A DNA stretch of 52,414 nt, taken from Hoeflea sp. (GTDB lineage Bacteria; Pseudomonadota; Alphaproteobacteria; Rhizobiales; Rhizobiaceae). Position 1 is the first letter of the stretch; each line of letters starts with the position of its first letter. Made by a program: the position numbers and the translations under genes. The DNA lies in assembly GCF_002733955.1 (NCBI RefSeq), contig NZ_NVXQ01000032.1:1-52414 (forward strand), read 5' to 3'. This document shows, piece by piece, positions 1 through 52,414 of the stretch. Under the pieces are notes generated by a model that searched no databases, was not told the DNA's origin, and was given only the letters and a program-made list of their open reading frames with translations.

Positions 1-398
1 GTTTGCAATGAAGATAGCTATGGAAAAACAGGCCGCATGAGGTCAGATTAGAAACCCAAGACTCTCCTTAAAACTGGAGGGAACTCGGGTCTCAGGTCAC
101 GTGCGCAGAATGATGTCGCCCTGACGCGCATTTCTGGCGGTAAACGATTGCTGGTCTTGCTTGTTCTTCATCACAGAAGCTCCCTTTTGGGAGCATAACG
201 CCGGCGCGTTTGAAATGTTCCTGGCCGCCAATCGAGGCACCGCGTTTTCAAGCCCACGAACGGGTGGTCAGCCGTTGCGCGGAACCATTCGGTGCTTGGG
301 GCGATTGTCTCCTGCAGGCAAGGTTTTGCGCGGACCGTGATGGACTTTCGTCTGGCCCGGTCCGAGCGTCTGCAGAACCAGATTGAGGATGCATCACC
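1..398. other. No gene recognised at left edge
   Basis: I see no convincing coding region here. Open frames on either strand have no ribosome binding site and no recognisable family. A weak inverted repeat (CTCC-N8-GGAG, near 74-90) could belong to the end of a gene outside the window. No stress-sigma promoter match was found before the gene at 399. Confidence 0.4.
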
Positions 399-716
399 AT
401 GGATGAGACGTTTGAAGTGCCGGAGATGTCGGCGGCTGAAATCGAGGGCCGGTTGAATGCGCAACGCCATGCCTTGCAGTGGTTGCTGTTGCACGTGGCG
501 AGGCGTGAAGACGACATCAGCGCATTGCTCGATGAATTGAACGAGCGGTGGCCGCCGGCCGATGCGCAGGAAGATCCCGGAGCCGTGCCGACAAACGCCT
601 TCGCGGTCTTCTTTGCCGCGACGGCCGAAATGCGTCTGCTGCTCGAACCGTTGAAACGCGAGGGTACATCCTCGGCGGACGAACCGGCGGCACCGGAACC
701 ATCGCCGAAAGCCTAA
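399..716 (+). CDS. Hypothetical protein (105 aa)
   Basis: I do not recognise the family. The predicted protein is acidic and helical: residues about 10-50 look amphipathic and rich in Leu, Arg and Glu, a middle hydrophobic stretch (AFAVFFAA, about 68-75) could be a helix, and the C-terminus is a low-complexity Ala/Pro/Glu tail. There is no signal peptide. The start ATG is preceded by GAGG about 10 bases upstream. Codon use agrees with its neighbours, and opposite-strand frames over the same bases give arginine-rich translations typical of shadows. It lies upstream of the MscS channel gene but is separated by about 280 bp that contain that gene's own promoter, so it is probably a separate transcript. 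Confidence 0.55.
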   Translation: MDETFEVPEMSAAEIEGRLNAQRHALQWLLLHVARREDDISALLDELNERWPPADAQEDPGAVPTNAFAVFFAATAEMRLLLEPLKREGTSSADEPAAPEPSPKA

Positions 717-964
717 GAGTGGCGTTTCACTGGAAGTGACGGCCCAATTTGTCGTGCTGGGAAGGGCGAAGCGGAGCAAGCGGCGGTGGGCATTCTTGCG
801 ATAAGGGAGTTGAGGCCGAAGTATCCTACTCGGCAGTCCTGGTTTTCTCTTGCTGGCAAGTCGCCTGAGCAATGCCGGCGCCGGATTCGGGTGTTGCTGC
901 AAGTGCCGACTGGACATCTGGTCCCAATCAGGTCCGGTCGTGAAGCCCCGCTTATCCCGGCTCA

Positions 965-989
965 GGAACCATTTTGCGCTTTGCTGGTT
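965..989 (+). promoter_or_regulatory. EcfG-type general stress promoter before mscS-like gene
   Basis: GGAAC at 965-969 and GTT at 987-989 are separated by exactly 17 bases, matching the alphaproteobacterial EcfG/RpoE2 consensus GGAAC-N16/17-(C)GTT. The -10 element ends only 8 bases before the ATG at 998, so a transcript from it would have almost no leader. Known: this consensus defines the general stress regulon in this class. Inferred: use in vivo. Confidence 0.65.
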
Positions 990-997
990 GGACAGAG

Positions 998-2134
998 ATG
1001 AAGCAGGATTTGTTCAATGAACAGCTGTTCCAGCGCCTGGAACAGTGGATCAGCGGTTTGCCGGACTGGGCGATCAGCACCGCAATTTTCATCCTTGCCA
1101 TCGCGCTGGGTGCGCTGGTGCAGCGCCTGGTCTATCGGCTGCTCAGCCGGCTGACAGAGAACCAGAGCCTGTTCTGGCGATCGGTGGTTTCGCGCACACG
1201 CACGGCCAGCCGGATCGCCGTGTTCGCGCTGGCCTTGAGTGCCGCAGCAGCGATTTCTCCGTTGACAACACGGCAGGCGGAGATCACGCAGCATGTGCTG
1301 GTCATCGTGGTCACGCTGCTGGTGGCATGGATGGCGCACTCCGTGCTCTACATCTGGTCAACGCTCTATCTGCGCCGTTTCAAGCTGGATGCCGAAGACA
1401 ATCTGCTGGCCCGCAAACATGCCACCCAGACACGGATCCTCAGGCGTGTTGGCAATACGCTGATTCTGGCTGTAGCCATCGCGTGGATGCTGATGACCTT
1501 CGAGCCGGTGCGCCAGTACGGGGTGAGCCTGCTGGCATCGGCAGGGGCCGCCGGTCTTGTCGTCGGCATCGCGCTTCAACCGATCCTGAAAAACCTGTTC
1601 GCCGGGATCCAGCTCGCCATCACCCAGCCAATCCGCATTGACGACGCTTTGCTGGTCGAAGGAGAATGGGGCAAGGTCGAAGAGATCACCTCGACCTATG
1701 TCGTGCTGAAGATCTGGGACTGGCGTCGCCTGATCCTGCCGCTGAGCTATTTCATGGAGCAGCCGTTCCAGAACTGGACCCGCGAGACCGCGTCGCTGAT
1801 CGGCGCAGTCAAGATCTATCTCGATTTCACCATTCCAGTCGATGTGATCCGGGCCGAGACCGAAAAGATCGTGGCCGCATCCAAACTCTGGGACCGACAG
1901 GTGATCAATGTGGCAGTGGTCGAATTTCACGAGCGCGTCATGGAAGTCAGGATCCTCGCTTCGGCCAGCGATTCCGGCAGGGCCTTCGACCTTCGCTGCG
2001 AGATCCGCGAAAAGCTGATCACGTTCATCCAGAAGAACTATCCCGCCACCTTGCCGCGCACACGCGCAGAGGTCGGCCTCGAGGACGGCAAGGGCGACAG
2101 GGCTGGCAATGGCCTGATCACCGGCGGCGCTTAA
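998..2134 (+). CDS. Small-conductance mechanosensitive ion channel (MscS family)
   Basis: The 378-residue membrane protein fits the MscS family, which opens in the inner membrane on hypo-osmotic shock to release solutes. Four to five hydrophobic segments fill about residues 20-190. The pore-lining helix is Gly/Ala-rich (ASAGAAGLVVGIALQ, about 182-196) and is followed by the cytoplasmic beta domain: ITQPIRIDDALLVEG, then EEITSTYVVLKIWDWRR and the LPLSYF stretch. The last 100 residues form the alpha/beta cage. An in-frame TTG at 974 would extend the protein, but it lies inside the predicted EcfG promoter (965-989), so ATG 998 is preferred. The message would then be leaderless or nearly so. Control by the stress sigma factor would fit an osmotic-protection role. 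Confidence 0.9.
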   Translation: MKQDLFNEQLFQRLEQWISGLPDWAISTAIFILAIALGALVQRLVYRLLSRLTENQSLFWRSVVSRTRTASRIAVFALALSAAAAISPLTTRQAEITQHVLVIVVTLLVAWMAHSVLYIWSTLYLRRFKLDAEDNLLARKHATQTRILRRVGNTLILAVAIAWMLMTFEPVRQYGVSLLASAGAAGLVVGIALQPILKNLFAGIQLAITQPIRIDDALLVEGEWGKVEEITSTYVVLKIWDWRRLILPLSYFMEQPFQNWTRETASLIGAVKIYLDFTIPVDVIRAETEKIVAASKLWDRQVINVAVVEFHERVMEVRILASASDSGRAFDLRCEIREKLITFIQKNYPATLPRTRAEVGLEDGKGDRAGNGLITGGA

Positions 2135-2268
2135 AACCCGGACCGCGGAAAACCGATTGCCGCGCCTTGCCGGTTGACCGGCAGGGTCGGCATGCCGCGT
2201 CGCTGTTTTCGGCGGCAAGCAGGTCGAGGAACACGCGCTTTCAGCGACCTGCGTCGGACAAAAGTTTC

Positions 2269-2294
2269 GGAACCTGGAAGCACCTTCGTCAGTT
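2269..2294 (+). promoter_or_regulatory. Probable EcfG-type promoter, 18-base spacer
   Basis: GGAAC at 2269-2273 is followed after 18 bases by GTT at 2292-2294, 47 bases before the ATG at 2341. Both 17- and 18-base gaps to GTT are reported for RpoE2/EcfG promoters. It is weaker than the 17-base matches elsewhere in this island. Confidence 0.45.
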
Positions 2295-2340
2295 GGAGAA
2301 GTGATCACACGCTGGTGATCGATCAAACAGGAGACAAGAC

Positions 2341-2544
2341 ATGACGCAGACCCCAAAATCCGGGCCCGCGGGCACGACTGATCAATCTCCCCGCTGGGAA
2401 GGTCCCGAAGAAACCCGTCCCAGCGGCTACCTGCCGGCAAAGGAAGACCCCGAAACCGACCGTGATGCGGCCGAGGAAGACGTCAACGATACCGAGCACA
2501 ACAATCTCGCCGATATCGCCAAGAAGAAGATGCACAGACGTTAG
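2341..2544 (+). CDS. Small acidic hydrophilic protein (67 aa)
   Basis: No family is recognised. The peptide has no hydrophobic segment. It is rich in Pro, Glu, Asp and Thr, with an acidic centre (about 34-52) and a basic C-terminus (KKKMHRR), and is probably disordered. A clear ribosome binding site (CAGGAGA) lies 6-12 bases before the ATG, and an EcfG-like promoter lies upstream, which support expression. Similar short disordered proteins recur in this island at 6013, 7123 and 9990. They resemble stress-induced hydrophilic proteins in general character only, and I claim no homology or function. Confidence 0.6.
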   Translation: MTQTPKSGPAGTTDQSPRWEGPEETRPSGYLPAKEDPETDRDAAEEDVNDTEHNNLADIAKKKMHRR

Positions 2545-2787
2545 CCGGCAGACAGACGGAAGTGGCAGGGATGCCGACAGGCTGTCATTGACCGGCACGC
2601 GCGGCGACGACACGTGGTCGCTCCCGAGAGGTGGCGGACAGCTTGCCCCAGAGCGAAATGCAGCAAGGGCCGTGGCCTGGGCGGCAACCGGCTGCGGCAC
2701 CACCAAATCTCATGATCCAGAAAACGTGGTCCGGCACAGCGCCGGCCACAGCATATGGGAGCAGGATGCAGATCCTGATTGAAAGAC

Positions 2788-3381
2788 ATGAAAGCCATTG
2801 CATTGAACGCCACACTCAAGTCCGGAGCTGACCGGAGCAAATCTTCCACTGGTCATATGCTTGGGCTGATCGCATCTCAATTGCAGCGCCATGATGTCGG
2901 GTGCGAGATCGTTGATCTTGCCGAACATACCATCAAGCCGGGCGTGACATCCGATGAGGGTGAGGGCGACGAATGGCCGATGATCCGTGAGAAAATCCTC
3001 GGCGCTAACATTCTGATCCTGGGAACGCCAATCTGGCTGGGTCAGCCCTCGAGTGTGTGCAAGCGCGCGCTCGAGCGGATGAATGCGTTCATGAGCGAAA
3101 CCGACGATCAGGGCAGGATGGTTGCCGCGGTTGCTGTCGTCGGCAACGAGGATGGGGCGCACCACGTGTCGGCCGAGCTGTACCAGGGACTGAACGATAT
3201 CGGGTTCACGCTGGCCCCGAACGCCGTTGCCTATTGGGTGGGAGAAGCGATGAATGCGACCAATTTCATTGATCTCGCTGAAACACCTGAAAAGGTTCAG
3301 ACCACCATCGACATGATGGTGCGCAACACGGTGCATCTGGCCAGGCAGATTGAAGCCAATCCTTACCCGGGGACCAAATAA
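2788..3381 (+). CDS. NADPH-dependent FMN reductase / flavodoxin-like protein
   Basis: This 197-residue protein has the flavodoxin-like fold of the NADPH-dependent FMN reductase (PF03358) or WrbA/quinone-reductase group. It starts with a beta strand followed by a phosphate-binding stretch (ALNATLKSGADRSKSSTG, about 4-21), and has the characteristic GTPIWLGQPSSVCKRALERM segment around residues 77-96 that contacts flavin. The likely activity is NAD(P)H-driven reduction of a flavin or quinone in the cytoplasm; the physiological acceptor is not visible. A TTG at 2779 is in frame, but ATG 2788 gives the usual N-terminal strand. It ends at 3381, immediately against the convergent BON gene, with no intergenic space. 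Confidence 0.8.
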   Translation: MKAIALNATLKSGADRSKSSTGHMLGLIASQLQRHDVGCEIVDLAEHTIKPGVTSDEGEGDEWPMIREKILGANILILGTPIWLGQPSSVCKRALERMNAFMSETDDQGRMVAAVAVVGNEDGAHHVSAELYQGLNDIGFTLAPNAVAYWVGEAMNATNFIDLAETPEKVQTTIDMMVRNTVHLARQIEANPYPGTK

Positions 3382-3675
3382 CTACAGGTCGCCGTTGCGG
3401 GACGGGGAGTTGTTGCGCAGGGCGATGTTGCTTTCCACATACCGAACTCCGGGAACGGCCCTGGCAGTTTCCATACATCTGCGCAGTTCATCGTCATCCA
3501 TGACCCAACCGCTCAGGATGATGCCTGAATCCGGCGCCACCGTTACGGCGACATCGGTGGCGTCGAGCTTTCCGCTGGCTCCAAGAGCCGCGGCGACCTC
3601 CGCCTCGAGCTGAGCCAACTTCTGCCGTTCCGGATCTGCCGGCTCACCAAAATATTCCCGTTCCTTGTAGACCAT
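3382..3675 (-). CDS. BON-domain protein (97 aa)
   Basis: After an N-terminal charged segment of about 40 residues, the rest matches a BON domain: alternating strand, helix and strand with the motif SGWVMDDDELRRCMETARAV followed by PGVRYVESNI. BON domains bind phospholipid or act in envelope stability and are often stress-induced (OsmY type). There is no signal peptide, unlike OsmY, so the location is probably cytoplasmic or peripheral. The gene is convergent with the FMN reductase, with the two stop codons adjacent. An AGGAAGAAAGG-like ribosome binding site lies just upstream. I found no EcfG-type promoter in front of it. Confidence 0.75.
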   Translation of the reverse strand: MVYKEREYFGEPADPERQKLAQLEAEVAAALGASGKLDATDVAVTVAPDSGIILSGWVMDDDELRRCMETARAVPGVRYVESNIALRNNSPSRNGDL

Positions 3676-3889
3676 GTCGCAACCTTTCTTCCTGTTTCGT
3701 TTTCATGCGGGCGGGTGTTGCCCCGGCGGGCGTTTGTGGGCCTAACCTTTTGCAATCGCGTGGACAGCAAAATCGCAGGTCGTCACAACGTCCCGTGCAA
3801 TCGTTTGCCTGGGCCCGAATGATCTGCAGCATGCGTCCGTCGTGGTGACGGCGGCTTGAGTGCTGTGCCCCGGCTGCCAGGGACTGTGG

Positions 3890-4054
3890 CTAGGCGCTGC
3901 CGCCGTCTTCGGTGTAGAGCTCGGCGGTTTTTCTGTCCCGCATGATCTTTTCTTCCCGACTCAGACGGCGCTTTCGGACCAGTGCATAGATCATCGCTGC
4001 CGCAAGCAGGAACGGGCCGCCAGCAACGACGAGAAACCAGAGCAGATATTCCAT
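3890..4054 (-). CDS. Small single-span membrane protein (54 aa)
   Basis: No family is recognised. The protein begins with a hydrophobic segment (about residues 2-24, containing WFLVVAGGPFLLAAAMIYAL), followed by a positively charged stretch (VRKRRLSREEK) and an acidic tail, so an N-out/C-in single span is predicted. An upstream in-frame codon at 4087 would add 11 residues, but GGAAAGG lies at proper distance from the ATG at 4054. An EcfG-type promoter (4097-4121, minus strand) precedes it, placing it in the putative stress regulon. Function is unknown. Confidence 0.65.
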   Translation of the reverse strand: MEYLLWFLVVAGGPFLLAAAMIYALVRKRRLSREEKIMRDRKTAELYTEDGGSA

Positions 4055-4096
4055 GTCTTTCCTTTCCGAATTGGGACCGGTGTTCACTTATCTTTC

Positions 4097-4121
4097 AACC
4101 GGTGGACGCATGGATTGTTCC
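4097..4121 (-). promoter_or_regulatory. EcfG-type promoter before small membrane protein
   Basis: On the minus strand, GGAAC (4117-4121) is followed after exactly 17 bases by GTT (4097-4099), 43 bases before the ATG at 4054. It is a perfect match to the general-stress consensus. Confidence 0.65.
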
Positions 4122-4247
4122 AAAGTTTCTGACTGGGAACCCATGGCCGGGGCGGTTTGGGACGGACGAAGAACACTGAGCCTTGCAGCGGCCCATTGAA
4201 GGATCAGCCGTGGCGGCAAGTGGCGAGGCAACCCGGCCGGCGCCGCC

Positions 4248-5411
4248 TCAGGCGTTGAGACTGCGCCTCTTCAGGGATCTCAGATAGGTCAGCAGGCGTT
4301 GCTCCATGACCGTTATGTTGGCCTTCGCCTTTACCTTGCGCTTTAACTGCCGACCCAGAATGGTGCGCAGTTGCTCATCGGTTGCCAGTGCGAGTACCTG
4401 CGGGTGGACATAGCTTTTCCGGCACACTGCCACGGTGTTGGCGAGCTCTCCGGCGGCACTTTCGCACAGCGCCTTGATCGTCGGCGTGTCATCCCGGCGC
4501 ATGGTGGCCGCGGCCTCACCGAAGGCGGCGAGCGTGCCACCCCATGTCCGGAAAACCTTGGCCGAAACCCCCGGCCCGCCAATCTCGGCGAGATACCGGT
4601 TCAAAAGGCCGGAATCGACCCCGCGCCACTGACCCTCCTCGTCTTCCCATCCGAACAGCTGCTTGCCGGGCAGGTCGGCGATACGCTCGAGAATTCTCTG
4701 CAGGCGAGGAGCGTTGAGGCTGCGCTGCATGCGCCGGCCACCCTTGCCGCGAAAGCGCAACTCGATGCGGTGACCAAGGGAAACGTGCCGCTTGAGCAGC
4801 GTGGTGGCGCCATAGGTGCCGTTGGCCTCCAGATACTCGCGATTGCCAACCCTGAGGCGGGTCGCATCGAGAAGCAGTATCAATGCGCCGAGGACGGCGC
4901 CCTGGCGGTCATCAAGCCGTTCGGCATCAGCTCGGGCAATGCGCCGGATCTGCGGCAGCTTCTCGCCAAAGCGAAGAAGGTCGGTGAATTTCGCCTCGGT
5001 TCTGAGCGCCTGCCAGTCTTCGTGATAGCGGTATTGCTTGCGTCCTCGCGCATCCCGCCCTGTGGCCTGGATGTGGCCGCGCTCGGAGGGGCTGATCCAG
5101 ACATCGGTATAGGCTGGAGGGATGCCCAGAAGCCGGATGCGGTCTCGGATCTTGCTGTCGGTGACGGGGGTGCCGTCGGGGTGGAGATAGCGATAGCCGC
5201 GTCCCCTGCGCCGACGGGTTATGCCAGGTTCGCTGTCATTGACATAAACGAGATCCGCCTGACCGATAGTCTCCTGATCGATAGTCTCCTGATCGAAGGT
5301 GGTGTTGGTGGCGCACAAATCCGTCTCGGAGCCTTCAATGTGGATATGAACCGGCGATCCGTGCGGCTTTTGTCCCGGGACCGGTGTCAAACCTGAAAGG
5401 TGCCGAGCCAT
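4248..5411 (-). CDS. DNA topoisomerase IB (poxvirus-like)
   Basis: The enzyme relaxes supercoils by a 3'-phosphotyrosyl intermediate. Conserved elements are visible in order: the N-terminal DNA-clamp region with YRYLHPDGTPV; the central LLDATRLRVGNREY with a catalytic Arg; the RGKGG loop supplying the general-acid Lys; KVFRTWGGT with the second Arg; and the nucleophile in KSYVHP, 53 residues from the C-terminus (Tyr334 with this start). At 387 residues it is close to bacterial members of the family (about 340-380). The start is uncertain: ATG 5411 overlaps the upstream DUF982 gene by 77 bases, and I see no better in-frame codon downstream. It is co-transcribed with DUF982 from an EcfG-type promoter, so DNA-topology control under stress is the likely role. 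Confidence 0.88.
   Translation of the reverse strand: MARHLSGLTPVPGQKPHGSPVHIHIEGSETDLCATNTTFDQETIDQETIGQADLVYVNDSEPGITRRRRGRGYRYLHPDGTPVTDSKIRDRIRLLGIPPAYTDVWISPSERGHIQATGRDARGRKQYRYHEDWQALRTEAKFTDLLRFGEKLPQIRRIARADAERLDDRQGAVLGALILLLDATRLRVGNREYLEANGTYGATTLLKRHVSLGHRIELRFRGKGGRRMQRSLNAPRLQRILERIADLPGKQLFGWEDEEGQWRGVDSGLLNRYLAEIGGPGVSAKVFRTWGGTLAAFGEAAATMRRDDTPTIKALCESAAGELANTVAVCRKSYVHPQVLALATDEQLRTILGRQLKRKVKAKANITVMEQRLLTYLRSLKRRSLNA
5264..5293. repeat. 15-bp tandem duplication inside the topoisomerase gene
   Basis: The 15-base unit CGATAGTCTCCTGAT occurs twice head-to-tail (5264-5278 and 5279-5293). On the coding strand it adds five residues, giving the repeat DQETIDQETI near residues 40-50 of the topoisomerase. 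The region is an N-terminal linker before the DNA-clamp domain, so the insertion should be tolerated. It looks like a recent slippage event. Confidence 0.8.
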
Positions 5412-5691
5412 CAAGCTCCGCGTCCGTGACAGGGCTCTGGATCGGGCTTGTCTCCAGCACATGAGCGGCAAGTGCGGCGGCAACGAAGAACTCTCGAGAC
5501 GAGACGAGCCCGCCGCGAAGGCGGCAGGCGAGATCGCACTCACGCAAAGCGGCCAGATAGTGCTCGCTTGATGTTTCGGGCCAGTCGCCCTCCAGCAGCT
5601 CAACAGCATGCAGCGGCCCTTCGACGAAAACGGGCTCGGCTCCAAGTGTGATGCGCACAGGCGCGGTCCAGTTAATGGTATATTTCTTCAT
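5335..5691 (-). CDS. DUF982 domain protein
   Basis: The 118-residue protein starts with the pattern of DUF982: a strand (YTINWTAPVRITLG), then a predicted helix carrying GPLHAVELLEGDWP, then a helix with REC/ACRL near residue 60. This family is common in Hyphomicrobiales, short, and of unknown biochemical function. A strong GGAGG ribosome binding site fixes ATG 5691 rather than the in-frame codon at 5721. Its 3' end overlaps the topoisomerase gene, so the two are translated from one message. An EcfG-type promoter lies 22-46 bases upstream. Confidence 0.78.
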   Translation of the reverse strand: MKKYTINWTAPVRITLGAEPVFVEGPLHAVELLEGDWPETSSEHYLAALRECDLACRLRGGLVSSREFFVAAALAAHVLETSPIQSPVTDAELDGSAPFRFDTGPGTKAARIAGSYPH

Positions 5692-5712
5692 TGCAGTTAC
5701 CTCCGCCGCTAC

Positions 5713-5737
5713 AACCAGCAAGCGGAGAAAATGTTCC
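5713..5737 (-). promoter_or_regulatory. EcfG-type promoter for DUF982-topoisomerase operon
   Basis: On the minus strand, GGAAC (5733-5737) and GTT (5713-5715) are separated by exactly 17 bases, 22 bases before the ATG at 5691. It is a perfect consensus match, well placed. Confidence 0.68.
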
Positions 5738-6012
5738 CGCCATGGCCTCGACGGAATTGGTCATCGTCTCCTCACCATCGGGTCAGCACAAATGGCTTCT
5801 GCTCAAGGGAATTCCGTGAAGATGTGGATGCAGTGCAGATGTATCGCCGCAGGACCAGGCTGCGCCTGGCGGACATAGCGGCAAGTTCAGATGCCGGCCT
5901 TGTTGCGCTACCGGCTTGCTGGCGAGGAAAGGTTTTGCCGTGCCGTCCGGGCGTGATGCGGTGATACCGGATCACGCCCGAGCGGCCACGGCCTGAAGGC
6001 GGGCAAATCGCG
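5738..6012. other. Intergenic region with a stem-loop
   Basis: No gene is supported between the DUF982 promoter and the stop of the next minus-strand gene. A perfect 10-bp inverted repeat (CGGGCGTGAT at 5948-5957 with its complement at 5971-5980, 13-base loop) lies 33 bases beyond the stop of the gene ending at 6013. It may be a terminator, but it lacks a U-run. Confidence 0.45.
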
Positions 6013-6306
6013 TCATTTGCCGGATTTGGGCCTCATTGTCTGGCGGGACAAGGCGTCGGCTTGGATGTCATCGGAGTAGGGCGATGGCGTGCCACCGCCC
6101 AGGTCTCCCGCATCGGCCACGCGGTCACCGCCGGTTGTGCGGCGTGGCTTGCTGGTAGGGGTCGTTTCGCCGTCCTTCCAAACCTCGGCAGGGTCGGCAA
6201 GGTCTGCGCTCTCAGGCGTCGCCTTGTTGCGTTCATGGGCCGTTTCGGGCTCGGGAAGACCCCCGGCGTTATCGTCTTCGGAATTGTTCTTGGCTGACTG
6301 TTGCAT
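6013..6306 (-). CDS. Small acidic, probably disordered protein (97 aa)
   Basis: No family is recognised. The peptide has no hydrophobic segment and is dominated by Asp, Glu, Pro, Thr, Ser and Gly, with few aromatic residues, so it is predicted to be intrinsically disordered. A good ribosome binding site (AAGGAG, 7 bases from the ATG) supports translation. It follows sodC on the same strand with a gap of about 47 bases, so the two may share a transcript. Like the small proteins at 2341, 7123 and 9990, it may be a stress-induced hydrophilic protein; this is inference from composition and context only. Confidence 0.55.
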   Translation of the reverse strand: MQQSAKNNSEDDNAGGLPEPETAHERNKATPESADLADPAEVWKDGETTPTSKPRRTTGGDRVADAGDLGGGTPSPYSDDIQADALSRQTMRPKSGK

Positions 6307-6353
6307 CGTAATCTCCTTCGGGAGTTTCGTTCATGATCGCGGCAAGTGCCGGA

Positions 6354-6875
6354 TCATTCGGCCGGATTCAGCACGGCACAAGCGATACGGCTGCCGGAAT
6401 CGCCGGAGGGCTGACTGGTGTAGTCATCCGCGCCGGAATGCAGCACCACAGCTGCTCCATCCTCGTCGAGAATGCGCGCATTGCCCTCGGTCCCGAGCGA
6501 GAACCCGCGCACGAAGAATTCGGCGTGAACCATACCCTCTGCGCTGGCATGAACATTGGGCAGATCTCCCGGATGAGGTCCGCCATCGCTCATGATGCCG
6601 TGATCGAGTCCTGCAGACAGGTGGCCGCCTGCGGATTTGAAATCGTCGGAAGCCTCGCATTTGCCGGTCTCATGCACATGAATGCCATGTGCCCCTTCCG
6701 GCACGCCTTCAGCGGTGACTTCGACATGCACAGTGCCGGAGGCAGTCTCGAGCATAGAGATTTCTCCCCGGATTCCGTCACCTTCAAGTGTACCGCTGAC
6801 ACGGTCTCCCTCGGCGGCATAGGCGCTGCCGGAGCTCAACAACAGGGCAAGCGTGATCGCTAAACGTGATGTCAT
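6354..6875 (-). CDS. sodC: Periplasmic Cu/Zn superoxide dismutase
   Basis: SodC converts superoxide to hydrogen peroxide and oxygen in the periplasm. The first 20 residues form a Sec signal peptide ending at AYA. The mature part has the copper site (HGIHVHETGKC, about residues 63-73), the zinc loop (SAGGHLS and NVHASAEG), the conserved LHSGADDY segment, and the disulfide pair, Cys in GKCEAS with Cys in RIACAVL near the C-terminus. At 173 residues it matches bacterial SodC. A one-mismatch EcfG-type promoter (CGAAC-N17-GTT) lies upstream on the same strand, in keeping with stress induction. The position equivalent to the last copper His is NVH, as in many proteobacterial SodC proteins. Confidence 0.93.
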   Translation of the reverse strand: MTSRLAITLALLLSSGSAYAAEGDRVSGTLEGDGIRGEISMLETASGTVHVEVTAEGVPEGAHGIHVHETGKCEASDDFKSAGGHLSAGLDHGIMSDGGPHPGDLPNVHASAEGMVHAEFFVRGFSLGTEGNARILDEDGAAVVLHSGADDYTSQPSGDSGSRIACAVLNPAE

Positions 6876-6922
6876 CTGATCATCCCTTCATGGTTGGCGG
6901 AAAATCCGCGTTAAAGAGAACC

Positions 6923-6947
6923 AACTCGGCAGGCCCGAAAATGTTCG
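6923..6947 (-). promoter_or_regulatory. Possible EcfG-type promoter for sodC (one mismatch)
   Basis: On the minus strand, CGAAC (6943-6947) and GTT (6923-6925) lie 17 bases apart, 48 bases before the sodC ATG. The first base of the -35 differs from the GGAAC consensus, so this is a weaker call than the exact sites. Confidence 0.35.
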
Positions 6948-7071
6948 GCCAGATGGAGGAAAATCTCGCATTCGCGCAGCGCCATAACCGCGCGGCGCTG
7001 GTCGGAACCCCTTGGGGGGCATTTCGCGTCCGGGTTCGGCCCCGAAGCAAGCACCGCTTTTCCGAGAACGC

Positions 7072-7096
7072 GGAACAATACTTCATCCACTGGGTT
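7072..7096 (+). promoter_or_regulatory. EcfG-type promoter before small ORF at 7123
   Basis: GGAAC (7072-7076) and GTT (7094-7096) are separated by exactly 17 bases and lie 27 bases before the ATG at 7123, leaving a short leader that holds the ribosome binding site. Confidence 0.65.
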
Positions 7097-7122
7097 GGTC
7101 CGTTTTGGAAAAGGAGAACGAG

Positions 7123-7371
7123 ATGACGAAATCCAACAATGGACCTGCCACGGCAAGCAACAGCCCGGATCAGGGCGCGAAACCAACTACGGACGCGGCG
7201 CTGGACCCGTCGGTCACACCCACACAGACCGCGCCTGACGATGCGGTTTCGCAGGAAGCCCGCAAGGAAGCGCTGCGCAACGCCAACCGCGGCGACCAGT
7301 TTGTCGTGGCTACTGATCTGGAGGACAGCGAACAAAGAGAAGCGGCGCCCGGCACCCGCGAGCAGGACTAG
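7123..7371 (+). CDS. Small hydrophilic protein (82 aa)
   Basis: No family is recognised. The peptide is polar and rich in Ala, Asp, Thr, Pro and Gln with no membrane segment. The centre (about 40-65) could form a charged helix (EARKEALRNANRGDQF). ATG 7123 is chosen because AAGGAG sits 7-12 bases upstream and an exact EcfG-type promoter lies just before it; an in-frame codon at 7012 lies upstream of that promoter. It is followed by another small gene at 7456 on the same strand. A stress-related role is inferred from the promoter only. Confidence 0.6.
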   Translation: MTKSNNGPATASNSPDQGAKPTTDAALDPSVTPTQTAPDDAVSQEARKEALRNANRGDQFVVATDLEDSEQREAAPGTREQD

Positions 7372-7455
7372 ATCTGCAGATCATGGCGGCCGGCGTTACA
7401 GCCGCCGTCACTGCTGCGGCGAACGCTGCATTCAATGTCAGGAAGGAGTAACGAG

Positions 7456-7659
7456 ATGAACCGCAGAAAAGAACTCTGGGCCATAGCTCTCGCAGCCGCT
7501 GTCATCGTGTTCAGCGTCGGGTTCCTCTGGGTGAGCGGAAGTCAGCCCACGGCCCCGATCACTGTTCAGGAGACCGATGTCGATGTGGAGGCGCCCGAAA
7601 ACGTCACGGAAACGCCACCAAGTGCAACAGGGGATATCTCTACCAGCAACAGCGACTGA
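7456..7659 (+). CDS. Small single-span membrane protein (67 aa)
   Basis: No family is recognised. The N-terminus is basic (MNRRKE) followed by a hydrophobic segment (about residues 7-27), then an acidic, Thr/Val/Pro-rich tail of about 40 residues. This predicts an N-in membrane anchor with the tail in the periplasm. A strong ribosome binding site (AGGAAGGAG) fixes the start at 7456 rather than an in-frame codon at 7435. It follows the 7123 gene by 84 bases and ends about 90 bases before a strong stem-loop, so the two genes may form a short operon. Confidence 0.6.
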   Translation: MNRRKELWAIALAAAVIVFSVGFLWVSGSQPTAPITVQETDVDVEAPENVTETPPSATGDISTSNSD

Positions 7660-7748
7660 AGCATCGCTCTCTGGTTAAGACCCGATGATGCCATGCTTGC
7701 CTGCCGGGTGCTTTGCCGAAAGATGATCGCGCCGAAGATGCCAAGACT

Positions 7749-7778
7749 ACGCCCGCAGTTGCTTTTGACTGCGGGCGT
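7749..7778. terminator. Stem-loop terminator between convergent genes
   Basis: A perfect 11-bp inverted repeat (ACGCCCGCAGT at 7749-7759 with its complement at 7768-7778, 8-base loop) lies between the end of the small membrane gene (7659) and the end of the convergent alcohol dehydrogenase gene (7880). The downstream U content is modest on both strands, so it is probably a bidirectional terminator of moderate strength. Confidence 0.65.
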
Positions 7779-7879
7779 CTTCTGGCTCTGATGGCCGGCT
7801 TTTGGAGAGGGTGTCTTACATCGCCCCTCAATGCTCGCCCCAGGCGTGCGATCCTGCACAACCGATCGTGCGCTCACGT

Positions 7880-9055
7880 TCACTCACCCGGTTTGAGAAC
7901 GACCTTTGTCCATTCATTCTGATTGTCATGGAAGTTCTTGTAGCCTTCCGGCCCCTTTTCCAGCGGCAGGCGGTGGCTGATCAGGAACGTCGTGTCGATC
8001 TGACCTTCACCGATCTTGTGCAGCAGATCTTTCGTATAGCGCTGCACATGGGTTTGCCCGGTCCTGATCTGCAGGCCTTTCTCCATCATCGCCCCGAGTG
8101 GGAACTTGTCGAGAAATCCGCCGTAAACGCCCGGAATGGAGACGCGTCCACCCTTGCGCACGGCCATGATGGCTTCGCGCAGCGCATGGGCCCGGTCGGC
8201 CCCGACGCCGACTTTCTGCTTCGCCTTGTCGAGCAGCGAGTCGACTGCAAAACCGTGGGACTCCATGCCCACTGCATCGATCACGGCGTCAGGACCCAGG
8301 CCTCCGGACATCTCCATCAACGCCTCGCTGACGCGGGTCGCTTCGAAGTTGATGGTTCTGGCACCCAGGTTAGCGGCCAGTTCAAGCCTGTGGGGATGAT
8401 GATCGATGCCGATAACCTGCTCAGCGCCCATGATCAGCGCACTCTGGATGGCAAACAGCCCGACCGGCCCGCAGCCCCACACGGCCACCGTGTCTCCCGG
8501 TTCGATCGCCGCGTTGTCGGCGGCCATCCATCCGGTCGGCAGGATGTCGGAGAGAAACAGCACTTTTTCGTCTTTAAGGCCATCTGGAACGACAATCGGT
8601 CCGACATCCGAGTAGGGCACCCGCACATATTCCGCCTGTCCGCCGGGGTAACCGCCGGTGAGGTGGGAATAGCCGAACAGTCCGCTTACGGCATGGCCGT
8701 AGAGTTTTTCGGAGAGGTCCTGCTTGTCGACGGGGTTGGAGTTGTCGCAAGCCGAATATTGCTGTTTTTCGCAGAAAAAGCAGCTGCCGCAGGAAATGGT
8801 GAACGGAACCACCACGCGCTGGCCCTTTTTCAGCGTGCTTTTCGGTCCGGTGTCGACCACCTCGCCCATGAATTCATGGCCCAGAATGTCTCCGGCCAGC
8901 ATGCCGGGAATGACTCCGTCGTAAAGGTGCAGATCCGAACCGCAGATAGCGGTTGAGGTGACCTTGATAATGGCATCGCGCGGATTGACGATTTCCGGAT
9001 CGGGCATCGTGTCAACGCGAACGTCATGAGTGCCGTGCCAGGTGAGTGCGCGCAT
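7880..9055 (-). CDS. Zinc-dependent alcohol dehydrogenase (formaldehyde/threonine dehydrogenase-like)
   Basis: This medium-chain NAD(P)-dependent dehydrogenase (391 aa) has the catalytic zinc ligands in [13 protein letters not shown] and GHEFMGEV. The structural zinc loop carries four Cys ([16 protein letters not shown]), and the Rossmann motif is GCGPVGL, about residue 190. The [12 protein letters not shown] segment is typical of the formaldehyde-dehydrogenase-like subgroup often annotated as glutathione-independent or Tdh-like. The true substrate is not visible. GAGGAG 7 bases upstream supports ATG 9055. It starts 10 bases after the stop of the SRPBCC gene, so the two are co-transcribed from the EcfG-type promoter at 9865-9889. 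A stress-linked detoxification role is an inference. Confidence 0.87.
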
Positions 9056-9065
9056 GTTGATCTCC

Positions 9066-9770
9066 TCAGGCTGATTGACGTTGCGGATTGGAAGTGGTGA
9101 TTTCGCCGGTCTCCATGAGCATCTTGAACCGCTTGAGCTCACGTCTGCCCTGGATTTCAGGTTCCCGCTGGAACAGTTTGGCGATCAGCCTGCCGAGTTC
9201 TCCCATCGGCGGCTTGTAGGCGACAATTGCGGTGACGACGGTGCCGCGACCGGGCGCGTCGGAAAAGGTAATGCGTCCTTCGGTGTCGATGTCGGAGCCA
9301 GGTACGCTGCGCCAAGCGATCAGCTTGCCGTCGCGCTCCTCGACGATTTTCGTCTCGACATCGACCTCGCGACCCAGTGGTGCAGCGATTGTCCAGACCG
9401 AGGTCTTGTCGTCCTTGAGTTCGACCTTCTTTATGTTTTCCATGAATGCGGGGAGATTCTGAAAATCTCTCCAGAAGGCGAACAGGTCTTTCCTGCGCCG
9501 ATTGATGGTCACCGAGCGGCCCGAAACCGTGTAATCCCCGAACCAGGGACCTCTGCGTGCGGTTCGCCCCGGAGCGCTGTCCGAAGGTGGGTTGCTGCTG
9601 CTCATCAGCCGGGCTGCCATGTAAGTGACCGCTCCGACGGCGAGACCGATGCCCACTGCGCCAATCAAGGTCTCCGGTCTGCGGCTGCGGGATCTGATTC
9701 CTCGGACGTCGGGGAGATAATGGTCAAACGAGTTTTGAGCTTGCCGCATCCAATCGCCATTCCTCGGCAT
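9066..9770 (-). CDS. SRPBCC (polyketide cyclase/dehydrase-like) protein with membrane anchor
   Basis: The 234-residue protein has a short polar N-terminus and one hydrophobic segment (about residues 35-55, [19 protein letters not shown]). A START/SRPBCC fold follows (about 85-215): [34 protein letters not shown]-like strands, [15 protein letters not shown] and the [14 protein letters not shown] strand. This matches cyclase/dehydrase (COG5637-like) proteins that are often paired with zinc alcohol dehydrogenases and stress genes. The ligand is unknown. ATG 9770 is preferred over upstream frame codons because GGAAAGGA is well spaced. It is the first gene of a two-gene operon behind an EcfG-type promoter. 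Confidence 0.78.
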
Positions 9771-9864
9771 TTCGGTTTCCTTTCCCTGTCTTGCGCGAAC
9801 CAGAAATTCCCTTTCGGCTCGCGGCCCTTTCGGATGCCCGGTTCCGGGACACGTCCTAGCGGCC

Positions 9865-9889
9865 AACTCCGGGTAGAGCTGATTGTTCC
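9865..9889 (-). promoter_or_regulatory. EcfG-type promoter for SRPBCC-alcohol dehydrogenase operon
   Basis: On the minus strand, GGAAC (9885-9889) and GTT (9865-9867) are separated by exactly 17 bases, 95 bases upstream of the ATG at 9770. It is back-to-back with the plus-strand site at 9922-9946. Confidence 0.65.
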
Positions 9890-9921
9890 TTCCACGGTGC
9901 AAATTATCGCGGACCCTGAGC

Positions 9922-9946
9922 GGAACCTTGTCGGCCATTCTTTGTT
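9922..9946 (+). promoter_or_regulatory. EcfG-type promoter before 9990 gene and stress SDR
   Basis: GGAAC (9922-9926) and GTT (9944-9946) are separated by exactly 17 bases, 44 bases before the ATG at 9990. With 9865-9889 it forms a divergent pair of general-stress promoters. Confidence 0.65.
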
Positions 9947-9989
9947 GGATGTTCGTATGGACTAGTTATCGCGCCAGGGAGAAGAGCCC

Positions 9990-10283
9990 ATGTCAGCAGA
10001 GCACCCACACCCAACCCACACAGCCGAGCAGCGGTTGCGGGCTGATATCGACAACGGTCGAACGGGGGACAAGGTCGATGCGTCCGATCCTGCGACTGTC
10101 CCGCTTGGGACAGACGCCGAAGCTGGGGGCGCCCCGACGGGTTCCAAAGCCGCGTCGAGCGCCCGTCAGGCCGAGCTCGACGGACCGGAGACCCCGCGTG
10201 GCCGCGACTGGAAATACCTGCTGATCTTTCCCGGTGTCGTGGTGCTGATTGCCGCCCTTCTGGCATTTGTGGTGCTGGGCTGA
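9990..10283 (+). CDS. Small tail-anchored protein (97 aa)
   Basis: No named family is recognised. The first 75 residues are polar and probably disordered (Ala, Asp, Gly, Thr, Pro-rich). The last 22 (about 75-97) form a hydrophobic segment after RGRDWKY, so the protein should be C-terminally anchored in the membrane with the soluble part in the cytoplasm. A GGGAGAAG ribosome binding site precedes the ATG. The gene lies 55 bases upstream of the SDR at 10338 and both are downstream of the EcfG-type promoter at 9922, so they are probably one transcript. Confidence 0.65.
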   Translation: MSAEHPHPTHTAEQRLRADIDNGRTGDKVDASDPATVPLGTDAEAGGAPTGSKAASSARQAELDGPETPRGRDWKYLLIFPGVVVLIAALLAFVVLG

Positions 10284-10337
10284 GCCGAGGCACCCGTCGC
10301 AATCGCGTGACATGAAGAAACTGGAAAGGAGTAAACC

Positions 10338-11210
10338 ATGCTCGAAGATCCAAGAACACGTTACCCACAGCCGCCTCAGCCGAACCAGGAGCAACCGATG
10401 CCTGGTGATACCGACGAGATGCGGCCTTATCCCGACCACGGCGAACACAGCTACAAGGGCAGCGGCAAGCTGGAAGGTTGTGCGGCCATCATCACCGGTG
10501 CCGATTCAGGGATCGGGCGCGCTGTTGCCATAGCCTATGCCAGGGAAGGCGCCGATGTCCTGATTGCTTATTACAACGAGGACGACGATGCGGAAGAGAC
10601 CCGCAAATGGGTCGAAAAGGCCGGAAGGCGCTGCGTGCTGATGCGCGGCGACATCAAGGAGGAAGCGCACTGCCAGTCCATCATCGAGACCGCGATCGAC
10701 GAGTTCGGCCGGCTCGACGTGCTGGTCAACAATGCTGCCCATCAGGCCGTCTTCGAGAAACTCGAAGACATCACCGCGGAAGAATGGAACGTCACCCTGG
10801 CCACCAATCTCTCGGCCATGTTCTTCCTGTGCAAGGCGGCGGTGCCGCATATGAAGCCCGGCAGCTCGATCATCAATACCTCTTCGATCAATGCCACCGA
10901 CCCGAGTCCCGGTCTCCTCGCCTATGCGATGACCAAGGGAGCCATTGCCAATTTCTCAGCCGGTCTTTCCGGTCTGCTGGCAGATGAGGGCATCCGGGTC
11001 AATTCGGTCGCGCCCGGGCCGATATGGACGCCGCTTATTCCGTCAACGATGCCGGATGAGAAGGTGAAGAACTTTGGCAAGTCGACGCCGATTGGCCGGG
11101 CGGGCCAGCCAGCAGAGCTGGCGCCGGCCTATGTCTATCTCGCCTCGGATGACGCGAGCTATGTGACAGGGGCCGTGATACCCGTCACCGGTGGCCGGAC
11201 GATGCTTTGA
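10338..11210 (+). CDS. Stress-type short-chain dehydrogenase/reductase (YhdG/GSP39-like)
   Basis: This 290-residue SDR has an N-terminal extension of about 45 residues rich in Pro and Gln before the Rossmann fold, as in general stress protein 39 / glucose-ribitol dehydrogenase-like SDRs. The cofactor motif is GADSGIGRA (about 54-62), the NNAA motif is present, and the catalytic Tyr-Lys pair is in YAMTK with upstream Ser in SSIN. The C-terminal PVTGGRTML is conserved. The substrate is unknown; an NAD(P)-dependent oxidoreductase is certain. A strong GGAAAGGAG site precedes ATG 10338. Placement behind an EcfG-type promoter agrees with members of this subgroup that belong to general-stress regulons. 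Confidence 0.88.
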   Translation: MLEDPRTRYPQPPQPNQEQPMPGDTDEMRPYPDHGEHSYKGSGKLEGCAAIITGADSGIGRAVAIAYAREGADVLIAYYNEDDDAEETRKWVEKAGRRCVLMRGDIKEEAHCQSIIETAIDEFGRLDVLVNNAAHQAVFEKLEDITAEEWNVTLATNLSAMFFLCKAAVPHMKPGSSIINTSSINATDPSPGLLAYAMTKGAIANFSAGLSGLLADEGIRVNSVAPGPIWTPLIPSTMPDEKVKNFGKSTPIGRAGQPAELAPAYVYLASDDASYVTGAVIPVTGGRTML

Positions 11211-11271
11211 GAAGCCCGCATGGCGTGGCTGCGAGCGGTATGCCGAGGTCATGCTATCCTGCCTGAGATGT

Positions 11272-11296
11272 GTCCGGGCCGCTCGGCGGCCCGGAC
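11272..11296. terminator. GC-rich stem-loop after the stress SDR
   Basis: A perfect 11-bp inverted repeat (GTCCGGGCCGC with its complement, 3-base loop TCG) lies 62 bases after the SDR stop. It has no U-run, so it may be a weak terminator or an RNA-stabilising hairpin. The rest of 11211-11413 shows no gene. Confidence 0.5.
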
Positions 11297-11413
11297 CGCC
11301 GCGCATGGGCTCAAGGGAGTGGCTGCCAGCCGCGGCCATGCTATCATCATCCTTTAGGTGATCCCGCAACCGGATCAGCTGCCCTACAGGGCCGGCGGCG
11401 CAAAACTCGCCGT

Positions 11414-11438
11414 GGAACAAACGGGCGGCTCGTTCGTT
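11414..11438 (+). promoter_or_regulatory. EcfG-type promoter before the oxidase cluster
   Basis: GGAAC (11414-11418) and GTT preceded by C (11436-11438; CGTT at 11435-11438) are separated by 17 bases to GTT, a full match including the C. Transcription would start near 11445, which argues against an ATG at 11443 as the first codon of the next gene and leaves a leader of about 64 bases before GTG 11509. Confidence 0.65.
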
Positions 11439-11508
11439 AGGCATGGGATTCTGTGTTCCGGGGAAGCAAGATGAAGCAGCCAAGCCACGACAGGCCGGTG
11501 ATGCTGCA

Positions 11509-12021
11509 GTGACGGAGTGGCTGGTTTCCACCGTTCCGCTGCTGAAGGCGCTGCATCTGTGTGCCCTCGGCATCTGGTGTGGAGGGCTGATTGCCTTGCC
11601 GCTGATGCTGGCGCGCCACGATTTCATTGTCTCTCGCGATGAATACCGGATCATCCGTCACCGCACGCACCTGACCTATACCATGATCGTTACACCCGCG
11701 GCGGTCATCGCCGTCGTTGCCGGAACCTGGCTCATCTTCCTGCGCCAGGTCTTTGTGCCGTGGCTATTTGCCAAGCTGGTCTTTGTTGCATTGCTTCTGG
11801 TGCTGCACGTGTGGATAGGCCACAGTATCGTGCGGATTGCCGAGGAGCCGGGGGATCACCAGCCGCCGAACCCCTATATCCCGATGGCCGGTGTCCTGGC
11901 GTGCGCGACCGCCATATTGCTGATCGTGCTGGGCAAGCCTGATCTCGACTGGGTCGTCATGCCCGAATGGTTGCGCATGCCGCGGGGCGGTCAGTTGCCC
12001 TTCGAAGTTCCAAGCCGGTAA
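11509..12021 (+). CDS. CopD/HemJ-like four-helix membrane protein
   Basis: The 170-residue protein has four predicted membrane helices with conserved histidines (LLKALHLCALGIWCGG about 12-27, HRTHLTYT about 54-61, LHVWIGHSIVR about 101-111). This resembles the CopD/HemJ/DUF2269 group of heme- or copper-associated membrane proteins. Its position at the head of a heme-copper oxidase cluster suggests a part in metal or heme delivery, or electron transfer; the exact function is open. The start is uncertain: GTG 11509 is chosen because it overlaps the TGA of a 13-codon ORF starting at ATG 11471 in another frame, which may couple translation. ATG 11443 is in frame but coincides with the predicted transcription start. 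The last 31 bases overlap the convergent DUF2231 gene. Confidence 0.7.
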   Translation: MTEWLVSTVPLLKALHLCALGIWCGGLIALPLMLARHDFIVSRDEYRIIRHRTHLTYTMIVTPAAVIAVVAGTWLIFLRQVFVPWLFAKLVFVALLLVLHVWIGHSIVRIAEEPGDHQPPNPYIPMAGVLACATAILLIVLGKPDLDWVVMPEWLRMPRGGQLPFEVPSR

Positions 12022-12506
12022 TCGAAGACGAGTTTGCCCCCATGCCACCCAGTGAAACCAACCACCAGAACACTGAGCATCGAGAGCAGGATGCCGTAGG
12101 GAAGAACAGCGCTTTCATAGCCAGACAGCCTGAATCCCCAGTTGGTGCCCAGGAGCGACAGCAGCGTCACCGCGATGATGAAATGGGTCCATGCAGCGGC
12201 CCGGACGCGGATGCCGGAGACCAGCAGCAGTTCGGCGGTTCCCGAGATGCCCGCCACTATACCGAGCAGAAATGCTGCGCCGATCGCCCACAGTGCGCCG
12301 CGCGCCCAGAACGGATCGCCGGTCCACCAGTAAAGGCTGTCGGCGAAAAGGGTGCAGCAGGTCAGGGCAATGGGAAACGCGACGCTCATGGCATGGATGG
12401 GGTGGCCAAGTATGGCAATCCGGGACTGGGTGTTGTCATAGCCGGGCTGCTCGGCCACGGGATCTGCGAATTTCTCGTCGTTGCCCTCGTATTTCTGCGT
12501 CGGCAT
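11991..12506 (-). CDS. DUF2231-type membrane protein
   Basis: The protein of 171 residues begins with about 30 polar residues, then has ILGHPIHAMSVAFPIALT, the hallmark of DUF2231 membrane proteins (GHPxHxxLV-type start), and four membrane helices ending at about residue 160. Histidines in helix 1 (GHPIH), helix 3 (WTHF) and the C-terminal WHGG suggest heme or metal binding, but the family's function is not established. GAGGAG is well placed upstream of ATG 12506. It runs against the oxidase genes: its 3' end overlaps the CopD-like gene and its start abuts the subunit II gene, so it is nested in the cluster in reverse orientation. Confidence 0.78.
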   Translation of the reverse strand: MPTQKYEGNDEKFADPVAEQPGYDNTQSRIAILGHPIHAMSVAFPIALTCCTLFADSLYWWTGDPFWARGALWAIGAAFLLGIVAGISGTAELLLVSGIRVRAAAWTHFIIAVTLLSLLGTNWGFRLSGYESAVLPYGILLSMLSVLVVGFTGWHGGKLVFDYRLGTSKGN

Positions 12507-12533
12507 GGCGCCCGTCTCCTCAAACCGTTTGTC

Positions 12534-13190
12534 GTGAGCATAACGCTTGGAACCCTTTCGGGTTGCACCGGAGAGCTATCGACGCTCGATCCGGCGGGGC
12601 CGGCCGCGCGATCGATCGCCACGCTATGGTGGGGCATGTTTATCACATTCACCGCGATATTCGTGTTTGTGATGGCGCTGCTGGCGCTTTCTTTCCGTCC
12701 CGTTGGCAACGGTGTCTCTCAGGCTTCAGGTGAAAGATTGTGGATCATCGGACTGGGCCTGATCTTTCCGGCGGTCATTCTGCTCTGCCTGCTCGCCTAC
12801 GGCTTGTGGATCGGCGAGCGACTTCTGCCGCGCAGCGACGCTGACGTGACAAGAATAGAGGCTGAGGCACGCAGATGGTCGTGGCGCTTTTCCTACGAGA
12901 ACGATCCCCGGCGGAGCACGGAGAATGTCCTTCATATACCCGCCGGGCGTCCTGTCGACATCGAAATCACCACGGCCGATGTGATCCACAGTTTCTGGGT
13001 GCCGCGGCTGGCCGGCAAGCTCGACGCGATCCCGGGCCATGTCAACGTGCTCAGGATCGAAGCTGACGCGCCGGGCACCTATACCGGTTTGAGCGCGGAA
13101 TTCAGCGGCCACGGGTATGACAACCACAGCTTCGCCGTCATCGCGCATGGGCCCGAAGACTGGCAGAAATTCCTGGAGGGGGAACAATGA
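12534..13190 (+). CDS. Heme-copper oxidase subunit II lacking the CuA site (quinol-oxidase-like)
   Basis: The order is signal/lipobox (ITLGTLSGC, Cys about residue 10), two membrane helices (about 30-55 and 70-95), then the cupredoxin domain with WSWRFSYEND, HIPAGRPVDIEITTADVIHS, FWVPRLAGKLDAIPG. In cytochrome c oxidases the next segment carries CuA as CxxxCxxxHxxM. Here it reads LSAEFSGHGYDNH, with both Cys replaced by Ser and the His and Met positions changed. This matches the CyoA pattern (SAxxSGxGF), so electrons probably enter from quinol rather than cytochrome c. The start is uncertain: GTG 12534 is the last candidate before the lipobox. An upstream CTG would give a longer, more basic signal n-region. 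The stop overlaps the subunit I start by 4 bases. Confidence 0.85.
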   Translation: MSITLGTLSGCTGELSTLDPAGPAARSIATLWWGMFITFTAIFVFVMALLALSFRPVGNGVSQASGERLWIIGLGLIFPAVILLCLLAYGLWIGERLLPRSDADVTRIEAEARRWSWRFSYENDPRRSTENVLHIPAGRPVDIEITTADVIHSFWVPRLAGKLDAIPGHVNVLRIEADAPGTYTGLSAEFSGHGYDNHSFAVIAHGPEDWQKFLEGEQ

Positions 13191-15670
13191 ACGCACTGGC
13201 GCGCCATCGCAGGCTGACGGCGATCTGGTCTTCCGAACCGGGCTGGAAAGGCTGGTTGTCGACCGTCAACCATAGCGATGTCGGACGCATGTTCATCGTC
13301 ACGGCATCCTTCCATTTCCTGGTTGGCGGCATTCTCGCCATGTTGATCCGGGCGCAACTGGCAACCCCCAATTCGGCGTTTGCCGGACCGGAAATCTACA
13401 GCCAGCTCTTCACCATGCACGGGACCATCATGATGTTCCTGTTCGCCATTCCGATGATCGAGGGTCTGGCGATCTACCTGCTGCCCAAGATGCTGGGCAC
13501 GCGCGATCTCGCCTATCCGCGGCTCACCGCCTATGGCTACTGGTGCTATTTCTTCGGCGGCGCAATGCTGCTGATCTCGCTCGTTTTTGGGATCGCGCCC
13601 GATGGCGGCTGGTTCATGTACCCGCCGCTGACCGGCCGGATCCATTCGCCCGGCATCAACACGGATTTCTGGCTGATCGGCATCACCTTCGTGGAAATAT
13701 CAGCGATCTGCGCGGCGGTGGAGTTCACGGTCTCGATCTTGAAATATCGTGCGCCGGGCATGACGCTGGGCAAGATGCCGGTGTTCGCCTGGTACATGCT
13801 GGTGGTGTCGCTGATGATCCTAACCGGGTTTCCCCCGTTGATCCTCGGGTCAATCCTGCTGGAGCTGGAACGGGCCTTCGCACTGCCGTTCTTTCAGGTG
13901 GAACTGGGCGGCGACAGCCTGTTGTGGCAGCATCTTTTCTGGTTGTTCGGCCATCCAGAGGTCTACATCATCTTTCTGCCCGCTGCCGGGATGGTGTCCA
14001 CCATCCTGCCGGTGATGGCGTCGACCACGCTGCTTGGTTACAGGTGGGTGGTGGCGGCCGCGGTGGCGCTGGCGATCCTGAGCTTCGGGTTGTGGGTGCA
14101 TCACATGTTCACGACCGGCATCCCGCATATGGGGCTCGCCTTCTTCTCCGCCGCCTCGACGCTGGTCGCGGTGCCGACGGCGGTTCAGGTCTTCGCCTGG
14201 ATCGGAACAATGTGGAAAGGCACGCCCCAGCTGCGACTGCCGATGCTGCACATTCTCGGCTTCTTCATCACCTTCGTCATCGGCGGGCTGACCGGCGTGA
14301 TGGTGGCGGTGGTGCCTTTCGACTGGCAGGTGCATGACACCGCCTTTGTCACCGCGCATCTGCATTACGTTCTGTTTGGCGGTTTCGTGTTTCCGGTGTT
14401 GGCCGGAATCTACTACTGGTTGCCGCTGGTGACCGGAAACAGGCGCTTTTTCCGCCTCGGTAAAGTGGCGTTCGCGCTGATCTTTGCCGGCTTTCACGTT
14501 ACCTTCCTCGCCATGCACTGGGTCGGCCTGATGGGCCAACGGCGACGCATATCCACCTATGCGCCAGAGGACGGCTGGACCGCCATCAACCTGATCTCCT
14601 CGGTCGGCGGCTTCGTGCTGGCCTTCGGGCTGGCCGTCGTGCTGATCGAAGTGGTGCTCAGCTTCGTCGTGCGGCATCGCGCCCCACGCAATCCCTGGGG
14701 CTCGGGGATGTTGGAATGGGCAATTCCGCGGCCGTCCGCAGCCTATAATTTCGCTAGTCTGCCACGGGTGAATTCACGCGACCCGCTGTGGGATGACCAA
14801 AACCTACCGGTGCGGATCGCACGCGGCGAGGGCTATCTGGGCGATCCGGCAAGCGGGCGGCGCGAGACGCTGATGATCGACAGTGCAACGGCGGAGCCCG
14901 AGCAGCTGGTCATCTATCCCGCCAACACCCGCCTGCCGATCGTCCTGGCGGCGGTCACCGGCCTTTTCTTCCTGTCGCTTCTTCTCAAGATCTACCTGAT
15001 CACGCCGCTCGCCATTGCCGGGGTGGTTGCACTGGGATGGCGCTGGGTCTGGCGACTGGGTTCAAAACAAGATCTTGGAGACCAGCCCATCGGGCATGGT
15101 GTGGCCGTTCCGACCATTGCCGAAGTCAGCCGGCCGCCGGGCTGGTGGGGCTCGGTGTTCCTGCTTGTGGCCAATGCGACGCTCTTCGGCTCGCTGCTTT
15201 TCGGCTATGCGTTTCTCTGGACCATTGCCCCGGGCTGGCCGCCACCGGCGTTCATCGCACCATCGCTGCCGACCATGCTCGCCGCAGCGGTCGGCGCGGC
15301 CCTCGCGGTTGCCGGCGTGGCCATTGCGGTCCGCACCAACCGAAACGGCGGCACGCCGGTTTCGGGGCTGCTGGCAGCGGTTGCCGGCGCTCTCGGGCTT
15401 GTCGCCGTGTTTGCAATGATGCTGTGGAGCGCGCCACCGGCAGCCGGGCACGCCTACAACGCCACGGTCATGGTGTTGGGGTCCTACGGGCTGGTCCATG
15501 CGGCGCTGGCAAGTCTCATGCTGATCTTTCTGCTGGCCAGGCACCGGGCCGGTTACATGTCGCAGCGGCGGCGGGGGGAGCTGGCGATCGTGAAAGTTTG
15601 GACGATGTATCTGGCCGGTGTGACAGGTCTGGTCGTGCCGGCGGTCTATCTGCCGGGGCTGGTGACATGA
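13187..15670 (+). CDS. Fused heme-copper oxidase subunits I and III
   Basis: An 827-residue proton-pumping oxidase core. Residues about 1-540 are subunit I: the low-spin heme ligand in FTMHGTIMMF, CuB ligands and the Tyr of the His-Tyr crosslink in WLFGHPEVYIIFLP, the His pair in WVHHMFTTG, and the high- and low-spin heme ligands in HDTAFVTAHLHYVLFGG. After a linker (about 545-600), residues 600-827 form a subunit III-like domain with about six helices (SRPPGWWGSVFLLV onward). Such I/III fusions occur in aa3/caa3- and bo3-related oxidases. It catalyses oxygen reduction to water at the inner membrane. The usual Glu of subunit III is not evident near WWGSVFLLVANATLFG, so the III domain is divergent. 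Confidence 0.93.
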   Translation: MNALARHRRLTAIWSSEPGWKGWLSTVNHSDVGRMFIVTASFHFLVGGILAMLIRAQLATPNSAFAGPEIYSQLFTMHGTIMMFLFAIPMIEGLAIYLLPKMLGTRDLAYPRLTAYGYWCYFFGGAMLLISLVFGIAPDGGWFMYPPLTGRIHSPGINTDFWLIGITFVEISAICAAVEFTVSILKYRAPGMTLGKMPVFAWYMLVVSLMILTGFPPLILGSILLELERAFALPFFQVELGGDSLLWQHLFWLFGHPEVYIIFLPAAGMVSTILPVMASTTLLGYRWVVAAAVALAILSFGLWVHHMFTTGIPHMGLAFFSAASTLVAVPTAVQVFAWIGTMWKGTPQLRLPMLHILGFFITFVIGGLTGVMVAVVPFDWQVHDTAFVTAHLHYVLFGGFVFPVLAGIYYWLPLVTGNRRFFRLGKVAFALIFAGFHVTFLAMHWVGLMGQRRRISTYAPEDGWTAINLISSVGGFVLAFGLAVVLIEVVLSFVVRHRAPRNPWGSGMLEWAIPRPSAAYNFASLPRVNSRDPLWDDQNLPVRIARGEGYLGDPASGRRETLMIDSATAEPEQLVIYPANTRLPIVLAAVTGLFFLSLLLKIYLITPLAIAGVVALGWRWVWRLGSKQDLGDQPIGHGVAVPTIAEVSRPPGWWGSVFLLVANATLFGSLLFGYAFLWTIAPGWPPPAFIAPSLPTMLAAAVGAALAVAGVAIAVRTNRNGGTPVSGLLAAVAGALGLVAVFAMMLWSAPPAAGHAYNATVMVLGSYGLVHAALASLMLIFLLARHRAGYMSQRRRGELAIVKVWTMYLAGVTGLVVPAVYLPGLVT

Positions 15671-15993
15671 AGGATCTGCTACGGATTCTTGTCTCGCCGG
15701 TGGTCTGGCTTGCCTCGTTCAGCGCTATCTACGCGCTGCACGGGCTCATCTGCCAGCTTGATCCCGGCGCGTCGGAACCCTTCGGCGTGTCCTTGAGCCG
15801 CATCACGCTGATCGCGGCGTTCGTGTTGGCCGTGCTTGTCCAGGCGGGGCTTCTGGCACTGCTTTATTCGCTGCGGTTTGGTGCGGCTCCCGGCTTTGCG
15901 CGCAGCGTCAGCCGCATGAGCGGCTGGGTGGGGCTGGTGGCAACACTCTGGACGCTGTTTCCCACGCTGGCTGTGTCCTCATGCGGGTGGTGA
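15667..15993 (+). CDS. Small membrane protein of the oxidase cluster (108 aa)
   Basis: No named family is recognised. Three membrane helices are predicted (about residues 8-30, 42-65 and 80-105) with the segment YALHGLICQ in the first. The ATG overlaps the stop of the subunit I/III gene (ATGA), and its own stop overlaps the next gene by 13 bases, so translation is coupled within the oxidase operon. It could be an accessory or subunit IV-like component of the oxidase; similar small membrane proteins occur in caa3-type clusters. This role is inferred from position only. Confidence 0.7.
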   Translation: MKDLLRILVSPVVWLASFSAIYALHGLICQLDPGASEPFGVSLSRITLIAAFVLAVLVQAGLLALLYSLRFGAAPGFARSVSRMSGWVGLVATLWTLFPTLAVSSCGW

Positions 15994-16598
15994 GGTTCTG
16001 GCCGCTTGCGGCGGGACTGTTGCTGCTTGCCGGTTTGTGGCTTGGGCCGTTGCCGGGGATGGCGCGGCGGGCCTTTTCGCCACACATGATCCTTCATCTG
16101 GGCGTCATGGTGGTGGCCGCGCCGTTGATCGTCATCGGTCTCATGCGGCTGTCTCCGCCGGATCTTGTGCCGCGGTTTCGCTATCTTGGCGCCTTCGCGG
16201 CCTCGGTTTTCGATTTTGCCGTGGTGTGGGGCTGGCATGTGCCGGCGCTGCATGAGGCGGCGGCACGGCTCGACCCCGCCTTCGCGCTCCAGCAGTTGAG
16301 TTTCCTTGCCGCCGGGCTCTGGTTGTGGTGGATCTGCCTTGCCGGGCGTAACGCAGGCTCCGGTGCGGCCGGAGCCTTTGCGATGCTGTTTGCCTCCATG
16401 CACATGGCCATGCTCGGCGTGCTTCTCGTGCTGGCGCCGACGCTTGTCTATGCGCCGCAGTTCTGCCTCGGCGCCTTCGGCCTCGATCCGCTGCAGGATC
16501 AGCAGTTCGGTGGTGGCCTGATGGCGCTGTTCGGAGCTCTGCCCTATGTGGCGGGCGGCGCCTATCTGGCCTCACGCCTTACGGTGCAGGAAGCCTGA
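15981..16598 (+). CDS. CtaG-family cytochrome oxidase assembly protein (caa3 type)
   Basis: The 205-residue protein is membrane-embedded, with about five to six helices, and matches the Bacillus-type CtaG/caa3_CtaG family, not the periplasmic Cox11 type. Visible family features are SPHMILHLGVMVVAAPLIVIG (about 33-53), the conserved His-rich WGWHVPALHEAA (about 83-94), and FASMHMAMLGVLLVLAP (about 138-154). These proteins are needed for assembly of the oxidase, probably copper insertion. It is the last gene of the oxidase operon, overlapping the upstream small gene by 13 bases. Confidence 0.87.
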   Translation: MRVVRFWPLAAGLLLLAGLWLGPLPGMARRAFSPHMILHLGVMVVAAPLIVIGLMRLSPPDLVPRFRYLGAFAASVFDFAVVWGWHVPALHEAAARLDPAFALQQLSFLAAGLWLWWICLAGRNAGSGAAGAFAMLFASMHMAMLGVLLVLAPTLVYAPQFCLGAFGLDPLQDQQFGGGLMALFGALPYVAGGAYLASRLTVQEA

Positions 16599-16651
16599 GA
16601 GCCCTGATTTGTCAGCCTTCTGGTCTGAGCCAGCAAGGATATGCTCCGTGG

Positions 16652-17398
16652 TTAGGGCATGTAGCCGCCGCCGTTGACCCAGAGCACCTGGCCGGTCATG
16701 AAACTGCTCGCGTCCGAGAGCAGAAAATTGATCGGACCGGTGACGTCTTCGGGCTGGGCCAGGCGCTGCATGGGGGTCGCCGCGCGATAGGCCTCGAGAT
16801 TGACGATGGATTGTTCGTCTTCGGCCGAACGGCCGGTGCCACCGCGCAGGAAGGCGGTATCGACCAAACCGGGCGCCACGGCGTTGAAGCGCACACGCGG
16901 TGCGTTTTCAAGGGCGAACACCTTGGTCATGGCAATCACCCCGGCCTTGGAAACCGAATAGGCGCCGTAGCCGGGTCTGACATTGGAAGCCAGGCCGGAG
17001 GAAATCATCACCACCGATCCGCCCTTCGCCATCAGCGGCAAGGCTGCCTTGGCTGTCAGGAAGGCGCCGCGAAGATTGCCATTGGTAATCTCGTCGAAAT
17101 AGGCGTCCGACATTTCTCCGAGTGGCTGCAACGCGCTGTTGTAACCGGCCAGATTGACGAAGCCGTCGATCGCCTCCCAGTGCCGGCCCAGTTCAGTGAA
17201 GGCTGTTGCCACGGACGTCTTGTCGCAGACGTCGATAGGGATGTTTTTTGCGTCGAGCGCATGCCGTTCCAGCGAGGCCGCCAGGTCCAGAACCACGATG
17301 TCGTCGCCCCGGGCCTGAAGCTCAGACACCAGGGTGCGGCCAATGCCGCCGGCGCCGCCGAGGACGGCGATACGGCGGGGAGCGTTGGCCTTACCCAC
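16652..17398 (-). CDS. Short-chain dehydrogenase/reductase (catabolic)
   Basis: NAD(P)-dependent SDR of 248 residues. It has a cofactor motif GGAGGIGRT (about 14-22), acidic residue in VVLDLA favouring NAD, NLAG at about 83-86, Ser in MISSG and the catalytic pair in YSVSK (about 146-150), followed by VNGGGYMP at the C-terminus. It is the last gene of a four-gene operon with a maleate isomerase-like enzyme, an ICL-family lyase and an isochorismatase-fold amidase, overlapping the amidase gene by 8 bases. It probably oxidises or reduces a hydroxy or keto acid in that pathway; the substrate is not visible. Confidence 0.85.
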   Translation of the reverse strand: MGKANAPRRIAVLGGAGGIGRTLVSELQARGDDIVVLDLAASLERHALDAKNIPIDVCDKTSVATAFTELGRHWEAIDGFVNLAGYNSALQPLGEMSDAYFDEITNGNLRGAFLTAKAALPLMAKGGSVVMISSGLASNVRPGYGAYSVSKAGVIAMTKVFALENAPRVRFNAVAPGLVDTAFLRGGTGRSAEDEQSIVNLEAYRAATPMQRLAQPEDVTGPINFLLSDASSFMTGQVLWVNGGGYMP

Positions 17399-18035
17399 GA
17401 CTTTGCCCGGTCTTGAGCGCGTGCAGATAGGCTATGATTTCGGCTTCCGAAACCACATCGGCATATTTGGCATTCATGTCGAACAGATTGGCTTCATGCG
17501 GCGCCGGGTGGCGGTCGCCACAGGCGTCGGCGACAACGCTTGTGGTGAAGCCGTGCGACATGGAATCGACGCAGGATGCGCGGACGCAGCCGCTGGTGGT
17601 CAGTCCGGTCAGAATCACACTGTCAACGCCCATGGCTGTCAGCGTCGAGGCGAGCGAGGTGCCGAAAAACGCAGATGGATATTGCTTGGTCACGATGATC
17701 TCGTCATCGCGCGGCACAAGGCCTTCGGCAAATTCGGCCGTCTTCTCGCCCTTGACGAAACAGGACAACGGCTTGGCTTTCTCGAAGAAACGGCCTCCGT
17801 CGCGGCCGCCTTTCTGATAGCTCACCTCGGTCAGGATTACCGGTATCCCGGCCTCGTGGGCGGCCTCGCGCACCCGCAAGGCCGACGCAAGCGCATCATC
17901 GACACCGGCATACAACACGCAATCCGGATCGAAATAGCCTTGCGCAAAATCGACCATCACCAGGGCGGGCGATGTGCCGAAACCCGCCTTGTTGTCATAG
18001 GCGATCTTGTAGTTGTCATCGAGATCCTGTGTCAT
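17391..18035 (-). CDS. Isochorismatase-fold amidohydrolase (N-carbamoylsarcosine/maleamate amidase-like)
   Basis: The cysteine-hydrolase fold has an intact catalytic triad: Asp29 (VMVDFAQGYFDP), Lys117 (VTKQYPSAFFGT) and Cys150 (GLTTSGCVRAS). The TTSGCVRAS signature and length (214 aa) favour the N-carbamoylsarcosine amidase / maleamate amidase (NicF) branch over true isochorismatases. The reaction is probably hydrolysis of an amide to a carboxylate plus ammonia. With a maleate isomerase-like gene in the same operon, maleamate or a substituted analogue giving maleate is an attractive substrate, but unproven. ATG 18035 follows AGGGAG by 6 bases; the preceding TTG is less likely. It starts 11 bases after the lyase stop. 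Confidence 0.83.
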   Translation of the reverse strand: MTQDLDDNYKIAYDNKAGFGTSPALVMVDFAQGYFDPDCVLYAGVDDALASALRVREAAHEAGIPVILTEVSYQKGGRDGGRFFEKAKPLSCFVKGEKTAEFAEGLVPRDDEIIVTKQYPSAFFGTSLASTLTAMGVDSVILTGLTTSGCVRASCVDSMSHGFTTSVVADACGDRHPAPHEANLFDMNAKYADVVSEAEIIAYLHALKTGQSRG

Positions 18036-18046
18036 CAACGTCTCCC

Positions 18047-18907
18047 TCAGATTTCAGCGTAGCGCTTCTCGAATTCCCAGACATCCTCGAAACCAAGCAG
18101 CTTGTTGAATTCGGCGAAGGAATAGAGGTCGATGTCGGGCGAGGTGATGCCATTTGCAGCCAGGTCCTTGTAGGCCTTGTCGAGTGCTGCGCCGACACTC
18201 AGGAAGCCCAGCGCGGGGTGGATGGCGATGGCATAGCCGAGCTCCTTCAACCGGTCTGCGGACAGCAGCGGCGTGCGGCCACCATTGACCATATTGGCAA
18301 ACAGCGGCGCGTCAATGCGCTCGGAAACGGTCTGCATTTCGGCTTCGGATTCAGGCGATTCAATGAAGACCACATCGGCGCCGGCTTTGCGGTAGGCGTC
18401 TCCGCGGCGAATGGCTTCATCCAGGCCGAGCCCGGTGCGGGAATCGGTGCGGGCGATGATCAGGAAATCACTGCTCGAGCGGGCGTCGCTGGCAACCCGG
18501 ATCTTGCGCACCATGTCTTCAAGCGGAATCACCCGTCGGTTGGGCGTGTGGCCGCATTTCTTTGGAAATTCCTGGTCTTCGATCTGGATTGCGGTCACGC
18601 CGGCGTCTTCATAGCCGCGGATAGTGTGGTGGACATTGAGAAGACCGCCATAGCCGGTGTCAGCGTCGGCGATCACCGGGGTGTTGGTCATCTTCACAAT
18701 CTGGGCGATGCGCTCGATCATGTCACGATAAGTGGCGATACCCGCATCCGGCAGGCCGAGATAGGACGCCACGGTGCCGTATCCGGTCACGTAAAGCGCT
18801 TTGAAACCGGCGCGGTCGGCGACAAGCGCGGAGATCAGATCGAAAACGCCTGGAGCGAGAATGAAGTCCTTGGCCTCGATGGCCTGTTTCAGGCGGGGGT
18901 CTGCCAT
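18047..18907 (-). CDS. Isocitrate lyase/PEP mutase-family carboxylate lyase (paralogue 1)
   Basis: The 286-residue alpha/beta barrel has the hallmarks of the ICL/PEP mutase superfamily: metal-binding ADADTGYGG (about 80-88), IQIEDQEFPKKCGH with the catalytic loop Cys, IIARTDSR, and VVFIESPESEAEM. The family includes 2-methylisocitrate lyase, 2,3-dimethylmalate lyase and oxaloacetate decarboxylase; all act on 2-hydroxy dicarboxylates or alpha-keto acids, usually releasing pyruvate or glyoxylate. The C-terminal FEDVWEFEKRY and the KKCGHTP loop are shared with a second paralogue at 38685, and identity looks high across the barrel. It lies between the maleate isomerase-like and amidase genes, so its substrate is probably a malate or alkylmalate derived from their product. 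Confidence 0.87.
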   Translation of the reverse strand: MADPRLKQAIEAKDFILAPGVFDLISALVADRAGFKALYVTGYGTVASYLGLPDAGIATYRDMIERIAQIVKMTNTPVIADADTGYGGLLNVHHTIRGYEDAGVTAIQIEDQEFPKKCGHTPNRRVIPLEDMVRKIRVASDARSSSDFLIIARTDSRTGLGLDEAIRRGDAYRKAGADVVFIESPESEAEMQTVSERIDAPLFANMVNGGRTPLLSADRLKELGYAIAIHPALGFLSVGAALDKAYKDLAANGITSPDIDLYSFAEFNKLLGFEDVWEFEKRYAEI

Positions 18908-18949
18908 GGGGTTTCCTTTCTTTTGGTGTGGTCTTTTGGCTGGGAGTGA

Positions 18950-19696
18950 TCAGAAGTCGGAGAGAAGTAGGCCGAAGCCTTGCAAACGGTCGTCGATACC
19001 GACAGCCCGCAGCATGGCCCAGAATGTCGCCTGGTTGGAGGTGACAACCGGCACGCCAAATTCCGCTTCCAGTTGCGCAATCAGCGGCAGCGTCGGGAAG
19101 TCGGTGCAGGTGATGAGGATGGCATCGCTGCCGGGCGTGAAAGCCGCCCGGACATGGTCAGCGACATGTTCCAGCGGCGTTTCGGCAATACGGACATAGT
19201 CAGCCGGTCCACTGGCACCGATGCCAAGCCCAATGAGATTGTCGACAGTGAAGCCGTTCTCTTCAAGAAACGCGGTCTCGTGCTGGTTGAGCTTGTCGTG
19301 ATACGGGGTGGCGACAGACAGCCGCGTCGCGCCCAGCGTTTTCAGTGCATGGATGATCGCTGCCGAGGTGGTCACCGCGGTCACGCCCATGCTTTCGGTC
19401 AGGTGCTCCGGCAGGGAGTTGACCGGATTGATCATGGAGCCGGCGGTGCAGGCATAGGCGACGGCATCAACCCGCGCAGGCTTGAGCATGCCGAAAACCG
19501 CTTCGAGATCCTGCATCAGGCCCGCCTTGCCGGCTTCGCTGGTGGTGTCTGCATGAAGCGGCATGCGGTGAGTATGAAATGTCACGCCTTGCGGCATCAT
19601 CCTCGACCACTCCGCCTCATTGACGGTGTTGGTCGGCGGGGTAATCAGGCCGAGCCTGGCTCTGTGACTGTAGGCCGACTTGTGCCGTGCAACCAT
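18950..19696 (-). CDS. Maleate cis-trans isomerase-like enzyme (Asp/Glu racemase superfamily)
   Basis: The 248-residue protein has the two-cysteine active site of maleate isomerase: Cys83 in AYACTAGSM and Cys197 in LITCTDFPTLP, with the N-terminal PPTNTVNE carboxylate-binding motif. Maleate isomerase converts maleate to fumarate without cofactor; relatives include aspartate and hydantoin racemases and arylmalonate decarboxylase. Retention of both Cys distinguishes it from the protein at 25573. It is the first gene of the minus-strand operon, preceded by GAGG 8 bases before ATG, and it diverges from the GntR/UTRA regulator gene. The product could be fumarate or a substituted fumarate if the true substrate is branched. 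Confidence 0.84.
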   Translation of the reverse strand: MVARHKSAYSHRARLGLITPPTNTVNEAEWSRMMPQGVTFHTHRMPLHADTTSEAGKAGLMQDLEAVFGMLKPARVDAVAYACTAGSMINPVNSLPEHLTESMGVTAVTTSAAIIHALKTLGATRLSVATPYHDKLNQHETAFLEENGFTVDNLIGLGIGASGPADYVRIAETPLEHVADHVRAAFTPGSDAILITCTDFPTLPLIAQLEAEFGVPVVTSNQATFWAMLRAVGIDDRLQGFGLLLSDF

Positions 19697-19843
19697 TGTG
19701 GAATCCTCTTGTAGTTACCTATAGCACGTCTTTGTGTGCAAATGTCCAGACAAGATGTAAGGCTTCACCACCTCAGACGTGGTACTTTCTGACCGGTGTT
19801 TTCCGTCGCGAATTTGCTGTATTCGAAACTGCAGAGCATCCGC

Positions 19844-19858
19844 TCTGTACGACACAGA
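19844..19858. promoter_or_regulatory. Inverted repeat, possible operator of the UTRA regulator
   Basis: TCTGT-N5-ACAGA lies 17 bases before the regulator ATG in the 178-bp divergent region. A second, looser palindrome (TTTG-N4-CAAA) lies near 19735. Either could be the operator of the adjacent GntR/HutC protein; this is a weak call from symmetry and position. Confidence 0.3.
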
Positions 19859-19874
19859 ACATCGGAAGACCCTT

Positions 19875-20639
19875 ATGGCCGCCAAAGAGGACATCCTGCC
19901 GCATAACAGCTTGCCGCGTTATGCGCAGATCCAGAAACAGCTTGAACAAAGACTGATGGACGGCGTCTACCCGATTGGCAGCCTGATGCCCTCGGAGCAG
20001 GAACTGTCGGCAGAATTCAACAGCAGCCGCACCACCATTCGCGAAGCATTGCGCTATTTGCGGGAACGCGGCTATGTGGAACGCAGGCAGGGTGTGGGAA
20101 CGCGGGTGATTTCGGATACGACCCGGTCTACCTATTTCCAGTCCTTCACCTCGCTTGAGGAATTGTTCCAGGTCGCGATCGACACCTATTACGTGGTGAT
20201 GGAGATCAAGACCGTGGCGCTTGATCCGGAGCTCGCCGAGCTTGTGGGTGGTCTTGCCGGAGAGGAATGGGTCCGCATCAGCGGTGTGCGCTGGACGGAA
20301 GCGGGCGGAAAACCGATCTGCTATGTGCAGAGCTATGTGCCCAAGCGCTGCCAGCACGTGGTAGATCCGTATCCGGATCACCAGGGACCGCTGTTTGAAC
20401 TCTTGGAGCGCAATGCCGATGCGACGATCGAAGAAGTGGTACAGGAAATCCGCGCGCTGCCGATGCCGGCGGACTTTATCCGGCAGCTCGGTCTGAAGCC
20501 GGGCTCCTGGTCGATGCAGCTGCTGCGCCGTTACGTGACCGAAAACGGTGTGCTGATTGCCTCGTTCAACTGGCATCCGGCTGACCAGATGACCTATCTG
20601 ATGCGGATCCACCGCAGTCGCGAGCAACCGGCCGACTGA
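19875..20639 (+). CDS. GntR/HutC-family transcriptional regulator with UTRA domain
   Basis: The 254-residue protein starts with a winged helix (about 12-80) containing the GntR signature: LPRYAQIQKQLEQRLMDGVY, MPSEQELSAEFNSSRTTIRE and ALRYLRERGYVERRQGVGT. Residues about 100-250 form a UTRA effector domain (chorismate lyase fold) ending in FNWHPADQMTYLMRIHR. Members bind operators as dimers and release them on binding a pathway metabolite. It is divergent from the isomerase-lyase-amidase-SDR operon and is probably its repressor and that of itself. ATG 19875 is preferred over an upstream in-frame codon because GGAAG lies 7 bases before it. The gene is convergent with the MBL hydrolase gene, 20 bases away. 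Confidence 0.87.
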   Translation: MAAKEDILPHNSLPRYAQIQKQLEQRLMDGVYPIGSLMPSEQELSAEFNSSRTTIREALRYLRERGYVERRQGVGTRVISDTTRSTYFQSFTSLEELFQVAIDTYYVVMEIKTVALDPELAELVGGLAGEEWVRISGVRWTEAGGKPICYVQSYVPKRCQHVVDPYPDHQGPLFELLERNADATIEEVVQEIRALPMPADFIRQLGLKPGSWSMQLLRRYVTENGVLIASFNWHPADQMTYLMRIHRSREQPAD

Positions 20640-20659
20640 GGGCCCTGCCATCGGCCTGG

Positions 20660-21535
20660 TCATGTCACAAAGCCAGGTACAAAGCCGCTGCCTGAGCCCT
20701 CGATCCGCATGGCCGAGAAATGGCGCAGATGCGCCGGAATCAGCAAGTTGCCGGTATCGGCAAGACGGTCGTACAGTTTCAGTCTGGTCTCGACCGCCAT
20801 GGCCGGGTCGCTGCAAAAACGGCTCGCCCATTCCGGTTGATAGACCTGCACGGGGCTGTGAACGGCATCGGCACAGAACAACGCCTGTTGTGTGCCGTGG
20901 CACAGGCAGAGGCCGAGCTGGCCCGGCGTGTGTCCCGGAAGTGCCGTCAGAGACAGCCCACCGCCGATGTCAAAGCCATCTTCAACGAAGTCCGCGAGGC
21001 CTGCTTCGATGATCGGCAGGACGCTGTCGTTGAAACAACCGTGATTGTGAACTCCGGGCGATTCCAGTTCCCGGGCTTGCCAATGGTCAAACTCCGCCCG
21101 GCCAATTAGGTAGCGCGCATTGGGAAAGGTTGGCACCCAGCGGCCGTCCACCAGCTGCGTGTTCCAGCCGACATGGTCGGTGTGCAGATGGGTGCACATG
21201 ACGATGTCGATGTCCTCGGGCCGGAGACCGGCCCGGGCCAGCCGTTCAAGATATCCGCTCGAGGCGCGCTGATCCCAGTCGGGACGGCGGGGGCGTGGCT
21301 TGTGTTCACCGACGCACGTGTCAATCAGGATGGTGCGTCCACCGATGCGAACAAGATGGCTGTGCACGCCAAGCAGGATCTCGCCGGCGTCAAAGTCGAC
21401 ATGGTAAGGCGCAAGGTCAGCGCGATGCGGCTCCAATGTCTCGATCTTGCGGCCGGGGAACAAAAGGTCGATCGGCAATGCGAAGCGATCGAGATCCGAG
21501 ATCGTGTCAATGGTGGCGGTGCCGAAGTTGAGCAT
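20660..21535 (-). CDS. Metallo-beta-lactamase-fold hydrolase (lactonase-like)
   Basis: The 291-residue MBL enzyme retains all metal ligands: HLHTDHVGW (HxHxDH), GHTPGQ, ADAVH and a late PAHLRH. The arrangement resembles N-acylhomoserine lactonases and 4-pyridoxolactonase. It probably opens a lactone or related ring ester in the cytoplasm; no signal peptide is present. It is the last gene of the seven-gene operon headed by the FAD monooxygenase, 11 bases after the SDR stop. ATG 21535 is chosen because upstream frame codons would overlap the SDR and give a low-complexity extension. Its presence suggests a lactone intermediate, as in vitamin B6 degradation, but the other genes for that pathway are not all present. 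Confidence 0.83.
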   Translation of the reverse strand: MLNFGTATIDTISDLDRFALPIDLLFPGRKIETLEPHRADLAPYHVDFDAGEILLGVHSHLVRIGGRTILIDTCVGEHKPRPRRPDWDQRASSGYLERLARAGLRPEDIDIVMCTHLHTDHVGWNTQLVDGRWVPTFPNARYLIGRAEFDHWQARELESPGVHNHGCFNDSVLPIIEAGLADFVEDGFDIGGGLSLTALPGHTPGQLGLCLCHGTQQALFCADAVHSPVQVYQPEWASRFCSDPAMAVETRLKLYDRLADTGNLLIPAHLRHFSAMRIEGSGSGFVPGFVT

Positions 21536-21546
21536 GGCGGTTCCCG

Positions 21547-22392
21547 CTACATGATCGCTGGTTTGGCGATGGTCGGCTGGCAGCTCGCAGCAGCGGCCTC
21601 CGATGGCTGCAGGGCCTCGTCCCAGAGCCGGGCGATATACCGGCCTCCCGTTTTGCCGTTGGACTGATCGTCCGCCAGCCACAGGATTGCGCGGCGCATG
21701 ATGGCTGCGGGTAGCAGGTTGCCGTCCGCGCCTTTCTTGTCGGCACTCGGCGGCAGCAGGTCGGTGTCGGCGGCTCCGCCCGGCAGGTAGACATTGACGT
21801 CGACACCGGTGCCGGCGAGATCCTGTGCCCAGACCCGCGACACGGCTTCAAGCGCCGCCTTGCTTGGACCGTAGGGGGCGTAGCCGCGCCGGACCATGGT
21901 CTGGTCGCTGGTGGATATGTTGATTACCTTGCCGAAACCGCGGGCCACCATTCCGGGCACAAGCGCCCGGGCCATGTTGAAGGCGCCGTTGATATTGGTG
22001 TCTATGATGTCTTTCCAGGCAGTCGGATCGGTTTCCCAAAATCGTGTCGGCTCGGTGTTGAAGGTCTCACTCACCCGGCGCATACCGAGCCCGGCATTGT
22101 TGATCAGGACATCGACATGGCCAAAGGCTTCAGCGGCTGCCGCGCCTGCTGCTTCGCACTGGGCGTAATCGGCGACATCGGCTGTCAAGGCGATTGCCTT
22201 GCCGGAGCCGAGGCTGTTGGCTTCCGCAACGGTCGCATCAAGTGCCGGGCCGGGACGGGAGCCGACGACCGCAAGAGAGGCTCCGGCTTCCGCAAGCGCC
22301 AGAACCATCTCGCGGCCCAGACCGCGTGAGCCGCCGGTGACCATGATCGTGCGGCCGGCAAGCGAGGGATAGGTTGATGAGATATCGCTCAT
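21547..22392 (-). CDS. Short-chain dehydrogenase/reductase of the FAD-monooxygenase operon
   Basis: A 281-residue SDR with cofactor motif GGSRGLG (about 20-26), NNAG (about 97-100), Ser in NISTSD and the catalytic pair YGPSK (about 174-178). After the usual core (about residue 250) there is a C-terminal tail of about 30 residues rich in Ala and Pro, not typical of the family. It overlaps the aldehyde dehydrogenase gene by 4 bases (ATGA), so the two are translationally coupled and probably act in sequence, alcohol to aldehyde to acid. The substrate cannot be read from the sequence. Confidence 0.85.
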   Translation of the reverse strand: MSDISSTYPSLAGRTIMVTGGSRGLGREMVLALAEAGASLAVVGSRPGPALDATVAEANSLGSGKAIALTADVADYAQCEAAGAAAAEAFGHVDVLINNAGLGMRRVSETFNTEPTRFWETDPTAWKDIIDTNINGAFNMARALVPGMVARGFGKVINISTSDQTMVRRGYAPYGPSKAALEAVSRVWAQDLAGTGVDVNVYLPGGAADTDLLPPSADKKGADGNLLPAAIMRRAILWLADDQSNGKTGGRYIARLWDEALQPSEAAAASCQPTIAKPAIM

Positions 22393-23897
22393 TCGGCTGC
22401 CATCCCCATGCGCGGCATCTTGCGTGGTTCGCGCGCGATGATGGTGGTCTTCATCTCGGTGAACATGGCCTGTGACCCCTTGGCCCCTTCGCGGCCCAGA
22501 CCCGACTGCTTGTAGCCGCCGAACCCGGTTCTCAGATCGCGTACGATCGGCGTGTTGACCAGAACTGTTCCGGTTCGCAGTCCCGATGCCACCCGCATCG
22601 AGCGGTTGAGATCATCGGTCCAGACATAGCCGACAAGTCCGAAATCGCTTTCGTTGGCCTTGGCGACCACTTCGTCCTCGTCGTCAAACAGCTGCAGCGC
22701 TGCGAAGGGGCCGAAGATTTCTTCCTGGCAGATGGCCAGGTCATTGCCCGGCGCCAGCATGGCGGTCGGTTCGAAGAAGTAGCCGGTGTTCAGATTGGCG
22801 CAGCGGTGTCCGCCTGCGAGCAGGGTGGCGCCTTCGCCCAATCCGCTCTCGGCATAGCGCTCCATGCGCTCTCTCTGGGCCTGGTTGATCATTGGGCCAA
22901 TCTCGGTGCCGGCGACCATCGGGTCGCCGATCTTCAGCGCCTTGACCCGGCGGCTGAAGCTGTCGATGAAGCGGTCGGAGATTTTCCGGTCGACGAAGAT
23001 GCGACTGCCGGCCAGGCACATCTGGCCATTGTTCATGAAGGAGCTCATCAGCGCTGCGTCGATGGCCTGGTCGAAATCCGCATCGGCAAAGACGATGTTG
23101 GCCGACTTGCCTCCGAGTTCCATTGCCGAGCCCTTGATGCCCTTGGCCAGAGACTGAAGGATCGCCGCCCCGGTGACCGTGCCGCCGGTGAACGACACCA
23201 TGTCGATATCGGGATGCGAGACGAGCGCCGTGCCTGTCACCTGACCACGGCCGTTGACCAGGTTCATCACGCCATCCGGCAGCAGCCCTTCGATGATCTG
23301 GAACAGCCGTGTGACGGTGAGCGGGGTCAATTCGGACGGCTTGACCACACAGGTATTGCCGAAGGCCAGCGCCCCGGCGATCTTCATCGCGGTCAGGCCC
23401 AGCGGCATGTTCCAGGGGCCGATCAGCGCGCAGACGCCTATGGGATCGTAGGTGACCAGGCTCATGAGGCCGGGCTCCTGGGTGAAGACCTCTCCCCCCG
23501 CCTGGTTGATGTACTCGCCAAAGAAGCGGAAATTCTGTGCCGCGCGCGGGATGTGAAAACCGCGCGTCTGCGTGAGCGGAATGCCTGTGTTGATGGTCTC
23601 CAGCATCGCCAGTTCATCGGCATGGTCGAGAATTGCATCATGGATCGCGTTCAGCGCCACCTGCCGTTCAGCGACGGTGGTCCTGCCCCAGGGCCCTGTG
23701 TCAAAAGCCGCGCGAGCCGCACGGACTGCCTGGTCGACTTCGTCAGCGAAGGATTCGAGCAGCGTCGCGACACGGGTTTCCGTCGCCGGATCAATGACGC
23801 CGATCTCCTCGGCGCCGGCCGGAGCCGTGAAGCGGCCGGAGACATAACCGCTGAGTTTCAGCGGAGTGCGGTAGAGTTGTTCACGAAGCTCGGACAT
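22389..23897 (-). CDS. NAD(P)-dependent aldehyde dehydrogenase
   Basis: The 502-residue enzyme has the full ALDH active site: Asn163 in GPWNMPL, Glu260 in MELGGKSANIVF, Cys294 in NNGQMCLAGSR, and EIFGPFAALQLF later. It resembles the HpaE / betaine-aldehyde / 5-carboxymethyl-2-hydroxymuconate semialdehyde dehydrogenase group, so the substrate may be a semialdehyde of a dicarboxylate. It follows the FCD regulator gene by 19 bases and overlaps the SDR, within a seven-gene operon. The likely role is oxidation of a ring-cleavage or side-chain aldehyde to the acid. Confidence 0.9.
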   Translation of the reverse strand: MSELREQLYRTPLKLSGYVSGRFTAPAGAEEIGVIDPATETRVATLLESFADEVDQAVRAARAAFDTGPWGRTTVAERQVALNAIHDAILDHADELAMLETINTGIPLTQTRGFHIPRAAQNFRFFGEYINQAGGEVFTQEPGLMSLVTYDPIGVCALIGPWNMPLGLTAMKIAGALAFGNTCVVKPSELTPLTVTRLFQIIEGLLPDGVMNLVNGRGQVTGTALVSHPDIDMVSFTGGTVTGAAILQSLAKGIKGSAMELGGKSANIVFADADFDQAIDAALMSSFMNNGQMCLAGSRIFVDRKISDRFIDSFSRRVKALKIGDPMVAGTEIGPMINQAQRERMERYAESGLGEGATLLAGGHRCANLNTGYFFEPTAMLAPGNDLAICQEEIFGPFAALQLFDDEDEVVAKANESDFGLVGYVWTDDLNRSMRVASGLRTGTVLVNTPIVRDLRTGFGGYKQSGLGREGAKGSQAMFTEMKTTIIAREPRKMPRMGMAAE

Positions 23898-23916
23898 GCA
23901 AAAATCCTCGAAAGTG

Positions 23917-24639
23917 TCATTTCGGCGCGCGAGATGCGTCGCCCAGCCTGGGTTTGGTGGAGAGAATATGGCCCGACAGTGAGGCTGCCGCCCATTCGCT
24001 GTTGCGTGCGCTCAGCGCCGCGAGAATGTCCCGATGCTGCCAGTTCGAGCGCACGACATTGACCCGCTGATCCATCACGAACTGCTTGACCAGAATGAGC
24101 GGCAGGGCTGCTGCGGGTGCAGTCAGCCGCTTGAGCTGGGCGGAGCGGGCCGCATCGACGATCACGCCATGAAATTCGGTGTTGAGCGCAAGGAACCGCC
24201 CGACCACATCGCCGCTCTGATCGCTTTCGATCTCGGCCATGCCATCGATCAGGTATTGCAGCTTGGCCAGTTCGTCATCGGTGATCTTCTGGGCGGCGAT
24301 CGAGGCCGCATAGCTCTCGTGCTGGGCCCGGATGTCAAAGATGATCGACACCTCTTCGGGCGAAAAATCGGTGACGAAACGATGCCGGTTGTTGACCGTT
24401 GCCAGCCCTTCACTGACCAGCCGCCTCAAGGCATCCCTGACCGGGGTGCGGCTGGTGCCGGTCATCGACGCCAGCATTTCCTCGGGCAGATGGTCACCGG
24501 GTTTCAGCCTGCCATCAAGGATGGCCTGGCGAATGCCGAGATAGGCTTTTTCGGCGGGACGCTGTGTATCGGCTTCCTCGCTGGGGCTCGCGCCCGCATC
24601 GGACTTGATCACCATGTCGTCGCCGGAAAAGTCAGTCAT
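23917..24639 (-). CDS. GntR-family transcriptional regulator with FCD domain
   Basis: The 240-residue protein has a winged helix (about 30-95: KAYLGIRQAILDGRLKPGD, EEMLASMTGTSRTPVRDALR, LVSEGLATV) followed by the all-helical FCD ligand domain. Its metal-binding residues are visible as FLALNTEFHGVIVD and QHRDILAAL. FCD regulators typically sense carboxylates and bind TTGT/ACAA-type inverted repeats. Two such repeats lie in the divergent region at 27622 and 27921, so it probably controls its own operon and the ABC transporter. ATG 24639 is set by GAGGTG upstream, inside the end of the hydrolase gene. An in-frame extension to 24714 is unlikely. Confidence 0.88.
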   Translation of the reverse strand: MTDFSGDDMVIKSDAGASPSEEADTQRPAEKAYLGIRQAILDGRLKPGDHLPEEMLASMTGTSRTPVRDALRRLVSEGLATVNNRHRFVTDFSPEEVSIIFDIRAQHESYAASIAAQKITDDELAKLQYLIDGMAEIESDQSGDVVGRFLALNTEFHGVIVDAARSAQLKRLTAPAAALPLILVKQFVMDQRVNVVRSNWQHRDILAALSARNSEWAAASLSGHILSTKPRLGDASRAPK

Positions 24640-24641
24640 CG

Positions 24642-25550
24642 TCAGTTCACCTCGATATGGCTCGCATGGTTTTCCATGTACCAGGCGGCAATTTCTTCGC
24701 GCGTGGCAAACCATACATCGTCAAACTCCTTGGCGTAGCGGATAAAGTCGCGCAATGCGCGAATCCGGTAGGGTTGTCCGATGACATGCGGATGCAGGCC
24801 GACATTCATGAACTTGCCGGTGGTCTCGCTTTCGGCATAGAGCCAGTCGAACTGCTCCTTGAACATTTGCAACCCGCCTTCGGCGCCAAGACCCTGACGC
24901 AGAAAGCTGAAGTCATTGACCTCCGACGTGTAGGGGATCGAGACCATCGGCTTGCCGCTGCGGGTCTTGACCATGTAGGGCTGGTCGTCGTTGAGCAGAT
25001 CACAGGTGAAGATCAGCCCTTCTTCCGCCAGAATGTCGATGGTGTTGAGCGTCGAGCGCAACGAGCTCGAGAGCCAGCCCTTGGCCTTGAAGCCGCAGAA
25101 TTCCTCATACACCTTCAGCGTCGCGCGGATCACTTCCCGCTCGGCGTCTTCATCGAACATGTTGTCGGTGAGCAATTCGCTTTGCACGTAATTGTGGGCA
25201 ACTATTTCCCATTTGCGGTCAAGTGCTGCCTGGACCACCTGAGGCCGTTCCAGCGCCATCTTGGCGTTGATGGTGCAGCTGGAAGGAACGCCTTCGGCAT
25301 CGAAAATGTCGAACATGCGCCAGACGCCGACACGCTGGCCGTATTCGCGCCAGGTGTAGTTCGGATTGTCATAGACATTGCCGGGGAGGTCGCCGCCGAC
25401 GATGCTCGGGCCGCCCGGATAGAACGGCTTGGGGGTGTCGCGAACGGCATCCCAATGTTCGAGATTGGTGGTCAGGATGACAGCCAGCCGTTTGCCATTG
25501 GGCCATTTGAGCGGCTTGCGTTCGCTGATCGGAGTGAAATCGTACTGCAT
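24642..25550 (-). CDS. Polysaccharide-deacetylase-fold hydrolase (allantoinase PuuE / cyclic imidase-like)
   Basis: The 302-residue protein has the PuuE-type NodB fold: LTTNLEHWD (early strand), YTWREYGQRVGVWRMFDIF, CTINAKMALERP, EIVAHNYVQSELL, SIPYTSEVNDFSF and GLHPHVIGQPYR. The deacetylase TxDxD motif and second HxxxH His are absent, as in the PuuE branch, which hydrolyses the cyclic amide allantoin. A cyclic imide hydrolase from Pseudomonas putida also falls in this superfamily. The probable reaction is hydrolysis of a cyclic amide or imide rather than sugar deacetylation. Its operon partners (FAD monooxygenase, AMDase-like protein) agree with heterocycle breakdown. ATG 25550 follows GGGAG; frames further upstream give low-complexity translation. 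Confidence 0.83.
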   Translation of the reverse strand: MQYDFTPISERKPLKWPNGKRLAVILTTNLEHWDAVRDTPKPFYPGGPSIVGGDLPGNVYDNPNYTWREYGQRVGVWRMFDIFDAEGVPSSCTINAKMALERPQVVQAALDRKWEIVAHNYVQSELLTDNMFDEDAEREVIRATLKVYEEFCGFKAKGWLSSSLRSTLNTIDILAEEGLIFTCDLLNDDQPYMVKTRSGKPMVSIPYTSEVNDFSFLRQGLGAEGGLQMFKEQFDWLYAESETTGKFMNVGLHPHVIGQPYRIRALRDFIRYAKEFDDVWFATREEIAAWYMENHASHIEVN

Positions 25551-25572
25551 GGTGGTGCTCCCGGGACAAGCC

Positions 25573-26319
25573 TCAGTGATGCGACAGAAGTGAGCCCCAG
25601 CCCTGGATCTTGTCGTCAATGCCGTTCTGGCGCAGCCCGTACCAATAGGTCGCGGTGTTGATGGCGATGACCGGCTTGTCGAGCCAGAATTCGGCAATGC
25701 CGGCGACACGGGCCATGGCCAGATTGGTGCCGACCTGCACGATTGCCTCGACGCTCTCGTCGTTGACCTCGTTGATGCAGTCGCGCAGTTCCTGCTCGCT
25801 GACATGAGCGATCTGCATTGGGCTCGGGCACTTCAGGCCTTTGAGATGCACCACCTCGTAGCCGCAGTCGGTGAAGAACTTGATCACCTGCTTGTCGCCC
25901 ACCGGCATGTAGGGCGTGACGACGCCGATGCGCTTGATGTCACCATATTTGGCAAGTGCGGCCTGGCAGGCGTCCGATCCCATCGTCACCTTGACGCCGG
26001 CGCGCTCTTCGACACGCCGCTGCAATTCGACCGAACCATCAAGCCCGTCCCAGAAGGTCTCCGCCGACATGCCCATGACCAGATGGTCGGGGCTGCAGGT
26101 CATGACGGAATCGATCGAGTCCATGATCGCGGCGCGAATATTGTCGATCAGCGCGAGAAAGTCCTCGTCGCTGTTGACCGGATCATCCGGGATCGTGATG
26201 CGCGAGAAATGATTGGTCACGCCGACCGGCCGCATCGAGTCGAACTCGGGTTGTACGGAGGTGTTTGTGGAAGGGGCGATAACGCCTAATTTCTTTCGGT
26301 AACCGAGACTGTCGACCAT
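25573..26319 (-). CDS. Arylmalonate decarboxylase/maleate isomerase-like protein lacking catalytic cysteines
   Basis: The 248-residue protein keeps the superfamily frame (LGVIAPSTNTSVQPE at the N-terminus, IGVVTPYMP in the middle, ATYWYGLRQNGIDD near the end). At the first cysteine position it reads VMGMSAETF (about 81-89), like the MGTS of arylmalonate decarboxylase, and at the second it reads VQVGTNLA (about 194-201), where Cys is expected. So neither active-site Cys is present. It may be a non-catalytic binding protein, or may use different chemistry. It is the second gene of the FAD-monooxygenase operon, directly before the PuuE-like hydrolase (23 bases). Confidence 0.8.
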   Translation of the reverse strand: MVDSLGYRKKLGVIAPSTNTSVQPEFDSMRPVGVTNHFSRITIPDDPVNSDEDFLALIDNIRAAIMDSIDSVMTCSPDHLVMGMSAETFWDGLDGSVELQRRVEERAGVKVTMGSDACQAALAKYGDIKRIGVVTPYMPVGDKQVIKFFTDCGYEVVHLKGLKCPSPMQIAHVSEQELRDCINEVNDESVEAIVQVGTNLAMARVAGIAEFWLDKPVIAINTATYWYGLRQNGIDDKIQGWGSLLSHH

Positions 26320-26362
26320 GGCTGAATGTCCTTTCTAAACGTGTGGGCGTGCCCGGCCCGGG

Positions 26363-27568
26363 TTATGCAACGTCCTCGAGATCGCGCAGCGACTGGATCA
26401 TCGAAGAGCGCATCAGGTAATCCTTGTGAGCCGCTGGATCTTCGACAATGCGGCGCAGCTCGTCATGATAGGCGAGCCGGGCGGCAGGATCGTTTTCCGC
26501 CATCATCTTGCGGTTGCGCAGGGACTGTTCCTGAACTGTCTCGATCGCGACCTTGCGGCGCTGGCGGTTGTAGCGCTCGGTGATTTCGATCGGCGCCTTG
26601 CCGGTCCACACATCGGCCAGCTTGTCACAGAGATTGACCGCATCGTGTATGCCGCCATTCATCCCCATGCCGCCGAGCGGGTTGTTCAGATGGGCTGAAT
26701 CGCCGGCCAGGAAGACACGGCCAGCGACATAGGCAGAGGCGACGCGCTGGTGAACCCGGTAAGCGGTGGCGTGAACCAGTTCATAGGTGCCCGATTTCGG
26801 GCACAAAGCCTGGAGCCGGCGCTCCATGGCCTCGGGCGCCTTGATCTGCTCTTCGGTCTGGTTCGGGTCCGTCGGCAACAACACGCGCCACAGCGTTGGT
26901 GTGCGCAGGAGCACCGCCCATTCGCTGGGGTCGGTCAGATAGGCGATTGGCGCCAGGTCGGGAATCGCTTCGACAAAATCAAAATTAGTCGACATCGACA
27001 GGAAGATTTCGGGGATGGTGAGGCCGTCAAAAGAGATCCCGAGCGTCTTGCGAATGGCGCTGTGCGCTCCGTCGCAGGCAATAAGGAAAGACCCTGAGAG
27101 ATCTTCCTGGCTGCCATCGCCATGCGCGACGGTCAGGGTTACGCCGGTCTCGTCCTGGCGGACTTCTGTCGCCTTGGCGTCGTAGATCAGTTCGATCTGG
27201 CTGTCGGCCTCGATCAGGTCGCGCAGCTCTTCGGACAGTTTCCATTGCTCGCATTGCAGCCGGTAGGGATGGTCTGTCTCTCCGGCCAGCAGCCCGAGAT
27301 CAAATGTCGCGACCACGCCTTCATTGCGGTCGCGGAATTGCCAGGTTGGGCAAACCAGACCTCTTTCAATCAGTTTGCTGCTGACATCGAAGCGATCCAG
27401 CATGTCCAGCGTCGGCGGATGGAAGGTGGATGCTCGCAGGTCGCGAGGCAGGTCACGACTTGTCTCTACAATTGTGACCGGAATTCCGGCCTGTGACAGA
27501 CAGCACGCCGAAACCAGCCCTACCGGGCCCGCCCCAACGATCAGTACGCGATCTTTTTCCGCCTTCAT
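26363..27568 (-). CDS. FAD-dependent aromatic-ring monooxygenase (class A)
   Basis: The 401-residue flavoprotein belongs to the p-hydroxybenzoate hydroxylase family: FAD motif VGAGPVGL (about 11-18), the middle ACDGAHSAIRKTLG motif (about 170-183) and GRVFLAGDSAHLNNPLGGMG with GD at about 287-288. These enzymes insert one oxygen into an aromatic or N-heteroaromatic ring using NAD(P)H. It is the first gene of the seven-gene operon and so probably the first step, ring activation, of the pathway; 6-hydroxynicotinate, MHPC or similar monooxygenases are the nearest functional analogues. ATG 27568 is preferred to a TTG at 27610. A TTGT-N2-ACAA operator lies 54 bases upstream. Confidence 0.87.
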   Translation of the reverse strand: MKAEKDRVLIVGAGPVGLVSACCLSQAGIPVTIVETSRDLPRDLRASTFHPPTLDMLDRFDVSSKLIERGLVCPTWQFRDRNEGVVATFDLGLLAGETDHPYRLQCEQWKLSEELRDLIEADSQIELIYDAKATEVRQDETGVTLTVAHGDGSQEDLSGSFLIACDGAHSAIRKTLGISFDGLTIPEIFLSMSTNFDFVEAIPDLAPIAYLTDPSEWAVLLRTPTLWRVLLPTDPNQTEEQIKAPEAMERRLQALCPKSGTYELVHATAYRVHQRVASAYVAGRVFLAGDSAHLNNPLGGMGMNGGIHDAVNLCDKLADVWTGKAPIEITERYNRQRRKVAIETVQEQSLRNRKMMAENDPAARLAYHDELRRIVEDPAAHKDYLMRSSMIQSLRDLEDVA

Positions 27569-27621
27569 TATCGATTTTTCTCCGTCAATGTTCCGCTTGA
27601 CAAGGCTCAAGTGCTAAATCA

Positions 27622-27631
27622 TTGTGTACAA
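27622..27631. promoter_or_regulatory. Probable FCD-GntR operator (monooxygenase side)
   Basis: The inverted repeat TTGTGTACAA, 54 bases before the monooxygenase ATG, matches half-sites TTGT/ACAA separated by 2 bases, typical of FCD-type GntR operators. Only the central two bases differ from the site at 27921. Confidence 0.55.
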
Positions 27632-27920
27632 CATGTCACGACATTTAAAGCGAAAAAATTCGCAGCCGCGTGATTATGTGAGGCGGACGGCGAAAGCGGC
27701 GTCCGAAATTTCGCGATGAATGGGCGCAGGCGCGTTCTCGCGGAAAAGATCAAAAACAAGCGCTAAAAAGGCGTAAAATGAGGGAATACGGTGTTGAAGT
27801 TCATTGAATCAGGGTCTGATCCCGCTTTTCTCGTTGTTTGAATCCGGTGTGGTGGGGCTGTCGGGCAGGGTTGTCTCGAGCTTTAAGCTCGGTGATCCTT
27901 TTGGATGGTTCCAGTCTTGG

Positions 27921-27930
27921 TTGTATACAA
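27921..27930. promoter_or_regulatory. Probable FCD-GntR operator (ABC transporter side)
   Basis: The perfect palindrome TTGTATACAA lies 17 bases before the permease ATG at 27948. Together with the site at 27622 it brackets the divergent control region and links transporter and operon to the FCD regulator at 23917. Confidence 0.6.
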
Positions 27931-27947
27931 ATACGAGAGAAGAACTC

Positions 27948-28865
27948 ATGTTGTTGATACAGCAATTGCTGAACGGGGTGATGCTCGGAAGCGTTTATGT
28001 CACGGTCGCTGTGGCCTTCACGCTGACCATCGGCGTACTCAATTTTCTGAATTTCACCATTCCCACCTTGTTCATGCTGGCCGGCATGATTGGTTGGGCT
28101 CTGGCCTATTGGGGGCTGCCGTTCGGGCTGTCCGGGCCGCTGTCCTGGCCGATGGCGCTATTCTTCGGTGTCGTGGTTTCGATCTTGGCGTCGCTGGTCG
28201 TCGAGCGCTTCACCTTCCGCTACCTCAAGACCAAGTATGGCGATTCAACCGAACACGCCATTCCGCTGGTCTCTTCGCTTGGCTTTCTGCTGGTGCTCGA
28301 AAACCTGGTGCGGATCGGCTACGGCACCGATGCACAGCGGTTTCCCGGGCCAAGTCACGATCTGACCATGAATATAGGCGGCATCTTTGTCCGCATCCCG
28401 CAACTGGTCAGCCTGTTTCTGGTGGTGCTGATTGTGGTCGGACTGACCTGGCTGCTCAAGCGCAGCCGCATCGGCCGGGGCTTGCGCGCTATCGCCGAAA
28501 ACCCCGATGCGGCCAATATCCTGGGTGTCGATACGCGGCGGGTTGTGCCCATCGTCTTCATGCTCACCGGCCTGCTGTGCGGCCTCGCCGGCGCATTGTT
28601 TGCCGTCAATTATGGCGAAGTGTCACCACAGATGGGTGAGGACATCGGCACCAAGGCAATCGCCGGCATGGTGGTGGGCGGGCTCGGCTCGATCTGGGGC
28701 GCCGTGCTTGGCGGCCTCATTGTCGGGCTGATCGAGATGCTGACAATTCACTTCTTTGGCGCGGACACGGTGCAGGTCGCAGTCTGGGGACTGCTGTTGC
28801 TCACCCTGTTCGTTCGCCCTCAAGGCCTGTTTGGCCATAACTCCATCGGCAAGGGGAAGCTCTGA
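27948..28865 (+). CDS. ABC transporter permease, branched-chain amino acid type (LivH family)
   Basis: The 305-residue inner-membrane permease has about eight helices. Family features are the N-terminal QQLLNGVMLGSVYVTVAVAF and TIGVLNFLNF, the EAA-like loop GRGLRAIAENPDAANILGVD (about 178-197), and GGLGSIWGAVLGG. It forms the heterodimeric channel with LivM. GAGAGAAG precedes ATG 27948; an in-frame extension to 27804 crosses the operator and is unlikely. It is the first gene of a five-gene transporter operon (permease, permease, two ATPases, binding protein). Such systems often import non-amino-acid aromatic or amide substrates in soil bacteria. Confidence 0.9.
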   Translation: MLLIQQLLNGVMLGSVYVTVAVAFTLTIGVLNFLNFTIPTLFMLAGMIGWALAYWGLPFGLSGPLSWPMALFFGVVVSILASLVVERFTFRYLKTKYGDSTEHAIPLVSSLGFLLVLENLVRIGYGTDAQRFPGPSHDLTMNIGGIFVRIPQLVSLFLVVLIVVGLTWLLKRSRIGRGLRAIAENPDAANILGVDTRRVVPIVFMLTGLLCGLAGALFAVNYGEVSPQMGEDIGTKAIAGMVVGGLGSIWGAVLGGLIVGLIEMLTIHFFGADTVQVAVWGLLLLTLFVRPQGLFGHNSIGKGKL

Positions 28866-28867
28866 AG

Positions 28868-29788
28868 ATGAGTGGCTACTGGGCAGGCATTCTCACGATC
28901 CTGGCGATCAACATCATTTTCGCCTACGGCATCTTTCTTCCTGTTGCGACAGGACAACTCAATCTTGGCGGCGCGGGGTTTCAGGCCATCGGCGCCTATG
29001 GCGCAGCGTTTCTTTCGGCCTCCTTCGCGCTGCCGGTTCCGGTCACCATCGGTGTCGGCATGCTGGTTGCCGGTATCACCGGTTATCTGATCGCCTTCCC
29101 GCTGCTGAGGACCCGCGGGGTCTATCTGGTGCTGGCAACCTTTGCCTTTGCAGAGGTTGTCGCTGGGCTGATCCTGAATTCCGACACGTTCGGCGGCGCC
29201 ATGGGGCTGTCGGTCCCGGCCTTCATCGACTGGCATGTTGCCGTGATTGCCGCAGCTGTCGTCACCGTGTTCGTCTTCTATCTGATGTCGACGCGCTTCG
29301 GCCTGACCATGCGCGCGGCCCATGACGATGAGGTTGTCACCGACCTGATGGGCGTCAATGTCCGGGGTGTGCAGGTTGCCGGCTTCGCTATTGGCGGTGC
29401 GCTCGCAGGGTTGGCGGGTGGGCTTTACGCGCATTCGTTCAATTTCGTCGAGATCCAGAGCTTCAATGCACTCGTCTCGATCTATGTGCTGCTCTACGTG
29501 CTGCTCGGCGGTACGCAGACTGCATGGGGACCGCTGGCAGGTGCGACATTCTTCACGCTGCTTCCTGAAGCACTCCGTACGGTTCTGCCCGCACTGAAAA
29601 GCTCGATCTACTGGTTTGCCGGTGTCGAGGGACCGGTGGCCGCACCTGACGATTCCTGGCGGTTTGTCATCCTCGGTGCCTTGACCATTGCCATGATGGT
29701 GCTCCGCCCCGAAGGACTGATCACGCGCACCCTGGTCGAACGCATCAGTTTCCGCCGATCCAATACCGACAAGGGAGCGCTGGCATGA
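28868..29788 (+). CDS. ABC transporter permease, branched-chain amino acid type (LivM family)
   Basis: The 306-residue second permease has about nine helices with the LivM pattern: YGIFLPVATGQLNLGGAGFQ, FPLLRTRGVYLVLATFAFAE and the cytoplasmic loop GLTMRAAHDDEVVTDLMGVN (about 143-162), then YVLLGGTQTAWGPLAG. It starts 3 bases after the LivH stop and overlaps the LivG start by 4 bases. With LivH it forms the translocation pore. Confidence 0.9.
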   Translation: MSGYWAGILTILAINIIFAYGIFLPVATGQLNLGGAGFQAIGAYGAAFLSASFALPVPVTIGVGMLVAGITGYLIAFPLLRTRGVYLVLATFAFAEVVAGLILNSDTFGGAMGLSVPAFIDWHVAVIAAAVVTVFVFYLMSTRFGLTMRAAHDDEVVTDLMGVNVRGVQVAGFAIGGALAGLAGGLYAHSFNFVEIQSFNALVSIYVLLYVLLGGTQTAWGPLAGATFFTLLPEALRTVLPALKSSIYWFAGVEGPVAAPDDSWRFVILGALTIAMMVLRPEGLITRTLVERISFRRSNTDKGALA

Positions 29789-30558
29789 CCGCCTTGATGT
29801 CTCTCACCAATGTCTCGAAGAATTTCGGTGGCCTCACCGTGATCAACGATGTCAGTTTCGATGTGCCTGCGGGGGCCCGGATGGCATTGATCGGGCCCAA
29901 CGGCGCCGGCAAGACGACGATCTTCAACCTGATCTCGGGTGTGTATGAACCATCAGCAGGCGAGATCCGGATGGAGGGGCGGGAGATCTCGGCGATCCCG
30001 TCGCGCAACCGCATCGGACTTGGCATTGCGCGCTCGTTCCAGAACATCCGGCTGATGCCGCATTTGTCAGTGCTGGAAAATGTCATGCTCGGCCAGCAGG
30101 CGAGGGCGGGCAGCCTGACCGACATGTTGTCGCCGCTCCGGCGGTCGAAATGGCGGCGCGAGGCTGAAGACCTGCTCGACCAGATGGGCCTCGACACGTT
30201 CCCCGGCGAAGTGGTTGCGACCCTGCCTTACGGCATTCGCAAGAAGATCGAGGTGGTGCGCGCACTCGTTGCCAAGCCGAAGATCCTGATGCTCGATGAA
30301 CCTGCCGCCGGGCTCAACAACACCGAGACCGCCAATCTCAAGGACTTCCTGATGAAGATCGCGGCAAGTGGCGTGACCCTGATTGTCGTCGAGCACGACA
30401 TGAGCCTGGTGCGCAGCCTGTGTGACCATGCAGTTGTGCTGAACTTCGGCGAGAAGATCTATGACGGTCCGACCGCCGAAGTTCAGAACGATCCGCATGT
30501 GCTGGAAGCCTATCTTGGAACCCGGCATGCCGGGAAGGAGGCAACCGATGTTGCTTGA
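29785..30558 (+). CDS. ABC transporter ATPase (LivG family)
   Basis: The 257-residue nucleotide-binding subunit has Walker A GPNGAGKTT (about 38-46), the family-specific signature LPYGIRKKIEVVRAL in place of LSGGQ, Walker B ILMLDEPAAGLN and the switch His in VVEHDMSLV. This altered signature is normal for LivG. It drives import with LivF. The ATG overlaps the LivM stop by 4 bases. Confidence 0.9.
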   Translation: MTALMSLTNVSKNFGGLTVINDVSFDVPAGARMALIGPNGAGKTTIFNLISGVYEPSAGEIRMEGREISAIPSRNRIGLGIARSFQNIRLMPHLSVLENVMLGQQARAGSLTDMLSPLRRSKWRREAEDLLDQMGLDTFPGEVVATLPYGIRKKIEVVRALVAKPKILMLDEPAAGLNNTETANLKDFLMKIAASGVTLIVVEHDMSLVRSLCDHAVVLNFGEKIYDGPTAEVQNDPHVLEAYLGTRHAGKEATDVA

Positions 30559-31294
30559 TGTGAAAGGCCTTGATGTCCGCTATGGCCGGACACACGCGGT
30601 CAAGAATGTGAACCTCAGCGTGGCCGAAGGCGAGATCGTCACGGTGCTTGGTGCAAATGGCGCCGGCAAGACATCGCTGTTGCGCGCGCTGCAGGGCGCG
30701 GTTCGCCCGGCCTCCGGCACGATCTCCTATGATGGCCATGATCTCTCCCGCGCCAGCCCGGCCGCCCGTGTCAGTTCAGGCATGATGCTGGTGCCGGAAG
30801 GGCGGCAGATCTTTGTCTCGATGACCGTGCACGAAAATCTTCAGATGGGCGTCTATCTGCGCTCGGACCGGGACGTGGCGCGCGATCTGGATGCCGTCTA
30901 CGACCGGTTTCCCAATCTGGCAGAGCGCCGTGACATGAAGGCCAGTGTGCTGTCGGGCGGTGAGCAGCAGATGCTTGCGATTGGCCGAGCGCTGGTCGGC
31001 AGGCCCCGGCTGATCATGCTGGATGAACCCTCACTCGGGCTGTCGCCGCTTTTTGTGGCCCGCCTGTTTGATCTGATCGTCGAGCTCAACAAGAGCGGCA
31101 TCAGCATTCTGCTCGTCGAACAGAATACCACCATGGCACTTGATGTCGCTCAACGAGGCTATGTCCTCGAGCTCGGCAAGGTCGTCATCGAGGATAGCGC
31201 TGCGGCGCTGTCAAAGAACACCGCACTGACCGAGGCCTATCTCGGAGGCGGCAACGAAGAACCGGCGCCCGGTTTTACCGGAACACAAGCATGA
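30548..31294 (+). CDS. ABC transporter ATPase (LivF family)
   Basis: The 248-residue ATPase has Walker A GANGAGKTS (about 36-44), signature LSGGEQQMLAIGRAL, Walker B LIMLDEPSLGLSP and switch region LLVEQNTTMALD. The true start at 30548 (MLLDVKGLDVRYG) overlaps the LivG 3' end by 11 bases. The last 20 residues (EEPAPGFTGTQA) form a tail not needed for the fold. Confidence 0.9.
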   Translation: MLLDVKGLDVRYGRTHAVKNVNLSVAEGEIVTVLGANGAGKTSLLRALQGAVRPASGTISYDGHDLSRASPAARVSSGMMLVPEGRQIFVSMTVHENLQMGVYLRSDRDVARDLDAVYDRFPNLAERRDMKASVLSGGEQQMLAIGRALVGRPRLIMLDEPSLGLSPLFVARLFDLIVELNKSGISILLVEQNTTMALDVAQRGYVLELGKVVIEDSAAALSKNTALTEAYLGGGNEEPAPGFTGTQA

Positions 31295-31346
31295 CGTCGG
31301 CGGGAACTGCAACTGCACTCGAATTTTCCACAAAGGGAGACTTTTC

Positions 31347-32522
31347 ATGAGCATCAAATCAATCCTGGCCGCGGCCGCACTGTCGCTTCTGGCCAGCACC
31401 GCCTGGGCAGAAGACACCATCAAGATCGGCAACATCGTTGTCACTGCCGGCTTCCTGAAGAGCGCCGGCGAGCCGACGCTGACGGCTGTCGATATTGCCG
31501 TTGACGAGATCAACGCCTCGGGCGGCATCAATGGCAAGCAGGTCGAGGTGATCCGCTTCGACACCGGTTCCGACCCGAAACAGGCATCCGTGGGTACGCG
31601 CAAGCTGGCGCAGGATGACGGTGTCCTGGCGATTGTCGGGCCGTTCTCGTCCGGTGAATCAGCTGTCGCCTTCAACGATGCGGAACGGCTGAAGGTGCTC
31701 ATGATGCCGACATCGGCTTCAGCTCCCGGCCTGACCGAAGGGCGCAAATATGGCTGGCGCCTGACCGAGGATGAGCACAAGCAGTTCGGCCGCTTGCTCA
31801 AGTCGCTGAAGGCCAACGGCATCAAGTCCGACACGGCCGAGATCGTCTATATCTCCGAGGAAGTCGTCTCCAACGCGGCGGGCACAAAACTGTATCCGGC
31901 CTTGCTGAAGGAGGCCGGTATCACTCATGGCGATCCGATCCCGGTTCAGTACAAGAGCTTCGACATGTCGGCTCAGGCCGCCCAGATCATGGCGTCCAAT
32001 CCGGACCTCGTCGCCATCGCGGCGTTGCCGGATTCCGCCTCCAAGGTCATCGGCGAGCTGCGCCGGCAGGGCTATGAAGGCCGCATCATCGGCTCGCAGA
32101 TCTTCTCCGATCCCAATGTTGTCGAGCTGTTTGGCCCCGAAGGCAATGGCACCATGCTGATGGCAGGCTTCTGGAAGGGCTTCAGCCCGGAAGCGCAGGC
32201 CTTCAACGACAAGTTCGTGGCCGAAACCGCCAAGCGGGGTATCAAGAAGGCCGGCGCGCACCATTCCGATGCGCAGGCCTATGACACCTTCTTCCTGCTC
32301 AAGCAGGTGATGGAAAAGGTCGGTACCACCGGTGATCCCGCAAAGCTTGAAGAAGAGCGTGAAGCAATCGTCGCAGGCATGGAAGGCGTGACGTTTTCGG
32401 GTATCCTCGGCGACGATATCTGTTTCAATGGTCACGATGCCGAGCTCCCGGGCTACGTCATCGAGATCAAGGATGGTGAATGGACCAAGTTCGACTCCGC
32501 GCCTGCCGACAAGTGCGAGTGA
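31347..32522 (+). CDS. ABC transporter substrate-binding protein (Leu/Ile/Val-binding family)
   Basis: The 391-residue periplasmic protein has a signal peptide (residues 1-21, ending STAWA), then the type I periplasmic-binding fold: VDEINASGGINGKQVEVI, AIVGPFSSGESAVAF and YGWRLTEDEHKQFGRLLK. The family includes binders of branched amino acids, amides, urea and aromatic acids. The ligand cannot be read off. A strong AAAGGGAG site precedes ATG 31347. It is the last gene of the transporter operon; a stem-loop follows. Confidence 0.9.
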   Translation: MSIKSILAAAALSLLASTAWAEDTIKIGNIVVTAGFLKSAGEPTLTAVDIAVDEINASGGINGKQVEVIRFDTGSDPKQASVGTRKLAQDDGVLAIVGPFSSGESAVAFNDAERLKVLMMPTSASAPGLTEGRKYGWRLTEDEHKQFGRLLKSLKANGIKSDTAEIVYISEEVVSNAAGTKLYPALLKEAGITHGDPIPVQYKSFDMSAQAAQIMASNPDLVAIAALPDSASKVIGELRRQGYEGRIIGSQIFSDPNVVELFGPEGNGTMLMAGFWKGFSPEAQAFNDKFVAETAKRGIKKAGAHHSDAQAYDTFFLLKQVMEKVGTTGDPAKLEEEREAIVAGMEGVTFSGILGDDICFNGHDAELPGYVIEIKDGEWTKFDSAPADKCE

Positions 32523-32529
32523 TGCAACC

Positions 32530-32558
32530 GACCTGTGCAGCATCGTGCTGCTCAGGTC
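32530..32558. terminator. Stem-loop after the ABC transporter operon
   Basis: A 13-bp stem with one mismatch (GACCTGTGCAGCA with TGCTGCTCAGGTC, 3-base loop TCG) begins 8 bases after the binding-protein stop. No U-run follows. It could reduce read-through into the TAXI gene or stabilise the upstream mRNA. Confidence 0.5.
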
Positions 32559-32617
32559 ACTCCGGCAGGTGGCATTCAAGCCAGACTGCGCGCACCAGAT
32601 TTCAAGGGGAATGAGAA

Positions 32618-33562
32618 ATGTTGAAACGTTTGATAATGGCCGTCGTGCTGGCAGGTGCCGCGTGTAGCGCAGCCTCCGCCCAGACGGTGGGCCTGGCGAC
32701 AACCAAGGGCGGCGCGACCAACCAGATCGCCGTTGCGCTGGCGAAAACGATCACCGAGAAATCCGATCTGATGGTCCGGCCGCAGATCATGGCCAATACG
32801 GCCCAATATCTGCCGCTGGTCGACACCGGCCGCGTCGAATTCGGCATTGCCAATTTTCCGCAGACATCGAACGCCATTTCGGGCACCGGCATGTCCGAAG
32901 GCGAGCCGCATCCGAACCTGCGTTTGGTCGGTCTGCTGATACCGTTCAACGCCGGCTTGATGGTCACCAACGACTCCGGCATGAAAACCATGGCCGACCT
33001 GAAGGGCAAACGGTTGCCGCGGTTCCCGGAAGGCTCCCTCGGCGACATCATCATGAAGGCCTCGCTGGAAACGGCCGGCCTGACCTATGACGATGTCACC
33101 AGCGTTCCGATCGCCAATTTTCCGGCGATGTTCCAGGCGATCAAGGATGGCACCACCGATGTGTCAATCGCAACGGCCGGGTCGCAATCAGCACTCGATA
33201 TCGATGCCTCGACCGGCGGCGCGCGCTTCCTCGACTTCAAGGATGGCGACGATAAGGTGCTGGAAAAGACCTTGCCCGGGGTCTCGCTGAAAAAGGGAAC
33301 CGATCTGCCTTAATCTGCCGGTGTCTCGGCTGACACGGTGATCATGTCCTACGACTACACCCTGTTTGCCAATGCGGAGGTCTCCAACGAGATCGTCGCC
33401 ACGGTGGCCAAGGCCCTCTACGAAGGCAAGGACAGCCTTGTGGCTGCGGGCCCGATCTGGAGCGAGTTTGATCCGGCAAAGCTTGCCCATATCACCACGC
33501 TCGAGTTCCACCCCGGTGCGATCGAGTTTTACAAGAGCGCGGGCATCTGGACCGGCAACTGA
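32618..33562 (+). pseudogene. TAXI-family TRAP substrate-binding protein, interrupted by an in-frame TAA
   Basis: The first 231 codons encode a signal peptide (about 1-21, ending CSAASAQ) and a TAXI-type periplasmic receptor (TKGGATNQIAVALAKTI, ANTAQYLPLVDTGRVEFG, LKGKRLPRFPEGSLGD). A TAA at 33311-33313 stops this frame after KKGTDLP. The same frame then continues without interruption: SAGVSADTVIMSYDYTLFAN and about 70 further residues of the TAXI C-terminal domain, to a normal stop at 33560-33562. The 315-codon total is the expected family length, so a single-base change (for example GAA to TAA) is the simplest cause. The downstream membrane component at 33687 is intact. Confidence 0.85.
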
Positions 33563-33686
33563 GCCAGCCATGCAGACGGGGCACAGGGCCAAGCTGTTGC
33601 CTCGATGAAAACAGAGCGCCGCATGCCCGGATTTGAGGCTTGCGGCGTTCTTGCCCCCCGTATCCCACGCGACTGGAGAGACAAAA

Positions 33687-35594
33687 TTGGCTGAAGCGCA
33701 GGGCAACAAGGCAATGAACATTGTCTCATCCGTCTTTTCGTTGTTCGTTCCCGTTGTGGCGGTCCTGTGGGTGATGGCTGTGCCGCAACGGCTGGGCCTT
33801 CTCGTCTACCCCGAACAGGTGGTGGTGCTGATGCTGGGCGCGGCCCTTGTCGTGGTGTTTTGCAGACCCGCGGCGTCGCCGATCATGGTTCCTGTCAATG
33901 CGGTGCTCGCCGCAATCGCCGCCGTGCTGAGCTGTTATGTCTATGTGCGCTTTCCTGTCCTGTCCGAGGCGACGCATCGGTACCCGACCGAAACCCTGCT
34001 GATCGGCATCGCCGTCACGCTGCTTTCGCTGGAAGCCCTGCGGCGGGTTGTTGGCTGGACCCTGATCTTCATTTTTCTGGCGCTGTTTCTCTACGCGGTC
34101 TTTGGCGACTGGGTGCCCGGTCCGCTTCAGGGCAGGCCGATGGCTGCGGGCGACGTGCTGCGCTTCATCGGAGCGGACTCCTCCGCCGTCTGGGGGCAGG
34201 CCCTGCAGATCGCCGCCTTCGTTGTCGTGATTTTCGTTCTCTTCGGAGGCTTGCTGATGGCCAGCGGCGGCGGTGATTTCTTCACCCAGCTTGCCATGCG
34301 CGTGGCCGGTAATGGCCCGGGAAATTCGGCCAAGGTGGCAGTCACGGCTTCTGCGCTTTTCGGCACGGTGTCCGGGAGTGCTGTTTCCAATGTAATGTCG
34401 ACCGGGATCATGACCATTCCGCTGATGAAGCGGGCCGGGTTCAAACCCGCCCAGGCGGGCGGAATTGAAGCCGTGTCTTCGACTGGCGGCCAGCTGATGC
34501 CACCGGTGATGGGAGCGGCTGCGTTTCTGATGGCCGAAATCCTGCAGGTGCCTTACAAGGCGATCGCGCTGGCGGCGCTGTTGCCCGCGATCCTCTATTA
34601 CCTCTCGCTCTATGTGCAGATCGATTTCATTTCGCGCCGGGATGACATTCCTTCCTTGCGTGACATTCAGCGCAACACCTTTGCCACCGTCATCCGCGAA
34701 GGCTGGTTGGCCATTGTCGCATTCACGGTGCTTCTGACCGGCATCTTCTACTGGAACATGCGCGCCGAGGTGGCGGCTGTCTGGGCGGTGGTGGCGCTGG
34801 TGATCGGCGGGTTCGTTCTTGGTCTGGTCAAGCGGAGCGGGCAGGGCATGTCGCCTGCCCAGATTCTGAGCGCTGTTGTCGACACCGGACGCGCCACTTG
34901 TGACGTGCTGTTGATCACGGCTGTTGCAGGCATGATCATCGGCCTGATTTCGACCACAGGATTTGGTTTCGCGCTGTCGATCTATCTGCTCGATTTCGGC
35001 GACAAGAGCATGTTCGGGCTTTTGTTGCTGACTGCGGCCATCAGCATCGTGCTGGGGCTTGGCCTGCCAACGACGGGCGTCTATCTGCTGCTCGCTTCCC
35101 TGGCCGCGCCTTCGCTGGTGCAGCTTGGCATCGAGCCGATCGCGGCGCACATGTTCGTGCTTTACTACGGCATCCTCTCGATGATCACACCGCCCATCGC
35201 GCTGGCAAGCTTTGCCGCGGCCAGCCTGTCTGGCGCGACCAAGAGCGCGACCGAGCTGGAGGCATTCCGTTTTGGCTGGATTGCCTATTTCCTGCCGTTT
35301 CTGTTCATCTACAAGCCCGGCCTGCTGCTGGTTGGGTCCTGGTTCCACATCGGCTACGTCTTTGCCAGTTCGCTGATGGCACTGGTGCTGGTCACCGGCG
35401 GTCTGGTCGGGCATGCGCTTCGGCCGCTGCACCCGGTGCTGCGGGCTTTCTGGCTGGTGGTGGGCGTGCTGGTGATCATGCCGCTCTCGCAGCTGGGCGG
35501 GCTAACGCTGGAATATTCCGTCAGCGCATTGGGTCTTGTGCTGCTGGTCCTGTCCTTCGTCCTCAGTCCCAAAGCGGCCGAGGTGAAGGCCTGA
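33687..35594 (+). CDS. TRAP transporter fused membrane subunit (TAXI type, 4TM-12TM)
   Basis: The 635-residue protein joins the small (DctQ-like) and large (DctM-like) TRAP subunits: about residues 20-150 are four to five helices, and about 160-635 are the transport core. Core motifs include TASALFGTVSGSAVSNVMST (about 230-250), GGQLMPPVMGAAAFLMAEIL and GLGLPTTGVYLLLASLAAPS. It uses the ion gradient to import a carboxylate captured by a TAXI receptor. TTG 33687 is chosen because GGAGAG lies 7 bases before it; ATG 33714 is the alternative. Its own receptor gene upstream is interrupted, so function in this isolate is doubtful unless another receptor serves it. Confidence 0.9.
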   Translation: MAEAQGNKAMNIVSSVFSLFVPVVAVLWVMAVPQRLGLLVYPEQVVVLMLGAALVVVFCRPAASPIMVPVNAVLAAIAAVLSCYVYVRFPVLSEATHRYPTETLLIGIAVTLLSLEALRRVVGWTLIFIFLALFLYAVFGDWVPGPLQGRPMAAGDVLRFIGADSSAVWGQALQIAAFVVVIFVLFGGLLMASGGGDFFTQLAMRVAGNGPGNSAKVAVTASALFGTVSGSAVSNVMSTGIMTIPLMKRAGFKPAQAGGIEAVSSTGGQLMPPVMGAAAFLMAEILQVPYKAIALAALLPAILYYLSLYVQIDFISRRDDIPSLRDIQRNTFATVIREGWLAIVAFTVLLTGIFYWNMRAEVAAVWAVVALVIGGFVLGLVKRSGQGMSPAQILSAVVDTGRATCDVLLITAVAGMIIGLISTTGFGFALSIYLLDFGDKSMFGLLLLTAAISIVLGLGLPTTGVYLLLASLAAPSLVQLGIEPIAAHMFVLYYGILSMITPPIALASFAAASLSGATKSATELEAFRFGWIAYFLPFLFIYKPGLLLVGSWFHIGYVFASSLMALVLVTGGLVGHALRPLHPVLRAFWLVVGVLVIMPLSQLGGLTLEYSVSALGLVLLVLSFVLSPKAAEVKA

Positions 35595-35611
35595 GGGCTT
35601 GTCGGCCAGGC

Positions 35612-36373
35612 TTACTCTGCCGTCCAGCCACCGTCGACGAGAAGTGACGATCCGGTCATCAGGCCGGACGCGTCGCTGGCGAGCAGGATCAATGCTCCTG
35701 CCAGGTCTTCGACCTGCCCGACCCGCCCAAGCTTGATCTTGGAAAGCACCGAAGCCTTGAAATCCTCGTTTTCGAAGTAAGGCGCGGTCATGGGGGTTTC
35801 GATGAAGGTGGGCCCGATCGAATTGACCCGGATGCCATGCGGCGCCAGTTCGACGGCCATGGATTTGGTCATGCCTTCGATGGCAAATTTTGTGGTGCAA
35901 TAGATGGTCCGGTCTTTGGCGCCGACATGGCCCATTTGGGACGACATGTTGATGATCGAGCCGGGACGGCCCGCCACGATCAGGCGCCTTGTCACCGCCT
36001 GCGCGACGAAGAACGCGGCCTTGACGTTGAGCGTGTTGACCAGATCGAAGGCCTCCGGCTCGACATCCACGAAAGGTCCCGGACGGTTGGTGCCGGCATT
36101 GTTGACCAGGATATCGAAGGCCGGCGCCTCCGCGATTACGGCGCGCACGGCGCTGGTATCGGTCACGTCGAGCATCAGTGCCTCGGCGCGGCCGCCGTCC
36201 TTGATGATCGCGTCCGCGGCGGCGGCAATGTCTGTTTCACTGCGGGCAGCGAGGGTGACATGTGCGCCATAGGCCGCCAGGGCCCGGGCGGCGAGCAGAC
36301 CTATTCCACGACCGGCGCCGGTAACCAGCGCCCTCTTGCCATCAAGCCGGAACAGGGTGCTCAGATCTGTCAT
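35612..36373 (-). CDS. Short-chain dehydrogenase/reductase next to HisD-like gene
   Basis: A 253-residue NAD(P)-dependent SDR of the FabG/gluconate 5-dehydrogenase type: GAGRGIG (about 19-25), NNAG (about 91-94), Ser in INMSSQ and the catalytic pair YCTTK (about 158-162), ending VDGGWTAE. It starts 3 bases after the stop of the HisD-like gene, last in a six-gene operon, and is convergent with the TRAP gene (17 bases). In sulfopropanediol catabolism, SDR dehydrogenases accompany the HisD-like HpsN, which would fit, but this is not specific. Confidence 0.85.
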   Translation of the reverse strand: MTDLSTLFRLDGKRALVTGAGRGIGLLAARALAAYGAHVTLAARSETDIAAAADAIIKDGGRAEALMLDVTDTSAVRAVIAEAPAFDILVNNAGTNRPGPFVDVEPEAFDLVNTLNVKAAFFVAQAVTRRLIVAGRPGSIINMSSQMGHVGAKDRTIYCTTKFAIEGMTKSMAVELAPHGIRVNSIGPTFIETPMTAPYFENEDFKASVLSKIKLGRVGQVEDLAGALILLASDASGLMTGSSLLVDGGWTAE

Positions 36374-36376
36374 CTT

Positions 36377-37681
36377 CTACTCCGCGGCAGTGCCATAGGG
36401 AACATTTTTACCGCCGTAGCGGCGGACCCGGACATTGGCCTGTTCGGCGTGGCCGGTAAAGCCCTCCAGCATGCACAGTCGCGAGCAATATTCTCCGATC
36501 ATCGCCGAAGCTTTGTCTGTCAGGACACGCTGATAGGTCACGGTCTTGAGGAATTTGCCGACCCAGAGGCCACCGGTGTAGCGGGCGGTCTTCTTGGTTG
36601 GCAGCGTATGATTGGTGCCGATGACCTTGTCCCCGAAGGCGACATTGGTTCTGGGGCCGAGGAACAACGCACCGTAATTGGTCATGTTGTCGAGGAAGTA
36701 ATCCGGGTCCCGGGTCATCACCTGCACGTGCTCCGAAGCGATGTCATCGGCCACCTTGACCATTTCAGCCTCGTCCTCACAGACGATGACTGCGCCGTAG
36801 TCGTTCCATGCCTGGCGGGCGATCTCTGCTGTCGGCAGGATGGTGAGCAGCCGCTCGACTTCCGCCATCGTGTCACGGGCAAGCTTCTCCGAAGTGGTCA
36901 GAAGGATGGCGGGCGAGTTCGGGCCATGTTCGGCCTGACCGAGAAGGTCGGTGGCGCAGAGCTCGCCGTCCACGGTGTCGTCGGCGATGACCAGTGTTTC
37001 CGTCGGACCGGCAAAGAGGTCGATGCCGACACGGCCGTAGAGCTGACGCTTGGCTTCGGCGACGAAGGCGTTGCCGGGGCCGACCAGCATGTCCACCGGA
37101 GCCACCTGCTCGGTTCCAAGCGCCATGGCGCCGATCGCCTGGATGCCACCGAGGCAATAGATCTCGTCGGCGCCGGCAAGATGCTGGGCGGCGACGATTG
37201 CCGGCGCCGGTTTGCCCATGAAGGGCGGTGCGCAGGTGATGATCCGCGGCACGCCGGCCACCTTGGCGGTGACAACCGACATGTGCGCCGAAGCCAGCAG
37301 CGGGTATTTGCCGCCAGGCACATAGCAGCCGACCGAGTTCATGGGAATGTTCTTGTGGCCGAGCACGACGCCCGGAAGCGTTTCGACTTCGATGTCGAGG
37401 AGTGCCGCGCGCTGATGTTCGGCGAAATTTTTCACCTGTTCCTGTGCAAATTTGATGTCATCAATGTTGCGCTGGGAGAGTTCGCTCAGGCAACTTTTTA
37501 TCTCTTTGTCAGTCAGGCGGTAGTCGTCGCGGTCCAGAGCGTCGAACTTGATGGACATCTCCCGCACTGCGGCCTGACCACGGGATACAATGTCCGCAAG
37601 CGCGGTTTCGACGGATGCACGGACCTTGCTGTCCTCGCTGGCGATCGCGTCGACCTGTTTGCCTTGCTTGAGGTATTTCAT
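36377..37681 (-). CDS. HisD-family dehydrogenase, HpsN-like (sulfopropanediol 3-dehydrogenase-like)
   Basis: The 434-residue enzyme belongs to the histidinol dehydrogenase family and keeps its zinc and catalytic residues: [10 protein letters not shown] (Gln and His ligands), ASEHVQVM (Glu-His pair), [13 protein letters not shown] (Asp ligand) and GHAEQANVR (late His). The N-terminal core reads [20 protein letters not shown] where biosynthetic HisD has a YPGG-type nucleotide region, and GTNH replaces GPNH. This pattern is that of the catabolic branch including HpsN, which oxidises a primary alcohol of dihydroxypropanesulfonate to the acid in two NAD steps. The likely role is oxidation of an alcohol to a carboxylate in the operon's pathway. 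GGAG sets ATG 37681. Confidence 0.83.
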
Positions 37682-37743
37682 TGTCAAATCTCCATTCAAA
37701 GCTGATGTGAGCGCCGGCCTGGCGCCGTGTCAAAGGCAAAACG

Positions 37744-38688
37744 TCAGGCCAGCGGATCAGCGACGTCGCGCTTCATCCGCTGCAACGCCAGAATCCGGCT
37801 GTCTCGCCAGGCCTGGCGCTCGGCGACCCTGTCACCGGGGATGCGGGCTGCGAGACGCTTGTGGGCGTCGGCGATCTGCTCCGGCGTCCAGTCATAGTCG
37901 GTCCGCGCGGATTGTCCGAGATGCCGCATCATCGGGCCAAGCCGGTCGACAAATCCCTGCAGCCCGTCGGGTGCGTTGAGGTGGGCGACCTCGAACGGAC
38001 CGATGGAGGCCCAGCGAAGTGCCAGCCCATCGGTCAGTACCGCATCGATGTCTTCGGGCGTGCAATAGCCTTCGCCGACAAGATGCAGGGCTTCGGCCAC
38101 CAACGTGAACTGCAGCCGGTTGAGGATGAAGCCGTCAATTTCCTTCTTGAGCACAATCGGCCGCATGCCGGCCTCGGTCATAAGTGCTCGAGCTTGTTCC
38201 AGCACCTCAGGGCTGGTCCAGTTTGTGCCGCACAATTCCACAAGAGGAATCAGTGAGGGCGGATTGACCGGGTGGACCACCAGGGCCCGTTCCGGGTTGG
38301 CGATATGACCAAGAAAATCCGACCCGGGGATGGCCGAGGTGGAGGAGGCCAGAATGGCATCCGGCCGTGCATTGGCGGCGATCTCGGCGAAAACCTGGCG
38401 CTTTACATCGACATCCTCGCGTACGCTTTCCTGCACGTAATCAGCTTTGCCGACAGCTACGGCGATCGAGGAGACCGGAACGATGCGGGCGAGAACCGTG
38501 TTCACCGGCTCGTCGAGCATGCCGTTGTCAGCAAACAGCTCCAGTGTTTGCCTGGCACCAGACAGCGCACGCCCTGCGGCTTCGCCTTCGAGCGAATCGT
38601 AAAGCCTGACCTGGTGCCCCGCGCGGGCAAAGACGACAGCCCAGGCCCGTCCAACGGTCCCGGCGCCGATGCAGGTGACGGTGCTCAT
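37744..38688 (-). CDS. L-gulonate 3-dehydrogenase / 3-hydroxyacyl-CoA dehydrogenase-like protein
   Basis: The 314-residue NAD-dependent enzyme has the Rossmann motif GAGTVGRAWA (about 8-17) and the signature ALVVHPVNPPSLIPLVEL (about 134-151), typical of the lambda-crystallin/L-gulonate dehydrogenase branch rather than beta-oxidation enzymes. DGFILNRLQFTLVAEALHLV follows (about 184-203), and a C-terminal helical domain completes the fold. It probably oxidises a 3-hydroxy acid. The ATG overlaps the stop of the lyase gene (ATGA), and the HisD-like gene follows after 62 bases. A related enzyme acts in rhizobial vitamin B6 degradation, but this protein has no specific mark of that role. Confidence 0.84.
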   Translation of the reverse strand: MSTVTCIGAGTVGRAWAVVFARAGHQVRLYDSLEGEAAGRALSGARQTLELFADNGMLDEPVNTVLARIVPVSSIAVAVGKADYVQESVREDVDVKRQVFAEIAANARPDAILASSTSAIPGSDFLGHIANPERALVVHPVNPPSLIPLVELCGTNWTSPEVLEQARALMTEAGMRPIVLKKEIDGFILNRLQFTLVAEALHLVGEGYCTPEDIDAVLTDGLALRWASIGPFEVAHLNAPDGLQGFVDRLGPMMRHLGQSARTDYDWTPEQIADAHKRLAARIPGDRVAERQAWRDSRILALQRMKRDVADPLA

Positions 38689-39566
38689 TCTGCCGCGTCT
38701 TTGGGCTCACGCGCCCAGCGCCGTTCGAAATCCCAGACGTCATCGAAGCCGATCAACGAGTTGAATTCGCTGAAATCGAAAAGCGGCACGTCCGGTGAAA
38801 GCGAGGTTCCCTCGTTATTCAGAAGATTGAGCACCGCTTCGGCCGCGGCCGCTGCGGCAAGGCCGGTGGCGGCGGGGAAGATCGCCATGTTGTAGCCAAT
38901 GTCCTGCATCTCGGCCTTGGAGCGGATCGGCGTGCGGCCACCATCGGCCATGTTGGCCATCATCGGCTTGGAGACGCGGCGGCAGGCTTCGCGCATCTCG
39001 TCTTCGCTTTCGAGCGCTTCGAGGAAAACCACATCGGCACCCGCATCTCCATAGGCAAGCCCGCGTTTCAGCGCGCCTTCGAAGCCATCGGTCTGGCGCG
39101 CATCGGTGCGGGCGATGATCAGGGTTTCCGGATTGCGCCGCGCTTCCACCGCGACCTTGACCTTTTCCACCATGTCGATGATCGGCACCACCCGCTTGAA
39201 CGGCGTGTGGCCGCACTTCTTCGGAAACTCCTGGTCCTCGATCTGGATCGCCGCCACACCGGCCTCTTCATAGCCGCGCACGGTGTGGTGCACGTTGAGC
39301 AACCCGCCATAACCGGTATCGGCATCCGCAATGACGCCCGCATTGGAGGTGCGGCACAGCGTGGCGACCCGATCGACCATCTGGGTGTAACTGGCAATGC
39401 CGGCATCGGGCAGACCCAGAGCCGAGGCCGTCATCCAGTAGCCCGAGGCGTAAACGAAATCGAAGCCCACCTTGTTGCAGACCGCTGCTGTGATCATGTC
39501 ATGGATGCCCGGCGCCAGCACAAATTGTCCGGATTCAAGGGCGGCCTTCAGGCTCGGTTTGCTCAT
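38685..39566 (-). CDS. Isocitrate lyase/PEP mutase-family carboxylate lyase (paralogue 2)
   Basis: The 293-residue barrel is closely related to the protein at 18047: ADADTGYGG (about 80-88), IQIEDQEFPKKCGH, LIIARTDARQ and VVFLEALESEDEM are in the same positions, and both end in GFDDVWDFERR-type helices. The family cleaves or decarboxylates hydroxy dicarboxylates (2-methylisocitrate, 2,3-dimethylmalate, oxaloacetate). Directly downstream of LeuC/LeuD-like dehydratase subunits, it forms the pair hydratase plus lyase known from dimethylmaleate metabolism in anaerobic nicotinate breakdown; that substrate is an inference. AGGA precedes the ATG. Confidence 0.87.
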   Translation of the reverse strand: MSKPSLKAALESGQFVLAPGIHDMITAAVCNKVGFDFVYASGYWMTASALGLPDAGIASYTQMVDRVATLCRTSNAGVIADADTGYGGLLNVHHTVRGYEEAGVAAIQIEDQEFPKKCGHTPFKRVVPIIDMVEKVKVAVEARRNPETLIIARTDARQTDGFEGALKRGLAYGDAGADVVFLEALESEDEMREACRRVSKPMMANMADGGRTPIRSKAEMQDIGYNMAIFPAATGLAAAAAAEAVLNLLNNEGTSLSPDVPLFDFSEFNSLIGFDDVWDFERRWAREPKDAAE

Positions 39567-39627
39567 TGTTGGGTCCTGTCAGTTAGGGGGCGCCTGGGAT
39601 CCGCCCCGGGAGGTAATTGTGAGCCGG

Positions 39628-40278
39628 TCACCTGGCGCGGGTATCGGCAAAAAGACGTTCCAGCCGTCCGTCATCGAGAAACAGCCACGGCTGGCTGGCG
39701 CGCAGGCGCGCTTCGAAGGCTGCAATCTCATCGGCGTCGTCAGCGAGGATGCTGCCGATTTCATCAAGGCCGAGCATCAGCGTGCGGCGCCGGTAGGGGT
39801 CGATATCGAGCCCTATGACCTCACCATCAGGAAGTTCTACCGTCTGGGTTTCGAGATCGACCGTAATCGGCTTGCCGCTTTCCGCAGCCAGCATCACCCG
39901 CTCATGCGCATCGCCCTGAATGACCAGCGGCAATGCGCCGTTCTTGAAACAGTTGGAATAGAAGATCTCGCCGAAGCTTGGGGCAATGACGCAGCGAATG
40001 CCGAAATCCGTCAGCGCCCAAACCGCCTGTTCTCGGCTGGAGCCCGAGCCGAAATTGGCGCCGGCGACCAGAATTTCCGCCTGGTCGAATGGCGGGGTGT
40101 TGAGAACGAAATCGGTCCTGGTGCCGTCGCGGCGGTGGCGGCGTTCGTGAAACAGGTGTTTGCCAAGGCCGGCCTTGTCGAGCAGCAGCAGGAAACGGGC
40201 TGGAAAAATGACATCGGTGTCGACATCGGCTTCGCGCAGGGCAGCCGCCGGGCTGGTGATTTTGGTGAATTTTTGCAT
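39628..40278 (-). CDS. LeuD-like small subunit of an isopropylmalate-dehydratase-family hydro-lyase
   Basis: The 216-residue aconitase-family swivel domain reads FTKITSPAAALREADVDTD at the start, then FPARFLLLLDKAGLGKHLF and GANFGSGSSREQAVWAL (about 70-86), the canonical substrate-binding loop. The length is slightly above typical LeuD (about 200). Its stop-start overlap with LeuC is one base (TGATG), so the two subunits are made together. In this catabolic operon it probably hydrates an unsaturated dicarboxylate (maleate, citraconate, dimethylmaleate or similar) rather than making leucine; a genuine leucine enzyme cannot be excluded. Confidence 0.83.
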   Translation of the reverse strand: MQKFTKITSPAAALREADVDTDVIFPARFLLLLDKAGLGKHLFHERRHRRDGTRTDFVLNTPPFDQAEILVAGANFGSGSSREQAVWALTDFGIRCVIAPSFGEIFYSNCFKNGALPLVIQGDAHERVMLAAESGKPITVDLETQTVELPDGEVIGLDIDPYRRRTLMLGLDEIGSILADDADEIAAFEARLRASQPWLFLDDGRLERLFADTRAR

Positions 40279-41690
40279 CAGGTGGTGGGTTCCAGTTTTC
40301 GCACATCAATGAGGTGGCCGGCGATTGCGGCTGCGGCGGCCATTGCCGGGCTCATCAGATGCGTGCGGCCGCCCTGGCCCTGGCGGCCTTCGAAATTGCG
40401 GTTGGAGGTGGAGGCGCAGCGCTCGCCGGGCTTGAGCCGGTCGTCATTCATCGCCACGCACATGGAACAGCCCGAGGCCCGCCATTCGAAGCCTGCATCG
40501 ATGAAGATGCGGTCAAGGCCCTCGCTTTCGGCCTGCTTTCGCACACTGGCCGAGCCGGGGACGGCAATGGCTGTCACCGTTGGCGCGACCTTGCGGCCTT
40601 TGACGACGGAGGCTGCAATGCGCATGTCCTCCAGCCTGCCATTGGTGCACGAGCCGATGAAGACGTGGTCCACGTCGATCTCTTCAAGCGGCATGCCCGG
40701 CTTGAGATCCATATAGGCAAGGCTGCGTTCCATCTTGGTGCGCCGGACCGGATCTGATTGATCTGCGGGATCGGGCACGCGTTCCGAGACCGGGCTGGTT
40801 TCACCCGGGTTGGTACCCCACGACACGTGCGGGCTCAGCGCTGCGACATCGAGGTCGACTTCCTTGTCGAACACGGCATCAGGTTCGCTCGGGAGTGTTT
40901 GCCAATGTGCGAGCGCTGCCTCCCAGGCTTCACCCGCGGGAGCAAGCGGCCGCCCCTTGAGGTAGGAGAAGGTCGTCTCGTCCGGCGCCACCATGCCGAC
41001 CCGGCTGCCGGCCTCGATCGACATGTTGCACAGTGTCATGCGCGCTTCCATCGACAGCGTGGCAATGGCCGTGCCTGCATATTCGATGGCGTAGCCGACA
41101 CCGCCATGGGTGCCGATCTTCGCAATCAGGGCCAGGATGATGTCCTTGACCGCGACGCCAGGCTGCAGCGCGCCATTGAGCGTGACCCGCATTGTCTTCT
41201 GTTTTCTCTGGCGCAGTGTCTGAGTGGCGAATACGCATTCACATTCGCTTGCACCGATACCAAAGGCGATTGCGCCAAAGGCTCCGTGGGTGGAGGTATG
41301 ACTGTCGCCGCAGACCAGCGTGGCGCCGGGCAGGGTAAAGCCCAGTTCAGGCCCGATAACGTGGACAATCCCGTGCCGGTCATCGGTCATTGTGATGTAG
41401 TCGATGCCGAAGCGGGTGCAGTTTTCGATCAAGCGCTCAACCTGCCGCGCGGCCAGCCCTTCGGCCAGCGGCAGATGCCTGTCGCGGGTCGGAACGGCGT
41501 GGTCAGCCACCGAAATATGTGCTGATGGCCGTGCCAAAGCCCGGTTTTGCTCGATAAGACCGGCAAAAGCTTGTGGGCTGGAAACTTCCTGCACCAGGTG
41601 GCGGTCGATGTAGAGCAGGGACGTTCCGTCGTCGTAATCCCTGACGACGTGGCTCTGCCAGACTTTTTCATAAAGGGTTCTTGCGGTCAT
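40278..41690 (-). CDS. LeuC-like large subunit of an isopropylmalate-dehydratase-family hydro-lyase
   Basis: The 470-residue iron-sulfur subunit keeps all aconitase motifs: [20 protein letters not shown] (about 130-149), [13 protein letters not shown] (about 340-352) with the first cluster Cys, and [14 protein letters not shown] (about 402-415) with the other two. It binds a [4Fe-4S] cluster and adds or removes water on a dicarboxylate. The length and [16 protein letters not shown] start are those of bacterial LeuC. It is first in a six-gene catabolic operon and diverges from hyuA, with a 14-bp operator-like sequence between, which argues for a catabolic substrate. ATG 41690 is preferred over the longer frame, which runs over that control region. 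Confidence 0.85.
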
Positions 41691-41884
41691 TTGCGTTTTT
41701 CGGTCCCGAGGCATGGTGGCGACGATGCGGACGACCCGGATCGGCGCAGAAAAATGTCGGAGCCCAGCGCATTTTCCTGTTGCGGATGGGCGGAAAGGCA
41801 ATCTATGTTGAATTGAATACGCATGCAATATCATTTTGGATAGGCCTGCGAGAAGGGGATCACAATGCGCATAGAGGAATTGTC
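41691..41884. promoter_or_regulatory. Divergent control region between leuC-like and hyuA-like genes
   Basis: This 194-base gap has no gene. The middle (about 41795-41845) is AT-richer than its surroundings and contains the 14-bp sequence shared with the lacI-transporter region. It should carry the promoters for both operons. Confidence 0.55.
41814..41827. promoter_or_regulatory. LacI-type operator candidate (copy 1)
   Basis: TGAATACGCATGCA here is found exactly, in reverse orientation, at 47074-47087 in front of the sugar-type transporter and next to the LacI gene. The core GCATGC is palindromic. It sits 58 bases before the hyuA ATG and 124 bases before the leuC ATG. Confidence 0.55.
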
Positions 41885-43942
41885 ATGAGACTAGGCGTCG
41901 ACGTTGGTGGCACGTTCACCGATCTTCTGCTGCACGATGAAAAAACGCAGCGCACCTATGAGGCCAAAACGCCTTCAACGCCGGAAGACCAGTCGATCGG
42001 GGTTGCTGCCGGCGTGAAGCTGATCTGCGAAAAGGCTGGTATCTCGCCATCTGACGTGGAGCTGATCCTGCACGGCACAACGGTTGCGACCAATGCCGTG
42101 CTGGAAGGCAAGGGCGCGCGGGTCGGGCTGCTGGTCACCGAAGGCTTCGAGTACACGCTGCATCTGGCCAAGGCCTGGACCCCTGGTCCGCTGTTCGGCT
42201 GGATCAACATGGAAAAACCCGATCCGCTGGCCTCGCTGGCCGATACCCGCGGCATTCCTGAACGGATGAATGCACGTGGTGAAGTCGTCCGCGAACTCGA
42301 TATCGAGAAGGCCACGGCCATGATCGATGATCTGTGCAGTTCCGGTATTGAAGCGCTCACCATCTCGCTGATGCACTCCTATGCAAACGCCGAACATGAG
42401 CGCGCGCTTGGCGCGATCGTGGCGGAGCGCTATCCTGACATTCCGGTCTCGCTGTCCTCGGACATCCTGCCGGAATTTCGCGAGTACGACCGCGCCATCA
42501 CCACGGTGATGAATGATTATGTCCGGCCGATCATGAAGCGTTACCTGTCGCGGATCGAAGACCGGCTGGACAAGGAAGGCGTCAGCGCCCGGCTCCACAT
42601 CGTCCGCTCGGACGGCGGCTTGATGAGCGCGGCGGCTGCCTCCGAGCGTCCCGTCCATACAGTGCTTTCCGGTCCTGCCGGTGGTGTGACCAGCACGGTG
42701 ATGTTGTCGCGGCGCTCTGGCTTTTCCAAGCTGCTCGCCTTTGACATGGGCGGCACGTCGACAGACGTGTCGGTGATCATCGATGGCGAGGCGACGATTT
42801 CGCGCTCGACCGAGGTCGGCATGTTCCCGGCCAAGGTGCCAACGCTAGATGTGCGCAGTGTCGGCGCCGGCGGCGGATCCATCGCCGATGTTTCCGAACT
42901 GACCGGTTCGCTTCGCGTCGGTCCGCGCAGTGCCGGCGCCAATCCGGGACCTGTCTCCTACGGGCGTGGCGGAACCGAACCGGCCGTCAGCGACGCCAAT
43001 GTGGTGCTCGGCTATTTGCCGCCGGTGCTTCTGGGCGGCGACATGTCGCTTGATGTGGACGGCGCCCGCAAGGCAGTGGCCGGGATCGGCGAAACACTCG
43101 GCCTGTCGCCGGAAGATGCGGCCAAGGGCATCATCGATATTGCCAATGAAGTCATGCTTGGCGCGTTGCGGGTGATCACCGTGCAGCGCGGTCTTGATCC
43201 GCGCGAATTCGGCATTGTCGCCTTTGGCGGTGCAGGTCCGCTGCATGCCAACGCCATTGCGGAACTGCTGGGCTGCTATCCGGTGATGGTGCCGCCCAAT
43301 CCGGGCGTGCTGTCTGCACTCGGATTCCTTGAGGCCGATTTCAAGAACGAATTCGTTCAGACCTATATCCGCTCCACCGTCGGGCTTGACCCGGATGCCG
43401 TGTGGTCGCGGTTTGCAGAGCTTGAAGACAAGGCCAAGACTTGGCTCAAGGAGCAGGAAGTGTCGGCTGCCGATGCGTCGATCCAGTACACGCTGGACCT
43501 GCGCTATGAGCAGCAGGGCTTTGAGGTCTCGGTTGATGTCAGCGAAGAGCTGGTCCGTCAGAAGGGCGGGCTGGAGCCGATCCTGGCCGATTACCACGCG
43601 CTGCACGAACGCCTCTACGGCGTGCGCTTCACGGTTCCGGTGGAGCTCGTTGCCTTGCGTGTGGTTGCCCGCGGTGCAACGCCGCCGGTCAATGAAGCCG
43701 CGCCCACCGGTTCAGCGGGCGATGTCAAGGCTGCGATCATGGAAACCCGGCCGGCCTATTTCGATGGCGCCTGGCACGAGACGCCGCATTACGATCGCAG
43801 CAAGCTCGGTGTCGGGTCGCGTGTCGAAGGCCCGGCGATCATCCGGCAGTACGACACGACCACGGTGCTGCTGCCTGCTCATTACGCCGAGATCGATGAT
43901 CACGGTAACGTCCTCATCTGGCCAATTTCGAAGGGAATGTGA
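41885..43942 (+). CDS. hyuA: Hydantoinase/oxoprolinase family subunit A (HyuA-like)
   Basis: The 685-residue protein has the HyuA architecture: an N-terminal actin-like ATP site (LGVDVGGTFTDLLLHD, about 2-17), GTTVATNAVLEGKGARVGLL (about 61-80), FDMGGTSTDVSVI (about 282-294), and GAGGGSIADV (about 324-333). The beta-strand C-terminus is like that of 5-oxoprolinase. The family splits cyclic amides with ATP (N-methylhydantoin, 5-oxoproline) and also includes acetone/acetophenone carboxylases. GAGG lies upstream of ATG 41885. With HyuB it forms the active complex, and it is divergent from the leuC operon. Confidence 0.9.
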   Translation: MRLGVDVGGTFTDLLLHDEKTQRTYEAKTPSTPEDQSIGVAAGVKLICEKAGISPSDVELILHGTTVATNAVLEGKGARVGLLVTEGFEYTLHLAKAWTPGPLFGWINMEKPDPLASLADTRGIPERMNARGEVVRELDIEKATAMIDDLCSSGIEALTISLMHSYANAEHERALGAIVAERYPDIPVSLSSDILPEFREYDRAITTVMNDYVRPIMKRYLSRIEDRLDKEGVSARLHIVRSDGGLMSAAAASERPVHTVLSGPAGGVTSTVMLSRRSGFSKLLAFDMGGTSTDVSVIIDGEATISRSTEVGMFPAKVPTLDVRSVGAGGGSIADVSELTGSLRVGPRSAGANPGPVSYGRGGTEPAVSDANVVLGYLPPVLLGGDMSLDVDGARKAVAGIGETLGLSPEDAAKGIIDIANEVMLGALRVITVQRGLDPREFGIVAFGGAGPLHANAIAELLGCYPVMVPPNPGVLSALGFLEADFKNEFVQTYIRSTVGLDPDAVWSRFAELEDKAKTWLKEQEVSAADASIQYTLDLRYEQQGFEVSVDVSEELVRQKGGLEPILADYHALHERLYGVRFTVPVELVALRVVARGATPPVNEAAPTGSAGDVKAAIMETRPAYFDGAWHETPHYDRSKLGVGSRVEGPAIIRQYDTTTVLLPAHYAEIDDHGNVLIWPISKGM

Positions 43943-43947
43943 TCAAG

Positions 43948-45726
43948 ATGGCAACCAAAGTCGATCCAATTACTCTCGACATCATCGAGAACGCGCTCAA
44001 GAATGCCCGCTTCGAGATGGACGGCGTCGTCGTCCGTATCTCGCTGTCGCCGGTCATCCGCGAGCAGCATGACGAATTTCCGATGATCTGCAACGAACGT
44101 GGCCAGATGGTTGTTGGCCAGTTCGGATCCTACATTCCCTCGGTTGTCGAAAAATTCGGTGGCGATGTGAATGAAGGCGATATCTTCGTCTGGAATGATC
44201 CCTATGCCTCCAAGGGCTCGATCTCGCACAACAATGACTGGTGCGTGATGCTGCCGATCTTCCACGAAGACGTGCTGGTCGGCTTTTCCTCGATCTTCGG
44301 CCACATGGTCGATGTCGGCGGCTCGGTGCCGGGTTCGATGCCGGCCAACGCCCGCACGATCTGGGAAGAAGGCCTGCGGGTGCCGCCGGTGAAGATCTAT
44401 GAAAAGGGCGTGCTCAATCAGGGCGTCCTCGACATCATGCTCAACAATTCGCGCACGCCCGACATGAACCGGGCCGATCTGATGGCGCTGATTGCCGGTT
44501 GCAAGACAGCGTCCACCCGGGTGCGTGAGCTGTGCGACCGCTTTGGCCGCGAGACCTACATGACGGCCTGCGACATGTTGCTTGACCGGACCCGCGAAGC
44601 CATGCGGCAGGTGATCTGCAAGTACATCCCGGAAGAGCCGGTCAGCTTCACCGACTATGTCGATGATGACGGCCTGGGCAATGGTCCGTTCAAGATGACG
44701 CTGACCATTTCCAGGCGGGGCGACATTGCGGTGTTCGACTGGACAGGAACTGATGACCAGGCGGAAGGGCCGATCAACTTCCATATCCATGAAGGCCTCT
44801 GCAAGCTGTTCTTCGGCGTCTACATGATCATGTCATTTGATCCGTCGGTGCTGTTCAACGAAGGCTTCTATGATCTCTTCGAGATTGTGCTGCCCGAGGG
44901 AAGCTTGCTCAATCCGCGCTTCCCGGCGGCGCTGTCTAACCGGCTCAACACCCATACGCGGTTTTTCGATTGCCAGGCCGGTGCGCTCGGCAAGTTCGTG
45001 CCGCAACTGTCGATGGCTGCCGGTTACGGCACCAGCCCGCATTTTATCTTCTCGGGCACCGACAAGGACGACAAGTACTTCCAGCTGATGGAGCTTCTGT
45101 TCGGCGGTGTGCCGGGACGTCCCAAGGGAGATGGCTTCGACGGGCACGCCTGGTGGCCTTTGTTTTCGGCGACCCCGATCGAGTATATCGAGAACTACTA
45201 TCCGGTGCTGGTCGAGCGCTACCTGCCGATCCAGGATTCGGGTGGACCGGGTCTGCATCGCGGCGGCGCGGGCATCGAAAAGGTTTACCGCATGCTCGCA
45301 GCCGGCAAGGTCTCGATCCATGATGACCGCGAGGTGGTTCCGCCATGGGGTATCAATGGCGGCCTGCATGGCGGCACGTCCAGCAAATGGGTGATCAAGG
45401 CCGGCGAAGAGGAGCCGACCCGCATTCCCTCCAAGATCGACAATCTCAAGGTCGAGCCAGGCGACCGCGTTGTCTTCAAGACGGCCGGCTCGGGTGGCTG
45501 GGGTGATCCTCTCGACCGCGACAGCTCTGTCGTGGCGCGCGATGTGCGCTACGGGCTGGTCTCCAGGGATCAGGCAAAAGATTCCTACGGCGTCGTCCTG
45601 ACGGCGGACAATCACCCGGATGAGGCGGCAACTGTCACGCTTCGTGCCTCGGCCAAGGAAAAGCGCGGCGAACCGCCGGCCTTCGACTTTGGCTACACGC
45701 CGCCCAACGGACAGGCATCCGGATAA
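43948..45726 (+). CDS. hyuB: Hydantoinase/oxoprolinase family subunit B (HyuB-like)
   Basis: The 592-residue subunit begins VDPITLDIIENALKNARFEM, the standard HyuB start, followed by FPMICNERGQMVVGQFGS, GDIFVWNDPYASKGSISHNN (metal-site His/Asp region) and GSGGWGDPLDRD near the end. It supplies the hydrolytic active site for the HyuA ATPase partner. The start is ATG 43948, or GTG 43939, which overlaps the hyuA stop (GTGA); the ATG gives the usual N-terminus. The likely reaction is ATP-driven opening of a hydantoin-like or lactam ring; carboxylation cannot be excluded. A strong terminator follows. Confidence 0.9.
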   Translation: MATKVDPITLDIIENALKNARFEMDGVVVRISLSPVIREQHDEFPMICNERGQMVVGQFGSYIPSVVEKFGGDVNEGDIFVWNDPYASKGSISHNNDWCVMLPIFHEDVLVGFSSIFGHMVDVGGSVPGSMPANARTIWEEGLRVPPVKIYEKGVLNQGVLDIMLNNSRTPDMNRADLMALIAGCKTASTRVRELCDRFGRETYMTACDMLLDRTREAMRQVICKYIPEEPVSFTDYVDDDGLGNGPFKMTLTISRRGDIAVFDWTGTDDQAEGPINFHIHEGLCKLFFGVYMIMSFDPSVLFNEGFYDLFEIVLPEGSLLNPRFPAALSNRLNTHTRFFDCQAGALGKFVPQLSMAAGYGTSPHFIFSGTDKDDKYFQLMELLFGGVPGRPKGDGFDGHAWWPLFSATPIEYIENYYPVLVERYLPIQDSGGPGLHRGGAGIEKVYRMLAAGKVSIHDDREVVPPWGINGGLHGGTSSKWVIKAGEEEPTRIPSKIDNLKVEPGDRVVFKTAGSGGWGDPLDRDSSVVARDVRYGLVSRDQAKDSYGVVLTADNHPDEAATVTLRASAKEKRGEPPAFDFGYTPPNGQASG

Positions 45727-45730
45727 CATA

Positions 45731-45754
45731 AAGGGGCTTTCGAGCCCCTTTTTT
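45731..45754. terminator. Intrinsic terminator after hyuB
   Basis: A perfect 8-bp stem (AAGGGGCT / AGCCCCTT) with a TTCG tetraloop is followed by four more T bases, 5 bases after the hyuB stop. The convergent LacI gene ends at 45833, and the reverse strand also shows a short T-run, so it may serve both. Confidence 0.9.
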
Positions 45755-45832
45755 CCGCCTCGCGCGATGATGCAATGAAAGTTGAACTCGCTCCGCGTTG
45801 CTGCGTGGATCTGTCGTCAGGTCTTCGTCTGT

Positions 45833-46870
45833 TCAGCGATATTCGGGTGGGACAGGAATGGTGTTGCGCCAGATCAGCCGTCCGCTGATTGGACGGTCTA
45901 TGCCGCGCTCGATGCCGTGGGACGGATCGTCCAGATGCAGGATCGACAAGGTTGCCTCGATCATCTGGTTGATCGGTTGGCGCACGGTGGTCAATTGATA
46001 GGGCGCCCGGCGGCCTTCCGGGATGTCGTCGAAGCCTGCAACCATCAGGTCTTCGGGCACTCGCAGACCAAGCCGGTAGCGCAATGCATCAATCGCGCCC
46101 ATGGCCATGATGTCGTTGATGCCGAACAGCGCATCGGGGCGCGAGCGGTTCTTGTCCCGGAACAGACCCATGGCCGCGTTGAATGCGCCTTCATAGGAGG
46201 ATTGGCCTTCAACTTCGACGATGTCGGAGCGCCTGATGCCCGCTTCCTGCAGCCGTTCGACAAAACCGCGAACGCGGTCCTTGCTGGTCGTACCCTTGGG
46301 GTCGCCTGTGATCATGGCAAAACTCTGCGCGCCCGCTGCGAGAAAGGCTTCGGCGATCAAGCGTCCACCAGCCGCGTTGTCACAGCGGACGCCCGAGGCG
46401 TCGCTGCCGGGGATGTAGCGGTTGAACAACACGATCGGAATGCCGCGGTCATGGCACATGCTGGTCATACGGGTGGACAATTGCGCGGCTGTCAGGATGA
46501 CGCCGTCGACCTGATATTTCAACACATGCAGAATGGCTTCGTCACTGTCGGCGCCCGGGTCGACCGTGAAGATAAGTACCTGCCGGCCCTGCTCCTGCAG
46601 CTTCTTGCTGAAGGCGTGTAAAACGTGTGCATAGAAGGGGTTAGCCATGTTGCCGACGATCAGCGCGACGATATTCGTGCGCTTGGTCGTCAGGCTGCTT
46701 GCAATCGAATTGGGGACGTAATTGAGCTTGCGCGCCGCCTCGTAAACCTTCTTTCGAGTCTCTTCGGCAATGCTCGATCCGGGCGTGAAGGCGCGGGAGA
46801 CGGCAGACTGTGAAACGCCGGCCAGGGCGGCGACATCGAATGAAGTGGAGCGGTTGGTGCTGCGTGTCAT
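45833..46870 (-). CDS. LacI-family transcriptional regulator
   Basis: The 345-residue protein has the LacI helix-turn-helix (about 9-60: FDVAALAGVSQSAVSRAF, EETRKKVYEAARKLNYVPN, hinge IASSLTTKRTNIVALIV) followed by a periplasmic-binding-like sensor domain with NPFYAHVLHAFSKKLQ and FDDIPEGRRAPYQLTTVRQP. It probably senses a sugar or sugar acid. It diverges from the sugar-type ABC transporter, with 275 bases between, and a 14-bp operator candidate there is repeated exactly in front of hyuA/leuC. ATG 46870 follows GGAAGAG; the frame continues to 46987 but the extra part is not family-like. Confidence 0.9.
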   Translation of the reverse strand: MTRSTNRSTSFDVAALAGVSQSAVSRAFTPGSSIAEETRKKVYEAARKLNYVPNSIASSLTTKRTNIVALIVGNMANPFYAHVLHAFSKKLQEQGRQVLIFTVDPGADSDEAILHVLKYQVDGVILTAAQLSTRMTSMCHDRGIPIVLFNRYIPGSDASGVRCDNAAGGRLIAEAFLAAGAQSFAMITGDPKGTTSKDRVRGFVERLQEAGIRRSDIVEVEGQSSYEGAFNAAMGLFRDKNRSRPDALFGINDIMAMGAIDALRYRLGLRVPEDLMVAGFDDIPEGRRAPYQLTTVRQPINQMIEATLSILHLDDPSHGIERGIDRPISGRLIWRNTIPVPPEYR

Positions 46871-47145
46871 CAATGGTCTCTTCCATCTCGCCGCTTCAAC
46901 TGAACTGTCAGTGGAAGCCCCATATTGATCGATAGCTGTCACCGGCAAGGGTTTCAACCGCTTTGATGCGTGGTGGAAGATGTTCACTGCTTAATTGCGT
47001 TCAGGTCAAGCCGCGCTGATTTCAAGATTTCGCAGCATGAGCGATTGACTCGGTCAGAGAGTTGGGTGAACAATGCATGCGTATTCATCATGTGCGTTTC
47101 CTGCTGAGGGGCGGGGGTGCACAAGTCAGGACAGGGAGTTCAAAA
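46871..47145. promoter_or_regulatory. Divergent control region, lacI and sugar-type ABC operon
   Basis: The region holds no gene. It contains the 14-bp candidate operator (47074-47087) placed 59 bases before the binding-protein ATG. Frames that extend upstream of 47146 lack the signal peptide start and are not used. Confidence 0.55.
47074..47087. promoter_or_regulatory. LacI-type operator candidate (copy 2)
   Basis: TGCATGCGTATTCA is the exact reverse complement of the sequence at 41814-41827. Such a 14-bp match between two short control regions is very unlikely by chance. It suggests one repressor acts at both places. Confidence 0.6.
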
Positions 47146-48264
47146 ATGACAAAGCGCGTCCTAATTGCATCGCTGACAGCCATCGCCGCCACCATGTGCA
47201 TGACCGGGTCTTCATTCGCCGATGCGGCGTCTGAAGGATTGGCCCGTGCTACGGAAAATATTGCCAAGTACAAGGCCAAGCCGGAATTCGTCGCGCCTGG
47301 CGATCCGTTCGACGCCAAGGCCTGCGCCGCCGGCAAGAAGATGCTGTCGATCCCCAACAGCAGCGGCAACCCGTTTCTCAAAGGCATCATCGACCGGATG
47401 AAGGTTGCCGGCGCGGAAGTCGGTCTTGAAGTTCGCGAATGGGAAAACCAGGGGCAGCCAAGCCAGTGGGTTCAGGGCGTCGAGCTCGCAACCCGCGAGA
47501 AATACGACATTATCGACCTGATCTCGGGCATTGATCCGGGCACGATCGAGCCGCAGCTGAAAGCCGCCAAGGAAGCCGGCGTCAAGGTGATGACCTCGCA
47601 CTTCTACGACCCGAGCTTCGAGCAGAACCCGGTTGTTTCCAGCTCGCTGACCATCGGTTTTGGCGAAGTCGGCACCATTCTCGCCGACTGGGCAGCTGTT
47701 GCAACCGATGGCAAGGCGAATATCGCCCTGATCGTGTCGAATGAGGTTCCGCCGACAATTCCGCTGGTCGCCAATTTCAAGGAGCAGCTGGCCAAGAATT
47801 GCCCGGACTGCACCATCACCCAGGAAATCAATGTCGGCGTGACCGAGTGGGGCACGAAGATCCAGACGGCGGTCCAATCCGCGGTGCAGGCCAACCCCGA
47901 AATCAATGTTGTCATTCCGATCTACGATTCCATGTCGCAGTTCGTCATTCCTGCCCTGCGCCTGACCGGCAAGACCGGCGAGATCAAGGTCGGAACCTTC
48001 AACGGCACCCCCTTCGTGCTGGACTATATTGCGCAGGGACTGGCCGACATGAACATCGGCGAGAGCCTCGACTGGATCGCCTATGCCACCGTCGATGGTC
48101 ATTTGCGTGATGCCTGCGGTCTGGAAAGCCCCACCGCGCTCAACGTACCGTTCTACATCTTCGACAAGGACAACATTGCCGAAGCGGGAACACCGGCCCA
48201 GTTCGATACCGGTTACGGCGATGCCTACAAGTCCGGCTTCCGCAAGCTCTGGGGCATCGAATAA
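47146..48264 (+). CDS. Sugar-type ABC transporter substrate-binding protein (CUT2/RbsB-like)
   Basis: The 372-residue periplasmic protein has a signal peptide (about residues 1-25, ending SSFA), then an RbsB-like fold: KKMLSIPNSSGNPFLKGIID, EKYDIIDLISGIDPGTIEPQ, AAKEAGVKVMTSHFY and VVIPIYDSMSQFVIPALRLT. The repeated Trp/Gln-rich stretch WENQGQPSQW is unusual for ribose binders. The ligand is unknown; pentose or sugar acid is a guess from the genes downstream. GGGAG lies 8 bases before ATG 47146. The stop overlaps the ATPase start by one base. Confidence 0.87.
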   Translation: MTKRVLIASLTAIAATMCMTGSSFADAASEGLARATENIAKYKAKPEFVAPGDPFDAKACAAGKKMLSIPNSSGNPFLKGIIDRMKVAGAEVGLEVREWENQGQPSQWVQGVELATREKYDIIDLISGIDPGTIEPQLKAAKEAGVKVMTSHFYDPSFEQNPVVSSSLTIGFGEVGTILADWAAVATDGKANIALIVSNEVPPTIPLVANFKEQLAKNCPDCTITQEINVGVTEWGTKIQTAVQSAVQANPEINVVIPIYDSMSQFVIPALRLTGKTGEIKVGTFNGTPFVLDYIAQGLADMNIGESLDWIAYATVDGHLRDACGLESPTALNVPFYIFDKDNIAEAGTPAQFDTGYGDAYKSGFRKLWGIE

Positions 48265-49892
48265 TGATAAAACAGCCGGATCAGTCCACTCAGGATCCGG
48301 CAACCCGGCCGGGAGCGCGCCCTGTGCTCCCGGTCCTGTCGGTCGCCAATCTCTCAAAGTCCTTCGGTGGTGCGAAAGCGCTCAACAATGTGTCCTTTGA
48401 TGTCATGTCCGGCGAAGTGCATGGATTGCTGGGCAAGAACGGCTCAGGCAAGTCGACGCTGGTCAAGATCCTTGCCGGATTTCACGCCCCTGACGAAGGC
48501 GGCACACTTCATTTCAATGGCGAGCAGGTTCAACTGCCGCTCAAGGCCGGCGAAGGACGCCGCCTTGGCATGGCCTTCGTGCACCAGAATCTTGGTCTGG
48601 TGCCGTCACTGACGGTGCTGGAAAACCTGCGGCTCGCCGAACTGACCAAGGACGGCAAGGCTTTCATCAGCTGGTCTGCGGAAAAGGCGGCCGCGCGACA
48701 GGCGCTGACACGCTTCGGGCTGGAGATCGATCCGGCTGAAAGGGTCGACCGGCTGACACCGGTGCAACGCGCGCTTCTGGCCATCGTCCGGGCATTCGAG
48801 GAGATCGAGGCCGCGCGCGCCATCACCGGCAAACCGGGCCTGGTGCTGCTTGACGAGCCGACCCCGTTCCTGCCCGCCAGCGGCGTGGCGCAGCTGTTCG
48901 AGCTGGTGCGGTCGATCACCGCTCTCGGCTCCAGCGTTATCTTCATTTCCCACGATATTGACGAGGTGATGGAAATCACCGACCGCATCACTGTTCTCCG
49001 GGATGGTGAACAATCGGGCGAGCTGGCTCGAGCCGATGCCACCCACGAGAAGATCGTCGAGATGATTGTCGGGCGAAGTATTTCCCGTCAGCCGAGCCGA
49101 AAACCCGTCGCGGCGAGCTTCCCGGTCTATGCCCGGTTTGAAGCATTGTCCGACAAGATGCTGCAGCCGTCGGATCTGCATGTCGGCAAGGGCGAGATCC
49201 TTGGCCTCACCGGGTTGATCGGGTCAGGCTATGAGGAAGTGCCCTATCTGGCCTTTGGCGCCCGCAGTGGCGCATCGGGCACGATCACAATCGAGGACGG
49301 CGCGCCCTTTGCCCAGTCGATGCTTAACCCGGCGGCGGCAATTGAACGCGGGTTTGCACTGCTGCCGGGAGACCGGCACGGCGAAAGCGGGGTCGACAGC
49401 CTGTCGATCGTCGACAACATGTTTCTTCCCGATATCGGCCGGTTCTTCAAAAACGGCTTCATGCGCAACCGCGCCATGGTCCGCGAAGCGCGCGAACTCG
49501 GCGCGGAATATGAGGTCCGTCCCAATGATCCGGGTCTGAAGCTCTCGGCGCTTTCGGGCGGCAATGCCCAGAAAGTGCTGATCGCGCGCTGGATGAACCG
49601 CTCGCCGTTGCTGCTTCTGCTCGACGAGCCGACACAGGGCGTCGATGTCGGCACCCGCCAGCAGATCTTTGCAGCACTGCGCAAGGCGGCTTCGGAGGGC
49701 ATGTCGATCATCTGCGCCAGTTCCGAGGCCGAGCAGCTGGCCGAAATCTGCGACCGCGTTCTGGTCTTCGCAAGAGGCCGGATCTGCGATGAAATCACCG
49801 GTGAACGGCTGACAAAGGAAGGCATTTCGGAAGCCTGCTATGTGTCCGCCGGTCCCGCTCCCAACATGACGTCCACGCCGCGAGTTGCCTGA
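48264..49892 (+). CDS. Sugar-type ABC transporter ATPase (two-domain, CUT2)
   Basis: The 542-residue protein contains two nucleotide-binding domains. The first has Walker A GKNGSGKST (about 57-65), a degenerate signature LTPVQRALLAIVRA, and Walker B LVLLDEPTPFLP. The second has the degenerate Walker A region (GLTGLIGSGYEE) usual for RbsA-type proteins, but a good signature LSGGNAQKVLIARW and Walker B LLLLDEPTQGVDVG. It energises import with the permease at 49892. It overlaps both neighbours by one base (TAATG, TGATG), so the three genes are one operon. Confidence 0.9.
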   Translation: MIKQPDQSTQDPATRPGARPVLPVLSVANLSKSFGGAKALNNVSFDVMSGEVHGLLGKNGSGKSTLVKILAGFHAPDEGGTLHFNGEQVQLPLKAGEGRRLGMAFVHQNLGLVPSLTVLENLRLAELTKDGKAFISWSAEKAAARQALTRFGLEIDPAERVDRLTPVQRALLAIVRAFEEIEAARAITGKPGLVLLDEPTPFLPASGVAQLFELVRSITALGSSVIFISHDIDEVMEITDRITVLRDGEQSGELARADATHEKIVEMIVGRSISRQPSRKPVAASFPVYARFEALSDKMLQPSDLHVGKGEILGLTGLIGSGYEEVPYLAFGARSGASGTITIEDGAPFAQSMLNPAAAIERGFALLPGDRHGESGVDSLSIVDNMFLPDIGRFFKNGFMRNRAMVREARELGAEYEVRPNDPGLKLSALSGGNAQKVLIARWMNRSPLLLLLDEPTQGVDVGTRQQIFAALRKAASEGMSIICASSEAEQLAEICDRVLVFARGRICDEITGERLTKEGISEACYVSAGPAPNMTSTPRVA

Positions 49893-50890
49893 TGACCGAC
49901 ACTGTAAAATCCACCTCCCCGACAAAGCCCTCGGTCAACTATGCCCGGCAGTTCGAGCGCGTCGCCCTGCTCCTCGTCTGGGCTTTGACGATTGTGCTTT
50001 TCAGCTTCCTGATCCCCAACAACTTTCTCAACTGGGGCAACTTCTCGATCATGTTTGCCTCCTATGCACCCGCAGCACTGCTGGCGCTTGCGATCATCAT
50101 TCCGCTGACGGCGGGGGATTACGACCTGTCTGTCGGCGCGACACTCACCCTGTCGGCATCGACCATCGGGGTGCTCAATGTCTGGCAGCAAATGCCGATC
50201 GGCTGGGTTCTGGTGATCGTCTTGCTGATGGGGCTCGGGGTCGGGCTGTTCCATTCGCTGTTCATCATCTATTTCCGGGTGCCATCCCTTGTGGTCACGC
50301 TGGGCTCGACATCATTGATGAGCGGCATTGTGCAGTGGATTACCAATTCATCGACCATTGGCGGCATCGACAACAGCCTGATCATGGCGGCTGTCGGCTA
50401 CCGCCTGTTCGGCATCCCCTATGCGTTCTACTACGCTTTGGGAGCCGCCCTGATCATGTGGTACATTTTCGACTTCATGCCGCTCGGCCGCCGGTTGCTG
50501 TTTGTCGGGCGGGGCCGGGAAGTCGCCCGGCTCAACGGGATCTCCGTCAACAAGGTCCGTGTCGGCGCGCTGTGCATGTCCGCCGTTCTCGCCTCGGCTG
50601 CGGGTATTCTTTATGCTGGCGTGCTGGGATCGGCTGACCCCTATTCGGGCCTCAACTATCTGCTGCCGGCCTTTGCCGCGGCTTTCCTCGGGGCCACGAC
50701 CATTCAGCCAGGACGGTTCAACCCCTGGGGGACCATCGTTGCGGTCTATTTCCTGGCCACCGGCATCACCGGGCTCTCCATGCTGGGCATCCCGCTCTGG
50801 GTCACCAATGTCTTCAACGGCGGTGCGCTGATCCTGGCCGTGACCATTTCCCAGATCACGCGTGGCCGTGAAGCTTCGGATATCGGCTGA
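49892..50890 (+). CDS. Sugar-type ABC transporter permease (CUT2/RbsC-like)
   Basis: The 332-residue inner-membrane permease has eight to ten helices, with the CUT2 patterns AGDYDLSVGATLTLSASTIG (about 73-92), RVPSLVVTLGSTSLMSGIVQ, GRGREVARLNGISVNKVRVG and AAFLGATTIQPGRFNPWGTI. It forms the channel for the substrate delivered by the binding protein at 47146. Confidence 0.9.
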   Translation: MTDTVKSTSPTKPSVNYARQFERVALLLVWALTIVLFSFLIPNNFLNWGNFSIMFASYAPAALLALAIIIPLTAGDYDLSVGATLTLSASTIGVLNVWQQMPIGWVLVIVLLMGLGVGLFHSLFIIYFRVPSLVVTLGSTSLMSGIVQWITNSSTIGGIDNSLIMAAVGYRLFGIPYAFYYALGAALIMWYIFDFMPLGRRLLFVGRGREVARLNGISVNKVRVGALCMSAVLASAAGILYAGVLGSADPYSGLNYLLPAFAAAFLGATTIQPGRFNPWGTIVAVYFLATGITGLSMLGIPLWVTNVFNGGALILAVTISQITRGREASDIG

Positions 50891-50969
50891 CGGAGATGGC
50901 GGGCAGCGAACTGCTCGGCTATGCTCTGTCCATTGTTGCCGTTGACTGATTTTCCCGGAGGAGTTTTCG

Positions 50970-52127
50970 ATGTCGCCGTTTGTTTTCAACACCACCAAGA
51001 GCATCCAGTTCGGTGCGGGGTCACTTTCAAGGCTTGGTGAACTGGCTCTGGGCACAATGGGAAACCGCGTGTTTCTCGTCACCGATGCCGGAATGGTGGC
51101 GACAGGCATCGTCGATCAGGCGTTAACGCACCTCAAGGCCGCAGGCGTGGAGGTGACGCTGTTTTCCGACGTCCAGGCTGATCCGCCGGAGGCGGTCATT
51201 CAGACAGCCGCAGACATGGCGCGCGAAGCGGGCGTCGAGGGCGTGATCGGCCTTGGTGGCGGATCGTCGCTCGATGTCGCCAAGCTGGTGGCGTTGCTCG
51301 CCGTCGGAAAGGAAGAGCTGAAGTCGGTCTATGGCGTCGGCAATGCCAAGGGTCCGCGGCTGCCGCTGATCCTGGTGCCGACAACTTCGGGAACAGGTTC
51401 GGAAGTCACGCCCATCTCGATCGTCACCACCGGAAGCTCGGAGAAGATGGGTGTCGTCTCGCCGGTTCTGCTGCCCGATATCGCGCTGCTCGATCCGGAA
51501 CTGACCTATGGCCTCCCGGCGCACGTCACGGCTGCCACCGGCATTGACGCGATGGTGCACGCGATCGAGGCCTATGCCTCCGCCAGCGCCAACAACAATC
51601 CCTTGTCGCGTACGCTCGCGACCCAGGCGCTGGAGCTGATGGGGCCGGCTTTGCTGCGCGCCGTGCAGAACGGCCAGGATGCGGATGCGCGGGCCGACAT
51701 GCTGCTGGGCTCTATGCTGGCCGGACAGGCATTTGCCAATTCGCCGGTGGCAGCGGTTCATGCGCTGGCCTATCCGCTGGGCGGGCATTTCCATATCCCG
51801 CACGGTCTCTCCAATGCGCTGGTGCTGCCGCATGTGTTGCGCTTCAACGCTGTCACCGCCCATCACGCCTATGTTGATCTCGCTCCGCATCTGTTCCCCG
51901 ATCTCGCCTCGCTTGAAGGCCAGGAGCGGGTTGCAGCCTTCTGCGACAGGCTCGCCGCACTTTCCGCTGATTGCGGCCTGCCGCAGACCTTGCGCGACAT
52001 GAAGATCACCGAGGACTGGTTGCCGAAGCTTGCAAGCGACGCCATGAACCAGACGCGGCTGCTGGTCAACAATCCGCGCCCGGTCACCGAGGCCGACGCC
52101 CTGGCGATCTACACGGCAGCCTTCTGA
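50970..52127 (+). CDS. Iron-containing (group III) alcohol dehydrogenase
   Basis: The 385-residue enzyme has the NAD-binding GLGGGSSLDVAKL (about 95-107), PTTSGTGSEVTP (about 137-148), and metal ligands in GIDAMVHAIEAY (Asp and His) and HALAYPLGGHFHIPHGLSN (two His). Group III dehydrogenases act on short diols, lactaldehyde or hydroxy acids, and some are maleylacetate reductases; the substrate is not clear here. GGAGGAG lies 6-7 bases before the ATG. It follows the permease by 79 bases and is directly followed by the remnant of an FAH-family gene. Confidence 0.9.
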   Translation: MSPFVFNTTKSIQFGAGSLSRLGELALGTMGNRVFLVTDAGMVATGIVDQALTHLKAAGVEVTLFSDVQADPPEAVIQTAADMAREAGVEGVIGLGGGSSLDVAKLVALLAVGKEELKSVYGVGNAKGPRLPLILVPTTSGTGSEVTPISIVTTGSSEKMGVVSPVLLPDIALLDPELTYGLPAHVTAATGIDAMVHAIEAYASASANNNPLSRTLATQALELMGPALLRAVQNGQDADARADMLLGSMLAGQAFANSPVAAVHALAYPLGGHFHIPHGLSNALVLPHVLRFNAVTAHHAYVDLAPHLFPDLASLEGQERVAAFCDRLAALSADCGLPQTLRDMKITEDWLPKLASDAMNQTRLLVNNPRPVTEADALAIYTAAF

Positions 52128-52137
52128 GCGCCACGGG

Positions 52138-52350
52138 CTGGTGCTGTTTCTGGGTACGCTGTTTGCTCCGACCCAGGACCGGGACACGCCCGGAGAAGGG
52201 GTCACCCACAAGATCGGCGATACCGTCACGATTGCGACACCTCGGCTTGGCAGCCTGACCAACACGGTGCGGCTGTCGACCGAATGCCCGGAATGGACAT
52301 TCGGGGTCGCCTCTTTTATGCGGAACCTCGCCGCGCGAAACCTTATTTGA
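52138..52350 (+). pseudogene. 3' remnant of a fumarylacetoacetate-hydrolase-family gene
   Basis: The frame translates as FLGTLFAPTQDRD, THKIGDTVTIATPRLG, VRLSTECPEWTFG and MRNLAARNL, the exact C-terminal end of the long FAH-family enzymes that include 2-keto-3-deoxy-pentonate dehydratases (AraD1-like). About 320 upstream residues of such a protein are missing: homology begins within 11 bases of the iron-ADH stop. No start codon with a ribosome binding site is present. The family is often located next to a 2-oxoglutarate-semialdehyde dehydrogenase, as here, so this looks like an original pathway gene that lost its 5' part by deletion or replacement. Confidence 0.72.
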
Positions 52351-52362
52351 CTGGAGTCTTGA

Positions 52363-52414
52363 ATGCTGACTGGAAAACATCTCATTGCCGGAAACTGGGT
52401 TGCCGGTGACGCCA
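52363..52414 (+). CDS. Aldehyde dehydrogenase, N-terminus only (2-oxoglutarate-semialdehyde dehydrogenase-like)
   Basis: The last 17 codons of the window begin MLTGKHLIAGNWVAGDA, which is the typical N-terminus of NADP-dependent 2,5-dioxovalerate (2-oxoglutarate semialdehyde) dehydrogenases. The rest lies outside the window. GGAG is well placed upstream. With the FAH remnant and the sugar transporter it suggests an oxidative, Weimberg-like pathway for a pentose or sugar acid; this is inferred from a short sequence. Confidence 0.6.
   Translation, partial: MLTGKHLIAGNWVAGDA

Follow-up and report, generated by a model that had tools for sequence, protein, structure and literature searches.

Gene content and extent of the locus

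A dense group of catabolic genes in Hoeflea sp. raises the question of whether it serves one pathway and what kind of compound it may degrade. The window, i.e. the whole stretch of DNA analysed, is an entire contig (52,414 bp), so the true right edge of the locus is out of view. The initial annotation described a 29-kb supercluster ending at 45726. The enzyme classes that it listed are all encoded, as long open reading frames with family matches, and the "supercluster" consists of two conserved catabolic modules, A (16,652-35,594) and B (35,612-52,127). Module A comprises a PnpA/HspB-like FAD monooxygenase (FMO), ASPR1, ASPR2, a PuuE-like hydrolase, a lactonase-like metallo-beta-lactamase-fold (MBL) protein, SDRs, an ALDH, an isochorismatase-fold amidase, an ICL-type lyase and ABC and TRAP uptake systems. 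Module B comprises HyuAB, LeuCD, a second ICL-type lyase, 3HCDH, HisD, an SDR, LacI, a sugar-type ABC importer and Fe-ADH; the last three, extending to 52127, accompany module B in relatives, so the former end had been set too early. Four oxidoreductases of the SDR, HAD and HisD groups plus an ALDH had been counted; the classes are present, but the actual set is three SDRs, one HisD, one 3HCDH and one Fe-ADH in addition to the ALDH.

The grouping is not due to chance, since module A genes recur around FMO in the 80 loci fetched and those of module B are found as a group in nine further loci. The FMO loci are the best 80 of 568 matches. Counts in them refer to tblastn hits covering over half of the query at >40 % identity within at most 10 kb per side (less in several loci) and are lower bounds. 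Motif and Cys counts refer to alignments with rows prefiltered by length and identity, the window included. Genes in relatives were called by a simple codon-score method, which missed some module B genes in genomes G148 and G183 (3HCDH was found there separately) and gave no genes in locus L192, where tblastn finds them.

Module A: ring, aldehyde and hydrolase genes

FMO (26363-27568, minus strand) matches Pfam FAD_binding_3 with 213 bits, and its PDB relatives include PnpA (217 bits) and HspB (162 bits). No molecule named MHPCO occurs among its 45 PDB matches at 1e-10, a result that bears on close relatives only. The commonest companion of FMO, in at least 61 of these best 80 loci, is ASPR2 (25573-26319, minus), a protein of the maleate-isomerase fold that lacks both catalytic Cys residues, of which maleate isomerases and arylmalonate decarboxylases keep at least one. 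ASPR2 is a good candidate for new chemistry; the explanation preferred below assigns it no reaction, which was counted against that explanation. The single maleate isomerase-like enzyme previously noted is therefore one of two proteins with this fold. The other, ASPR1 (18950-19696, minus; PDB maleate isomerase 2xec, 79 bits), has both Cys 83 and Cys 197, which are kept in 35/35 aligned sequences, and is predicted from these motifs to be a two-Cys maleate isomerase-type enzyme.

Two SDRs, SDR1 of operon A1 (16652-17398, minus; Pfam adh_short_C2, 179 bits) and SDR2 (21547-22392, minus; adh_short, 157 bits), lie near FMO in at least 35 and at least 42 of the best 80 loci, respectively. The aldehyde dehydrogenase (22389-23897, minus) gives 506 bits with Pfam Aldedh, its best equivalog being HpaE (485 bits, cut-off 638). 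The lactonase-like MBL hydrolase (20660-21535, minus; Lactamase_B, 85 bits) carries HxHxDH, as do all 26 aligned sequences. The PuuE-like cyclic amide/imide hydrolase (24642-25550, minus) scores 161 bits against the allantoinase equivalog TIGR03212, below the cut-off of 424.6, and matches PDB 1z7a (136 bits) and PuuE allantoinase 3cl6 (135 bits). It was found near FMO in only at least 32 of the best 80 loci, which was counted against the explanation preferred below.

The branched-chain-type ABC importer (27948-32522, plus; two permeases, two ATPases and a binding protein) adjoins FMO in relatives; the PDB relatives of its binding protein (31347-32522) are all of a general amino-acid type. It is followed by a TAXI TRAP binding protein (32618-33313, plus; TIGR02122, 103 bits), which has an early in-frame stop in this assembly, and by a TRAP fused permease (33714-35594, plus; TIGR02123, 503 bits, over the cut-off). 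A frameshift in the TAXI gene was considered and rejected, as a relative aligns full length in one frame across the stop, to 33559.

Module B: hydratase, lyase and HyuAB genes

LeuC (40278-41690, minus; TIGR00170), the large subunit of a LeuCD-type hydratase, and LeuD (39628-40278, minus), the small one, both exceed the NCBIfam family cut-offs (723 bits against 560 and 188 against 116, respectively), and the Fe-S Cys motifs of LeuC occur in 9/9 aligned sequences. LeuD carries the variant signature PARFLLL / FGSGSSREQAVW, unlike the canonical LeuD of the genome with PKDYLKT / FGCGSSREHAPW. LeuCD is not the leucine copy of this genome, a better-scoring leuC being present on contig C15 (808 bits) and a leuD on C36. 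Most LeuD copies of A-type and B-type loci have a common signature that differs from the canonical one. A dedicated LeuD is not universal: 10 of 32 FMO-positive genomes have one at ≥55 % identity to that of the window, not counting the canonical-like copy of G070. At least four others carry a LeuD of greater divergence within or next to the A locus. This incomplete distribution was counted against the explanation preferred below.

LeuD is followed by ICL2 (38685-39566, minus), with KKCGH in its sequence. The lyase of module A, ICL1 (18047-18907, minus), is a PEP-mutase/ICL-family C-C lyase related to petal death protein (214 bits) and 2,3-dimethylmalate lyase (181 bits) in the PDB, and its lyase-type loop K[KR]CGH is present in 39/39 aligned sequences. 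Both lyases fall under the PrpB equivalog cut-off.

Upstream of LeuC, in the opposite direction, lie HyuA (41885-43942, plus; Pfam, 335 bits), an ATP-dependent hydantoinase/oxoprolinase A, and HyuB (43939-45726, plus; Pfam, 495 bits). The remaining enzymes are SDR3 (35612-36373, minus), a family match kept with module B in relatives, a HisD-like paralogue (36377-37681, minus; TIGR00069, 443 bits; the genome has four hisD matches in all, the strongest being on C29 with 529 bits), a 3HCDH-family dehydrogenase (37744-38688, minus; NF004783, 364 bits, over the cut-off) and an Fe-dependent alcohol dehydrogenase (50970-52127, plus; Pfam Fe-ADH). Fe-ADH also follows LeuC-LeuD-ICL2 in Allorhizobium, and in C. 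flavus and R. xinxiangensis it immediately precedes FMO. The sugar-type ABC importer (47146-50890, plus; binding protein, ATPase and permease) is co-conserved with module B. Reading its ATPase (48324-49892) as B6-type was rejected: NF047930 gives 282 of 670 bits, below AraG and YtfR, so no ligand is implied.

Regulators and operator-like motifs

Module A encodes a HutC/UTRA-type GntR regulator (19875-20639, plus; TIGR02018, 83 bits, under the cut-off of 220), found near FMO in at least 35 of the best 80 loci, and a GntR-FCD regulator (23917-24639, minus; Pfam GntR and FCD). The operator-like TGTCCAGACA lies in the ASPR1/HutC divergent promoter (19743-19752), and it precedes HutC in only 3/35 loci. 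A second operator-like sequence, ATGTCACGACAT, with a TGTCnnGACA core, lies in the FMO/ABC divergent promoter (27633-27644); the core occurs upstream of FMO in 32/77 loci, about 22-fold above the mean density of the loci. One further TGTCnnGACA was seen inside HisD (36518).

Module B has a LacI-family regulator (45833-46870, minus). The putative LacI-type operator TGAATACGCATGCA in the LeuC/HyuA divergent promoter (41814-41827, plus) has an exact copy in the LacI/ABC promoter (47074-47087, minus), and both are conserved in relatives. The operator-like motifs of the two modules differ; a search of the window for a strong motif common to A and B promoters found none, the best agreement being 12/14 bases between FMO/ABC and LeuC/HyuA.

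Linkage of the modules and the single amidase

Module A is widespread in Alphaproteobacteria, its carriers among the matches listed including rhizosphere and marine bacteria, e.g. Hoeflea, Agrobacterium, Neorhizobium and Pseudooceanicola. The nine other loci in which module B genes occur together, some genes being uncalled or uncovered in individual loci, are those of Hoeflea alexandrii, four Rhodobacterales and four genomes with a stand-alone module B, in which FMO was not detected. The entries G013 and G061, identical in contig and coordinates, are apparently a single H. alexandrii genome and were counted once.

The two modules could be parts of unrelated pathways, neighbours merely as accessory catabolic islands, with the amidase described below being single by coincidence of copy number. 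Consistent with this, module B stands alone in the four genomes mentioned, the operator-like motifs differ between A and B, and in Allorhizobium a reduced module B set (LacI-LeuCD-ICL2-Fe-ADH) lies some 16 kb from module A. However, a 3HCDH orthologue (≥58 % identity) was found in five of the 32 FMO-positive genomes searched, and in 5/5 of these A and B either adjoin or are separated by about 22 kb, in two orders; in the Rhodobacterales they lie side by side or at about that distance, and in two of them the LacI-type site also precedes TAXI. The claim of one supercluster thus stands in so far as other genera also show linkage of the blocks, but not as a single unit.

The isochorismatase-fold amidase (17391-18035, minus; Pfam, 122 bits), with Asp and Cys motifs present in 30/30 aligned sequences, is probably common to both modules. 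Exactly one copy was found in 13/14 genomes (E≤1e-45), all six with FMO and 3HCDH among them. In these six it resides in module A in four (G000, G061, G067 and G072) and in module B, in the LeuD-ICL2 gap, in two (G079 and G080). The stand-alone modules B have their own amidase between LeuCD and ICL2 (4/4 genomes). In Martelella and Microvirga a 79 %-identical amidase follows LeuC-LeuD(-ICL2), and none was found in their FMO loci within up to 10 kb per side. That all six A+B genomes tested have a single amidase, in one module or the other, argues that the intermediates of A and B probably converge, and makes the unrelated-pathways explanation unlikely.

LeuCD, amidase and lyase adjoin in L039, L040, Flavimaribacter and the stand-alone B loci, which fits the order formerly suggested: amide hydrolysis to a maleate-type diacid, hydration and lyase cleavage. 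Further support for the ending came from 19 stretches that surround amidase relatives from other families, taken from 18 of 20 other amidase-bearing genomes (G562 and G722 left out); since several share a genus or family, the stretches are not independent, and the FMO relatives in this set are only 41-43 % identical. Of these stretches, 12/19 contain both a CoA-transferase III and an HMGL-like gene. Three of the CoA-transferases have mesaconate or glutarate CoA-transferases as their best match, under the cut-off, and the HMGL-like lyases exceed the HMG-CoA-lyase subfamily cut-off (4/4). An MmgE/PrpD gene adjoins ICL in L187. Among FMO loci longer than 15 kb (n=63), 38 have ICL only, three CoA-transferase/HMGL only, three both and 19 neither, so the two sets are not clean alternatives, another point against the preferred explanation.

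Comparison with known pathways

The aerobic nicotinate pathway of Pseudomonas and Bordetella proceeds through NicC-NicX-NicD-NicF-NicE. It resembles the locus, at the level of fold families and motifs, in having an FAD ring hydroxylase, an isochorismatase-fold maleamate amidase and a two-Cys maleate isomerase. An aerobic nicotinate or hydroxypyridine variant, in which FMO would form a dihydroxypyridine, an unlinked dioxygenase would open it and the amidase and isomerase would finish, agrees with the likeness of FMO to HspB and PnpA and of the amidase and ASPR1 to NicF/NicE-type enzymes. Nevertheless it is improbable: all genes from 16652 to 52127 fall into families other than the 2,5-dihydroxypyridine dioxygenase NicX and the deformylase NicD, plain maleate needs neither hydratase nor lyase, and PuuE and HyuAB stay unexplained. 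FMO is nearer to PnpA/HspB, and the PuuE-like hydrolase, HyuAB, LeuCD and the ICL lyases are additions.

The pathway from creatinine through N-methylhydantoin and N-carbamoylsarcosine also combines HyuAB with an isochorismatase-fold amidase, and the best PDB relative of the amidase here is N-carbamoylsarcosine amidohydrolase 26st (141 bits; the 'putative isochorismatase' 3ot4/3uao gives 120) rather than a maleamate amidase, which was counted against the preferred explanation. HyuAB might accordingly open a hydantoin-like ring and the amidase act as an N-carbamoyl-amino-acid hydrolase; HyuA/HyuB lie near the amidase in 10/19 stretches (L185, which starts inside HyuB, counted as lacking HyuB). 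Such a route seems quite unlikely, since HyuAB reach no equivalog cut-off, no creatininase or creatinine deaminase family occurs among the scanned cluster genes, and LeuCD, CoA-transferase/HMGL, FMO and carbon-skeleton lyases of the ICL type suit an amino-acid product badly.

In Eubacterium barkeri, an anaerobic system without FMO, dimethylmaleate hydratase and 2,3-dimethylmalate lyase form a similar pair, a LeuCD-type hydratase feeding an ICL-family lyase. The upstream steps differ, and LeuC/LeuD of the window match the models for the long bacterial leuC/leuD. Itaconate/mesaconate breakdown uses a CoA-transferase and citramalyl-CoA lyase. Relatives have a comparable pair, CoA-transferase III and an HMGL-like lyase, next to the amidase, a position taken in the window by LeuCD and the ICL lyases.

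Vitamin B6 pathway I was rejected (4-pyridoxolactonase NF047925, 51 of 325 bits; FHMPC dehydrogenase NF042925, 154 of 500). As far as tested, the locus indeed matches no complete known pathway, equivalog cut-offs being unreached for these two and for biuret, RutB, caprolactamase and allantoinase. The riboflavin/lumichrome route, as described in the relevant part of PMC12746152, uses a P450, a Rieske enzyme and a catechol dioxygenase, unlike the cluster. For homarine, the papers listed offered no set of genes for comparison. The hxn nicotinate route of Aspergillus nidulans, according to the sections of PMC9304392 on that route, unites an FMO, a polyol-type dehydrogenase, the PuuE-related cyclic imidase HxnM (a close relative of a P. 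putida cyclic imide hydrolase) and an amidase, passes via a cyclic imide and ends at alpha-hydroxyglutarate. It is a precedent for such enzymes in one pathway, but it is fungal, its amidase is of another family and the genes described in those sections include neither LeuCD nor ICL (PMC9304392).

A possible route and its meaning

From the gene content, conservation, operator-like motifs and the single amidase we infer the chemical steps, regulation and substrate class as follows. Two neighbouring, separately regulated modules would feed one common amide intermediate, a reading to which we give an even chance. In module A, a ring compound would be taken up via ABC/TRAP, its ring hydroxylated or opened by FMO, and the product brought to a maleamate-type amide by SDR/ALDH together with the PuuE-like and lactonase-like hydrolases. 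In module B, a hydroxylated cyclic amide or imide would be imported by the sugar-type ABC system, its alcohol groups oxidised by Fe-ADH, HisD, SDR and 3HCDH, and its ring opened by ATP-dependent HyuAB, again giving an amide of this type. The amidase would then remove ammonia to leave an alkylmaleate-type diacid, LeuCD would hydrate it to an alkylmalate, and ICL1/ICL2 would cleave this, releasing a short acid and a 2-oxoacid that is probably pyruvate. This ending is suggested by the CoA-transferase III and HMG-CoA-lyase-like genes beside the amidase in relatives, together with LeuCD/ICL; a sequence from citraconate through citramalate to pyruvate and acetate perhaps agrees best with the neighbouring genes in other genomes. 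The modules need not have a common substrate, as their operator-like motifs differ and B occurs where FMO was undetected.

More tentatively, and rather doubtfully as a whole, the locus may represent an undescribed aerobic route widespread in Alphaproteobacteria, in which FMO acts on an aromatic N ring and HyuAB on a related compound, a hydroxylated cyclic imide or lactam, both yielding one alkylmaleamate that enters citraconate-type hydration and lyase cleavage to pyruvate, the Cys-less maleate-isomerase-fold enzyme acting right after FMO in a reaction new to its superfamily. "Undescribed" means only that no description of the cluster was found in the open-licence PMC literature.

Being found in rhizosphere as well as marine bacteria, module A probably handles a common natural nitrogen compound, the aerobic fate of which is without assignment in the sources searched. 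The arrangement recurs in other bacteria and is thus testable, starting points being the amidase common to both modules, the pair of operator motifs and the ending, which varies.

Organization of the cluster and conservation of module A

The contig studied here, one entire contig of a 4.86-Mb genome, carries a catabolic system of two modules that is both real and conserved. The best named neighbour, Hoeflea alexandrii (Parahoeflea in the taxonomy used), demonstrated an identical gene order with ~80-97 % identity, except for the ALDH piece, which is cut at the border of the compared stretch. Pfam and NCBIfam scans recovered all the enzyme classes named in the initial annotation. Its scheme, leading from ring hydroxylation or opening of an N-heterocycle or imide through amide removal to lyase cleavage, was supported in part, but the cluster borders needed correction: the right one (45726) was placed too early, since the LacI, ABC importer and Fe-ADH genes recur with module B genes in relatives and belong with them. 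To the left of the cluster (1-16598) the scanned genes are unremarkable; they encode an MscS-type channel, topoisomerase IB, a Zn-dependent dehydrogenase, an SDR, cytochrome oxidase subunit I and CtaG.

Module A (16652-35594) comprises two operon-like rows on the minus strand, SDR1-amidase-ICL1-ASPR1 and MBL-SDR2-ALDH-GntR-PuuE-ASPR2-FMO, whose intergenic gaps are -8 to 42 and -4 to 43 bases, respectively. A divergent HutC-type gene separates the two rows, and the importers (ABC and TRAP) have the opposite orientation to both. Here FMO is the FAD-dependent ring monooxygenase, ICL1 an ICL-family lyase, and ASPR1 and ASPR2 maleate-isomerase-fold proteins. The gene for TAXI, the TRAP binding protein (32618-33313), has an in-frame stop after 231 aa; because the 314-aa H. 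alexandrii relative aligns in the same frame up to 33559, the TRAP system may be without a binding protein, or the stop may be a sequencing error. A TPP-dependent enzyme is encoded near TAXI/TRAP in the relatives' loci L105 (17854-19590; NF006203 match over the cut-off), L020, L043 and L046 and in Flavimaribacter; none was recognised in the cluster of the window.

Neighbours of FMO were counted in named loci, the best 80 of 568, within a reach of up to 10 kb and at >40 % identity. The most frequent were ASPR2 (61/80), amidase (56/80), ICL1 (43/80) and SDR2 (42/80), followed by TRAP and TAXI (37/80 each), SDR1 and HutC (35/80 each), BPD1 (34/80), ASPR1 (33/80), PuuE (32/80), MBL (27/80), and ALDH and GntR (24/80 each). 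Genes of module B type were found less often in these loci: LeuC in 8, LeuD in 6, HisD, SDR3 and Fe-ADH in 2 each, LacI and ICL2 in 1 each, 3HCDH and HyuAB in none. In many Roseomonas-type loci the recognisable genes were FMO, amidase and at times an ASPR2-like gene, with no others. Compact arrangements were HutC-ASPR2'-FMO-ICL1-LeuC-LeuD-amidase (L040) and FMO-ICL1-LeuC-LeuD-amidase-PuuE (L039), and Flavimaribacter has ASPR1-ICL1-SDR1 followed by LeuCD and amidase.

Module B and its probable convergence with module A

The recurring set of module B (35612-52127) consists of HyuBA, LeuCD-ICL2-3HCDH, LacI, a sugar-type ABC importer, HisD-SDR3 and an alcohol dehydrogenase. In two Rhodobacterales, Pseudooceanicola batsensis and Kandeliimicrobium roseum, it adjoins module A. 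The distance between 3HCDH and FMO is ~22 kb in Rhodobacter xinxiangensis and Cereibacter flavus, and Allorhizobium has a reduced set (LacI, LeuCD, ICL2, Fe-ADH) some 16 kb past module A. Among 32 genomes picked for holding FMO, 3HCDH (at least 58 % identity) was present in 5, always on the contig of FMO and within ~23 kb of it. A search of 397 genomes of the order recovered a 3HCDH orthologue (E≤1e-95) in 5, the window's own included; in the other four module B stands alone and FMO was not detected.

The two modules probably converge, as judged from their amidase and LeuD genes. Exactly one amidase copy (E≤1e-45) was present in 13 of the 14 genomes tested; the exception was Neorhizobium, where one of the two copies is flagged for a stop inside the match that may be the natural end of the gene. 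The amidase sits in module A in four of the six genomes with both modules and in module B, between LeuD and ICL2, in two, and stand-alone module B has its own copy in 4/4 genomes. In Martelella and Microvirga a 79 %-identical copy comes after LeuC-LeuD. Most A-type and B-type copies of LeuD share the signature PAR[FY]LL..., SSREQAVW (SSREHAVW in Gemmobacter), unlike canonical LeuD, and better-scoring canonical leuC and leuD lie elsewhere in the window's genome. The dedicated LeuD (at least 55 % identity) was found in 10 of 32 FMO genomes, with a divergent LeuD at the A locus in at least four more, and is not universal among them. On contig C18 of the same genome (~9010-11251) another ICL-family lyase gene adjoins LeuD-like and LeuC-like genes, a putative second hydratase-lyase pair.

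Operator-like motifs

The predicted operator of the module B LacI protein is TGAATnCGnATTCA. The 14-mer TGAATACGCATGCA has exactly two copies in the window, one per strand, at the LeuC/HyuA and LacI/ABC promoters. At ≤3 mismatches its six sites were not above chance (mean 4.75). For the palindrome TGAATRCGYATTCA, four one-mismatch sites were scored in the window, two of them within genes, and 30 shuffles at ≤2 mismatches gave a mean of 0.47 and a maximum of 4. The case for a LacI-type operator is the exact TGAATACGCATGCA pair and its conservation. Both corresponding promoters carry matching sites in H. alexandrii, P. batsensis, Kandeliimicrobium and the relatives' genomes G148, G183, G198 and G293; sites were also found at LacI/LeuC in Allorhizobium, ahead of the ABC binding protein gene in C. 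flavus, at three module B promoters in R. xinxiangensis (one with two mismatches) and, as a third site, ahead of TAXI in P. batsensis and Kandeliimicrobium. The palindrome search did not find one in the Flavimaribacter or Gemmobacter loci. A one-mismatch site within LeuC (41228-41241), with an equivalent in H. alexandrii and LeuC sites in C. flavus and R. xinxiangensis, is perhaps an auxiliary operator.

The motif TGTCnnGACA was present upstream of FMO in 32 of 77 loci from the best 80 of 568 (a density of 1.24 per kb, compared with 0.056 per kb overall), and upstream of HutC in only 3/35. The window has three copies, two at module A promoters and one within HisD. With LacI-type motifs in B and TGTCnnGACA in A, the modules look separately regulated.

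Possible product of the amidase and proposed pathway

The amidase (E≤1e-60) was found in 21 of 385 genomes of the class, the window's own included. Of the other 20, 18 contributed the 19 stretches that were compared. HyuA/HyuB occurred in 10 stretches, ICL in 7, an FMO relative (41-43 % identity) in 3, and a CoA-transferase III with an HMG-CoA-lyase-like (HMGL) enzyme in 12. To our knowledge, citramalate is the sole compound open to cleavage by both endings, ICL and CoA-transferase/HMGL, with pyruvate plus acetate or acetyl-CoA as products, and a citraconate/citramalate route is proposed on this ground. Three CoA-transferases tested matched succinyl-CoA:mesaconate or succinate-glutarate CoA-transferase best, below the cut-off. 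All four HMGL enzymes tested exceeded the HMG-CoA-lyase subfamily cut-off, which makes HMG-CoA itself an alternative substrate. The endings are also not clean alternatives, which counts against citraconate/citramalate: they occur together in 4/19 stretches (L184, L185, L186, L192), and 63 FMO loci >15 kb had ICL only (38), both (3), CoA-transferase/HMGL only (3) or neither (19). In L187 an MmgE/PrpD gene adjoins ICL. A Sua5/YrdC-domain protein of ~240 aa is encoded near the amidase in L184 (10338-11060) and L187 (Pfam) and in L185, L186 and L192 (tblastn).

The sequence itself gives the gene content, the operon-like layout, the operator-like motifs, the single amidase and the conserved catalytic motifs of ICL1, amidase, MBL, LeuC and ASPR1. 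Substrate uptake and the chemical steps are inferred as follows. The imported substrate would be ring-hydroxylated by FMO, whose nearest relatives are PnpA and HspB; SDR/ALDH enzymes would form an imide or lactam, and the PuuE-like enzyme or HyuAB would open the ring. The amidase would then release ammonia, and LeuCD hydration would precede cleavage by ICL1/ICL2. Nicotinate breakdown in Aspergillus nidulans is reported to follow a similar series, with an FMO, a dehydrogenase, a PuuE-related imidase and an amidase (PMC9304392). The cluster is accessory: among same-genus genomes FMO was found in 2 of 18, and among all genomes searched in 3 of 61, the window's own counted in.
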